This document shows positions 1 through 64,000 of a stretch of 64,000 nucleotides of DNA, in pieces (position 1 is the first letter of the stretch; every line of letters starts with the position of its first letter). The stretch lies in the NCBI RefSeq assembly GCF_041381155.1, contig NC_091134.1, positions 28,091,540 to 28,155,539 on the forward strand, in the 5' to 3' direction. The DNA is from Argopecten irradians. Lineage: Eukaryota > Mollusca > Bivalvia > Pectinida > Pectinidae. The notes under the pieces were generated by a model. It was not told where the DNA came from. It saw only the letters and a program-made list of their open reading frames with translations, and did no database searches. The translations under genes and the position numbers were made by a program.

Positions 1-285
1 AATCATATTAACAAACTAGTTAGCCATCTATGGCAGCATGCTACAGGCATATTTTTAGGTATCTATGCCTTCTAGAACTTCACAAGAATTCATTGGAGAT
101 ATCAGGTTTTTTGACCCTGTGACCTTGAATATGGGTCAATTATATAAACAAACGTGATAGCCAATTTTGTCAGCATGCTACAGGCCTTATATGCCTTATT
201 GAATTTCATAAGAAGTCATTTGAAGATTTAAGGATTTTTCCCATGTGACCTTGAATGAAGGCCAAGGTCAATCATAAAAACAAAC
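1..285. repeat. imperfect ~135-bp tandem repeat
   Basis: The word ACAAAC followed by an AGCATGCTACAGG block recurs near positions 11 and 148, and ACAAAC again near 280, giving spacings of 137 and 132 bp. Each unit ends in a tgaccttgaat block followed by a variant of gtcaaggtcaat. The same words occur in the satellite blocks at 52.4 and 57.2 kb, so this is probably an outlying member of that satellite superfamily. Confidence 0.6.
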
Positions 286-448
286 TACATCGAGCCCTTA
301 ACGAAATATTGACAAAAGTTTAAAACCGGAAGTGAGGTCATAGCGGCAATATTGGATTTTTTAACAACATAAAAATCCTGCTGTCACACAATGGCATATC
401 CTTTATTATTCGGAGATCATTTGAATATAACTTTCTGTACAAAATAAT
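286..448. other. unassigned AT-rich sequence
   Basis: No tRNA, long frame, tandem repeat or terminal repeat is visible here. It lies between the ~135-bp repeats and the first copy of the 1.07-kb duplication. Confidence 0.4.
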
Positions 449-865
449 AAAAAACAGAACAAAAGCAATAGAAAGGTCTTTTAGCCCAAAAGAAAAGTCC
501 TAATAAAACAAAAATGTACCCAAAACAAAAATGCAAAAAAAATTAAGATTATTTAGAGATAAATACAGAAGTAAAACAGATAAAGATTATGCGTCCTTAT
601 CGACTACATTTACCTGTGGTGAGGAGCAATGTTAAATGAGAATCAAGTTGTTTGATAGAACCATCATCTTCACAAGAGCTCAATCAAGGTATACTATAGA
701 ATTCTCACTGTGGCGTTTAAACAGTTTTTTAACATCATTATGATTATATATAAAATAATGAAACTTCAATTAAAACCCTCTTTTATCCATTTTTCTGCAT
801 GGCTAAAAGAAATTGGTCTGAGATATATTTGTTCTTCCAATGGCATTTTTCTTGAAAAAGTATAT

Positions 866-981
866 TGTCAGAACTGAGTTTCGAACCCACGCCTACATAC
901 GTGGACCAGAACACTCGGCTTACACAGTGATCAGGCTATACAACTTGAGTTTTGCGCCTTAGACCGCTCGGCCATCCTGAC
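866..981 (-). pseudogene. tRNA-Leu(CAA)-like copy, probable pseudogene
   Basis: Read on the minus strand this is a 116-bp tRNA-Leu with the start GTCAGGATGGCCGAGCGG, anticodon CAA, an intron after the base 3' of the anticodon, and the end TTCTGACA. The acceptor stem and A box are intact. The 5' anticodon stem is CAAAA opposite TCTGG, which leaves two mismatches, and the T stem is weakened (GTGGG opposite CTCAG). An A5 run at 855-859 would read as a pol III T5 terminator. It could be weakly transcribed, but the paired defects favour a pseudogene. Confidence 0.75.
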
Positions 982-1363
982 ATACTTATACAACTTATTG
1001 TAGTGTATTTCAATGTGTTGATTTTCGCTTTGAATTTATTATTGATGTGCATTTCAAAGCCAAAGCCAAAAATATGACTTTTGAAATAATCATTTCCGCG
1101 TCAAATAGCAAAATGCAGCATAAAAAAATCGAAAACTATCTGTTCTTAAACCACGATGAAAACTGATAATGATGAATAAGATAAACATGTTGTGTGATCC
1201 CTTGTGCAGCCTAAGTCTTACATCACGAGATACTATTCCATCAAAATAAAAACGATGTCAAAATGATTGAATTCATGACTGTATGATAAAAGATTTTAAA
1301 AATGTTTATCGTGAAATGTTGAATATCCCAATATGATTTACATTCTGTTCGTATTATTATCAA

Positions 1364-1481
1364 GTAAGGATAGCCGAGCAGTCGACAGACTCAAGGTACA
1401 TTGTACATAGCCTTCTCATTTTGTGAGCCGAGTGTTATGGTCCACGTACGTGGGCGTGGGTTCGGAATTCTACTTCTGACA
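1364..1481 (+). pseudogene. tRNA-Leu-like copy with shortened D arm
   Basis: The copy keeps CAGACTCAAG with the CAA anticodon and the 3' half of a tRNA-Leu. The D-arm region is about six bases shorter than in the array gene, the 5' end reads GTAAGGATAGCC, and the T loop carries an extra G (GGTTCGGAATTC). The intron is longer (about 39 bp). These changes break the A and B boxes. It is followed by a T7 run. Confidence 0.75.
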
Positions 1482-1702
1482 CTGATTTTTTTGTTACCTT
1501 TCCAAAGTTATCGTTATATCGGTAGAACTTGAGAAGAAGTATATGTGTTTTCAAGATGGCGGCTGTGGCGGCCATCTTGGATTTCGGATCGACCCGAAAA
1601 ATAACAACACTTTGTCGGGACCATCTCAGGATCATTTCAGGTAAGTTTCAGCTCAATCCCACTGGTCAAACTTGAGAAGAAGTTCAAAATGTGAAAAGTT
1701 AA

Positions 1703-1796
1703 CGCACGGCGGACGGCGCACGGCGCACGGCGGACGGCGCACGGCGCACGGCGGACGGCGCACGGCGCACGGCGGACGGCGCACGACGACGGACGA
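1703..1796. repeat. GC-rich heptamer microsatellite
   Basis: Tandem heptamers of the forms GCGCACG and GCGGACG alternate in a 21-bp super-period. The base composition contrasts sharply with the AT-rich surroundings. The reverse-strand frame across it (Arg-Arg-Pro-Pro-Cys repeats) is a by-product of the repeat. Confidence 0.9.
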
Positions 1797-1809
1797 AACA
1801 TGATGACTA

Positions 1810-1843
1810 TAGGTCATCCTGACCCTTCGGGTCAGATGACCTA
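1810..1843 (+). other. terminal stem-loop of the dispersed repeat
   Basis: A 15-bp stem with one bulged C and a three-base TTC loop. It lies at the 3' limit of the dispersed repeat, directly before the second copy of the 1.07-kb duplication. Confidence 0.75.
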
Positions 1844-2259
1844 AAAAACAGAACAAAAGCAATAGAAAGGTCTTTTAGCCCAAAAGAAAAGTCCTAATAA
1901 AACAAAAATGTACCCAAAACAAAAATGCAAAAAAAATTAAGATTATTTAGAGATAAATACAGAAGTAAAACAGATAAAGATTATGCGTCCTTATCGACTA
2001 CATTTACCTGTGGTGAGGAGCAATGTTAAATGAGAATCAAGTTGTTTGATAGAACCATCATCTTCACAAGAGCTCAATCAAGGTATACTATAGAATTCTC
2101 ACTGTGGCGTTTAAACAGTTTTTTAACATCATTATGATTATATATAAAATAATGAAACTTCAATTAAAACCCTCTTTTATCCATTTTTCTGCATGGCTAA
2201 AAGAAATTGGTCTGAGATATATTTGTTCTTCCAATGGCATTTTTCTTGAAAAAGTATAT

Positions 2260-2375
2260 TGTCAGAACTGAGATTCGAACCCACGCCTACATACGTGGAC
2301 CAGAACACTCGGCTTACACAGTGATCAGGCTATACAACTTGAGTCTTGCGCCTTAGACCGCTCGGCCATCCTGAC
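2260..2375 (-). pseudogene. tRNA-Leu(CAA)-like copy, minus strand
   Basis: Paralogue of the minus-strand copy at 866-981. Here the 5' anticodon stem is CAAGA, leaving one mismatch against TCTGG instead of two, and the T loop has the normal TTCGAAT. It is therefore the better-preserved of the pair. The T stem still ends in CTCAG, so function is doubtful. Confidence 0.7.
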
Positions 2376-2756
2376 ATACTTATACAACTTATTGTAGTGT
2401 ATTTCAATGTGTTGATTTTCGCTTTGAATTTATTATTGATGTGCATTTCAAAGCCAAAGCCAAAAATATGACTTTTGAAATAATCATTTCCGCGTCAAAT
2501 AGCAAAATGCAGCATAAAAAATCGAAAACTATCTGTTCTTAAACCACGATGAAAACTGATAATGATGAATAAGATAAACATGTTGTGTGATCCCTTGTGC
2601 AGCCTAAGTCTTACATCACGAGATACTATTCCATCAAAATAAAAACGATGTCAAAATGATTGAATTCATGACTGTATGATAAAAGATTTTAAAAATGTTT
2701 ATCGTGAAATGTTGAATATCCCAATATGATTTACATTCTGTTCGAATTATTATCAA

Positions 2757-2873
2757 GTAAGGATAGCCGAGCAGTCGACAGACTCAAGGTACATTGTACA
2801 TAGCCTTCTCATTTTGTGAGCCGAGTGTTATGGTCCACGTACGTGGGCGTGGGTTCGAATTCTACTTCTGACA
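2757..2873 (+). pseudogene. tRNA-Leu-like copy at the left edge of the array
   Basis: It has the same shortened D arm and long intron as the copy at 1364, but a normal GGTTCGAAT T loop. A T7 run follows. By position it is the first tRNA of the tandem array, 2,288 bp before the first intact gene. Confidence 0.75.
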
Positions 2874-3431
2874 CTGATTTTTTTGTTACCTTTCCAAAGT
2901 TATCGTTATATCTAACAGTTGATTTGCTAATAATTTTTTTATTACGAATGAGTTCTTATTATGACAATGTCATTGAAGCATGTATATAACGGATGACAAT
3001 ATAATAATATTTATTGTCATTTTGGCGGATATTCCGCTTACCTCTGACTTTCATGTAAACAAAAGATAATTATGTACAAAATAGCATAAACAGTTATCAC
3101 ATTAACGCACAATTAGAATTATCACAGAATTAAATTTACCAACATCAATGCTTAGCCAGCAGGTAATCTGTATACAACAATGCCTGATATACCTATGTGC
3201 TTTTGTAGTAAAGATGGTAAAAATTGACAACATGCACGCTAGTAAAGTGTTAAAATGCAGTGTTGAGCATATCTAAAGGTATACTAGCTAGTAAATAGTT
3301 TAATCGTGCACTGTTGAATGTTCTGGAGCAGGAAATTATTTCACACTTAACCCCTATCAATAACAAGGATTAGAATAAGCTCCATGTTTTGGTACCTGGA
3401 TACGGGCATCTTTAAAACATTTGAAATCGTT

Positions 3432-3858
3432 ACCAAGATAGTTTGATACAAATTCGGTTACACCATTGGACAGCATGCATTATACCTCTTTTGAATTTCG
3501 AATAGTCCTTGATAGGTAATTATCGATTCACAATAAAGTGAACATGTCTATTGACGGTGTATCGAATTGGGATCTAGTGTTTATATAGCTGGCTGTTTTT
3601 GGGCCTATGACGGTTATTGTAAAAGGTACAACCATTCCTTGACTATGCTACTAAAAGTTAATTGTGGAAAATGATAGATATGGAAAAAACATGGATGGTT
3701 CTTATTAACCCTAAACTGTGATTAAGTTTAGACACAATGGATGAGATATTATCTGACCAGGATAAATGCTCGTCGATTTTTACACATAGATGTTGATACA
3801 TAGTTATGTACCTATTTTTTTCAAAATATATGGTACATTTGTCAAGCATTTCAAGCAA
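3432..3858 (-). mobile_element. LINE reverse transcriptase C-terminal remnant, unit 1
   Basis: On the minus strand the frame at 3658-3858 contains KIDEHLSWSDNISSIVSKLN. This matches the pattern that follows the catalytic core of many non-LTR reverse transcriptases (LGV-IDE-LSW-DHI---K----LG-L). About 200 bp further along the same strand comes a stretch matching the LPIKDYLKFKRGI tail motif. The order and strand fit a 3' LINE fragment of CR1/L2/jockey type, clade unresolved. The upstream catalytic part is absent. This copy reads LGLIRTIHVF where the others read LGLLKTFHVF. Confidence 0.6.
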
Positions 3859-4096
3859 GTTTTTGTTTTGATTTAACTATTATGCATCGAGTTTTTTATT
3901 TACTCACTATATTGTCGGAGCACAAATATTGTACTTATATCAGATCATATTATAATTGATCCTGAACGTGACACAGTTACCAGAGCATACTGAAGACGAT
4001 TTAAGTCCACAGTAAATTTGTAATCAAACTTCACGGTAATAATAGCCATTAAAATAAATAAGATTTGGTATCGTGATGTCGTGATGAAAGTAGCAA

Positions 4097-4210
4097 GTCA
4101 GGATGGCCGAGCAGTTCAAGGCGCAAAACTCAAGGTGCATAGCCTTCTCACTCTGTGAGTCGAGTGTCTGGCCCACGTATGTGGCCAAGGTTCGAATCCC
4201 ACTTCTGACA
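4097..4210 (+). pseudogene. tRNA-Leu copy B, unit 1
   Basis: This is the second tRNA-Leu of the unit. The D loop has AGTTC in place of GGTCT, which spoils the A box and the conserved G18-G19. The 5' anticodon stem is CAAAA against TCTGG (two mismatches). The acceptor stem and anticodon are kept; the B box is kept although its flank reads GGCCAAGGTTCG here. Probably not a working tRNA. Confidence 0.75.
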
Positions 4211-4317
4211 ATGATATTTGTTCAATAATTTTGTTTTCGTTAATAATAAACTCTCTCATAAGGTAGACTTCCTCTTAATTTGGTTATTACTAAATAGAAA
4301 TATCACATTTTTATACA

Positions 4318-4590
4318 AAGTGGTTTGATTACTTGTAGAAACGCGTTAAACGTTAAAATATTGTTGTCAACGTATGTGCCGTGGGTTCGAATCCCACTTC
4401 TGACAATGATATTTGTTCAATAATTTTGTTTTCGTATAATAATAAACTCTAGGTTTGTTACTTAGAAACAGTTAATAATATTGTTGGTAGAGCCGTGGTT
4501 CGAACCACTTCTGACTGATAATTTTGGTTAATTAAACTCTATCATAATAGACTTCCTCTAATTTGGTTATACTAAATAGAAATATCACAT
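4318..4590 (+). repeat. local re-duplication of tRNA-B 3' end and flank
   Basis: Unit 1 has ~274 extra bases between copy B and the next tRNA gene (948 bp against 674 bp in unit 2). They consist of two further pieces of the 3' half of copy B (4367-4405 and 4481-4515), each with its atgatatttgttcaataatt flank. The junction reads ATATTGTTGTC followed by the tRNA variable arm. Traces of this junction reappear at 11,363, 26,180 and 31,150. Confidence 0.75.
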
Positions 4591-5051
4591 TTTTATACAA
4601 AGTGGTTTGATTACTTGTAGAAACCACGTTAAACGTTAAAATATTGTAAACAGAAAACGGTGAACTACGGTATACAGGGAGGGAAATGTGGGTAATGTTA
4701 ACTAATAACCTCTCTTTCTGCTTTATGATCCAAAGCACCTAGTAAATCAGATAGTTGTTTCCTATAAGAGAGATAATCATAACGAACCTGGCGGTTATCT
4801 GCCACCCATACATTGTACCGTTTGAGGCTTATCGTCATACCTGTAATACTAAATATTTTAAGTATGAAGAAGGTATAAGTAATTGTTGTAATATCAGTCA
4901 ATTATGGTACATAATAGTAGATAAACTGATAGCTATTTTCTTTTGAGAGATTTAGACAATGTAGTAAGAATAATCCTAAGTCATATGAAGGTGACACAAT
5001 AAGTGGAGTACATCGTGATAATACATCGAAGGTATGGTTAAGTAGTCAGGA

Positions 5052-5062
5052 TGGCCGAGCGG
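5052..5062 (+). promoter_or_regulatory. pol III A box of tRNA-Leu
   Basis: TGGCCGAGCGG matches the TFIIIC A-box consensus (TRGYNNARNGG). It is given once as the type example; the other intact genes have the same word eight bases from their start. Confidence 0.85.
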
Positions 5063-5082
5063 TCTAAGGCGCCAGACTCAAG

Positions 5083-5114
5083 GTATATAGCCTTCTCACT
5101 GAATGAGTCGAGTG
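5083..5114 (+). other. tRNA intron
   Basis: A 32-bp insert between the base 3' of the anticodon and TTCTGG. It contains a small CTCA/TGAG hairpin. Both splice points fall in the anticodon loop as required by the tRNA splicing endonuclease. Confidence 0.9.
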
Positions 5115-5138
5115 TTCTGGTCCACGTATGTGGGCGTG

Positions 5139-5149
5139 GGTTCGAATCC
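5139..5149 (+). promoter_or_regulatory. pol III B box of tRNA-Leu
   Basis: GGTTCGAATCC, a perfect B box inside the T arm. The A-to-B distance is stretched by the intron and long variable arm to about 77 bp start to start, still within the range TFIIIC tolerates. Confidence 0.85.
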
Positions 5150-5165
5150 CACTTCTGACACTATA

Positions 5166-5170
5166 TTTTT
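5166..5170 (+). terminator. pol III T5 terminator
   Basis: A TTTTT run starting six bases after the discriminator base. It is conserved after every intact copy in the array. Confidence 0.85.
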
Positions 5171-5948
5171 GTTACATTTCTAAAGGTATATATTTAATAG
5201 TTGATTCTCTATTTCAAAATTTTATTATTACGAATGAGTTGCAAATATGTTAATGTCATTAATGCATGTTTACTAAAAAAAGGTTTCCAATTCAATGTGC
5301 ACATCATGCATAAATCAGCTAATGGGAAATGTTATCAAGTATTGGTAAATAAGTTATATATGGAGTAACATTAAACTTTATCGATTAGGAATGAGAACAT
5401 CTTTAGCAAAGCCTACCTTTCTGTTAGTAGAATTGGTTAGTCATTATAACGTATCACAGATAATAATATACAAAAAGTTAATTTGTCATCATATGATGGA
5501 TGGAAAAAATAAAGAAATTAAATTTATTATCCATTATCTACAGTAAACAAAACATAAGTATGTAAAAAAAATATGAATACATATATATCATAGAAAATGT
5601 TAAGCCCACAGTTATCACATAAAAGCACAATTTGAATTATTATAGAATTAAATCTACCAACATTGATGCTTAGCCAGCAGGTAATCTGTATACAACAATG
5701 CCTGACATACCTATGTGATTTTGTAGCAAAGATGGTAAAAATTGACAACATGCACGCTAGTAAAGTGTTAAAATGCAGTGTTGAGCATATCTAAAGGTAT
5801 ACTAGCTAGTAAATAGTTTAATCGTGCACTGTTGAATGTTCTGGAGCAGGAAATTATTTCACAATTAACCCCTATCAATGACAAGGATTAGAATAAGCTC
5901 CATGTTTTGGTACCTGGATACGGGCATCTTTCAAACATTTGAAATCGT

Positions 5949-6372
5949 TACCAAGATAGTTTGATAAAAATTCGGTTACACCATTGGACAGCATGCATTA
6001 TACCTCTTTTGAATTTCAAATAGTCCTTGATAGGTAACTATCGATTCACAATAAAGTGAACATGTCTATTGACGGTGTATCGAATTGGGATCTAGTGTTT
6101 ATATAGCTGGCTGTTTTGGGCCTATGACGGTTATTGTAAAAGGTACAACCATTCCTTGACTATGCTACTAAAAGTTAATTGTGAAAAAAGATAGATATGG
6201 AAAAAACATGGAAGGTTTTTAGTAACCCTAAACTGTGATTAAGTTTAGACACAATGGATGAGATATTATCTGACCAGGATAAATGCTCGTCGATTTTTAC
6301 ACATAGATGTTGATACATAGTTATGTACCTATTTTTTTTCAAAATATATGGTACATTTGTCAAGCATTTCAA
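5949..6372 (-). mobile_element. LINE reverse transcriptase remnant, unit 2
   Basis: The reverse transcriptase tail motif lies at 6175-6372 and the LPIKDYLKFKRGI stretch at about 5949-6036, both on the minus strand and in the order expected for a LINE C-terminus. The two parts are in different frames with stops between, so the fragment is dead. The N-terminal catalytic part is missing. Confidence 0.6.
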
Positions 6373-6614
6373 GCAAGTTTTTGTTTTGATTTAACTATTA
6401 TGCATCGAGTTTTTTATTTACTCACTATATTGTCGGAGCACAAATATTGTACTTATATCAGATCATATTATAATTGATCCTGAACGTGACACAGTTACCA
6501 GAGCATACTGAAGACGATTTAAGTCCACAGTAAATTTGTAATCAAACTTCACGGTAATAATAGCCATTAAAATAAATAAGATTTGGTATCGTGATGTCGT
6601 GATGAAAGTAGCAA

Positions 6615-6730
6615 GTCAGGATGGCCGAGCAGTTCAAGGCGCAAAACTCAAGGTGCATAGCCTTCTCACTCTGTGAGTCGAGTGTTCTGGTCCACGTATG
6701 TGGGCGTGGGTTCGAATCCCACTTCTGACA
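6615..6730 (+). pseudogene. tRNA-Leu copy B, unit 2
   Basis: Same D-loop and anticodon-stem damage as the other B copies. Its variable arm is TCCACGTATGTGGGC, identical to that of the intact A gene, unlike the GCCCACGTATGTGGCC form of most B copies. This suggests gene conversion from A to B. Confidence 0.75.
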
Positions 6731-7288
6731 ATGATATTTGTTCAATAATTTTGTTTTCGTTAATAATAAACTCTCTCATAAGGTAGACTTCCTCTTAATT
6801 TTTGGTTTATTACTAAATAGAAATATCACTCATTTTTATACAAAGTGGTTTGTTTACTTGTAGAAACCACGTTAAACGTTAAAATATTGTAAACAGAAAA
6901 CGGTGAACTAGCGGTATACAGGGAGGGAAATGTGGGTAATGTTAACTAATAACCTCTCTTTCTGCTTTATGATCCAAAGCACCTAGTAAATCAGATAGTT
7001 GTTTCCTATAAGAGAGATAATCATAACGAACCTGGCGGTTATCTGCCACCCATACATTGTACCGTTTGAGGCTTATCGTCATACCTGTAATACTAAATAT
7101 TTTAAGTATGAAGAAGGTATAAGTAATTGTTGTAATATCAGTCAATTATGGTACATAATAGTAGATAAACTGATAGCTATTTTCTTTTGAGAGATTTAGA
7201 CAATGTAGTAAGAATAATCCTAAGTCATATGAAGGTGACACAATTAGTGGAGTACATCGTGATAATACATCGAAGGTATGGTTAAGTA

Positions 7289-7404
7289 GTCAGGATGGCC
7301 GAGCGGTCTAAGGCGCCAGACTCAAGGTATATAGCCTTCTCACTGAATGAGTCGAGTGTTCTGGTCCACGTATGTGGGCGTGGGTTCGAATCCCACTTCT
7401 GACA
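7289..7404 (+). tRNA. tRNA-Leu(CAA) with intron, unit 2
   Basis: All 116 bases match the gene at 5045, including the intron. The T5 terminator is at 7410-7414. Confidence 0.95.
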
Positions 7405-8188
7405 CTATATTTTTGTTACATTTCTAAAGGTATATATTTAATAGTTGATTCTCTATTTCAAAATTTTATTATTACGAATGAGTTGCAAATATGTTTATGT
7501 CATTAATGCATGTTTACTAAAAAAAGGTTTCCAATTCAATGTGCACATCATGCATAAATCAGCTAATGGGAAATGTTATCAAGTATTGGTAAATAAGTTA
7601 TATATGGAGTAACATTAAACTTTATCGATTAGGAATGAGAACATCTTTAGCAAAGCCTACCTTTCTGTTAGTAGAATTGGTTAGTCATTATAACGTATCA
7701 CAGATAATAATATACAAAAAGTTAATTTGTCATCATATGATGGATGGAAAAAATAAAGAAATTAAATTTATTATCCATTATCTACAGTAAACAAAACATA
7801 AGTATGTAAAAAATATAAATACGTCTATCATAGAAAATGTTAAGCCCACAGTTATCACATAAAAGCACAATTTGAATTATTATAGAATTAAATCTACCAA
7901 CATCAATGCTTAGCCAGCAGGTAATCTGTATACAACAATGCCTGACATACCTATGTGCTTTTGTAGCAAAGATGGTAAAAATTGACAACATGCACGCTAG
8001 TAAAGTGTTAAAATGCAGTGTTGAGCATATCTAAAGGTATACTAGCTAGTAAATAGTTTAATCGTGCACTGTTGAATGTTCTGGAGCAGGAAATTATTTC
8101 ACAATTAACCCCTATCAATAACAAGGATTAGAATAAGCTCCATGTTTTGGTACCTGGATACGGGCATCTTTAAAACATTTGAAATCGT

Positions 8189-8611
8189 TACCAAGATAGT
8201 TTGATAAAAATTCGGTTACACCATTGGACAGCATGCATTATACCTCTTTTGAATTTCAAATAGTCCTTGATAGGTAACTATCGATTCACAATAAAGTGAA
8301 CATGTCTATTGACGGTGTATCGAATTGGGATCTAGTGTTTATATAGCTGGCTGTTTTGGGCCTATGACGGTTATTGTAAAAGGTACAACCATTCCTTGAC
8401 TATGCTACTAAAAGTTAATTGTGAAAAAAGATAGATATGGAAAAAACATGGAAGGTTTTTAGTAACCCTAAATTGTGATTAAGTTTAGACACAATGTATG
8501 AGATATTATCTAACCAGGATAAATGCTAGTCGATTTTTACACATAGATGTTGATACATAGTTATGTACCTATTTTTTTCAAAATATATGGTACATTTGTC
8601 AAGCATTTCAA
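8189..8611 (-). mobile_element. LINE reverse transcriptase remnant, unit 3
   Basis: Same fragment as at 5949-6372. It carries private substitutions, for example a TAG-creating change in the block that reads EHLSW elsewhere, so its frame is even less open. Confidence 0.55.
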
Positions 8612-8853
8612 GCAAGTTTTTGTTTTGATTTAACTATTATGCATCGAGTTTTTTATTTACTCACTATATTGTCGGAGCACAGATATTGTACTTATATCAG
8701 ATCATATTATAATTGATCCTGAACGTGACACAGTTACCAGAGCATACTGAAGACGATTTAAGTCCACAGTAAATTTGTAATCAAACTTCACGGTAATAAT
8801 AGCCATTAAAATAAATAAGATTTGGTATCGTGATGTCGTGATGAAAGTAGCAA

Positions 8854-8968
8854 GTCAGGATGGCCGAGCAGTTCAAGGCGCAAAACTCAAGGTGCATAGC
8901 CTTCTCACTCTGTGAGTCGAGTGTTCTGGCCACGTATGTGGCCGTGGGTTCGAATCCCACTTCTGACA
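8854..8968 (+). pseudogene. tRNA-Leu copy B, unit 3
   Basis: B-type D loop and anticodon stem. One base is missing in the variable arm (TGGCCACGTATG). Confidence 0.75.
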
Positions 8969-9525
8969 ATGATATTTGTTCAATAATTTTGTTTTCGTTA
9001 ATAATAAAACTCTCATCATAAGGTAGACTTCCTCTTAATTTGGTTATTACTAAATAGAAATATCACATATTTTTATACAAAGTGGTTTGATTACTTGTAG
9101 AAACCACGTTAAACGTTAAAATATTGTAAACAGAAAACGGTGAACTAGCGGTATACAGGGAGGGAAATGTGGGTTATGTTAACTAATAACCTCTCTTTCT
9201 GCTTTATGATCCAAAGCACCTAGTAAATCAGATAGTTGTTTCCTATAAGAGAGATAATCATAACGAACCTGGCGGTTATCTGCCACCCATACATTGTACC
9301 GTTTGAGGCTTATCGTCATACCTGTAATACTAAATATTTTAAGTATGAAGAAGGTATAAGTAATTGTTGTAATATCAGTCAATTATGGTACATAATAGTA
9401 GATAAACTGATAGCTATTTTCTTTTGAGAGATTTAGACAATGTAGTAAGAATAATCCTAAGTCATATGAAGGTGACACAATAAGTGGAGTACATCGTGAT
9501 AATACATCGAAGGTATGGTTAAGTA

Positions 9526-9641
9526 GTCAGGATGGCCGAGCGGTCTAAGGCGCCAGACTCAAGGTATATAGCCTTCTCACTGAATGAGTCGAGTGTTCTG
9601 GTCCACGTATGTGGGCGTGGGTTCGAATCCCACTTCTGACA
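9526..9641 (+). tRNA. tRNA-Leu(CAA) with intron, unit 3
   Basis: Identical to the gene at 5045 over all 116 bases, with the same T5 terminator downstream. Confidence 0.95.
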
Positions 9642-10427
9642 CTATATTTTTGTTACATTTCTAAAGGTATATATTTAATAGTTGATTCTCTATTTCAAAA
9701 TTTTATTATTACGAATGAGTTGCAAATATGTTTATGTCATTAATGCATGTTTACTAAAAAAAGGTTTCCAATTCAATGTGCACATCATGCATAAATCAGC
9801 TAATGGGAAATGTTATCAAGTATTGGTAAATAAGTTATATATGGAGTAACATTAAACTTTATCGATTAGGAATGAGAACATCTTTAGCAAAGCCTACCTT
9901 TCTGTTAGTAGAATTGGTTAGTCATTATAACGTATCACAGATAATAATATACAAAAAGTTAATTTGTCATCATATGATGGATGGAAAAAATAAAGAAATT
10001 AAATTTATTATCCATTATCTACAGTAAACAAAACATAAGTATGTAAAAAAATATAAATACATATATCATAGAAAATGGTAAGCCCACAGTTATCACATAA
10101 AAGCACAATTTGAATTATTATAGAATTAAATCTACCAACATCAATGCTTAGCCAGCAGGTAATCTGTATACAACAATGCCTGACATACCTATGTGCTTTT
10201 GTAGCAAAGATGGTAAAAATTGACAACATGCACGCTAGTAAAGTGTTAAAATGCAGTGTTGAGCATATCTAAAGGTATACTAGCTAGTAAATAGTTTAAT
10301 CGTGCACTGTTGAATGTTCTGGAGCAGGAAATTATTTCACAATTAACCCCTATCAATAACAAGGATTAGAATAAGCTCCATGTTTTGGTACCTGGATACG
10401 GGCATCTTTAAAACATTTGAAATCGTT

Positions 10428-10854
10428 ACCAAGATAGTTTGATACAAATTCGGTTACACCATTGGACAGCATGCATTATACCTCTTTTGAATTTCAAATA
10501 GTCCTTGATAGGTAACTATCGATTCACAATAAAGTGAACATGTCTATTGACGGTGTATCGAATTGGGATCTAGTGTTTATATAGCTGGCTGTTTTGGGCC
10601 TATGACGGTTATTGTAAAAGGTACAACCATTCCTTGACTATGCTACTAAAAGTTAATTGTGAAAAAAGATAGATATGGAAAAAAACATGGAAGGTTTTTA
10701 GTAACCCTAAACTGTGATTAAGTTTAGACACAATGGATGAGATATTATCTGACCAGGATAAATGCTCGTCGATTTTTACACATAGATGTTGATACATAGT
10801 TATGTACCTATTTTTTTCAAAATATATGGTACATTTGTCAAGTATTTCAAGCAA
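10428..10854 (-). mobile_element. LINE reverse transcriptase remnant, unit 4
   Basis: The open part here is 81 codons because one extra A near 10,681 shifts past the usual stop. Beyond the KIDEHLSW block it reads TFHVFFHIYLF. This is a homopolymer change, not evidence of function. Confidence 0.55.
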
Positions 10855-11092
10855 GTTTTTGTTTTGATTTAACTATTATGCATCGAGTTTTTTATTTACT
10901 CACTATATTGTCGGAGCACAAATATTGTACTTATATCAGATCATATTATAATTGATCCTGAACGTGACACAGTTACCAGAGCATACTGAAGACGATTTAA
11001 GTCCACAGTAAATTTGTAATCAAACTTCACGGTAATAATAGCCATTAAAATAAATAAGATTTGGTATCGTGATGTCGTGATGAAAGTAGCAA

Positions 11093-11208
11093 GTCAGGAT
11101 GGCCGAGCAGTTCAAGGCGCAAAACTCAAGGTGCATAGCCTTCTCACTCTGTGAGTCGAGTGTTCTGGCCCACGTATGTGGCCGTGGGTTCGAATCCCAC
11201 TTCTGACA
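11093..11208 (+). pseudogene. tRNA-Leu copy B, unit 4
   Basis: Typical B copy with the GCCCACGTATGTGGCC variable arm, which pairs with itself better than it does in the damaged copies of units 1 and 3. The anticodon stem is still mismatched. Confidence 0.75.
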
Positions 11209-11764
11209 ATGATATTTGTTCAATAATTTTGTTTTCGTTAATAATAAACTCTCTCATAAGGTAGACTTCCTCTTAATTTGGTTATTACTAAATAGAAATA
11301 TCACATTTTTATACAAAGTGGTTTGATTACTTGTAGAAACCACGTTAAACGTTAAAATATTGTTGTCCAGAAAAACGGTGAACTAGCGGTATACAGGGAG
11401 GGAAATGTGGGTTAATGTTAACTAATAACCTCTCTTTCTGCTTTATGATCCAAAGCACCTAGTAAATCAGATAGTTGTTTCCTATAAGAGAGATAATCAT
11501 AACGAACCTGGCGGTTATCTGCCACCCATACATTATACCGTTTGAGGCTTATCGTCATACCTGTAATACTAAATATTTTAAGTATGAAGAAGGTATAAGT
11601 AATTGTTGTAATATCAGTCAATTATGGTACATAATAGTAGATAAACTGATAGCTATTTTCTTTTGAGAGATTTAGACAATGTAGTAAGAATAATCCTAAG
11701 TCATATAAAGGTGACACAATAAGTGGAGTACATCCTGATATTACATCGAAGGTATGGTTAAGTA

Positions 11765-11880
11765 GTCAGGATGGCCGAGCGGTCTAAGGCGCCAGACTCA
11801 AGGTATATAGCCTTCTCACTGAATGAGTCGAGTGTTCTGGTCCACGTATGTGGGCGTGGGTTCGAATCCCACTTCTGACA
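11765..11880 (+). tRNA. tRNA-Leu(CAA) with intron, unit 4
   Basis: Identical to the gene at 5045. About 30 bp upstream this unit has two private changes (catcctgatatt), showing that flanks vary while the gene does not. Confidence 0.95.
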
Positions 11881-12665
11881 CTATATTTTTGTTACATTTC
11901 TAAAGGTATATATTTAATAGTTGATTCTCTATTTCAAAATTTTATTATTACGAATGAGTTGCAAATATGTTTATGTAATTAATGCATGTTTATAAAAAAA
12001 GGTTTCCAATTCAATGTGCACATCATGCATAAATCAGCTAATGAGAAAAGTTATCAAGTATTGGTAAATAAGTTATATATGGAGTAACATTAAACTTTAT
12101 CGATTAGGAATGAGAACATCTTTAGCAAAGCCTACCTTTCTGTTAGTAGAATTGGTTAGTCATTATAACGTATCACAGATAATAATATACAAAAAGTTAA
12201 TTTGTCATCATATGATGGATGGAAAAAATAAAGAAATTAAATTTATTATCCATTATCTACAGTAAACAAAACATAAGTATGTAAAAAAAATATAAATACA
12301 TATATCATAGAAAATGGTAAGCCCACAGTTATCACATAAAAGCACAATTTGAATTATCATAGAATTAAATCTACCAACATCAATGCTTAGCCAGCAGGTA
12401 ATCTGTATACAACAATGCCTGACATACCTATGTGATTTTGTAGCAAAGATGGTAAAAATTGACAACATGCACGCTAGTAAAGTGTTAAAATGCAGTGTTG
12501 AGCATATCTAAAGGTATACTAGCTAGTAAATAGTTTAATCGTGCACTGTTGAATGTTCTGGAGCAGGAAATTATTTCACAATTAACCCCTATCAATAACA
12601 AGGATTAGAATAAGCTCCATGTTTTGGTACCTGGATACGGGCATCTTTAAAACATTTGAAATCGT

Positions 12666-13091
12666 TACCAAGATAGTTTGATACAAATTCGGTTAACACC
12701 ATTGGACAGCATGCATTATACCTCTTTTGAATTTCAAATAGTCCTTGATAGGTAACTATCGATTCACAATAAAGTGAACATGTCTATTGACGGTGTATCG
12801 AATTGGGATCTAGTGTTTATATAGCTGGCTGTTTTTGGGCCTATAACGGTTATTGTAAAAGGTACAACCATTCCTTGACTATGCTACTAAAAGTTAATTG
12901 TGAAAAAAGATAGATATGGAAAAAACATGGAAGGTTTTTAGTAACCCTAAACTGTGATTAAGTTTAGACACAATGGATGAGATATTATCTGACCAGGATA
13001 AATGCTCGTCGATTTTTACACATAGATGTTGATACATAGTTATGTACCTATTTTTTTTCAAAATATATGGTACATTTGTCAAGCATTTCAA
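12666..13091 (-). mobile_element. LINE reverse transcriptase remnant, unit 5
   Basis: Same fragment; the open part at 12,894-13,091 is identical in protein terms to that of unit 2. Confidence 0.55.
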
Positions 13092-13333
13092 GCAAGTTTT
13101 TGTTTTGATTTAACTATTATGCATCGAGTTTTTTATTTACTCACTATATTGTCGGAGCACAAATATTGTACTTATATCAGATCATATTATAATTGATCCT
13201 GAACGTGACACAGTTACCAGAGCATACTGAAGACGATTTAAGTCCACAGTAAATTTGTAATCAAACTTCACGGTAATAATAGCCATTAAAATAAATAAGA
13301 TTTGGTATCGTGATGTCGTGATGAAAGTAGCAA

Positions 13334-13449
13334 GTCAGGATGGCCGAGCAGTTCAAGGCGCAAAACTCAAGGTGCATAGCCTTCTCACTCTGTGAGTCGA
13401 GTGTTCTGGCCCACGTATGTGGCCGTGGGTTCGAATCCCACTTCTGACA
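13334..13449 (+). pseudogene. tRNA-Leu copy B, unit 5
   Basis: Same sequence type as the B copy at 11093. Confidence 0.75.
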
Positions 13450-14002
13450 ATGATATTTGTTCAATAATTTTGTTTTCGTTAATAATAAACTCTCTCATAA
13501 GGTAGACTTCCTCTTAATTTGGTTATTACTAAATAGAAATATCACATTTTTATACAAAGTGGTTTGATTACTTGTAGAAACCACGTTAAACGTTAAAATA
13601 TTGTAAACAGAAAACGGTGAACTAGCGGTATACAGGGAGGGAAATGTGGGTAATGTTAACTAATAACCTCTCTTTCTGCTTTATGATCCAAAGCACCTAG
13701 TAAATCAGATAGTTGTTTCCTATAAGAGAGATAATCATAACGAACCTGGCGGTTATCTGCCACCCATACATTGTACCGTTTGAGGCTTATCGTCATACCT
13801 GTAATACTAAATATTTTAAGTATGAAGAAGGTATAAGTAATTGTTGTAATATCAGTCAATTATGGTACATAATAGTAGATAAACTGATAGCTATTTTCTT
13901 TTGAGAGATTTAGACAATGTAGTAAGAATAATCCTAAGTCATATGAAGGTGACACAATTAGTGGAGTACATCGTGATAATACATCGAAGGTATGGTTAAG
14001 TA

Positions 14003-14118
14003 GTCAGGATGGCCGAGCGGTCTAAGGCGCCAGACTCAAGGTATATAGCCTTCTCACTGAATGAGTCGAGTGTTCTGGTCCACGTATGTGGGCGTGGGTT
14101 CGAATCCCACTTCTGACA
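14003..14118 (+). tRNA. tRNA-Leu(CAA) with intron, unit 5
   Basis: Identical to the gene at 5045. A short plus-strand open frame begins inside its variable arm and is a chance read-through. Confidence 0.95.
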
Positions 14119-14904
14119 CTATATTTTTGTTACATTTCTAAAGGTATATATTTAATAGTTGATTCTCTATTTCAAAATTTTATTATTACGAATGAGTTGC
14201 AAATATGTTATGTCATTAATGCATGTTTACTAAAAAAAAGGTTTCCAATTCAATGTGCACATCATGCATAAATCAGCTAATGGGAAATGTTATCAAGTAT
14301 TGGTAAATAAGTTATATATGGAGTAACATTAAACTTTATCGATTAGGAATGAGAACATCTTTAGCAAAGCCTACCTTTCTGTTAGTAGAATTGGTTAGTC
14401 ATTATAACGTATCACAGATAATAATATACAAAAAGTTAATTTGTCATCATATGATGGATGGAAAAAATAAAGAAATTAAATTTATTATCCATTATCTACA
14501 GTAAACAAAACATAAGTATGTAAAAAAATATAAATACATATATCATAGAAAATGGTAAGCCCACAGTTATCACATAAAAGCACAATTTGAATTATCATAG
14601 AATTAAATCTACCAACATCAATGCTTAGCCAGCAGGTAATCTGTATACAACAATGCCTGACATACCTATGTGCTTTTGTAGCAAAGATGGTAAAAATTGA
14701 CAACATGCACGCTAGTAAAGTGTTAAAATGCAGTGTTGAGCATATCTAAAGGTATACTAGCTAGTAAATAGTTTAATCGTGCACTGTTGAATGTTCTGGA
14801 GCAGGAAATTATTTCACAATTAACCCCTATCAATAACAAGGATTAGAATAAGCTCCATGTTTTGGTACCTGGATACGGGCATCTTTAAAACATTTGAAAT
14901 CGTT

Positions 14905-15328
14905 ACCAAGATAGTTTGATAAAAATTCGGTTACACCATTGGACACCATGCATTATACCTCTTTTGAATTTCGAATAGTCCTTGATAGGTAACTATCGAT
15001 TCACAATAAAGTGAACATGTCTATTGACGGTGTATCGAATTGGGATCTAGTGTTTATATAGCTGGCTGTTTTGGGCCTATGACGGTTATTGTAAAAGGTA
15101 CAACCATTCCTTGACTATGCTACTAAAAGTTAATTGTGAAAAAAGATAGATATGGAAAAAAACATGGAAGGTTTTTAGTAACCCTAAACTGTGATTAAGT
15201 TTAGACACAATGGATGAGATATTATCTGACCAGGATAAATGCTCGTCGATTTTTACACATAGATGTTGATACATAGTTATGTACCTATTTTTTTTCAAAA
15301 TATATGGTACATTTGTCAAGCATTTCAA
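14905..15328 (-). mobile_element. LINE reverse transcriptase remnant, unit 6
   Basis: Same fragment with the extra-A variant also seen in unit 4, giving an 80-codon open stretch. Confidence 0.55.
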
Positions 15329-15570
15329 GCAAGTTTTTGTTTTGATTTAACTATTATGCATCGAGTTTTTTATTTACTCACTATATTGTCGGAGCACAAA
15401 TATTGTACTTATATCAGATCATATTATAATTGATCCTGAACGTGACACAGTTACCAGAGCATACTGAAGACGATTTAAGTCCAAAGTAAATTTGTAATCA
15501 AACTTCACGGTAATAATAGCCATTAAAATAAATAAGATTTGGTATCGTGATGTCGTGATGAAAGTAGCAA

Positions 15571-15686
15571 GTCAGGATGGCCGAGCAGTTCAAGGCGCAA
15601 AACTCAAGGTGCATAGACTTCTCACTCTGTGAGTCGAGTGTTCTGGTCCACGTGTGTGGGCGTGGGTTCGAATCCCACTTCTGACA
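15571..15686 (+). pseudogene. tRNA-Leu copy B, unit 6
   Basis: B-type copy with an A-gene-like variable arm (TCCACGTGTGTGGGC), the second such case after unit 2. Confidence 0.75.
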
Positions 15687-16242
15687 ATGATATTTGTTCA
15701 ATAATTTTGTTTTCGTTAATAATAAACTCTCTCATAAGGTAGACTTCCTCTTAATTTGGTTATTACTAAATAGAAATATCACCTTTTTATAGAAAGTGGT
15801 TTGATTACTTGTAGAAACCACGTTAAACGTTAAAATATTGTAAACAGAAAACGGTGAACTAGCGGTATACAGGGAGGGAAATGTGGGTAATGTTAACTAA
15901 TAACCTCTCTTTCTGCTTTATGATCCAAAGCACCTAGTAAATCAGATAGTTGTTTCCTATAAGAGAGATAATCATAACGAACTTGGCGGTTATCTGCCAC
16001 CCATACATTGTACCGTTTGAGGCTTATCGTCATACCTGTAATACTAAATATTTTAAGTATGAAGAAGGTATAAGTAATTGTTGTAATATCAGTCAATTAT
16101 GGTACATAATAGTAGATAATAAACTGATAGCTATTTTCTTTTGAGAGATTTAGACAATGTAGTAAGAATAATCCTAAGTCATATGAAGGTGACACAATAA
16201 GTGGAGTACATCGTGATAATACATCGAAGGTATGGTTAAGTA

Positions 16243-16358
16243 GTCAGGATGGCCGAGCGGTCTAAGGCGCCAGACTCAAGGTATATAGCCTTCTCACTGA
16301 ATGAGTCGAGTGTTCTGGTCCACGTATGTGGGCGTGGGTTCGAATCCCACTTCTGACA
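16243..16358 (+). tRNA. tRNA-Leu(CAA) with intron, unit 6
   Basis: Identical to the gene at 5045, terminator included. Confidence 0.95.
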
Positions 16359-17147
16359 CTATATTTTTGTTACATTTCTAAAGGTATATATTTAATAGTT
16401 GATTCTCTATTTCAAAATTTTATTATTACGAATGAGTTGCAAATATGTTTATGTCATTAATGCATGTTTACTAAAAAAAGGTTTCCAATTCAATGTGCAC
16501 ATCATGCATAAATCAGCTAATGGGAAAATGTTATCAAGTATTGGTAAATAAGTTATATATGGAGTAACATTAAACTTTATCGATTAGGAATGAGAACATC
16601 TTTAGCAAAGCCTACCTTTCTGTTAGTAGAATTGGTTAGTCATTATAACGTATCACAGATAATAATATATACAAAAAGTTAATTTGTCATCATATGATGG
16701 ATGGAAAAAATAAAGAAATTAAATTTATTATCCATTATCTACAGTAAACAAAACATAAGTATGTAAAAAAATATAAATACATATATCATAGAAAATGGTA
16801 AGCCCACAGTTATCACATAAAAGCACAATTTGAATTATTATAGAATTAAATCTACCAACATCAATGCTTAGCCAGCAGGTAATCTGTATACAACAATGCC
16901 TGACATACCTATGTGCTTTTGTAGCAAAGATGGTAAAAATTGACAACATGCACGCTAGTAAAGTGTTAAAATGCAGTGTTGAGCATATCTAAAGGTATAC
17001 TAGCTAGTAAATAGTTTAATCGTGCACTGTTGAATGTTCTGGAGCAGGAAATTATTTCACAATTAACCCCTATCAATGACAAGGATTAGAATAAGCTCCA
17101 TGTTTTGGTACCTGGATACGGGCATCTTTAAAACATTTGAAATCGTT

Positions 17148-17573
17148 ACCAAGATAGTTTGATAAAAATTCGGTTACACCATTGGACAGCATGCATTATA
17201 CCTCTTTTGAATTTCAAATAGTCCTTGATAGGTAACTATCGATTCACAATAAAGTGAACATGTCTATTGACGGTGTATCGAATTGGGATCTAGTGTTTAT
17301 ATAGCTGGCTGTTTTGGGCCTATGACGGTTATTGTAAAAGGTACAACCATTCCTTGACTATGCTACTAAAAGTTAATTGTGAAAAAAGATAGATATGGAA
17401 AAAACATGGAAGGTTTTTAGTAACCCTAAACTGTGATTAAGTTTAGACACAATGGATGAGATATTATCTGACCAGGATAAATGCTCGTCGATTTTTACAC
17501 ATAGATGTTGATACATAGCTATGTACCTATTTTTTTCAAAATATATGGTACATTTGTCAAGTATTTCAAGCAA
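17148..17573 (-). mobile_element. LINE reverse transcriptase remnant, unit 7
   Basis: Same fragment with one amino-acid change (IAMYQ for ITMYQ). Confidence 0.55.
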
Positions 17574-17811
17574 GTTTTTGTTTTGATTTAACTATTATGC
17601 ATCGAGTTTTTTATTTACTCACTATATGGTCGGAGCACAAATATTGTACTTATATCAGATCATATTATAATTGATCCTGAACGTGACACAGTTACCAGAG
17701 CATACTGAAGACGATTTAAGTCCACAGTAAATTTGTAATCAAACTTCACGGTAATAATAGCCATTAAAATAAATAAGATTTGGTATCGTGATGTCGTGAT
17801 GAAAGTAGCAA

Positions 17812-17926
17812 GTCAGGATGGCCGAGCAGTTCAAGGCGAAAACTCAAGGTGCATAGCCTTCTCACTCTGTGAGTCGAGTGTTCTGGCCCACGTATGTGGC
17901 CGTGGGTTCGAATCCCACTTCTGACA
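17812..17926 (+). pseudogene. tRNA-Leu copy B, unit 7
   Basis: B copy with one further base lost before the anticodon stem (GGCGAAAACTC). Confidence 0.75.
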
Positions 17927-18477
17927 ATGATATTTGTTCAATAATTTTGTTTTCGTTAATAATAAACTCTCTCATAAGGTAGACTTCCTCTTAATTTGGT
18001 TATTACTAAATAGAAATATCACATTTTTATACAAAGTGGTTTGATTACTTGTAGAAACCACGTTAAACGTTAAAATATTGTAAACAGAAAACGGTGAACT
18101 AGCGGTATACAGGGAGGGAAATGTGGGTAATGTTAACTAATAACCTCTCTTTCTGCTTTATGATCCAAAGCACCTAGTAAATCAGATAGTTGTTTCCTAT
18201 AAGAGAGATAATCATAACGAACTGGCGGTTATCTGCCACCCATACATTATACCGTTTGAGGCTTATCGTCATACTGTAATACTAAATATTTTAAGTATGA
18301 AGAAGGTATAAGTAATTGTTGTAATATCAGTCAATTATGGTACATAATAGTAGATAAACTGATAGCTATTTTCTTTTGAGAGATTTAGACAATGTAGTAA
18401 GAATAATCCTAAGTCATATGAAGGTGACACAATAAGTGGAGTACATCGTGATAATACATCGAAGGTATGGTTAAGTA

Positions 18478-18593
18478 GTCAGGATGGCCGAGCGGTCTAA
18501 GGCGCCAGACTCAAGGTATATAGCCTTCTCACTGAATGAGTCGAGTGTTCTGGTCCACGTATGTGGGCGTGGGTTCGAATCCCACTTCTGACA
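18478..18593 (+). tRNA. tRNA-Leu(CAA) with intron, unit 7
   Basis: The last copy identical to the gene at 5045 before sequence quality falls. Confidence 0.95.
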
Positions 18594-19381
18594 CTATATT
18601 TTTGTTACATTTCTAAAGGTATATATTTAATAGTTGATTCTCTATTTCAAAATTTTATTATTACGAATGAGTTGCAAATATGTTTATGTCATTAATGCAT
18701 GTTTACTAAAAAAAAGGTTTCCAATTCAATGTGCACATCATGCATAAATCAGCTAATGGGAAATGTTATCAAGTATTGGTAAATAAGTTATATATGGAGT
18801 AACATTAAACTTTATCGATTAGGAATGAGAACATCTTTAGCAAAGCCTACCTTTCTGTAGTAGAATTGGTTAGTCATTATAACGTATCACAGATAATAAT
18901 ATACAAAAAGTTAATTTGTCATCATATGATGGATGGAAAAAATAAAGAAATTAAATTTATTATCCATTATCTACAGTAAACAAAACATAAGTATGTAAAA
19001 AAAATATAAATACATATATCATAGAAAATGGTAAGCCCACAGTTATCACATAAAAGCACAATTTGAATTATTATAGAATTAAATCTACCAACATCAATGC
19101 TTAGCCAGCAGGTAATCTGTATACAACAATGCCTGACATACCTATGTGCTTTTGTAGCAAAGATGGTAAAAATTGACAACATGCACGCTAGTAAAGTGTT
19201 AAAATGCAGTGTTGAGCATATCTAAAGGTATACTAGCTAGTAAATAGTTTAATCGTGCACTGTTGAATGTTCTGGAGCAGGAAATTATTTCACAATTAAC
19301 CCCTATCAATGACAAGGATTAGAATAAGCTCCATGTTTTGGTACCTGGATACGGGCATCTTTAAAACATTTGAAATCGTTT

Positions 19382-19800
19382 ACCAAGATAGTTTTGATAA
19401 AAATTCGGTTACACCATTGGACACCATGCATTATACCTCTTCAGAATTTCGAATAGTCCTTGATAGGTAACTATCGATTCACAATAAAGTGAACATGTCT
19501 ATTGACGGTGTATCGAATTGGGATCTAAGTGTTTATATAGCTGGCTGTTTTTTGGCCTATGACGGTTATTGTAAAAGGTACAACCATTCCTTGACTATGC
19601 TACTAAAAGTTAATTGTGAAAAAAGATAGATATGGAAAAAACATGGAAGGTTTTTAGTAACCCTAAACTGTGATTAAGTTTAGACACAAATGAGGATATT
19701 ATCTGACCAGGATAAATGCTCGTCGATTTTTACACATAGATGTTGATACAAGTTATGTACCTAATTTCAAAATTTTCAAAATATATGGTACATTTGTCGC
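19382..19800 (-). mobile_element. LINE reverse transcriptase remnant, unit 8
   Basis: Recognisable fragment, but indels begin within it from about 19,690 on. Further degraded copies recur at the same place in all later units and are not listed one by one. Confidence 0.45.
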
Positions 19801-20053
19801 ATTTCAAAGCAAGTTTTTGTTTTGATTTAACTATTATGCATGTTTTTTGATTTACTCACTATATGTCGGAGCACAAATATTGTACTTATATCAGATCATA
19901 TTATAATTGATCCTGAACGTGACACAGTTACCAGAGCATACTGAAGACGATTTAAGTCCACAGTAAAGCTTTGTAATCAAACTTCACGGTAATAATAGCC
20001 ATTAAAATAAATAAGATTTGCGAGGTATCGTGATGTCGTGATGAAAGTAGCAA

Positions 20054-20173
20054 GTCAGGATGGCCGAGCGCAGTGTCAAGGCGGAAAACTCAAGGTGCAT
20101 AGCCTTCTCACTCTGTGAGTCGAGGTGTTCTGGTCCACGTATGTGGCCGTGGGTTCGAATCCCACTTCTGACA
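20054..20173 (+). pseudogene. tRNA-Leu copy B, unit 8
   Basis: B copy with extra bases (GAGCGCAGTGTCAAGG, GAGGTGTTC). The insertions look like sequencing or consensus errors. Confidence 0.6.
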
Positions 20174-20774
20174 ATGATATTTGTTCAATAATTTTGTTTT
20201 CGTTAATAATAAACTCTCTATCATAAGGTAGACTTCCTCTTAATTTGGTTATTACTAATCCCATAAGAAATAAAATATCACATTAAAACTTTTATAGGTA
20301 GAAAGTGATTTTAGCAATTCCCACTTGTATGAAACCACGTTAAACGTTAAAATATTGTAAACAGAAAACCGGTGGACTAGCGTGTATACAGGGAGGGAAA
20401 TGTGGCGGTTATGTTAAACTAATAACCTCTCTTTTCTGCTTTATGATCCAAAGCACCTAGTAAATCAGATAGTTGTTTCCTATAAGAGAGATAATCATAA
20501 AACGAACTTGGCGGTTATCTGCCACCCATACATTGTACCGTTTGAGGTTCTCGTCATACCTTTAATACTAAATATTTTAAGTATGAAGAAGGTTTAAGTA
20601 ATTGTTGTAATATCAGTCAATTATGGTACGTAAATAGTATATAAAACTCGATAGCTATTATCTTTGAGAAAATTTAGGACAATGTAGATAAGTATGAATC
20701 CTAAGTCATACTGAAAGGTAGACACAATAAGTGGGTGTACATCATGATATTACATCGAAGGTCATGGCTTAGTA

Positions 20775-20896
20775 GTCAGGATGGCCGAGCGGGTCTAAGG
20801 CGCCCAGACTCAAGGTATATAGACTTCTCACCTGAATGAGTCGATGTGTTCTGGTCCACGTATGTGGGCAGTGGGTTCGAATCCCACTTACTGACA
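20775..20896 (+). pseudogene. tRNA-Leu(CAA) copy with indels, unit 8
   Basis: The A-type gene with single-base insertions in the D loop, anticodon stem, variable arm and acceptor stem (CACTTACTGACA). The true genomic copy may be intact; the inserted bases are scattered in the way consensus errors are. Confidence 0.6.
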
Positions 20897-21659
20897 CTAT
20901 ATTTTTGATACATTTCTAAAGGCTATATATTTATAGTTGATCTCTCTATTTCAAAATTTTATTATTTACTCGAATGAGTTGCCAAATGATGTTTATGTAA
21001 TTAATGCATGATGCCTTGTCATATAGAAAAAAAGTTCCAATTCCATATGTGGCACATCATGCATTAAATCAGCTAATGGAGAAAAGTTATTCAAGTATGG
21101 TAAATAAGTTTATATATGGAGTAACATTAAACTTTATCGATTAGGAATGAGAACATCTTTAGCAAAGCCTACCTTTCTGTTAGTAGAATTGGTTAGTCAT
21201 TATAACGTATCACAGATAATAATATACAAAAAGTTAATTGTCATCATGATGGATGGAAAAAATAAAGAAATTAATTTTTTATTATCCATTATCTACAGTA
21301 AACAAAACATAAGTATGTAAAAAAAATATAAATACATATATCATAGAAAATGGTAAGCCCACAGTTATCACATAAAAGCACAATTTGAATTATCATAGAA
21401 TTAAATCTACCAACATCAATGCTTAGCCAGCAGGTAATCTGTATACAACAATGCCTGACATACCTATGTGCTTTTGTAGCAAAGATGGTAAAAATTGACA
21501 ACATGCACGCTAGTAAAGTGTTAAAATGCAGTGTTGAGCATATCTAAAGGTATACTAGCTAGTAAATAGTTTAATCGTGCACTGTTGAATGTTCTGGAGC
21601 AGGAAATTATTTCACAATTAACCCCTATCAATAACAAGGATTAGAATAAGCTCCATGTT

Positions 21660-22735
21660 TTAGTACCAGTAAGAGATTTGTTTTTCTTTAGAGATACGGG
21701 CAGTAATCTTTATTTGCCAAATCGTTTCCAAGATAGTTTGATAAGAAATTTAAGGCCACAATTAGAGAGGTTGGATTATATAATTTTTTTGGCCACAAAT
21801 TCATGAAGAGGTTGGAATTTTATAAACATTGGAATTTTATAAAGTGAACAATTAAGTAATTAGTATTTATAAATTAAACTTTTCTTTTTTAATTGAAGGT
21901 TGGAAATATGCATAAATGCTTTTTTTACAAATTTGCATGTTTTGCCTAATTTTAAAAAGGTTGAAGTATGCATTAAGAGATTCATTGGCCAATTTTTTAA
22001 AAAAAGAGAGATTTGGAAAAATTGTTAATATGCAGTAGACACCACACTTTTCGTTATTGAATAAAAAAAGTATTGGTAAGAGTTTAATTTATTGCCACAA
22101 CAAGATGTTTATTAGGAAAATCAGTACAAGAGATTTATTGGCCACATAAGAAGACCTAATTTTAATATCAAAAGTTTGATTGATGCCCACATTAAAACTT
22201 TTATTTTTTAGAAGGTTGGAAGTAAAGTAAGAATTTTATTGGGTTTGAGAGAGGTTGGAAAACAAAACAAATAAATAAAAAATTAAATTGCTCGTAATGC
22301 CCACACAATCTTTTGCAAGAGAATGGTTAAACAGTAAATAATTAAACACAATAATTTTCTTTTTAGAGAATTGGAAGTATGCATATAAGAAATTTATTCA
22401 CAAATAGAGAGGTTTAAAGTAATTGCAGTAATTACATTTATTGGCCACACTTTTAAAAGAGAGGTTGGAAAATTTTATAGTAAACAGTTATAAATTGCAG
22501 ATTTGGCCACACTTTTTTTTAAAAATTAAACCTTGTATGCAGTAATAGATTTATTGGCCACACTTTTCTTTTTTTCCTAGCAGATTTATTGGCCTTACAT
22601 GTTCTTTTGTAGAAAGATGGTAAAAATTGACATACGCTAGTTGTTAAAATGCAGATTTTAGCTAGTAAATACACATGCACTGTTGAATGTTTGGAGCAAA
22701 GTAAATTTATTGGCCACAATTAACCCCTATCAATA
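21660..22735. repeat. mosaic of unit sequence and 52-bp motif
   Basis: The phrase ataacaaggattagaataag occurs at about 21,632 and again at about 22,732, so ~1.1 kb of the unit is passed twice. Between them short pieces of the unit alternate with words such as agagatttattggccacac and gaggttggaagtatgc. Confidence 0.6.
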
Positions 22736-23553
22736 ACAAGGATTAGAATAAGCTCCATGTTTTTTGGTACCTGGTTAACGGGCATCCTTTAAAACATTTG
22801 AAATCGTTACTCACGATATAGTTTGATAAAAAAATCGGTGGTACTACAAATGGCCAGCATGCATGATACCTCTTGTGAACTTTCAAATTGTCCTTGCTAG
22901 GTAAACTATCGAATTAACAATAAAGTGGACATGTCTATTTGCCGGTGGTAGCGACATTGAGGATCTAGTGTGTATATTAGCTGGCTGTTTTGGTGCCTTA
23001 TGACGGGTATTTGTATACAGGGACATCAATGCCTTGACTTTGCTACTAAAAGTTAGATTGTGGAAAATGAGCTAGATATGGAAAATAAATGCGGCAGGTT
23101 CCTAGTAACCCCTATAAAATGTGATTTTGCGCGTTTAGGACCACAATGGATGAGATATTATCTGACATGGTTAAATGCTCGTCGATTCCGATTTTTACAC
23201 ATGAATGTTGAGAACATATTTCATGTACTCTCTTTTTATTATCCTAAATTATATGGTATATTTGTCTTTAAGTATTCCAAGCAAAGTTTTGTGTTTTGAT
23301 TTAACTATTACATGCACTCGTGTTTTTTTTATTTAACTTTCAATCTCTATTGTCGGCAGCCACAATATTCATTGTACTAATAGCAGATTCATCATTCTAA
23401 TTGATCACTGAACGTGACAATGTTACCAGAGCTATACTGGACAGGCCGATTTAAGTCCACAGTAAATTCTGTATTCAAAACTTCACAGGTAATAATAGCC
23501 AATTAAAATAAATAAGATTTGGTCATCCGAGATGTCGTGTGAAAGTAGCTTAA

Positions 23554-23692
23554 GTCAGGATGGCCAGAGCAGTTCAAGGCGTCAAACCTCAAGTTTGATA
23601 GGACTTCTCCACTCTGAGAGTCGTGTAGTCAATTTGTTCTGGGTCCAAGGTGTTGTTGGTCGGTGGGTTCGAATCTCCCATATTCTGGACGA
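23554..23692 (+). pseudogene. tRNA-Leu copy B, heavily altered
   Basis: The outline from GTCAGGATGGCC to GGTTCGAATC is visible with many insertions and substitutions. Confidence 0.45.
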
Positions 23693-24300
23693 CTGATATT
23701 TGTGTCAATTACTTTTGTTTTCGTTTCATAATAATACTCTTAGTAAGGGTAAGACTTCCTCTTAATTTGGTTATAAATAAAACTAGACCTAAATATCTCA
23801 TTTTTAAAGAAAGTTGGTTTGAGTACTAGTTGGATGAAATCACGTATCAACGTTTAAAATATTAGTCAAAAAAAAACGGTTGATGACTTTCTTTAGCGGT
23901 TATTCTGTGAGGGGAAATGTCGGTAATGTAACCTAATAACCTCTCTTTCTGGTTTATGATCCAAAACAACCTAGTAGTTAAACAGATAGTTGTTTCCTAT
24001 AAGAGAGATAATCATAAACGAACCTGGATGTTATCTGCACACCCATACATTGTACGTTTGAGGCTTCCCGTCATACCTGCAATACTAAAAATTTTAAGTA
24101 TGGGTGACGGTTCTAAGTATTTGTTGTAAATATCCAGTTAACTTTGGATACATTAATTGTAGATAATTTATTAAACTATAGCTATTTGCTTTTGAGGAGC
24201 TTTAGACAATGTAGTAAAGGATAATTCTTAATTCCTATGGTAAGGGGCCACCAATTAGTGGAGTACATCGTGATAATACATACGACAGGTGATCGGAAAG

Positions 24301-24431
24301 TTCGACACGGATTGGCCGAGAGGTCTAAGGCGCCACGACTCATGGTATAGAGCCTATCTCTCTGAATGAGTCGATGTGTTCTGGTCCACGTATGTGTGGG
24401 GGCGTGGGTTGCTCTGATCCCACTTCTGACA
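24301..24431 (+). pseudogene. tRNA-Leu(CAA) copy, heavily altered
   Basis: A-type outline (ggccgagaggtctaaggcgc, then CACTTCTGACA), but the B box is gone (ttgctctgatccc) and the anticodon reads CAT through a substitution. Confidence 0.5.
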
Positions 24432-26015
24432 CTATATTTTTTGTTACAGTTCCAAATGTAGATATTTAATTAGTTGATGCTTCTATTTCAACGATTTGAT
24501 TTATTACGAAGGAGTTGGCAATTATGTTACTTGTCATTAATGCACATATTTACTAAAAAACGGTTTTTCCTATTCAATGTGCCACATCATGCATAAAATC
24601 TGCTAATGGGAAATGTTATCATGTATTGGGAAATCAGTTATATATGGGAGTTAACATTAAACTTTATCGATAAGGAATGAGAACATCTTTAGCAAAGCCT
24701 ACCTTTCTAGTAGTAGAATTGGGAGAGTATTATAACGTATCACAGAGAAAACAATATACAAAATGTTCATTTGTCTATCATAATGATGGATGGAAAAATA
24801 CAAAAAAGAAATTAAATTTATTATCCATTATCTCCAGTAAACATATTACAGTAAAGTATGTTAAAAAATGTAAATTAATTTTTGCATAAGAACATGGTTA
24901 GCCCCTCAGGTAGATCACATAAAAAACCGCACAATTTGGATTTATCATAAAGAATTCAAATCTACCAACCTTTGATGCTTTAGCCAGCAAGTACTGCGGC
25001 ATACAACAATTGCCGGACCCCTCCTCTGTGCTTTCGTAGCAAAGATAGGTATAACATTGACAACATGCACGCTGAGTAAAGTAGTTAAAGTGGCGTAGTT
25101 GTGCATATATCTAAAGGTATACTAGCTAGTAACTAATTTAAGCGTTCATTGTTTGAATGTTCTTGAGAAGGAAATTTATTTCACAATTAACCCTTTATCA
25201 GTGATAAACAAGGATTAGAATTAGCTCCAATGGTTGTGGGTACCTGTTTACTGGCAGCTTAAAAACCATTTGACAATCGTTACTACGATATAGTTGGGAC
25301 ACCAAGAATCGGGTGACACCAATGGGTACAGCATGGCATTTATACCCTCTTTTGATTTTCAAATAGTCCTATGTTAAGGTAACTATTCGATTCATACCAC
25401 TAAAGTTGAACATGGCTAGTGACAGGTGTTCCGAAACTGGGATCTAGTGGTTATATAGTTTGGCCGCTTTGGGCCTATGGAGGTTATTGTAAAAGTTGAA
25501 AAACCATTCCTTGGACTATTGCTTACTAATAAAGTTAATTGATGAAAAAAGATAGAATATGGAAAAAACATTCAGGAATGTTTCTTATTAACTAAAATCT
25601 GTGATTAAGTTTAGACCAGCCCCACTGGAATGAGATATTATCTGACCAGGATAAATGCTCGTCGATTTTTACAAATTGTTGCTTGTGATACATAGTTAAT
25701 GTTTTTTAAAAACCTATTTTTTTCAAAAATATATGGTACATTTGTTCAAGTCATTTCACAGCCATGTTTTGGTTTTTGATTTAACTCTTATGCTTCGAGT
25801 TTTTTATAATTACTCACAATATTGGCGGAGCCACTAATATTGTACTTTATCTCAGATCATATTATAATTGATCCTGAAAACGTGACACCAGTTACCAGCA
25901 GCATACCTGAAGACGAGTTAAGTCCACAGTAAAATTTTGTAATCAACTTCACGGTAATAATAGCCATTAAAATAAATAAGATTTGGTATCGTGATGTCGT
26001 GATGAAAGTAGCCAA

Positions 26016-26096
26016 GTCAGGATGGCCGAGCAGGTCTCAAGGCGTTAAAACTCAAGGTGCATAGCCTTCTCACTCTGACCAATGAGTCGAGTGTTC
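26016..26096 (+). pseudogene. tRNA-Leu copy B, 5' part only
   Basis: The 5' half runs into atgagtcgagtgttcgttaataat, skipping the 3' half. A second passage through the flank follows (26,100-26,270), as in the re-duplicated unit 1. Confidence 0.5.
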
Positions 26097-26793
26097 GTTA
26101 ATAATAAACTCTTCTGTAGATTTTCCTCATTTGGTTATTGACTAAATCAGTATTGTGGGCTTGTAGGGTTCGTTAAAATATGTTGTCCAATCCCGAACGT
26201 TCTGAGGCAATGATATTTGTTCAATAATTTTGTTTTCGTTAATAATAAAACTCTCATTCATAAGGTAGACTTTCTCTTAATTTTGGTTATTACTCAAATA
26301 GAAATATCACACTTTTTTATAGAAATGTGGTTTGATTACTTGTAGAAACCACGTTAAACGTTAAAATATTGTAAACAAAAAAAAAACGGTGAACTTAGCC
26401 GGTATACAGGGAGGGAAATGTGGGTAATGTTAAACTAATAACCTCTCTTTCTGCTTTATGATCCAAAGCACTAGTAAATCAGATAGTTGTTTCCTATAAG
26501 AGAGATAATCATCTACGAAGCTGGCTGTTATCTGACCACCATTCATTGTTACCGTTTGAGTGCATACCGTTCATACTCTGTATACGAAAATACTTTTAGG
26601 TATGGTAGAAGGTGATATAGTAGATTTGTTGTTTATCAGTCAATTATTTGAGTACATAATAGTAGATAAACTGAATAGCTATTTTTCTTTTGAGAGATAT
26701 AGACAATGTAGTAAGAATAATCCTAAGTCATATGAAGGTGACACCATTAGTGGAGTACATCGTGATTAATACATCGAAGGTCATGGATAAGTA

Positions 26794-26910
26794 GTCAGGA
26801 TGGCGAGCGGTCTAAGGCGCCAGACTCAAGGTATATAGCCTTCTCATCTGAATGAGTTCGAGTGTTCTGGTCCACGTATGTGGGCGTGGGTTCGAATCCC
26901 ACTTCTGACA
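26794..26910 (+). pseudogene. tRNA-Leu(CAA) copy with few indels
   Basis: A-type copy with one G lost in the A box (TGGCGAGCGG) and two extra Ts around the intron; the T arm and acceptor stem are intact. One of the better copies in the noisy stretch. Confidence 0.6.
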
Positions 26911-28455
26911 CTATAATTTTTGTTACATTTTCTAAAGGTATATATTTTAATAGTTGATTCTCTCTCTATTTCAAAAATTTTATTATTACGAATGAGTTGC
27001 AAAATATGTTAATGTCATTAATGCATGTTTACTCTAAAAAAAGGTTTCCAATTCAATCGCTGCTTGCAAACACATCATGCATAAATCAGCTAAATGGGAA
27101 ATGTATCAAGTATTGGTAAATAAGTTATATATGGAGTAACATTAAACTTTATCGATTAGGGAATGAGAAACATCTTTAGCAAAGAGCGTATCTTTCTGTT
27201 AGTAGAATGGTATTAGTTCATTATAAACGTATCACAGATAACTAATATCACAAAAAAGTTAATTTGTGTCATCCATATGATGGATGGAAAAAAATAAAGA
27301 AATTGAATTTATTATCCATTATCTACAGTAAACAAAACATGAAAGTATGTAAAAAAAATATAAATACTGTGTATCCATAGAAACTGTAAGCCCACAGTTA
27401 TCACATTAAAAAGCACAATTTGAATTATTATAGAATTAAATATTACCAACATCAATGCTTAGCCAGCAGGTAATCTGTATACTAACAATGCCTGACATAC
27501 CTATGTGCTTTTGTAGCAAAGATGGTAAATAATTGACAACATGCACGCTAGTAAAGTGTTTAAAATGCAGTGTTGAGCAAATCTAAAGGTATTACTAGGC
27601 TAGTAAATCCAGTTTAATCGTTGCATTGTTGAATGTTCTGGAGCAGGAAAATATTTCACAATTAACTCCCCTATCAGTAATACAAGACTTTAGAATAAGC
27701 TCCATGTTTTGGTGCCCTGGATACGGGTATCTTTTAAAACATTTGAAATCGTTTACCAAGATAGTTTGATAACAAATTCGGTATACGACTCATTGGACAA
27801 CATGCATTATACCTCTTTTGAATTTCTGAAATAGTTCCTTGATAGGTAAACAATCGATTCACAATCAAGTGAACATGTCTATTGACGGTGTATCGAAATT
27901 GGGATCTAGTGTTTATATATGCTGGCTGTTTTTTGGGGCTATGACGGTTATTGTAAAAGGTACAACCATTCCTTGACTATGCTACTAAAAGTTATAATTG
28001 TGAAAAAATGATAGATATGGAAAAAAACATGGAAGGTTTTCTAGTAACCCTTAAAACTGTGATTAAGTTTAGACATCAATGGATTGAGATATATATCTGA
28101 CCAAGGATAAATGCTCGTTGTTTTTTTACCCATAGATGTTGGATACATAGTTATGTCCCTAATTTTTTTTCAAAATATATGGTACATTTGTCAAGCATTT
28201 CAAGCAAGTTTTTGTTTTGATTTAACTATTATGCATCGAGTTTTTTATTTACTAACTATATTGTCGGAGCAACAAATATTGTACTTATATCAGATCATAT
28301 TTAATTGATCCTGAACGTGACACAGTTACCAGAGCATACTGCAAGGACGATTTAAGTCCCAAAGTAAAATTTGTAATCAAAACCTTCACGGTAATAATAG
28401 TCCCATTAAAATAAATTAAGATTTGGTATCGTGATGTCGTGATGAAAGTAGGCAA

Positions 28456-28575
28456 GTCAGGATGGCCGAGGCGGTCCCAAGGCGTTAAACTCAAGGTGCA
28501 TAGCCTTCTCACTCTGTGAGTCGAGTGTTCTGGTCCACGTATGTGGATCGTGGGTTCGGATCCCCACTTCTGACA
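28456..28575 (+). pseudogene. tRNA-Leu copy B, altered
   Basis: B copy with GCGTTAAACTC in the anticodon stem region and a GGTTCGGATCC B box. Confidence 0.5.
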
Positions 28576-29186
28576 AATGATATTTGTTCAATTACTTTTG
28601 TTTTCGTATAATAATAAAACTCTCTCATAAGTTAGACTTCCTCTTAATTTGGTTATAACAAAATAGATAAATAAAATATCACATTTTTAAAGAAAGTGAT
28701 TTTATTACTTGTCAGAAATCCGTTAACGTTAAAATATTGTAACAAACAGAAAACGGTGAGAACTACTGGTTATACAGGAGGGAAATGTGGGGTAATGTTA
28801 TACCTAATAACCTCGTCTTTCTGCTTTATGATCCAAAGGCACCCTAGTAAAATCAGATAGTTGTTTCCTATAAGAGAGATAATCATAACGAACCTGGACT
28901 GATATCTGCCACCCTCACATTGTTAACGCTTTGAGGCCTTATTCGCCATACCTCTGCCACTACTAACTATTTTAAGTAATGGAGAAGGTCTCAAGTTAAT
29001 GTTGTAATATCTGTCAAATTTTGGTTACATTAATTGACGATAATTTGAGTAAAACTAATAAGCTATTTTTCTTTTGAGAAATTTAGGACAATGTAGTTAA
29101 GAATACTCCTAAGGTCCATATGAAGGAGACTCAAATTGAGGATAGTCTCAGTAATCGATGATACATTCGAAGGCATGGTTAAGTTT

Positions 29187-29307
29187 TCAGGGATGTGCGA
29201 GCGGTTCTAGGCAGCCAGACTTCAAGGTATTCAGCCTTTCTTTCTGAGATGAGTGAGCGTGTTCTGGTCCCAGTATGTGGGCGGTGGTTCGAATCCCACT
29301 TCTGACA
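29187..29307 (+). pseudogene. tRNA-Leu(CAA) copy, altered
   Basis: A-type copy with indels in every arm except the 3' acceptor strand and most of the T arm. Confidence 0.5.
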
Positions 29308-30873
29308 CTTTATTTTTGTGACTCTTTTCTAACCGTATCTATTGAATTGTTTGATTCTCTATTTCATAAATTTCTAATACGGAATGAGTTGCAAATATGA
29401 TTCATGTCATTAATGCATGCTTAACTAAACAATGGTGTCCAAATTCTCGAATGGTGCACTTCAAGGGCATAATTCAGCTACTGGGAAATCGGTTATCAAG
29501 TATTGGTAGAATAAGTTATCTATATGGAGTCACATTAAACTTTTATCTCGATTTGGAATGAGAACATCGGTAGCAAAGTACCTTTCTGTTAGTATGAAGT
29601 GATAGTCATAATATAACGTATCACCAGATTAAAAATTTACCAAAAATAGTTAAATTGTCATCCATATGATGGATGGAAAATAATAAAGAAATTGAATTTA
29701 TTTCTCCAGTTATCTACAGGAAACACTAATCATAATTATGTAAAAAAATGTAAATTACTTTTATCATAGAACATGGTAAGCCCTCAGTTCTCACATTGAT
29801 CGAACAATTAGAGTTTTCAGAAGAATTAAATTCTACCAACATTGATTGCTTAGCCAGCAGGAATTCTGTCGACAACCATTGCCAGATCATAACCTATGTG
29901 CCCTTTCGTAGCAACGATGGTAAAAATTGGACAACATGCACGGCTAGTTACTAGTGTTTAAAAAGCCAGTGTTGAGTATATCTAAAGGTTATCATAGCTA
30001 GTAAAATAGTTTAATAGTGCATAGTTGTACTGTGCTGGCGCAGGGAAATTATTTCACAATTAACCCCTATCTAAAAACACAGGATTAGATAAGCCTCCAT
30101 GTTTTTTGGTACCTGGATACTGGCCCATCTTTAACACATTTGAAATCGTTACCAAGATAAGTTTTGACACAACTTCGGTTACCACATGAGGACAGCATTG
30201 CATATATACATCTCTTTGGTAATTTCAAATAGTCCTTGCATAGTTAACTATCGATTCACAATAAAGTAGAATCTGTCTATTGAACGGTGTATCGAAATTT
30301 GGATCTAGTGTTAATATCGCCGGGCTGTTTTTGGGGCCTAGGACGGTTATTGTAAATGGTACAACCATTCATTGGCCTATGCGACTAACAGTTAAAATTG
30401 TGAAAAATAGATCGATGTGGAAAAAAAACAGGGAAGGTTTTTAGTAATCCTATACTGTGATTTGTTTTTAGGACCCACAAATGGATGAGATATTATCTGA
30501 CCAGGCTATATGCTCGTCGGATTTTTACGACAATAGAGAGAGTTGATACATAGTTATGTACCTATTTTCTTTCAAAAATATATCGTACATTTGTCAAGTA
30601 TTTCAAGACAAGTTTTGTGTTTTGATATATATTATCTAGCCATCGAGTTTTTATTTACTCCCACTATATTGTCGGAGCGACGAATATTGTTATACTTATA
30701 TCAGATCCCATATTATCACTTGCATCCTGAACCTGACCAACGTTACCAGAGCATACTGAGACGATTTAAGTCCATATGGTAAATTTGTGAAGTTTTTCAA
30801 ACTTCACTGTAATAATAGCCTTTAAAATAAATAAGATTGGGTATCGTGATGTCGTGATGAAAGTCAGCCATCT

Positions 30874-30930
30874 TGTCAGGATGGCCCGAGCATTGTACTT
30901 TATATCAGCGAAAAAACTCAAGGTGCATCC
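30874..30930 (+). pseudogene. tRNA-Leu copy B fragment
   Basis: Starts as GTCAGGATGGCCCGAGC, then switches to a piece of upstream unit sequence (attgtactttatatcag) before returning to ctcaaggtgcat. A further 3' trace lies at 31,160-31,200, next to a C12 run. Confidence 0.4.
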
Positions 30931-31821
30931 TGTAGCCTGACAATCTTACAGAGATACTTGAAGACAATTGATATTCTGTTCATTCATTTTGTATAATCTA
31001 ATTCACGGTTATAAATAGCCATTATCTAATAAGGTAGACTTGGTCTCTTGCTGTCGTGGTGGAAGAATTACTAAATCAGAATGGCCCGACTATTTTTATA
31101 CAAAAGTGTTTGTTACTTGCATAGAAATCTCCCGTTAAAACGTTAAAATGTTGTTGTCCTAGTATGTGGGCGTGGGTACCGAATTCACGTTGCCCCCCCC
31201 CCCGATTGATATTAGTTCACTTAATTTTGTTTTCGATAATAATAAAATCTATCATACAGGTATACTTCCTCTTAATTTTGGTTATACTACTAATAGAAAT
31301 ATCTCACCTTTTTATAGTAATTTGGTTTGATTACTATTTACGAATAACCACGTTAAAACGTTAAAATTAATGTAAACATAAAAACACGGTGAGAACTAGC
31401 GTGTACAGTGACGGGAAATGTGGTGGTAATGTTAAACTAAAAACCTCTTCTTTCTGCTGTTTGATCCAATGCACCTAGTATATATCAGATAGTTGTTTCC
31501 TATAAGAGAAATTAATACATACGGAACTGTGGCGGCTATCTAGCCCACCCTATACGATTGTACCGTTGAGGTTATCGTTCATACCTGTAATACTAAAATA
31601 TTTTTTAAGTATGAAAGAAGGTGATACTTACATTGTTGTTAATATCAGTCACTTCTGGGGGCGGGCCCCCGGGATACATAATAGTAGATTAAACTGATAG
31701 ATATTTCTTTTGAGAGATTTAGACAAGTGTAGTATAGTAATAATCCTTAAGTCCCCTATGAAGGTGGACACCACTAAGTGGCGTACATCGGTGATAATAC
31801 ACTGAAGGTAATGGTTACGTA

Positions 31822-31952
31822 GTCAGGTTGGCTCCGAGCGGTCTAAGGCCGCACCAGACTCAAGGTATATCGCCTTCTCATTGGAATGAGTCGGGTGGGA
31901 TGTTTCTGGTCTACGTATGGGGGGTCGTGGGTTCGAAGCCCACATTCTGACA
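31822..31952 (+). pseudogene. tRNA-Leu(CAA) copy, altered
   Basis: A-type copy expanded to ~131 bp by scattered insertions; the anticodon CAA is still in context (CAGACTCAAGG). Confidence 0.5.
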
Positions 31953-33571
31953 CTATATGTTTGTTACATTTCTAAAGGTATATATTTAATAGTTGGAAGT
32001 TCCTCTTATTTCAAAATTTTATTATTACGAATGAGTTTGCCAAATAATTGTTTATAGTCATTAATGGCATGATTACTAGAAAAAAAAGGTCTCCAAAATT
32101 CAAGGTTGACATCATTGCATAGAAGCAGCTAATGGGAAAATGTGATCATGTATTTGGTTAATAAAAGTTATCTTTTTGTGGAGGAAACATTAAAATCCTT
32201 TATCGATTAGGATCATGAGAAATAATCTTTAGCAAAGCCTACCTTTCTGTTGAGGTAGAATTTGGTTAGTCATTATAACGTATCACAGATTAATAATATA
32301 CAAAAAGTTAATTTGTCATCATCCTGATTGATGGAAAAAAATAAAGAAAAGAACTTAATATTTATTGTATCCATTATTCTTACAGTAAACTAAAAACATA
32401 AGAGTGGTAAAAAAAATATAAATACATGTAGCATAGAAAATGGTAATAAGGCCCACAAGTGAGTCACATAAAAGCACAAATTTGGAGAATTCTTATCGAA
32501 ATAAAATTTTACCTTCATCAATGCTTAGCCCGCAGGTTAATCTGTATACAATACAAATGCCTGACCATACCTATGTTGATTTGTCGGCCAAAGCTGGTAA
32601 AGAATGACATACCTGCACGCTTGTAAAGTGTTAAAAATTGCTCGTGTTGTAACATATCTAGAAGGTTATACTACCTGGTATGTCACTAGTTCAATCGTTG
32701 CTTATAGTTGACTGTTCTGGAGCAGGAAACTAATTCACAATTTTAACCCCTCTATCAAGTAACTAAGGATTAGAATTATGCTCCCATGTTTTGGTTACCT
32801 GAATACGGCGTATTCTTTTTAAACACAGTGAAATCGTTACCAATATGAGTTTTGATACAAATTCGGTCATACAATTGGACAAGCATGCCATTTATACCTC
32901 TTTTTGAATTTTCTCAAAAATAGTCCTTGAATATTGTAACTATCCGATTCACAATAAAGTGAACCTATCTATTGACCGTGTATCGAATCTGGGATCATAA
33001 GATTTTATATATAGTGGTGCTGTCTTGGGCCCTCTGACGGTTGATTGTAAAGGGATACAAACCTCATTCCTTGGACTCTGCTGCTATAAAGTTAAATTGT
33101 GGGAAAATGCATTGATATGTGAAATAAAACCGGGAAGGTTCTTCTTAGACCCCTAAACTGTGATTAAGTTTAGTCAACAATGGAGGGGGGGGATGTGATA
33201 TTATCTGACCAGGATAAAAGGCTCACGTCGATTTTTACACTTAGATGTCTGATACATCGTTCTGTACTCCTCTTTATTTCAAAAGATTTGGTACATTTTG
33301 GTCTTAACATTTCCAAGCAAGTTTTTGTTTTTGATTTAACTATTCTGCATCGAGTTTTTTTCGTTACTCGACTATATTGTCAGGAGCACAAATATTGTAC
33401 TTATATCAGTTCATATTATAATTTGATTCCTGAACGTTTGAAAGTTACCAGAGCATACTGACTGACGATTTAAGTCACAGTAAATTTGTAATCAAACTTT
33501 CACGGTAATAAAAGCCATTAAAAATAAATAAGATTTGGTATCGAGCTTGTCGTGATGAAAATGCGCAAGAG

Positions 33572-33697
33572 GTCAGGATGGCCGAGCAGTCCAAGGGCGT
33601 AAAACTCAAAGGGTGCCTAGCCTTTCCACTATGTGAGGTCGATTGTGTTCTCAGGCGCCACGTATGTTGGTCGTGGGTTCGAATCCCTATTCTGACA
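33572..33697 (+). pseudogene. tRNA-Leu copy B, altered
   Basis: B copy with insertions throughout; the B box GGTTCGAATCC is intact. Confidence 0.5.
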
Positions 33698-34313
33698 ATG
33701 ATATTTGTTCAAATACTTCTTGTTTTCGTTAATAATTAACTCTCTCATAAGGTAGACTTCCCTCTTAATTTGGTTTTAAACTAAATAGAAATGAAAATAT
33801 CAACTTTTTAAATATAAAGTGGATTGTATTTACTTGTCGATAATCACCGTTTAAACGTTAAAATATGGTAACCAGAAAAACGGTTGGGACTAGCGGTATA
33901 CAGGGAGGGAACATGTGGGTATATGTTACCTTATAACTTCTTTCTGCTGTATGATCCCAATGCCACGTATAAAATCCGATAGTTGTTTACTATAAGAGAG
34001 ATAATCATAACGAACCTGACTGTTATCGGCCACCCATTAAATTGTACGTTTTTTGATGGGCTGTATAGTCATACCTGTTTATACTTTCTAAATTATTTTA
34101 AGTATGGAGAAGTGTATATAGTAATTGTTGTTAATATCTGTCAATTATGGTAACATTAATAGTCAGATAATTTATTAAACTAATTGCTATTCTTCTTTTG
34201 AGAATTTTAGCCCAAGGTGAGTAAGAATACATTCTAAAGTCATATGTAAGGTGGACCCAAGTTAGTGGGTGTACCATCGTGATTGATAATATCATCGAAG
34301 GTATGGTTAATTA

Positions 34314-34437
34314 GTCAGGATGGCCGAGCGGTTCTAAAGGGCGCCAGACTCAAGGAATCTTAGGCCTTCTCACTGACTGTGCTCGAGTGTTCTGGACCAC
34401 GTCTGTGGGCGTGGGTTCCGAATCCCACTTCTGAGAC
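34314..34437 (+). pseudogene. tRNA-Leu(CAA) copy, altered
   Basis: A-type copy with an intact A box and anticodon stem, but an extra C in the T loop and CTGAGAC in the acceptor stem. Confidence 0.55.
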
Positions 34438-34629
34438 CCTATATTTTTGTTACATTTCGAAAGGGTCTATATTTAATAGTTGAGTCTCTATTTCCAAAAT
34501 TGATTATATACGGACTGAGTTGTTAAAAAGGTTGTATGTCATAAATGCATGTTTACTAAAAAAAGGTCTTCCTATTCAATGTGCAATTCATGCATAAATT
34601 CAGCTTATGGGAAAATGTTATCAAGTATT

Positions 34630-34705
34630 GGTTTTTTTTTTTTGTGGGTAAAAAAATACAAAAAAAAAAACAAAAATAGAAAAAAAAAAAAAAAAAAAAA
34701 AATAT
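34630..34705. repeat. T-run and A-run low-complexity tract
   Basis: A T13-14 run is followed by nearly uninterrupted A-runs, in place of unit sequence that is not homopolymeric in any clean unit. Confidence 0.85.
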
Positions 34706-35738
34706 TCGTTATAATGGAGTAACATAAACTTTATCGTAGTTAGAACTGGAGTTACATCATGTCTAAACGTATCAACAGATTAATACTTTACAAAAAGTTA
34801 ATTTGTCCTCATATGATGGATGGAAAAAAAAATAAGACATTTGAAGTTTCTTATCAATATCGTACAGTAAACAAAACATAAAGATGTTAAACAAATATGT
34901 AAATACATCATATCATAGAGGAACCTGGTTAAGCACCACCCGTTAATCAATTAAAGCACATCTTTGAATTATTATAGAATGAATATAGTACTTAAATCTC
35001 CCCACATCAAGGCCTTAGCCACGCACTGGTTAATCCTGAGTACAAACGCAATGCCTGACTATACCTAAGTGCTTTCGATAGCAAAGATGGTTAAAAATTG
35101 ACAATTCATGCACGCTAGTAAAGTGTTTAAAAATGCAGTGTGAGACATATCTAAAAGGTATATAAGGCTAGTAAATAGATCAATCGTGCCATTGATGAAT
35201 GTTCTGGAGCAGGAAATTTATTCTACTAATTCAACCCCTATCCAATAATCAAGGGATAAGAATAAGGTCCATGTTTTGGCACCCTGGCTAACTTGGCTTC
35301 TTTAAAAACTTTTGAAATCGTTACCATCGATCGTTTGATGTCACAAATTCGGTGTACACATTGGTCAGCATGCATTCTACCTCTTTTGAATTTCTAAATA
35401 GTCCTTGATACGTAACTATCGATTTCACAATAAAGTGAACATGTCTCTTGACCGGTGTCTCTCGATATTGGGATCATAGTGTTTATTATAGTTGGCCGTT
35501 CTTTTATTTGCCCGGGCTAGGGACGGTTATTGTAAATGGGCACAACAATTCCTTGACTAGGCATGCTTAACAAGATACTTGCTGGAACTAGACTAGCTAT
35601 GGAACAAAAACAATTGGCTGGGTTTTATTAACCCTAAACTGTGATTGAACGTTTAGACACCATGGATGACGATATTATCTGACCCAGGCTAAAACATGCT
35701 CGTCCGATTTATACCCATAGATGGTGATAACCTCGTTA

Positions 35739-35783
35739 TGCCCCCCCCCCCCCACCCCCCCCACCCCACCCCCCCCCCCCCCA
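35739..35783. repeat. poly-C tract
   Basis: Runs of C broken by single A bases, placed where clean units read atgtacctatttttttcaaa. The neighbouring unit has a similar C12 run at 31,193-31,204. Confidence 0.85.
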
Positions 35784-36110
35784 ATATATTTATCCCTACC
35801 CCTATTTTTTTCAAAAATATATGGAACATTTGTCAAGCATGTCAAGCATAGTTATTTTTGTTTTGATTTAACTATTATGCAATCGAGTTTGTTATTTATC
35901 TCACTATATTGTCGGAGCGCACTCTAAATATATGTTCTTTATATCCGAATCATTTTTTATAAGTTGATCCTGAACTGTGGACACAGTTACCAGAGCATAT
36001 GAAGGACGATTTACGTCCACTGTACATTTGTAACTCAACTTCACGGTAATTAATAGCCAATAAAATAAATACAGATTTGGCTATCGTGATGTCGTGAAGG
36101 AAAGTAGCAA

Positions 36111-36233
36111 GTCGGATGGTCCTGTGCTCAGTTCAAGGGCAAACTCAAGGTGCATACGCCTTCTCACTCTGTGTGGTGAGTCGCCGTGTTCTGGCCCAGT
36201 ATGTGGCCGTGGGTTAGAATCCCACTTCTGACA
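36111..36233 (+). pseudogene. tRNA-Leu copy B, altered
   Basis: B copy with the A box destroyed (cggatggtcctgtgctcag) and GGTTAGAATCC in place of the B box. Confidence 0.5.
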
Positions 36234-36790
36234 AATGATTTTCTTTCAATAGAGGTTGGAAGTATGCATTAAGAGATTTATTGGCCACACTTCCTCTTTT
36301 TGGTTATTACTAAGTAAATAGTAATAAATATATTGACCACACTTTTTTTTTAGGTTAGTAAAGTAAGATTTTTTATTGTACAAACCACGTTAAACGTTAA
36401 AATTTTTAAACAGAAAAGGTGGAAGTATACAGGGAGGGAAAGTGGGTAATTTAACTTACCACCTCTTTTCTTTTTATGATCCAAAGCACCTAGTAAATCA
36501 GATATTTTTGTTTCCTATAAGAGAGATAATCAGTTATATAACGAACTTGGCTTTTATCTGCCAGGTTTACAGTATGCAGTACCGATTTATTATCCACACT
36601 GTTTACTTATTTTAAGTTGGAAGAAGGTATAAGTAATTGTTGTAATATCAGTCAATTATGGTACAGGTTAATTAGTAGAATAAAACCACACTTTTCTTTT
36701 TGAGAGAGATTGGACAATGTAGTAAGAATAATTAGTCATTGGTGACACAATTTGGAGTCATTTTGATAATACATCGAAGTATGCAGTTAA

Positions 36791-36902
36791 GTATTCATTG
36801 GCCAGCACTTTTCTAAGGCGCCAGACTCAAGGTATTAGCCTTCTCACTGAATAAGTCGAGTTTCTGGTCCACGTATTTTCGTGGGTTCGAAGACTTCTGA
36901 AC
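36791..36902 (+). pseudogene. tRNA-Leu(CAA) copy with motif replacement
   Basis: The 5' acceptor and D arm are overwritten by cattggccagcacttttc. The CGCCAGACTCAAGG core is intact. Confidence 0.5.
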
Positions 36903-38334
36903 TATATTTTTGCATTTCTAAAGGTATATATTTATTGGCCACTCTATTTCAAAATTTTATTTTAGAATGAGTTGCAAATAGGTTAATGTCATTAAGCAGA
37001 TGTTTACTAAAAAAAAAGGTTTCCAATTCAATGTGCACATCATTGCATAAATCAGCTAATGGGAAATGTTGGAAGTATGCAGTAAATAATTTATTGGAGT
37101 AACATTAAACTTTTGAGAGAGGTTGAGAAGTATGCCTAAGAGATTTATTGGCCACACTTTTATAACGTATCACAGATAATAATATACAAAAAGTTATTGC
37201 CATCATATTTTGGATGGAGAGGTTAAAGAAATTGCAATTTAGATTTATGGCCTACAGTAAACTAAACATTTTGTAAGAGAAATTAAAAGTATATCATAGA
37301 AAATGTAAGACCCACAGTTTCACATAAAAGCACAATTGGAATTATGCATAAGAATTATATCTACCAACATCAATGCTTAGCCAGCAGGTTAATCTGTATA
37401 CAACAATGCCTGACATACCTATGTGCTTTTTGTAGCAAAGATGGTAAAAATTGACAGTATGCACGAGATTAGTAAAGTGTTAAAATGCAGTGTTGAGCAT
37501 ATCTAAAGGTTTAGCTAGTAAATTTTTCGTGACTGTTGAATGTTCTGGAGTAGGAAATTATTTCATTAACCCCTATCAATTTTCTTTTAGAATAAGAGGT
37601 TTGGAAGTACCTGGATACGGGCATTTTGGCCACATTTGAAATCTTTACCAAGATAGTTGGAAGTACAAATTAAGAGATTTATTGGACACATGCATTTACC
37701 TCTTTTGAAATTTCAAATTGGTCCTTGATAGGTAACTATCGATTCACAATAAAGTGCCACACTTTGTCTTTTGACGGAGTATCGGTTGGGGATCTAGTGT
37801 TTATAGATTGTTTTTGGGCACTATGACGGTTTTTTAGAAAGGTACAACCATTCCTTGAGTATGCTACTAAAAGATTAATTGTGCCAACTTTATCTTTTTA
37901 TGGAAAAAACATGGAAGGATTTTAGGCCACCTAAACTGTGATTAAGTTTAGACACAATGGATGAGATTTAGAATGGCCAAGATTTTTTATCTGACACAGG
38001 ATCTTTTTTGCTCGAGATTTTTACACATAGATGTTGATACATTTATATGTACCACATTTTTTTTTCAGAATATATGGTACATTTGTAAGCATTTAGCCAA
38101 GTTTTTTTTTGATTGGAAGTACTATTATTGGCCATCGTTTTTTTTTTTTGAGACTAGGTTGGAAGTATGCAAAATTGTATTTATATCAGCCATCATTTTA
38201 ATTGATTGAGAGAGGTTGGAAGTTAGAGCATAGTGAAGACGATTTATTGGCCACACTTTTCTTTTGTAAGAGGTTGGAAGTATGCAGTAAATAAATTTTT
38301 GGTACGTTGTCGTGATGAAAGTAGAGAGGTGGGA

Positions 38335-38428
38335 AGTCAAGGCGCAAAAGTAAGGTGCATAGCCTTTACTTGTGCCACGACTTTTCTTTCCACGTATGAG
38401 GGCGTGGGTTCGAATCCCACTTCTGACA
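38335..38428 (+). pseudogene. tRNA-Leu copy B, 3' part
   Basis: The 5' third is replaced by gagaggtgggaagtc; the 3' half from ccacgtatgagggcgtggg to TTCTGACA is intact. Confidence 0.5.
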
Positions 38429-38975
38429 ATGATATTTGTTCAATACTTTTTTTTTTCGTTAATAATAAACTCTTCATAAGGTTTATTGACTTTCCTACAT
38501 TTAGAGAGGTTGAATTTAAATATAAAATAAATATCACACATTTTTATAGAAAGTGGTTTGATTACTTGTAGAATTTACCACGTTTTCGTTAAAATTTGTA
38601 AACAGAGAGGTTGGAAGTATCGGCAGTAAGGGAGGGAAATTTATTGGCCACTAATAACCTCTTTTCTTTTTATGAGAGGTTGGAAGTATTCCTATAAGAG
38701 AGATTTATTAACCAACTTTTCTTTTGAGAGACATTTGTACCGTTTGAGGCTTATGCGTCATATTTATTACCACAATATTTTAAGTAGAGAGGTTAAGTAT
38801 GCAGTAAAGTAATATCAGTTTCTTTTTTAGAGATGAAGTACATAAGAGATTTATTAAACCACACTTTTCTTTTGAGAGAGGTTGGACAATGCAGTAAGAA
38901 TAATCCTAAGTCATATGAAGGTGACACAATTATGGAGTACATTTGATAATACATGCAGAAGGTATTGGTTAAGTA

Positions 38976-39079
38976 GTCAGGATGGCCGAGCGGTCTGGAA
39001 GTATGCAGACTCAAGGTATTTATTCTCACAATTTTTTTGGTCCAGATGTGGGCGTGGGCAGTAATCCCATTTATTGACA
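38976..39079 (+). pseudogene. tRNA-Leu(CAA) copy with motif replacement
   Basis: The first 24 bases (through GGCCGAGCGGTCT) are perfect, then ggaagtatgcagactcaagg takes over. The B box is lost (gggcagtaatccc). Confidence 0.5.
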
Positions 39080-40529
39080 CATATTTTTGTTTTTCTAAAG
39101 GTTGGAATATTTAATAAGTTGATTTTATTTCAATTTTTTATTATTAGAGGTTGAGTTGCAGTAAAATTGGTTAATGTCATTAATGCATGTGGAACTATGC
39201 AAAAAGGAATTCAATGTGCACATCATTAAATCTTTAATGAGAAATGTTATCAAGTATGGTAAATAAATTTTATATGAGTAACATTAAACTTTATTTTTTA
39301 GAGAATGAGAAGTATCTTTAGCAAAGCCTACACTTTTCTGTTAGTAGAATTGGTTAGTCATTATAACGTATCACAGATAATAATATACAAAAAGTTAATT
39401 TGTCATCATAGATGGATGGAAAAAAAGTATAAAGAAATTAAATTTATTATCCATTATTACAGTAAACTAAACATTTGAAAGAAAATATGGAAATATGCAG
39501 TCATAGAATTTATTGCCCACAGTTATCAGATAAAATGCACAATTAGAATTATCATAGAATTAAATCTGAGAGGTCAATGCTTAGCCAGCAGTAATCTGTA
39601 TACAACAATTGCCACATACTTTGCTTTTGTAGCAAAGATGGTTGACAAATGTACGCAGTAAAGTGATTTATTGGCCAATGCAGTGTTGAGAGATTGGAAT
39701 ATGCAGTAAATAGTTTAATTGTGCCACTGTTGAATGTTTGGAGCAGAGGTTTCAGTATAACCCCATCAATAACAAGGATTAGAATAAGCCCATTTTTTGG
39801 TTTGGAGAGGTTGGAAGTATCTTTAAAACATTTGAAACTTTTCTTTTACCAAGATAGTTTGAGTATGCAAAAAGATTTACACCATTGGACACATGCATTA
39901 TACCTCTTTTGAATTTAGAATAGTCCTTGATAGTAACTAAGATTCAGATTTATAAAGTGAACATTTCTATTGACGGTGTGGAAGTATGGGAATTGGATAA
40001 GTGTTTTATTAGCTGGCTTTTCTTTTGGGCCTAGACGGTTATTGTAAAAGGTACAACCATTCCTTGACTACTACTTTTAATTTTTAAGATAGATATGGAA
40101 AAACATGGAAGGATTTATTAGTAACCCTAAACTGTGATTTTTTTAGACACATTGGAAGTATGAGAGAGAATTTATTGACCAGGATAAATGCTCGTCGATT
40201 TTTACACATAGATGTTGATACATAGTTATTGCCACACTTTTTTTTTTGAAAATATATGGTACATTTGTCAAGCATTTAAGCCACAACTTTTTTTTGAGAG
40301 ATTTAAAGTATGCATCGAGTTGATTTATTTACACACTATTTGTCGGAGCACAAATATTGTACTTATATCAGATCATATTTAATTGGCCCTGAACGTGACA
40401 CAGTTACAGAGCATACTGAAGACGATTTAAGTCCAAAGGAGGTTGGAAGTATGCAGTAAGAAATTTATTGGCCATAATAGCCATTTAAATAAGAGTAGGA
40501 TGTGTGATGAAAGTAAGTAAAGATTTATG

Positions 40530-40645
40530 GCCACACTTTTCAAGGCGCAAAGTATGCAGTAAGAGTGCATATTGGCCTTCTTCACTCTTTGAGAGAGTGT
40601 TTGGTCCACGAAGTGTATGCGTGGGTTAATCCCATTTATTGACCA
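40530..40645 (+). pseudogene. tRNA-Leu copy B, mostly overwritten
   Basis: Only short words (caaggcgcaaa, gagtgtttggtccacg, gcgtgggtt) remain among motif words. Confidence 0.35.
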
Positions 40646-41234
40646 CATATTTGTTTTTAGAGATTTTGTTTTGCAATAATAAACTTTATTGGCCACACTT
40701 TTCCTTTTAAGAGGTTATTGGCCACACATTTTTTTAAAGAGAGGTTGGAAGTATGAAAGTAAGAGATTTATTGGCCACACTTTTTTTAGAAAGTGAGGTT
40801 GGAAGTATGCAAACTTTTCCCAGTTAAACGTTAAAATATTTGGCCCACGGTTAAACTTCGGTATACAGGGAGGGAAGTGTGCAGTAATGTTAATTAATAA
40901 CCTCACTTTCTGCTTTAGAGATCCAAAGCACCTAGTAAATCAGATAGTTGTTGACCACACTTTTCTATAAGAGAGATAAGTCATATAACGAAATTGGCGG
41001 TTATTTTTGTACCGTTTTTGAGAGCTTTGTCATAAGTATGCACTAAATAGATTTATTGAGCCATAAGTAATTTTTAATAGAGTCAATTTGGTAAGTATGC
41101 AGTAAGATTTAAATAATAGCCACTATTTTCTTTTGAGAGAGGTTAGACAATGTAGTAAGAATAATCCTAAGTCATATGAAGGTGACACAATTAGTGGAGT
41201 ACATCGTTAATTCGAGAGGATGGTTGGAAGTAGT

Positions 41235-41351
41235 GTCAGGAAGAGCCGATTTATTAAGGCGCCAGACTCAGGTTATAGCCTTTCACTGAATGAGTCGAGT
41301 GTTCTGGTCCACGTATTTTTTTGGGCGTGGGTTCGAATCCCACTTCTGACA
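41235..41351 (+). pseudogene. tRNA-Leu(CAA) copy with motif replacement
   Basis: The D arm is overwritten by gagccgatttatt; the rest, including GGTTCGAATCC and TTCTGACA, is intact. Confidence 0.55.
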
Positions 41352-42781
41352 CTATATTTTTGTTAATTTCTAAAGGTATATATTTATAGTTGATTTTATT
41401 TCTAAGAGATTTATTGACCAATTTTATTTTACGAGAGAGTTGCAAATAGTTAATGTCATTAATGCATGTTTACTGGCCACACTTTTCTTTCAATGTGCAC
41501 ATTGCATAAATCAGCTAATGGGAAATTTATCACAGTATTTTCTTATAAGTTATATATGGAGTAACATTAAGAGATTTATCGATTAGGCCACACTTTTCTA
41601 CCTTTTGTTAGAGAATTGGAAGTCATTATGCGTATCACAGATAATAATATGGCCAAAAAGTTTCTTTTCATCAGAGAGGTTGGAAAAAATAAAGTAAATT
41701 GAATTTATTATCCATTATCTCAGTAAACAAAATAAGAGGTGTAAAAAAGTATAAATGCTATCATAGAAAATGTATTGCCCACAGTTATCTTTTTTGAGCA
41801 CAATTAGAATTATGCATAGAGATTTATATCTACCATTGGCGACACTTTTCAATGCTTAGCCAGCAGGTAATCTGTATACAACAATGCTGACATAATGTGA
41901 TTTTTGTAGCAACTTTTCTTTTGGTAAAAGGTTTGACAACATGCACGCTAGTAAAGTGTTAAAATGCAGTGTTGGAATATCTAAAGATTTATTAGCTAGT
42001 AACTTTAGTTTAATCGAGACTGTTGAATGTTATGGAGTAAGGAATTTATTGGCCACACTTTTCTTTTAACAGAGGTTGGAATAAGCTCCAGTTTTGGTAC
42101 CTTATTACGGGCATCTTTTAAAACATTTGAAATCGTTACCAAGAGAGTTTGATACAAATTCTTTACACCATTGGACAGCATGCATTATTACCACACTTTT
42201 CGAATTTCCTTGAGAGGTTGGAAGTATGATTCACAATAAAGTGAACATGTCTATTGACCATCACTTTTCTAGTTTTATAGAGCTGGCTGTTTTTGGCCTA
42301 ACGGTTATTGTAAAAGGTACAACCATTCCTTGACTATGCTACTAAAAGTTAATTTTGAGAGAGGTTTATAGATATGAAAAAAACAGGAAGGTTTTATTAA
42401 CCCACACTTTGATTTTTTTAGAGAGGATGAGATTTATCTGACCAGGATAAATGCTTCGATTTTTACACATGTTTACATAGTTTGTACCTAATTTTTTTTC
42501 AAAATATATGGTACAGTTGTCATTTATTTCCACACTTTTTTTTTTGATTTAAGTATGCATAAGAGTTTTTTATTTACCACACTTTTTTTCGGAGCACAGA
42601 TATTGGACTTATATCAGATCATATTATTTAATTGATCCAACGTTTCTTTTTACCAGAGCATACTGCAGTAAGAAGACGATTTAAGTCCAAAGTAAATTTG
42701 TAATGGCCAAACTTCACGGTAATAATAGCCATTAAAATAAATAAGATTTTTGGTATCGTGATGTCGTGATGAAAGTAGCAA

Positions 42782-42903
42782 GTCAGGATGGCCGAGCGGT
42801 CAAGGCGCAAAACTCAAGAGGTGCATAGCCTTCTCAGTATGCTCACTCTGTGAGTCGAGTGTTCTTCCACGTTGTGGGCGTGGGTTCGAATCCCACTTCT
42901 GTA
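42782..42903 (+). pseudogene. tRNA-Leu copy B, altered
   Basis: The A box is intact here (TGGCCGAGCGG), unlike in clean B copies, but the D arm is shorter and the intron carries a small insertion. Confidence 0.5.
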
Positions 42904-43491
42904 ATGATATTTATTCACCACACTTTTCTTTTTTAGAGTTTTCGAAGTATGCATAAAACTCTTATTAAGGTAGACTTTCCTCTTAATTTGGTTATTACTA
43001 AATTGGAAGTATGCATATAACATTTTTATAGAAAGTGATTTTATTACTTGTAGAAACCACGTTAAAGTATGTTAAAATATTGTAAACAGAAAACTTGAAC
43101 TTCGGTATAGGGGAGGGAAGTATGCAGTAAGTTAATTTATAACCACTCTTTCTCTTTTGATCCAGAGCACCTAGTAAATCAGATTTAGTTGTTTCCTATA
43201 AAGAGAGATAATTATATAACGAACTTGGCACACTTTTATCTGCCAGAGAGGTTGTACCGTTTGAGGCTTATCGTCAGACCTGTAATACTAAATATTTTAG
43301 AAGTATGGAGAAGGTATAAGTAATTGTTGTAATATCAGTCAATTATGGTACATAATAGTAGCAATAAAACTGATAGCTACTTTTCTTTTGAGAGATATAG
43401 ACAATGTAGTAAGAATAATCCTAAGTCATATAAGAAGGTGACACAATTAGTGGAGTACATCGTGATAATACATCGAAGGTATGGTTAAGTA

Positions 43492-43607
43492 GTCAGGATG
43501 GCCGAGCGGTCTAAGGCGCCAGACTCAAGGTATATAGCCTTCTCACTGAATGAGTCGAGTGTTTGGTCCACGTATATGGGCGTGGGTTCGAATCCCACTT
43601 ATTGACA
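43492..43607 (+). pseudogene. tRNA-Leu(CAA) copy, nearly intact
   Basis: Differs from the intact gene by loss of TC before TGG at the 3' anticodon stem, one change in the variable arm (GTATATGGGC) and TTATTGACA at the end. These could be consensus errors. Confidence 0.6.
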
Positions 43608-45100
43608 CTATATTTTTGTTACATTTCTAAAGGTATATATTTAATAGTTGATTCTCTATTTCAAATTTTATTATTACGAATGAGTTGAAAATATGTTTAA
43701 TGTCATTAATGCATGTTTACTAACAAAAAAAGGTTTCCAATTCAATGTGCACATCATGCATAAATCAGCTAATGGGAAATGTTATCAAGTATTGGTAAAT
43801 AAGTTTATATATGGAGTACATTAGAACTTTTCGATTAGAGAATGTAAACATCTTTAGCAAACTTATCTTTCTGTTAGTAGAGAATTGGTAAAGTCATTAA
43901 AAACGTATCACAGATAATAATATACAAAAAGTTTTTGTCAGAGAGGATGGATGGAAAAAAAGTAAAGAAAGAATTTTTATTGGCCACATTTTACAGTAAA
44001 GAGAAAACATGGAAGTATGTAAAAAAATATAAATACACTTTTCTATCATAGAAAGGTTAAGCCCAAGTTATCACATAAAAGCACAATTAGAATTGGCCAT
44101 AGAATTAAATCTACCAACATTGCTTAGCCAGCAGGTTAATCTGTATACAACAATGCCTGATTTACCTGGCCACACTTTTCTTTTGTAGCAAAGATGGTAA
44201 AAATTGACAACATGCACGCTAGTAAAGTTTATTGGCCACACTTTGCAGTTTGAGCATATCTAAAGGTATACTAGCTAAGTAAATAGTTTAATCGTGCACT
44301 GTTTGAATGTTCTGGAGCAGGAAATTATTTCACAATAAACCCTATCAATAACAAGGATTAGAATAAGCTCCATGTTTTGGTACCTGGATACGGGCATCTT
44401 TAAAACATTTGAAATCGTTACCAAGATAGTTTGATACAAATTCGGTTACACCATTGGACACCATGCATTATACCTCTTTTTTTCGAATAGTCCTTGATAG
44501 GTAACTATTCACAATAAAGTGAACATGTCTATTGACGGTGTATCGATCGAATTGGGATCTAGTGTTTATATAAGCTGGCTGTTTTTGGGCCTATGACGGT
44601 TATTTTTTAAAAGGTACAACCATTCCTTGACTATGCTACTAAAAGTTAATTGTGGAAAAAAAGATAGATATGGAAGTAAACATGGAAGGTTTTAGTAACC
44701 CTAAACTGTGATTAAGTTTAGACACAATGGATTGAGATAGTATCTGCAGGATAAATGCTCGTCGATTTTTACACATAGATGTTGATACATAGTTATGTAC
44801 CTAATTTTTTTTCAAAATATATGGTACATTTGTCATGCATTTCAAGCAAGTTTTTGTTTTGATTTAACTATTATGCATCGAGTTTTTTATTGGCTCACTA
44901 TATTGTCTTTTGAGCAGAAATATTGTACTTATATCAGATCATATTATAATTGACTTTTCTTTTGAACGTGACACAGTTACCAGAGCATACTGAAGTACGA
45001 GATTTAAGTCCACAGTAAATTTGTAAGAAAACTTCACGGTAAGTAATAGCCATTAAAATAAATAAGATTTGGTATCGTGATGTCGTGATGAAAGTAGCAA

Positions 45101-45216
45101 GTCAGGATTTTTCCAAGAGGTTGGAAGTAACTAAAGATTTATTAGCCACTTCTTTTTGTGAGTCGAGTGTTTGGTCCACGTAAAGTGTGGCGTGGGTTCG
45201 AATCCCACTTCTGACA
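45101..45216 (+). pseudogene. tRNA-Leu copy B with motif replacement
   Basis: The middle (45,111-45,160) is taken by the 52-bp motif; the 3' end from GGGTTCGAATCCC is intact. Confidence 0.5.
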
Positions 45217-45777
45217 ATGATATTTGTTCAAGATTTTGTTTTCGTTAATAATAAACTCTCTCATAAGGTAGACTTCCTCTTAATTTGGTTATTACTAAAT
45301 AGAAATAAATATCACATTTTTATAAAGTGATTTTGACCATTACTTGTAGAAAACCACGTTAAACGTTAAAATATTGTAAAAGAAAAAGAAAATTGAACTA
45401 TCGGTATACAGGGAGGGGAAGTATGCAGTAATGTTAACTAATAACCTCACTTTTCTGCTTTATGATCCAAAGCACCTAGTAAATCAGATAGTTTTTCCTT
45501 AAGACAGATAATCTTATTTAACGAACTTGGCGGTTTCTGCCACCCATACATGTACCGTTGAGGCTTATCGTCATACCTGTAATACTAAATATTTTAAGTA
45601 TGGAGAAGGTATAAGTAATTGTTTAATATCAGTCAATTATGGTACATAATAGTATATAAACTAATAGCTATTTTCTTTTGAGAGATTAGACAATGTAGTA
45701 AGAATAATCCTAAGTCATTGAAGGTGACACAATTAGTGGAGTACATCGTGATAATACATCGAAGGTATGGTTAAGTA

Positions 45778-45892
45778 GTCAGGATGGCCGAGAGGTCTAA
45801 GGCGCCAGACTCAAGGTATATAGCCTTCTCACTGAATGAGTCGAGTGTTCTGGTCCACGTATGTGGGCGTGGGTTCGAATCCCACTTTGACA
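45778..45892 (+). pseudogene. tRNA-Leu(CAA) copy, nearly intact
   Basis: One substitution in the A box (GAGAGG) and one base missing in the 3' acceptor strand (CACTTTGACA). May be intact in the genome. Confidence 0.6.
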
Positions 45893-47356
45893 CTATATTT
45901 TTGTTACATTTCTAAAGGTATATATTTAATAGTTGATTCTCTTTTCAAAATTTTTTATTACGAATGAGTTGCAAATAGGTTTAATGTCATTAATGCATTT
46001 TACTAAAAAAAAGGTTTCCAATTCAATGTGCACATCATGCATGGCCATCAGCTAATGGGAAATTTTAGAAGTATTATTGAGTATGCAGTAAGAGATATAT
46101 GGAGTAACATTTAAACTTTATCGATTAGGAAGTATGCAGAAGAGATTTAGCAAACAACTTTCTTTAGAGAATTTTCAAGTACAGTAACAGATTTATATAC
46201 AAAAAGTTAATTTGTCATTTGAGAGGATGGAAAAATGCAATAAGAGATTGTAATTTATTATCCATTATCTACAGTAAACTAAACATAAGTATGTAGTAAA
46301 AAAATATAAATACGTCTATCATAGAGAGAAAGGTATGATTTTAAAACCACAGTTATCACATAAACGCACAATTAGAATTATTATAGAATTATATTGGAAT
46401 CAATGCTTAGCCAGCAGGTAATCTGTATACAACAATGCCTGACATTATGTGCTTTTGTAGCAAAGATGGTAAAAATTGACAACAACATGCACGCTAGTAA
46501 AGTGTTAAAATGCAGTTTGAGCATATCTAAAGGTTATACTAGCTAGTAAATAGATTTATTCGCCACACTTTTGTTGAATGTTCTGGAGCAGGAAATTAAT
46601 TTCACAATTGGCCACCCTATCTTTCTTTTAACAAGAGAGTTGGAAGAATAAGATTCCATGTTTTGGTACCTGGATACGGGCATGTTTAAAACATTTGAAA
46701 TCGTTACCAAGATAGTTTTACAAATTTTATACCATTGGACACCATGCATTATACCTCTTTTGAATTTCGAAAATAGTCCTTGATAGGTAACTATCGATTC
46801 ACAATAAAGTGAACATGTCTTTTTCTTTGACGGTGTATCGAATTGGGGAAGTGTTTATATAGCTGGCTTTTTTGGCCTATGACTTTTATTTAAAAGGTAC
46901 AACCATTTTGACTATGTACTAAAAGTTAATTGAGAAAATTTAGATTGGAAAAAACATGGAAGGTTTTAGAGAGGTTGGATTAAGTTTAGCAATAATGAGA
47001 TTTTATTGACCAGGATAAATGCTCGTCGATTTTTACACATAGATGTTGATACATAGATTTATGTGCCTAACTTTTTTTTTTAAGAGATATGGTACATTTG
47101 TCAAGCATTTCACACTTTTTTGTTTTGATTTAACTATTAGGCATCGAGTTTTTTATTTACTGTTTTCTATTTTGAGAGAGGTTGGAAAGCACAAATATTT
47201 ATTGGCCACACATTTTAATTGATCCTGAACGTGACACAGTTACCAGAGCATACTGAAGACGATTTAAGTCCAAAGTAAATTTGTTATTGAAACTTCACGG
47301 TAATAATAGCCAGTTAAAATAAATTATTTGGTACGTGATTCGTGATTCTTTAGCAA

Positions 47357-47464
47357 GTCAGGATGGCCGAAGGTCCAAGGCGCAAAACTCAAGGTTTAGC
47401 CTTCTCACTCTGTGAGTCGAGTTTTGGTTTTATGTGGGCGTGGGTTCGAATCCCACTTCTGCAG
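47357..47464 (+). pseudogene. tRNA-Leu copy B, altered
   Basis: Lacks bases in the D loop and variable arm, and its end is overwritten by a gcagtaagag motif word. Confidence 0.5.
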
Positions 47465-48023
47465 TAAGAGATATTTATTCAATACTTTTTCTTTCGTTAA
47501 TAATAAACTCTATCATAAGGATTAGACTTCCTCTTAATTTGGTTATTACTAAGACAGATAAAATATCACACTTTTTTTTGAGAAAGAAGTTTTTTATTAT
47601 TGCCAAAACCACTTTTAAACGTTAAAATATTGTAAACAGAAAACGGTGGAACTATCGGTATACAGGGAGGGAAATGTTATTGGCCACTCTCTTTCTGCTT
47701 TATGATCCAAAGAATATTTAGTAAATCAGATAGTTGTTTCCTATAAGAGAGATATCATATATAACGAACTTGGCGGTTATCTGGCCACCCATACATTGTA
47801 CCGTTTGAGGCTTAGACCTGTAATACTAAATATTTTAAGTATGGAGAAGGTATAAAGCCAATTGTTGTAATATCAGAGAATTATGGTAATAATGCAGTAA
47901 AATTAATTGGCACATTTTCTTTTGAGAGATATAGACAATGTAGTAAGAATAATCCTAAGTCATATGAAGGTGACACAATTAGTGGAGTACATCGTGATAA
48001 TACATCGAAGGTATGGTTAAGTA

Positions 48024-48141
48024 GTCAGGATTTGGCCGAGCGGTCTAAGGCGCCAGACTCAAGGTATATAGCCTTCTCACTGAATGAGTCGAGTGTTCTG
48101 GTCCACGTATGTGGGCGTGGGTTCGAATCCCACTTCTGACA
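48024..48141 (+). tRNA. tRNA-Leu(CAA) with intron, last full unit
   Basis: It matches the gene at 5045 except for two extra T bases just after the acceptor stem (AGGATTTGGCC). All other arms, the intron and the T5 terminator are intact, so it is probably a real gene with a consensus error. Confidence 0.7.
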
Positions 48142-49631
48142 CTATATTTTTGTTACATTTCTAAAGGTATATATTTTAATAGTTGATTCTCTATTTCAAA
48201 TTTTATTATTACGAATGAGTTGTAAATAGGTTAATGTCATTAATGCATGTTTACTAAAAAAATTCAATGTGCACATCATGCATAAATCAGCTAATGGGAA
48301 ATGTTATCAAGTATTGGTAAATAAGTTATATATGGAGTAACATTAAACTTTATCGATTAGAAAAATGCAAAGAACTGTTAGTAGAATTGGTTTCATTAAA
48401 CGTATCACAGATAATAATATACAAAAAGTTAATTGTCATCATGATGGATGGAAAAAAAATAAAGAAATTGAATTTATTATCCATTATCTACAGTTAAACT
48501 AAACATAAGTATGTAAAAAAATATAAATACGTCTATCATAGAAAATGTAGAAAATGTAAACCCACAGTTTATCACATAAACGCACAATTAGAATTATCAT
48601 AGAATTAAATCTACCAAAATCAATGCTTAGCCAGCAGGTAATCTGTATACAACAATGCCTGACATACCTATGTGCTTTTGTAGCAAAGATGGTAAAAAAT
48701 TGACAACATGCACGCTAGTAAAGTGTTAAAAATGCAGTTGTTGAGCATATCTAAAGGTATATACTAGCTAGTAAATAGTTTTAATCGTGCACTGTTGAAT
48801 TTTCTGGAGCAGGAAATTATTTCACTATTAAACCCTATCAATAACAAGGATTAGAATAACTCCATGTTTTGGTACCTGGATACGGGCATCTTTAAAACAT
48901 TTGAAATCGTTACCAAGATAGTTTGATAAAAATTCGGTTACACCATTGGACACCATGCATTAACCTCTTTTGAATTTCGAATAGTCCTTGATAGGTAACT
49001 ATGGGAATTCACAATAAAGTGAACATGTCTATTGACGGTGTAATCGAAATGGGATCTAGTTTGTTTATTAGCTGGCTGTTTTGGGCCTATGACGGTTATT
49101 GTAAAAGGTACAACCATTCCTTGACTATGCTACTAAAAGTTTTAATTTGTGATAAAAATTATAGATATGGAAAAAAAACATGGAAGGTTCTTAGTGCTAC
49201 ATTGTAACCCTAAACTGTGATTAAGTTTAGACACAATGAATTTGAGATTTTTATCTGACCATAGGATAAATGCTCGTCGATTTTTTACACATAGATGTTA
49301 TACATAGTTATGTACCTAATTTTATTTATAAAATCTATATGGTACATTTTTGTCATGCATTTCAAGCAAGTTTTTGTTTTGATTTAACTATTATGCATTT
49401 ATTTTTGATTTACTCACTATATTGTTATTGAGCACTTTCAAATATTGTACTGATATCAGATCATATTATAATTGATCCTGATTTGAGTGACACAGTTACC
49501 AGAGCACAGGTTCTTGAAGACGATTTAAGTCCCAGTAAATTTTACATTTGTGTCCTAATGATTCACCCCGGTAATAATAGCCATGAAAATAAATACAGAT
49601 TTGTATCGTGGGATGTCGTATTTAGAAAAGT

Positions 49632-49775
49632 CTTGTCTGTTTTAAGTTTTTTATTTTAGGATATTTAGTGTGTCCAAGGTTTCAAAACATCAAGTGCTTG
49701 CATAGCCTTCTCACTCTGTAAGTTTTGTTCTGGCAACGTTCATTTGGGTTAGGGTTCGAATCCCATGGACTTCTG
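49632..49775 (+). pseudogene. tRNA-Leu copy B at the blurred array end
   Basis: Words of copy B (catagccttctcactctgt, gggttcgaatccca, cttctgacaatg) are mixed with words found at 54,013-54,050 (cttgtctgttttaag, atatttagtgtg). Confidence 0.45.
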
Positions 49776-50399
49776 ACAATGATATTTTTGTTGTTCATTA
49801 GGTTTTGTTTTGTTGTTAATTTTGAAAACTCTTTCTTGAAATGGTAGACTTCCTGTTTTAGCTTTGGTTATTACTAAATACAAATATAGGGAAATCACAT
49901 TTTTTATAGAAAGTGGCTTTGTGAATAACAATTGTTAAAAACACAGGTACGAACGTTAATACGCTATATTGTATTTAAAAAATACAGTAAAACTTGAAAT
50001 ATACATTATAAGGGCTTCGTAATGACAATATAACTCTTAAATGTTAACTAACGTCTCTCTTTCTGCTATTGTGAATCTTCACCTGTAAACTTCAATACTT
50101 TTCTTATAAGATAGAATAAATATATAAATTTGTACCTGTTTTTACCAATACTTTTGGATTATTGTCAGTTTTTATTATTACAATCCTTATCGAATATACT
50201 GTTTAATAGGCCTGTAACCTGTGGAGGAAAACAGGATAGTTCGATGGACCAATGACGACTACAAGTGTTGTATAAGAAATCTTTACTAATAGATCACGAG
50301 GTTGTCAATTAATGGACATAAATATGTTATATAAACAAATATTAAATTTTCTTTTTGTCGAGATCGTTAGACAATGTAGTGATCTCTTGGACATGAATA

Positions 50400-53277
50400 A
50401 AATCACCGTATTTCACTTAACAACATCTGGAAAAAGTATTGAAAATACTAATTATTTAAAACATATCGACGAATTTTCATGAATTGACGTATAATTACCT
50501 AAGTAATGCATACTTCGAAGGTTATATTTTACCCCATTTTTGAGATCTTTTAAATATTCCAGCCGTGATTGGGCTGGCAAAATTATGAATTTCAATAAAT
50601 TATCTAATGTTTTCTGACAGGTTTTAGTTCCTTGATTAACCTTTCATGATATGAATTTGGAAATTTAGATTGAATTTAGGTTCAAAATATCAATTTTTAA
50701 TGAATAGGTAAAAACATTAGAATTTCAGGTTTTTTACAAAGTGACTGAAAAATATATCCTTATCTTATGAAGATCTTGGACCCAATGCGGAATAACAATT
50801 TACGATTAAGAGTTTTAGTATAAATAGATAACCGGATTTATACTACCTTTGGCCACATGCCACATCATGTAATCAGGAAACTAAAATAATGATTCAAAAC
50901 TTTTGATGAGTTCGTTATATCCTTCCGCCATTTTGATTCATATTGCTATTAGTAACTTGGTCATTTTAAGATGTCTGAAAGGCATGATCTTTCACATCCA
51001 ATTCAGGTAAAACATTTCACCTTTGAATTTTCATGAATTACTGCTAAAAATTTACGTTAAAAAATGAACGAAACGCCATAATTCGGAGGTCTATATTTCC
51101 GCCATATTTCAAATTCATGTCTTTGAAATTAAAAAACCTGTACAGACAATAGGCTAAATCTTACATTTACAAAATTCAACACTCTACATGAGATGATAAA
51201 GGCCCTACGAGCTCACAAATAACGGAAAAAAATAAGAAAATGAAACAAATTGCCATATTTGGAGAGCTATATTTCCGCCATTTTTCTATATAACCCCTTA
51301 AAAATAAATAACTTTTGAAGACAAAAGTTCCTCACAACAAGTAGGTTTGAAAAAATTAACACTGTACATACAGGTTTAAAGGCGCTGTAAAACGTCTCGT
51401 GCAAGGACAAATAATAAACTAAAATTTCGATTTTCGATGTCCTATATCTCCGCCATTTTGAATCTTATGACCTTGAACTTGGTCATTTTATGTGTCTGAA
51501 AGCATGATCTTTCACATCCAATTCAAAACATTTCACCTTTGAATTTCTTTCATGAATTACGCCTAAAATTTACGTTAAAAATGAACGAAACGCCATATTC
51601 GGATGTGTCTATATTTCCGCCATTTTTCAAATATCATGTCTTTGAAATTAAAAACCTGTACAGACAATAGGCTAAAGCTTACATTTACAAAAATTCAACA
51701 CCCTACATGAGACGATAAAGGCCCTACGAGCTCACAAATAACGGACAAAAATAAGAAAATGAAACAAATTGCCATATTTGGAGAGCTATATTTCGCCATT
51801 TTTTCTATATAACCCTTTAAAAATAATATAACTTGTTGAAGACAAAAGTTAATACAATCATAGGTATGAAAAATCAACACTGTCATACACGTATTAAGGA
51901 GCTGAAAAACGTCTCGAGCGAGAGGGACAAATTATAAACTAAAATTTCGATTTTTGTTGGTCCTATAATCTCCGCCATTTTGAATCTTATGACCTTGAAT
52001 TTGGTCATTTTATTGTGTGCCTGAGAAACATGCTCTTTCATATGCGCCAATTTCGAAACATTTCTATGGTAAAGTTCATTTTTGAACCTTTGTTTTGACC
52101 TCATTTGACCACCTAGTGAACTCGTGACCTTGACAAAATTCTGATAACAAGAAATGAGAAAAAATCGTGAATTATCGTGATAGTACATGGAGAATTGAAA
52201 ACGCACATGTTGTGTAGCGTACGGTTATGAATTTATGAGCGATTTAATGTTCGTTCGAAAAAAAGCGTTTTTTTCGGTCTGTGACCCTTGACCTTGAACG
52301 TTATCCTCCAAAATCGAGCGCCCACATTTCAAGAAACTCATGTAGTACATTACGTCTCCATATCTTCAGGCGCTCTACACCTCTTTATTTATAAAGAAGA
52401 TGTCGTTTTAAAGATTGGAAAGCTTTTGAATCCTGTGATCCTTGAATGAATGTCAAGGTCAATATAAAAGGAATTATAGTTCTGTAGGGACATTCGTCCA
52501 TTGCTTATATCTATACAAAAAATTCAAGCATGTATGTTAAGTATTTAAAGGCGCTGAAACCTTTAAAAATTTTTGGCGGGGAAAACGACCAAAATAGCCG
52601 ATTTTTTCAAAGGCCTATATCTCCGCCATTTTGGATCTCATGACCTTAAAACTTGTCATTATATATTTCTGAGGGCATGACCTTTCATATTCAACTTTCA
52701 AATTTTTTCTGTGTTGAATTTCGTTTTTGACCTTTGTTTGACCCCGTAGCGAACTCTTGACCTTGACATAATCTCTGATAACATGGCATGGGAAAAGCAC
52801 GCGCAATGTCACGATCTGTCTGAATAACAAAACGTGAACGATGTACAGCGTACGGTAATGAAGTTATGAGCGTTTTAAACTTCGTTCAAAAAAAAATTGT
52901 TTTTTACGTCTGTGACCTTGACCTTGAACATTTTTGTAAAAAATCGAACGTACATTTCAAGATCTTATGTACATTCATAACGTGTCCAAAGTTGAGCGTC
53001 GTACCTTATTTCCGTTCCTGAGATATCCTGCTAACAAGATTTGTGGAAATAAGTGGAAATAAGAAAAAAAAAGAAAAATAAAAATAAGAAGAAACTAGAT
53101 TTGATCGCGATCAAAACACGGGATTTCCACCTATGTAATGATATAAGTAATGTTAGCGAACAGACGATTGCTTGAACGAACGGACGATCTCACTCAATAT
53201 TAATCAGAAAGCGTTTCTTACGAAAGTAGTCTGGTTCAACCGAAAAACAGATTTAGGGGAATCCCCCTTTGGGCAGA
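50400..53277. repeat. satellite block, copy 1
   Basis: Paralogous to 54,600-58,031. It begins with ~500 bp matching 54,895-55,195, then has two higher-order satellite units (about 50,928, 51,452 and 51,974) and then the same series of tgaccttga-rich monomers. It ends at the word ctttgggca, after which the two blocks diverge completely. It carries more small insertions than copy 2. Confidence 0.85.
53100..53115. other. 16-bp perfect palindrome
   Basis: TTTGATCGCGATCAAA follows an A-rich tract. The same palindrome occurs at 57,853-57,868 in block copy 2. Confidence 0.8.
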
Positions 53278-53611
53278 AGATTTCATAGAGAGGTGAATAT
53301 ATAGGAGCCTGCTGATTGGATATATTCAGGGTACACCAGTTAATGGTTTATGTGTGGGTCGGACAATACATGTAGATGTAAAATTTGTAAAGAATTTTGA
53401 TAACTTCATTTAACCTGAATAGTAGCAAACGTTAACACGGTCCTCTATGGGAATTTATTTGGTTCTGTGATCTCAAAACGGCCGGATAGTTTCTCAAAAT
53501 AGCACCGGTTGTGTTTGAACATCCGGTGTCACAGGTGACGGCTCTGCCACACACATAAAAGGTTTTTAAACCTGTCAGTTATTGTGTTTGTGCATTACTT
53601 TTATTGTTTGT

Positions 53612-53672
53612 TTGTTCAAATGTACGTCCTATTAACAGCTAGGGTCACGTAAGGACGGCCTCCCATGTATGC
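53612..53672 (+). mobile_element. fragment of a bivalve dispersed repeat
   Basis: The words acgtcctattaacagctagg and gtcacgtaaggacggcctcc resemble, from memory, a very common repeat in bivalve genomes that is often linked to SINE bodies. Only a short piece is present. Confidence 0.45.
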
Positions 53673-53737
53673 GGTGTAGTTACACATGTACGTGTATTTA
53701 CGCAAACACGTGTACATTGTTCATATATACGTGTATA

Positions 53738-54597
53738 TGTAGTGTGATAGAACGGGTTTCTATCATTGTTGCATTTATTTCTACAGTATGTATATTTGTT
53801 ATTGCACTCTTCTAAGTCTTCACTTCAGTGATCTGTTTATGTATATTTGACCCAAATTCAGGGGAACACCGTGAGAACAGGTCTTATCTAGGGTGTGTTT
53901 GCTGTTTAGCAGTCACATTCATCAACCTAGTTGTCCTCATGATCACCCCGATGATGACCGCTGGCCGGAGTACACGTGTGGTACACGTGGGAGGTTTTTA
54001 TCAGTCAGTTGAGCCTTGTCTGTTTTAAGCGGAAGTTATATTTAGTGTGTAGGTGGGTTGTTGTAGCAGCGGTTTCACCTAAATATGGTGCTCTGTCCGG
54101 ACATCCGGACATTGACCAATCAGTGGTCACTTTGGGGTACTGGGTTGAATGAGTTGTTATAAAAGGGGCTGATGTCTTTCCCTTAGGAGTGTAATCAATA
54201 GCTTTAGGGTTAGTGACTAATTAGGGGTTTGTCAGGGGCTTAGGGCATAGGCATCCTAGAGGTATCCTAGTTTTCACCGGTGGTTTTATATAGCTAGAGT
54301 TAAGAACACTTGTAGGTGGTTAGTTGGCTCCGTAGGGTGTTAGGCTTTGTTTAGGGAACGTGGTAATCACACAGGACTTAGCTAATTAGGCCTAAAGTTT
54401 GGCTATAGTTAATCTTGGATACATTGTAACTGCTTCGGCACTTATATATCTCTTATTGTTATCTGTCTTAACGGGCACTATTGTGAATCTTCTATGTAAT
54501 AATTAATCTATCTACTTGTCTTTTATATAATAAATAGTTATTTGTACCTGTATTTACCTAGTTGAGTTATTGGATTAGTGTCAGTGCTTCCGCTACA
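53738..54597 (+). mobile_element. possible solo LTR, old
   Basis: An 860-bp stretch bounded by TGTAG and its complement CTACA. A TATAAAA box lies at 54,158-54,164 and an AATAAA at 54,529-54,534, 63 bp before the right end; this is the usual order in an LTR. No clear primer binding site, internal region or target-site duplication is seen, so the family cannot be named. An alternative is ordinary single-copy sequence with chance signals. Confidence 0.3.
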
Positions 54598-55231
54598 TCC
54601 TAGAGATCGAACCTGTTGAGATACAGGCCTGTAACCTGTGGAGGAAACGGGATCCGGAGAGGATTTGTGACGACTGTGGACTCTGTTGTATACTAAAAAT
54701 ACTATACGATCACGATTTGGGACTTATACATATAACGGGAGCTACAGTCGGATCGCCCCTCCTGGTCTCTTGTGGAAAACCCTCCCTATTACAGTAGCAC
54801 TTAAAACATCCCGAAAAGTATTGGAAAACTACTAATGTAAAAATACATTCGAAACGGCCCTTGTGTAACGAAGATTGAGCCCAGGACAGAATTTTAACCC
54901 GGCCGCTGATTGGCTGGCTAATTATGAATTTCAAATTAAAAATGTTTTCTGACAGGTAATTCCTTATTCCTTGATATCCGTGATATGAATTTGGAAATTC
55001 GATTGAGATTTAGGTTCAAAATATCAATTTTGATAATGAATAGGTAAACACATTAGAATTTCAGGTTTTTTTAAAAGTGCAAAAATTCTCCTTATCTTAT
55101 GAAGATCTTGGACCAATGCGGAATAACAACGTACGATTAAGAGTTTTAGTATTAGATACGGATTATCTCCCTTTGGCCACATGCCACATCATGTAATCAC
55201 AACTCAAAATCGCTGAAAGTTATATACCTCC

Positions 55232-56748
55232 GCCATTTTGAATCATATGACATTGAAATTGGTCATTTTATGTGTCTGAAAGCATGATCTTTCACATCCA
55301 ATTCAAAACATTTCACCTTTGAATTTTCATGAATTACGCTAAAATTTACGTTAAAAAATGAACGAAACGCCATATTCGGAGGTCTATATTTCCGCCATTT
55401 TCAAATTCATGTCTTTGAAATTAAAAACCTGTACAGACAATAGGCTAAAGCTTACATTTACAAAAATTCAACACTCTACATGAGATGATAAAGGCCCTAC
55501 GAGCTCACAAATAACGGGAAAAAAATAAGAAAATGAAACAAATTGCCATATTTGGAGAGCTATATTTCCGCCATTTTTCTATATAACCCCTTAAAAATAA
55601 ATAACTTTTGAAGACAAAAGTTCATACAACATAGGTATGAAAAATCAACACTGTACATACAGGTTTAAAGGCGCTGAAACGTCTCGTGCAAGGACAAATA
55701 TAAACTAAAATTTCGATTTTCGATGTCCTATATCTCCGCCATTTTGAATCTTATGACCTTGAACTTGGTCATTTTATGTGTCTGAAAGCATGATCTTTCA
55801 CATCCAATTCAAAACATTTCACCTTTGAATTTTCATGAATTACGCTAAAATTTACGTTAAAAAATGAACGAAACGCCATATTCGGAGGTCTATATTTCCG
55901 CCATTTTCAAATTCATGTCTTTGAAATTAAAAACCTGTACAGACAATAGGCTAAAGCTAACATTTACAAAAAATCAACACTCTACATGAGATGATAAAGG
56001 CCCTACGAGCTCACAAATAACGGACAAAAATAAGAAAATGAAACAAATTGCCATATTTGGAGAGCTATATTTCCGCCATTTTTCTATATAACCCCTTAAA
56101 AATAAATAACTTTTGAAGACAAAAGTTCATACAACACAGGTATGAAAAATCAACACTGTACATACAGGTTTAAAGGCGCTGAAACGTCTCGTGCAAGGAC
56201 AAATATAAACTAAAATTTCGATTTTCGATGTCCTATATCTCCGCCATTTTGAATCTTATGACCTTGAACTTGGTCATTTTATGTGTCTGAAAGCATGATC
56301 TTTCACATCCAATTCAAAACATTTCACCTTTGAATTTTCATGAATTACGCTAAAATTTACGTTAAAAAATGAACGAAACGCCATATTCGGAGGGCTATAT
56401 TTCCGCCATTTTCAAATTCATGTCTTTGAAATTAAAAACCTGTACAGACAATAGGCTAAAGCTTACATTTACAAAAAATCAACACTCTACATGAGATGAT
56501 AAAGGCCCTACGAGCTCACAAATAACGGACAAAAATAAGAAAAAGAAACAAATTGCCATATTTGGAGAGCTATATTTCCGCCATTTTTCTATATAACCCC
56601 TTAAAAATAAATAACTTTTGAAGACAAAAGTTCATACAACATAGGTATGAAAAATCAACACTGTACATACAGGTTTAAAGGCGCTGAAACGTCTCGGGCA
56701 GGGACAAATATAAACTAAAATTTCGATTTTTGATGTCCTATATCTCCG
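55232..56748. repeat. 505-bp higher-order satellite, three units of three monomers
   Basis: The anchor word CCGCCATTTTGAATC (or GGATC) falls at 55,232, 55,738, 56,243 and 56,748, spacing 505-506 bp. Inside each unit the related words CCGCCATTTTCAAATTC and CCGCCATTTTTCTATAT divide it into monomers of about 162, 175 and 168 bp. Neighbouring monomers are strongly diverged while whole 505-bp units are almost identical, which defines a higher-order repeat. Confidence 0.85.
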
Positions 56749-56749
56749 C

Positions 56750-57840
56750 CATTTTGGATCATATGACCTTGAATTTGGTCATTTTATGTGCCTGAGAACA
56801 TGCTCTTTCATATGCGCCCTTCAAAACATTTCTATGGTAAAGTTCATTTTTGACCTTTGTTTGACCTCATTTGACCCCCTAGTGAACTCGTGACCTTGAC
56901 ATAATTTCTGATAACATGTAATGAGAAAAAAACGTGAATTATCGTGATCTACATGGAGAATGAAACGTACATGTTGTGTAGCGTACGGTTATGAAATTAT
57001 GAGCGTTTAAAGTTCGTTCGAAAAAAAGCAGTGTTTTACGTCTGTGACCTTGACCTTGAACGTTATCCTCCAAAATCGAGAGTACATTTTAAGAACTCAT
57101 GTACGTACATAACGTCTCCAAATTTCAGCGCTCTACACCTCTTATTTATTACGAAGATGTCGTTTAAAGATTTAAAGCTTTTTGAACCCTGTGACCTTGA
57201 ATGAATGTCAAGGTCAATAAAAGAAAATAAGCATTTTTTTCTTTTTGTAGACATTCTTCCATGCTGATATCTATATACAAAAATTCAAGCATGTATGTTA
57301 AGTATTAAAGGCGCTGAAACCTTTAAAAATTTTGGCGGGGGAAAACGCCAAAATTAGCCTTTTTTCAAAGGCCTATATCTCGCCATTTTGGATCATCATG
57401 ACCTTAAAACTTGTCATTATATATTTCTGAGGGCATGCCCTTTCATATCCAACTTTCAAAATTTTTTTATGTGGTGGAATTTCGTTTTTGACCTTTGTTT
57501 GACCCCGTAGCGAACTCTTGACCTTGACATAATCTCTGATAACATGGCATGGGAAAAGCACGCGCAATGTCAAGATCTATCTGAATAACAAAACGTGAAC
57601 GATGTACACCGTACGGTAATGAAGTTGATGAGCGTTTAAACTTCGTTCCAAAAAAAATTGTTTTTTTACGTCTGTGACCTTGACCTTGAACATTTTTTGT
57701 AAAAAATCGAACGTACATTTCAAGATCTTATGTACATTCATAACGTGTCCAAAGTTGAGCGTCGTACCTTATTTCGTTCCTGAGAGATATCCTGGCTAAC
57801 AAGATTTGTGGAAATAAGAAAAAAAAAAAAAAAAGAATAA
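56750..57840. repeat. diverged satellite monomers with tgaccttga motifs
   Basis: Further monomers opening with atatctccgccattttgg or ending in gtgaccttgaccttgaac. They differ from the higher-order units but share the anchor words, as expected for the flank of a satellite. An A15-17 tract lies near 57,818. Confidence 0.65.
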
Positions 57841-57852
57841 GAAGAAACTAGA

Positions 57853-57868
57853 TTTGATCGCGATCAAA
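57853..57868. other. 16-bp perfect palindrome, second copy
   Basis: Same word as at 53,100; in this copy the following A-run is three bases longer. Confidence 0.8.
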
Positions 57869-58031
57869 AAAACACGGGATTTCCACCTATGTAATGATAT
57901 AAGTAATGTTTGCGAACAGACGATTGCTTGAACGAACGGACGATCTCACTCAATATTAATCAGAAAGCGTTTCTTACGAAAGTAGTCTGGTCCAACCGAA
58001 AAACAGATTTAGGGGAATCCCCCTTTGGGCA

Positions 58032-59186
58032 CAGCCGCTCCCGTCCTCAGAAATTTGCTGGAAGCTATAGAAAATTGCTCTGGTTATTGAGCACTCCGAC
58101 GATGTGAAGGGAGGAGCATGGTCTAAGGTGGACATAACTTTACAGGTTTTTATGTTTTCAATGAAGCCTAATGTGCGAGGGTGCCTGACTTGGTGGGGAT
58201 GTCTGGACGCTTGGCGGTAATTTACCACATTTATGACTACGATGCAGGCACCTGTTTCAACCTCGTTCCCGACAGCAACTGTATCCCACCGTCACCGAGT
58301 CATGGAATTTAGAAATACATCACACGGCTGCACCTGACATTGGAAAATTTGTCTGCGGACAGATATTGGAATTTATGGATGTAGTGGAGAAAGTCAGAAT
58401 AGATTTTACCGAATGATTATGGATGAGGGCTTTAGGGTTAGAATATGGATGAACATTCAAGGGTTTAAATTGTACTTTAGCGTAAATGAACTTGCTATCG
58501 TGTTCAAACACGTTCACCTATCATCCTCACTTTTTTTTTAATCAAGAGATTTTCTAAATGTAAAAATGCCGATTTATGTGAGAAGTTCTTTAATTCACGA
58601 TCAGCGGACATTTGTTATTTTAAGCCTGATTAAGGACAGTTTTTTTCTTTCTCAATTATTTGCCCTTTTAAAAAAATTTCAGATAGCAGCAGCCATGGAA
58701 ACAATTCTCATCTTTCTAACTTTAAATTCAGATTTATAGCCTTAAATCCGTGACCTGATAATGAATTCCGGTTGATTAATGTGAATTCAGGGAACTTACA
58801 TGAATCTTTAAATATCTAGAAAATAATTGGGAGTTTGTTAAGGGTCGCTGATTTGCATGAGGATGGAGCTCCATTTGCGGTAAAAAATTCAAATCTGTAT
58901 GAATGTACCAAGAGATGGAAGGCTAATGGTAGTGCCTGTAATGGAACAGTAATCCTGTTTAAGTGTTTTTCACACCAAAACGTCATTAAGTTAAGTTAAA
59001 ATTTGATATTGCAGTACAGATATCTATAGTTCTTATTGTACACCAGTGATATAGCAATTATTTCAAATTTATGAACTCATCAATGTACTACTGTTCAAAA
59101 CCAATTTTAGACAAAAGTAAATGTATGTAAAGTTCTAGTGTTCAATTATTTTCTTTTCAAAATTAATTATTAATCCCCCCCCCCCT
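58032..59186. other. single-copy-looking sequence, no gene recognised
   Basis: GC content is higher around 58,030-58,330. A plus-strand frame at about 58,166-58,307 could encode a Cys-containing peptide (YDYDAGTCFNLVPDSNC), but I see no convincing splice sites or family. A C-run (C11) lies near 59,175. Confidence 0.35.
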
Positions 59187-60312
59187 GAAGCTATTAATGT
59201 CAGACACCTTAACACTCAGCCCTGTGACCTAGAAGTGGTGGGTAGAGGTAGATTATCGGACACCTTAACATCTCAGCCACTAGTGACCTATAGGTGGAGG
59301 GGCTCGTGGTAGATAATGTCACTGTAACAGCGTGGAGGACTTGTTAGAACCACTCAGCCACTGTGACCTAGAAAAGGTGGGTTGGTAGAATCGTAGAACT
59401 GTATCAGGACATCTTAACCACTCAGCCACTGTGACACTAGAGGTGGAGGGCTAGTGGTAGAATGTCAGACACCTTAACCACTCAGCCACTGTGACCTAGA
59501 GGTGGAGGGCTAATGGTAGAATGTCAGACACCTTAACCACTCAGCTTACTGTGACCTAGAGGTGGAGGGCTAATGGTAGCATGTCAGACACCTTAACCAC
59601 TCTGCCACTGTGACTAGAGGATGGAGGGCTAGTGGTTAGAATGTCCTTAACCACTCAGCCACTGTAACTCAGAGGTGGAGGACTTGTGGTAGAATGTCAG
59701 ACATCTTAACCACTCAGCCACTGTGACCTAGAAAAGGAGGGCTAATGGTAGAATGTCATGACATCTTAACCACTCAGCCACTGTGACCTAGAGGTGGCAG
59801 GGCTAATAATAGAAATGTCAGGACACCTTAACCACTCAGTACTGTGACCTAGAAAGTGGCAGGGCTAATAATAGAATGTCAGACACCTTAACCATCTCAG
59901 CTACTGTGACCTAGAGGTGGACGGGCTAATGGTAGCATGTCAGACACCTTAACCACTCAGCCACTGTGACCTAGAGGTGGAGAGCTAATGGTAGAATGTC
60001 AGACACCTTAACCACTCAGCCACTGTGACCTAGAGGTGGAGGGCTAATGGTAGAATGTCAGACACCTTAACCACTCAGCCACTGTGACCTAGAGGTGGAG
60101 GGCTATTAGTAGAATGTCAGACACCTTAACCACTCAGCCACTGTGACCTAGAGGTGGAGGGCTAATGGTAGCAAATGTCAGGACACCTTAACCACTCAGC
60201 ACTGTGACTAGAGGTGGAGGGCTTATGGTAGAATGTCAGACTCCTTAACCACATCAGCAACTGTGACTTGAGGTGGAAGGCTAATGGGTAGAAAGTCAGA
60301 CACCTTAACCAC
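59187..60312 (-). repeat. 59-bp minisatellite derived from a SINE head, ~19 copies
   Basis: The plus-strand unit starts cagacaccttaaccactcag, continues ccactgtgacctagaggtgg and ends agggctaatggtagaatgt (59 bp). On the minus strand each unit reads GTGGCTGAGTGGTTAAGG, which is a tRNA-type A box, followed by the SINE head sequence up to CCTCCACCTC. The B box and SINE body are absent. The first ~300 bp are irregular; later copies are nearly identical. Confidence 0.85.
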
Positions 60313-61313
60313 AAAACATTAATTGGTTTATGAGATTGAAACAGTGTGTTATACATCGTCTGATACAAAGTAATTTATCACCTTTGTATAATTCTGTGAA
60401 TTGGAAACAAATTATGTTGCTGAAGGTTGAATTGAATCTAATTCTTTCACTACTGGTTATAGAAAATTATAGATCTCTACAGAACAAAGAAATGGACGTG
60501 CTAACAGTCTCCAGGCTGTTGACGGTAGTAGCCGAATCCAGACATAGATCACATAGCCAACGTTTCTTTGTATTTTATGCATGTTTTCCCCATGTGAATG
60601 AGTGGGCTCCTGCCAGAACTCTATAGATAACAGATGTATTGTGAAAGTATTCCTCCAAAAAAGTCTCAAGTGTGTTGTAAATATTGATTTCTTGTCTTTT
60701 TTTGTAAAAATTATGACAGGGCCAAAGAGCATGGAAGAAAGTGGAATTGTTCATGTAACATGCTTCTCCACATATTCATGGACCCAAAATGTGGCCAAAC
60801 TTCTACAAGGTCTTTCATTACATAGGTCTAGGTTAGTTGATTGTGGTTGTTGAAGGTCAATATTTCAGGGGTTATATTTACATTTTGCCCACTGCGACTC
60901 CCATTACTCTAATGGTAATCGTGAATCTGCATTATGGAGCCAATAAAATGCAGCCTAGACTTGGTGTAGTAATATTTGCATACATGGATATGAGCATTGT
61001 TTAGCTGATACCATGTTTTAGTCCGCGCAGGAAAATTGGCATTATAGTTGAGTATGAACAATATTGGTTATGAAACTTATGAAAAAATCTTTTAAATGTA
61101 TGGATTATTGAAAAGTAAACGGGGAAAAGCTATTGAAAAACATTGAATATTTTTGTGATTCTTTTCAATTTTTGTTATATGGGGACTATTTTTTATCACA
61201 TTGAACTTCGCTGATGAGGTTAACTGACTGAAGCGGGAAATTCAAATGTTCAGACTCGCATGCTAAATTATGTTTTAGCTTATGAACTAGAAAGTAAAAT
61301 GTAAATATAACCA
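60313..61313. other. no feature recognised
   Basis: AT-rich sequence. Overlapping short frames on both strands (for example 60,330-60,626 plus and 60,457-60,732 minus) show no family motif, so I do not call a gene. Confidence 0.4.
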
Positions 61314-61471
61314 TTAAAGGAATGTTAGATTACATTTATTGGAGAAATAAATGCAATCTTGTTAGCAGATAAATATTCTAGAGCGCCCCCCTAACGGGCG
61401 CTATTCTCCAATTTATCTGCCACCAGATTTGCATTTATATCTCCAATAAATGCAATCTAACAATCCTTTAA
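61314..61471. mobile_element. foldback MITE with TTAA ends
   Basis: A nearly perfect inverted repeat of about 70 bp per arm: AGGAATGTTAGATTACATTT on the left against AGGATTGTTAGATTGCATTT read from the right. The arms also share cagataaat and gcgccc blocks and close on a short CCTAACGG loop. TTAA lies at both ends (61,314-61,317 and 61,468-61,471). TTAA target duplication is typical of the piggyBac superfamily, though the terminal bases are not the usual CCC. Confidence 0.75.
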
Positions 61472-61560
61472 TTTTAAATACCTCTTCTAGATTTGTTAAC
61501 CAGGAGTTATCCCCTCCTCTTTTCTCGAGGCGTGTTTGGAAGCGGCTGGTGGAGTTGATG

Positions 61561-61735
61561 CAGAGGCCACAGTGCTGACGTAATTAAGGCATTTTGAAAA
61601 TCACCACTAACCCTAAGGCCTCCACCTCTGCCTTACGAGTCCTAAATCCATCTCTATGTGGCAGTTGTCGGTTTGTGTTTTTTTCTCTGGGAACTTTGGC
61701 TTTCCTTAACCTCCTTAACCATTGGCATTGTTTTA
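61561..61735 (+). mobile_element. tRNA-derived SINE, degenerate
   Basis: The head (gaggccacagtgctgacgta, then ccactaaccctaaggcctccacctctg) matches the minisatellite unit at 59.2-60.3 kb read on its minus strand. A decayed B box (acgagtcctaaatcc) follows, then the body gtggcagttgtcggtttgtg and ctctgggaactttggctttc. Confidence 0.6.
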
Positions 61736-61740
61736 AATGT

Positions 61741-61850
61741 CTCTAGGTTCAGTTGGTTGCGAGTTTGTAATCCATCTATAGGGCAGATAGCGGTTTGTGC
61801 TTTTTCTCTTGGAACTTTGGCTTTCCTTAACTTCCTTATCTTGACACATC
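61741..61850 (+). mobile_element. second SINE body, degenerate
   Basis: Repeats the B-box-plus-body part of the preceding copy (ggttgcgagtttgtaatcc, ggcagatagcggtttgtg, ggaactttggctttcctt) at a distance of about 122 bp. It lacks the A-box head. Confidence 0.55.
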
Positions 61851-62375
61851 TCTAAATGATCCTTGCTGAAATTGTCACAAACCCCCCAACCCTTCATCAC
61901 ATATATATGTTTTAATGTTAAACCCACACACCCCTGAAGACACATTTACACCCTTCTTTTTCAAAGACTGGAGTAGTCCATTTTGGAATTTCAGGGGTGA
62001 AAATTCTCACAATATGATGCTTGCATGGCATTGTTTTACATTGTATTACTTTGTAATATTATCTTTCTTTTGTCTTCTCCGTGACAGATTCTCGGGTTTG
62101 AATCGTGTTAAAACACTTCCATGAAAACCATTAGTTTTGGATTTCATTTGTTTTAGTAGAATATGTCTGGAATAGATCAAGTTTTCTTTTCTGTATCAGT
62201 TTAATGAAACAACTGTGGATGTGATTATCTCAGATAATGGATAAAATTTCTTTGACCATAATTTCAATTCTCTGACAGACAATGCTGTTAAAAAAGAGAT
62301 TGCTTTTCAAAGTTTTTAGAAATCTTTTGTATCATTTTAGTATTTATTGCAGCACATGTATCTGGTTTATTATGA
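61851..62375. other. no feature recognised
   Basis: AT-rich, with polypyrimidine patches. No motif or convincing open frame. Confidence 0.35.
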
Positions 62376-62615
62376 TTGTGTGGGGTAGTGATTAAACCAC
62401 TGACCTTTCACCTAGCCGACCGGGGTTTGATCCCCAACATTGATGTGAAAAGGTAAGGGGTCACCTGCCTGATCACATGGATTTATTCTGAGCACTCTGG
62501 TTTCCTCTCACTCTAAGAACACTCGTGCCCTTTCATCCAGGCCATGGAAAGTGATTTGTATAACTTTTTTCCCTATGGATGCAAAATGAATAAAGTTTAT
62601 ATATTTATAAAAGGC
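62376..62615 (+). mobile_element. tRNA-derived SINE
   Basis: The head tgtggggtagtgattaaacc is followed by a good B box (ggtttgatccc, 62,424-62,434), then gtcacctgcctgatcacatg and ctctggtttcctctcactc, a block shared by many invertebrate tRNA SINEs, and an A/T-rich tail with aataaagttt. Likely a moderately old copy. Confidence 0.65.
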
Positions 62616-63539
62616 AAATCCATGTTTACTGTGACAGATTAATGTGCCATGAGTACAGGAAGAGTTAATATATGGTTGACTTGTTTTGGAAGTTTTTCAT
62701 CCACAACTTACATTTTAGTTCCTTAATGACCACCCCCAAAATTTAAAGAGCGCAAATTACGGCAAATATGGTACCAGTATATGATAGGTGACTATGATGT
62801 AGAACCGAGTTACAGTTTCTTAGGAAATCTTACCAGCGTATGATACATATTGATGTTTTCATCCACTTTCCATCTCACTGTCCCGTTAGTAGAGAAACCA
62901 AGCCAGTGTTTTTACCGCTGAGAGTTCATACAAAACACCGCAATTACATCACTACGGGCAGGGGATGATTTTTCTCTCATGGTCCAGATAATTGATTTCT
63001 CCCCATAGGGATTTGGTTAAATAATAACTGCTCCCTGATGAAGTCACGCTGATAATGAATTTGTATGCCTTTGAGCTTTGTATCAATTGGATTACATCCA
63101 GTCGGATGGATATTGTTTTTTCTTGATTTTCACACTTGTAACTTTTTTTTCTGATAAACAAATTCCGTTTGTTATTGTTGAATTGGTGTTCTAGATTTGT
63201 AACGGTGATTTCCTGTAAGGTCTGTTATTATCGTAACAAGGAAATATTGATATACAGTTTGTCATGTCCGATATCGTTTGTATTTCTTGATTGTGAATCG
63301 ACACATCACAGAAGATGTATTGACTGTACATGAGTTATAATCATTTGTACAGCTGTCATAAATTGAGAACGACTTTCAGATCATGGTCGCTGAGAAACTT
63401 GAAACGCTCTTATGGTCAGCCTGCCTGGCCATACCTCAATTGGTTATTTTAGAGACCTTATTTTGAAACGGAAATCAGAAAAATTAAGTAGCCTTAAAAG
63501 AAAGCTATAATATCATTTTACATTGATTACGAAACAAGT
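62616..63539. other. no feature recognised
   Basis: Single-copy-looking sequence with short frames only (for example 62,952-63,161 minus). Nothing in it matches a family I know. Confidence 0.35.
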
Positions 63540-63672
63540 TCTTAGTGTGGAAGGGAAACTGGAGTGGCTGGGAAAAACCCACGTGATTGGGCAGGTGATC
63601 TGAACCTTTTTTTGTCCGTGCAGGGGATTGGACACTGGTCAACTAGGTAGAAAGGCGAGTAGCTTACATCAC
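63540..63672 (-). mobile_element. tRNA-derived SINE, minus strand
   Basis: Read on the minus strand it gives gcctttctacctagttgacc, a decayed B box (gtgtccaatcccc), gatcacctgcccaatcacgt and actccagtttccc. This is the same family as the copy at 62,376, in opposite orientation. Confidence 0.6.
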
Positions 63673-64000
63673 CTCAAAACCCAGACATCGTAATGAGACA
63701 AAAACAATGAATTCTGATAATCCTAGTGATCCCCCCCTAAAAATACATTTAAAACTCTTCTAATTCAAAGCTTGAAGAGTTTATTATGAATTTTCAGGGG
63801 TAAATGAGATAAAAGCTTAGACTCAGGTGGGCAGTCTGAAAATGGATCTGTATTTGTCCTGTTGGTGAAAACAGAAGCCATCTCTGTCACGACACTCAGT
63901 TGTGACGGTGACAGTTGGAGAATCCGTTCCGACGCCTCGCGATCCACGCATTGACTCAAAGGAATGATGTATTTTTGTGGAGGCCCACTCACAATAAATC
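63673..64000. other. no gene established
   Basis: A 75-codon minus-strand frame (63,765-63,992) has protein-like composition and starts close to the window edge (MSGPPQKYIIPLSQC). I recognise no domain. It could be a terminal exon or chance. Confidence 0.3.

Follow-up and report, generated by a model that had tools for sequence, protein, structure and literature searches.

It is likely that the tandem array described here arose when a functional tRNA-Leu(CAA) gene was amplified as a macrosatellite by unequal crossing-over, and that the decay seen in units 8-19 of the array is mostly base error. The array lies in a 64,000-nucleotide window of the Argopecten irradians genome (GCF_041381155.1, NC_091134.1, positions 28,091,540 to 28,155,539 of the forward strand), which is the whole stretch of DNA that was analyzed. 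We refer to the intact gene of each unit as gene A and to a second, decayed copy as locus B; coordinates within the window are given in Table 1.

Organization of the array

Searching the window with one unit using BLASTN returned 19 units arranged head-to-tail, each approximately 2.24 kb long, that extend from 5045 to ~50.1 kb as assembled. With its many long head-to-tail units carrying tRNA genes, the array has the structure of a tDNA tandem repeat (macrosatellite or VNTR). The initial annotation had placed about 20 such units from position 2757 onwards; the array itself was recovered, with 19 starts between 5045 and 48024, but the segment 2757-5044 proved to be a broken edge. The clean units (5045-18477) are 98.6-98.8% identical to each other, with the same range when each is compared to unit 2, and the GC content of the unit is 33%. 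Unit 7 has 43 insertion versus 8 deletion events, most of which fall in its second half.

Rfam returned 20 tRNA matches in the window, every one on the plus strand. Up to 18.6 kb these alternate between seven copies of gene A (48.1 bits) and six of locus B (37.8-41.1 bits), and the remainder lie in the right part of the array. Scanning a unit against Rfam revealed tRNA only and no other RNA, and the ~2 kb of spacer per unit is without recognisable constraint. In an intact unit, both loci derive from tRNA-Leu(CAA) and share one strand, A being intact and B decayed. The claim that each unit carries one tRNA-Leu(CAA) therefore holds for gene A, but overlooked a second tRNA-like locus that is present in every intact unit.

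Table 1. Features of the tRNA-Leu(CAA) array and its left edge, in window coordinates.
Feature	Position	Strand	Details
Gene A, first copy	5045..5160	+	116 bp; Rfam RF00005 48.1 bits; 100% identity
Gene A, other identical copies	7289-7404, 9526-9641, 11765-11880, 14003-14118, 16243-16358, 18478-18593	+	
Gene A intron	5083..5114	+	32 nt, between positions 37 and 38; read from sequence
Likely Pol III terminator (TTTTT) downstream of gene A	5166..5170	+	T-run begins 6 nt past the gene
Locus B, first copy	6615..6730	+	Rfam 37.8-41.1 bits across the series; G18A; two anticodon-stem mismatches
Locus B, other copies	8854-8968, 11093-11208, 13334-13449, 15571-15686, 17812-17926	+	
Six clean units	5045..18477	+	Starts 5045, 7289, 9526, 11765, 14003, 16243; 2235-2244 bp
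Unit 7	18478..20774	+	Clean start; last third insertion-rich
Units 8-19	20775..50100 (end approximate)	+	Error-laden but recognisable; private insertion-rich differences; majority A equals clean A
Starts of units 8-13	20775, 24305, 26794, 29186, 31822, 34314	+	
Starts of units 14-19	36790, 38976, 41235, 43492, 45778, 48024	+	
Inserted motif	21884-22721	+	
Motif-blended stretch, units 13-18	36240..47694	+	~52 nt motif mixed with unit sequence
Broken edge unit	3090..5044	+	Pieces 97-98% identical to unit; B copy 4097-4210; duplicated B fragments
Degenerate A-type copies	2751..2882, 1358-1490	+ (2751..2882)	BLASTN to A and 3' flank, ~80%
Degenerate tRNA-Leu copies	2260..2375, 866-981	-	Rfam 27.5 and 24.0 bits, below gathering score of 29

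To the left of the array, a 1.07 kb block occurs twice (442-1521 and 1836-2913) with 5 differences, three of which fall within tRNA-like copies. Each block carries one member of the degenerate A-type pair and one of the minus-strand pair, and the blocks are separated by a 321-bp repeat that contains a 7/21-bp GC-rich tandem. The block pair represents either a recent or a false duplication. To the right, a second large repeat is present in at least two copies (50900-53270 and 54900-58020), the right copy having an internal period of ~505 bp. A 59-bp unit is repeated in tandem approximately 16 times, with scattered extra bases, at 59348-60312 (reverse complement GTGGCTGAGTGGTTAAGGTGTCTGACA), and looks like a tRNA-derived SINE fragment. 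TRNA-derived SINE-like sequence also occurs at 62380-62620 (GTGGGGTAGTGATTAAACCACTGACC...CCGGGGTTTGATCCCC), which we take to be of a type found in molluscs; the dispersed repeats of the window presumably resemble those of marine bivalves. Among the ORFs listed for the flanks there are only short ones.

Gene A has the features of an intact tRNA-Leu(CAA) gene

Gene A comprises the acceptor strand GTCAGGA, a D arm with GG, a long variable arm, a T arm, and A73. Its anticodon stem is CCAGA/TCTGG and its loop reads CTCAAG followed by T, with the intron after G37; the mature form is 84 nt. When aligned to the Rfam tRNA model, positions 1-71 were all matched and no non-standard pairs were flagged, and the acceptor, D, anticodon, and T arms are intact. 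The sequence also contains the long variable arm, A73, CAA anticodon, and intron between positions 37 and 38 of a tRNA-Leu(CAA), in agreement with the initial description of tandemly arrayed tRNA-Leu(CAA) genes that contain an intron, and the TTTTT tract is a likely Pol III terminator. That seven successive A genes are identical over all 116 bp was likewise borne out, each scoring 48.1 bits. Gene A does not look pseudogene-like, and the outcome named beforehand as damaging, that the repeated gene would score as a pseudogene, did not materialize with the Rfam tRNA model. An exact search with the 5' half of gene A against genome and viral contig collections gave no match.

ARAGORN in its default mode found no loci because of the intron in the gene. 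With introns allowed it reported 20 loci in which the intron, and so the anticodon, is misplaced; the resulting Met(CAT) call for gene A is a consequence of the shifted intron and is contradicted by the long variable arm. The long variable arm together with the canonical intron site leads instead to Leu(CAA), an identity that we take from general tRNA identity rules rather than from an isotype model.

Locus B is probably a relic of an older duplication

Locus B starts ~1.57 kb (1567 bp) downstream of the start of gene A. In its first copy exon 2 is the same as that of A and exon 1 differs: G18 is replaced by A, and in the anticodon stem CAAAA faces TCTGG, which leaves 28-42 and 30-40 mismatched. 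In the predicted fold the acceptor, variable, and T arms are retained but a normal D or anticodon arm is missing; neither the D loop nor the anticodon stem is intact. Across units 1-6, variable positions number 0/116 in gene A, 5/116 in locus B, and 64/2004 in the spacers. Variation in B is at least at the level of the spacer, and B is therefore best read as a relic amplified along with the unit, probably a decayed older duplicate of the gene.

Two related tRNA sequences per unit could also be those of a mobile element, a Helenus-type TRIM whose terminal repeats contain a tRNA gene and which became tandemly arrayed. Helenus LTRs contain tRNA-like sequence, pteriomorph bivalves are among the hosts of these elements, and one family of them in fish is known to form tandem arrays (PMC10886601). 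We consider this origin extremely unlikely. The similarity between A and B detected by BLASTN is limited to ~125 bp covering the tRNA gene plus a few adjacent bases, and ends at about the gene ends with no LTR around it; TRIMs are <1 kb (PMC10886601) and the unit is 2.24 kb; and the bivalve families capable of encoding a tRNA encode tRNA-Thr (PMC10886601). The unit shows neither tRNA-like sequence inside LTRs nor a length of <1 kb, and we rejected its membership of this group.

Apparent decay of units 8-19

Beginning at ~20.2 kb the units become noisy, with clean patches within the noise, for example early in unit 8. Against a consensus built from units 1-6, insertion events in units 8-13 outnumber deletion events by ~8:1 (886 versus 114) and ts/tv is 0.29, whereas units 1-6 themselves have 20 insertion and 10 deletion events and a ts/tv of 0.86. 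The differences are mostly private, with 978 of the 1166 distinct substitutions in units 8-19 confined to one unit, and the insertion-rich private noise of units 8-13 is what raw, insertion-prone long reads look like. Taking the majority base over units 8-19, gene A differs from the clean A at 0/116 positions, and locus B has a single difference, which falls on a position already variable among the clean units. Since the majority is exactly gene A, the right-hand units most likely hold the same intact gene, and their apparent decay seems to be mostly assembly base error in unpolished long-read sequence rather than the mark of pseudogenes. The bases between ~20 and 50 kb are unreliable. The error classes and the majority sequence contradict a biological gradient in which decay would increase rightwards while A is conserved.

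Alternatively, the divergence of units 8-19 could be genuine and old, gene A being in the course of decay mid-array, and units 1-7 would then be the product of a recent expansion. Approximately 20 substitutions are common to at least 4 of units 8-19, where random placement predicts <1, and some of the divergence is therefore real. Units 10 and 16-19 also have fewer differences in A than in the spacer, which could reflect real constraint and divergence rather than uneven polishing. We nevertheless find an old origin very unlikely given the insertion excess, the low ts/tv, and the mostly private differences. Furthermore, A is as noisy as the spacer in six units (12-17 differences per 100 in A versus 13-16 in the A-to-B spacer in units 9 and 11-15), noisy units contain clean patches, and a motif of ~52 nt is blended into the region at base level. 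A repeat copy outside of the array, at 51.2-53.3 kb in the right flank, has 53 extra-base events versus 21 in its partner at ~56-58 kb, indicating that the noise extends beyond the array.

The ~52 nt motif (TTTATTGGCCACACTTTT...AGAGAGGTTGGAAGTATGCAGTAA) gave 39 merged matches, on the plus strand only and only at 21.9-22.7 and 36.2-47.7 kb, and was not found in units 1-7. Between 36.2 and 47.7 kb it mostly overlies unit sequence with little change in length and base-by-base mixing; the start of the unit 14 A gene (36776-36816), for example, combines motif and gene bases. The blending would probably be explained if a read containing a satellite had been merged into the consensus. A near-pure A block of 53 nt (34650-34702) and a C block of 42 nt (35741-35782) were also observed, runs that are absent in the clean units and are likely raw-read artefacts.

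Shared variants point to distinct units

Variants common to at least 4 units show spatial autocorrelation over the length of the array (Mantel r 0.34, p 0.0008), and the same test restricted to units 8-19 gave r 0.48 and p 0.0014. Exchange among neighbours by unequal crossing-over predicts this pattern, which suggests that the units are distinct, although a single long read covering several units would likewise make neighbours similar.

These variants bear on whether the repeat number is itself an artefact, a few true units having been multiplied by mis-assembly. Consistent with this, polishing is poor across the region, which contains homopolymer blocks and a foreign motif mixed into unit sequence, and the 1.07 kb block left of the array, whose two copies are nearly identical, may have been falsely duplicated. 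We regard wholesale multiplication as improbable, as each of the clean units 1-6 has its own variants and the shared variants are distributed as expected for distinct neighbouring units.

Amplification of the unit and the question of dosage

The seven identical A genes are not extreme per se, given that 3-7% of stretches of equal length are invariant: in the six clean units, invariant 116-bp stretches make up 3.2% when only spacer is counted and 7% when whole units are counted. Polishing with multi-mapped short reads could also account for part of the likeness of the clean units. As evidence of selection, the invariance of A is weak and suggestive.

The initial annotation had offered two readings of the array, a dosage locus for UUG decoding or satellite-like amplification. 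Under the first, selection favouring abundant tRNA-Leu(CAA) would have driven the amplification and would maintain the copy number. Gene A is intact wherever its state can be assessed, the majority sequence of units 8-19 included, and the non-functional B has not been kept in this way. Recent amplification by itself, however, would leave A intact, and the amplification also took in the decayed B and 2 kb of spacer in each unit. We consider a dosage locus unlikely. The co-amplification of B and 2 kb of unconstrained spacer with an intact A favours the satellite-like reading.

In our proposed model of amplification, the starting segment would have been 2.24 kb long and would have contained a functional A and the older, decayed duplicate B. 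A tRNA gene with its own internal promoter does not depend on its neighbourhood, and so a segment that carries one can multiply by unequal crossing-over. The segment would have been amplified head-to-tail, most likely by this process, to at least seven and, as assembled, 19 units, yielding a macrosatellite with one intact tRNA gene per unit. Gene A would be transcribed by RNA polymerase III from the internal promoter, and its product would be spliced and used by the cell. Copy number would be expected to differ between individuals, and any extra supply of tRNA for UUG codons would be a by-product rather than the cause of the array. A more elaborate proposal, in which a single-isotype macrosatellite sets UUG decoding through its variable copy number and B is transcribed as a non-decoding tRNA-like RNA, strikes us as highly doubtful.

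Discussion

Homogeneous tRNA arrays built from a long unit have rarely been described in animals, and no earlier report of the present one was found in the open-access literature searched. Each such array indicates that a single tRNA gene caught in satellite-like amplification can stay intact, and the array offers a site for asking whether tRNA copy number matters. As the apparent gene decay is mostly base error, counts of genes and pseudogenes taken from such an assembly would be wrong.

A tRNA gene array is also known from Xenopus. The initial annotation cited that precedent together with Entamoeba; the latter is relevant (PMC2652664), but the list was incomplete, lacking the close human array at 1q23.3 (PMC4041453). 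In the human array, a 7.3 kb unit holding five tRNA genes is repeated 9-43 times (PMC4041453, Darrow and Chadwick 2014), and its authors regard homogeneous arrays of this kind as uncommon outside of Entamoeba (PMC4041453). It is the nearest precedent, being likewise an animal array of many head-to-tail copies of a long unit in which tRNA genes are a minor part. However, the human unit is GC-rich, encodes four isotypes on both strands, contains a CTCF site, and has proven copy-number variation (PMC4041453), whereas the unit described here is 2.24 kb long, 33% GC, and carries a single isotype on one strand in one intact and one decayed copy.

Entamoeba likewise has tandem units carrying tRNA genes (PMC2652664). 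There, nearly all tRNA genes are arrayed, in 25 unit types with up to five genes and intergenic short tandem repeats (PMC2652664), while the present array has one isotype and a spacer without short tandem repeats. Homogeneous clusters in eukaryotes similarly combine same-isotype genes and pseudogenes in parallel orientation, but are defined by gene distances of <1 kb and not by a long regular unit (Bermudez-Santana et al. 2010, PMC2888827). The Arabidopsis tRNA-Cys cluster also has one isotype in regular units, but comprises four genes in 0.4 kb units and is from a plant (PMC10701932). The Argopecten array adds another example to a known, if uncommon, class of tRNA arrays and is built from a single-isotype, one-strand unit.
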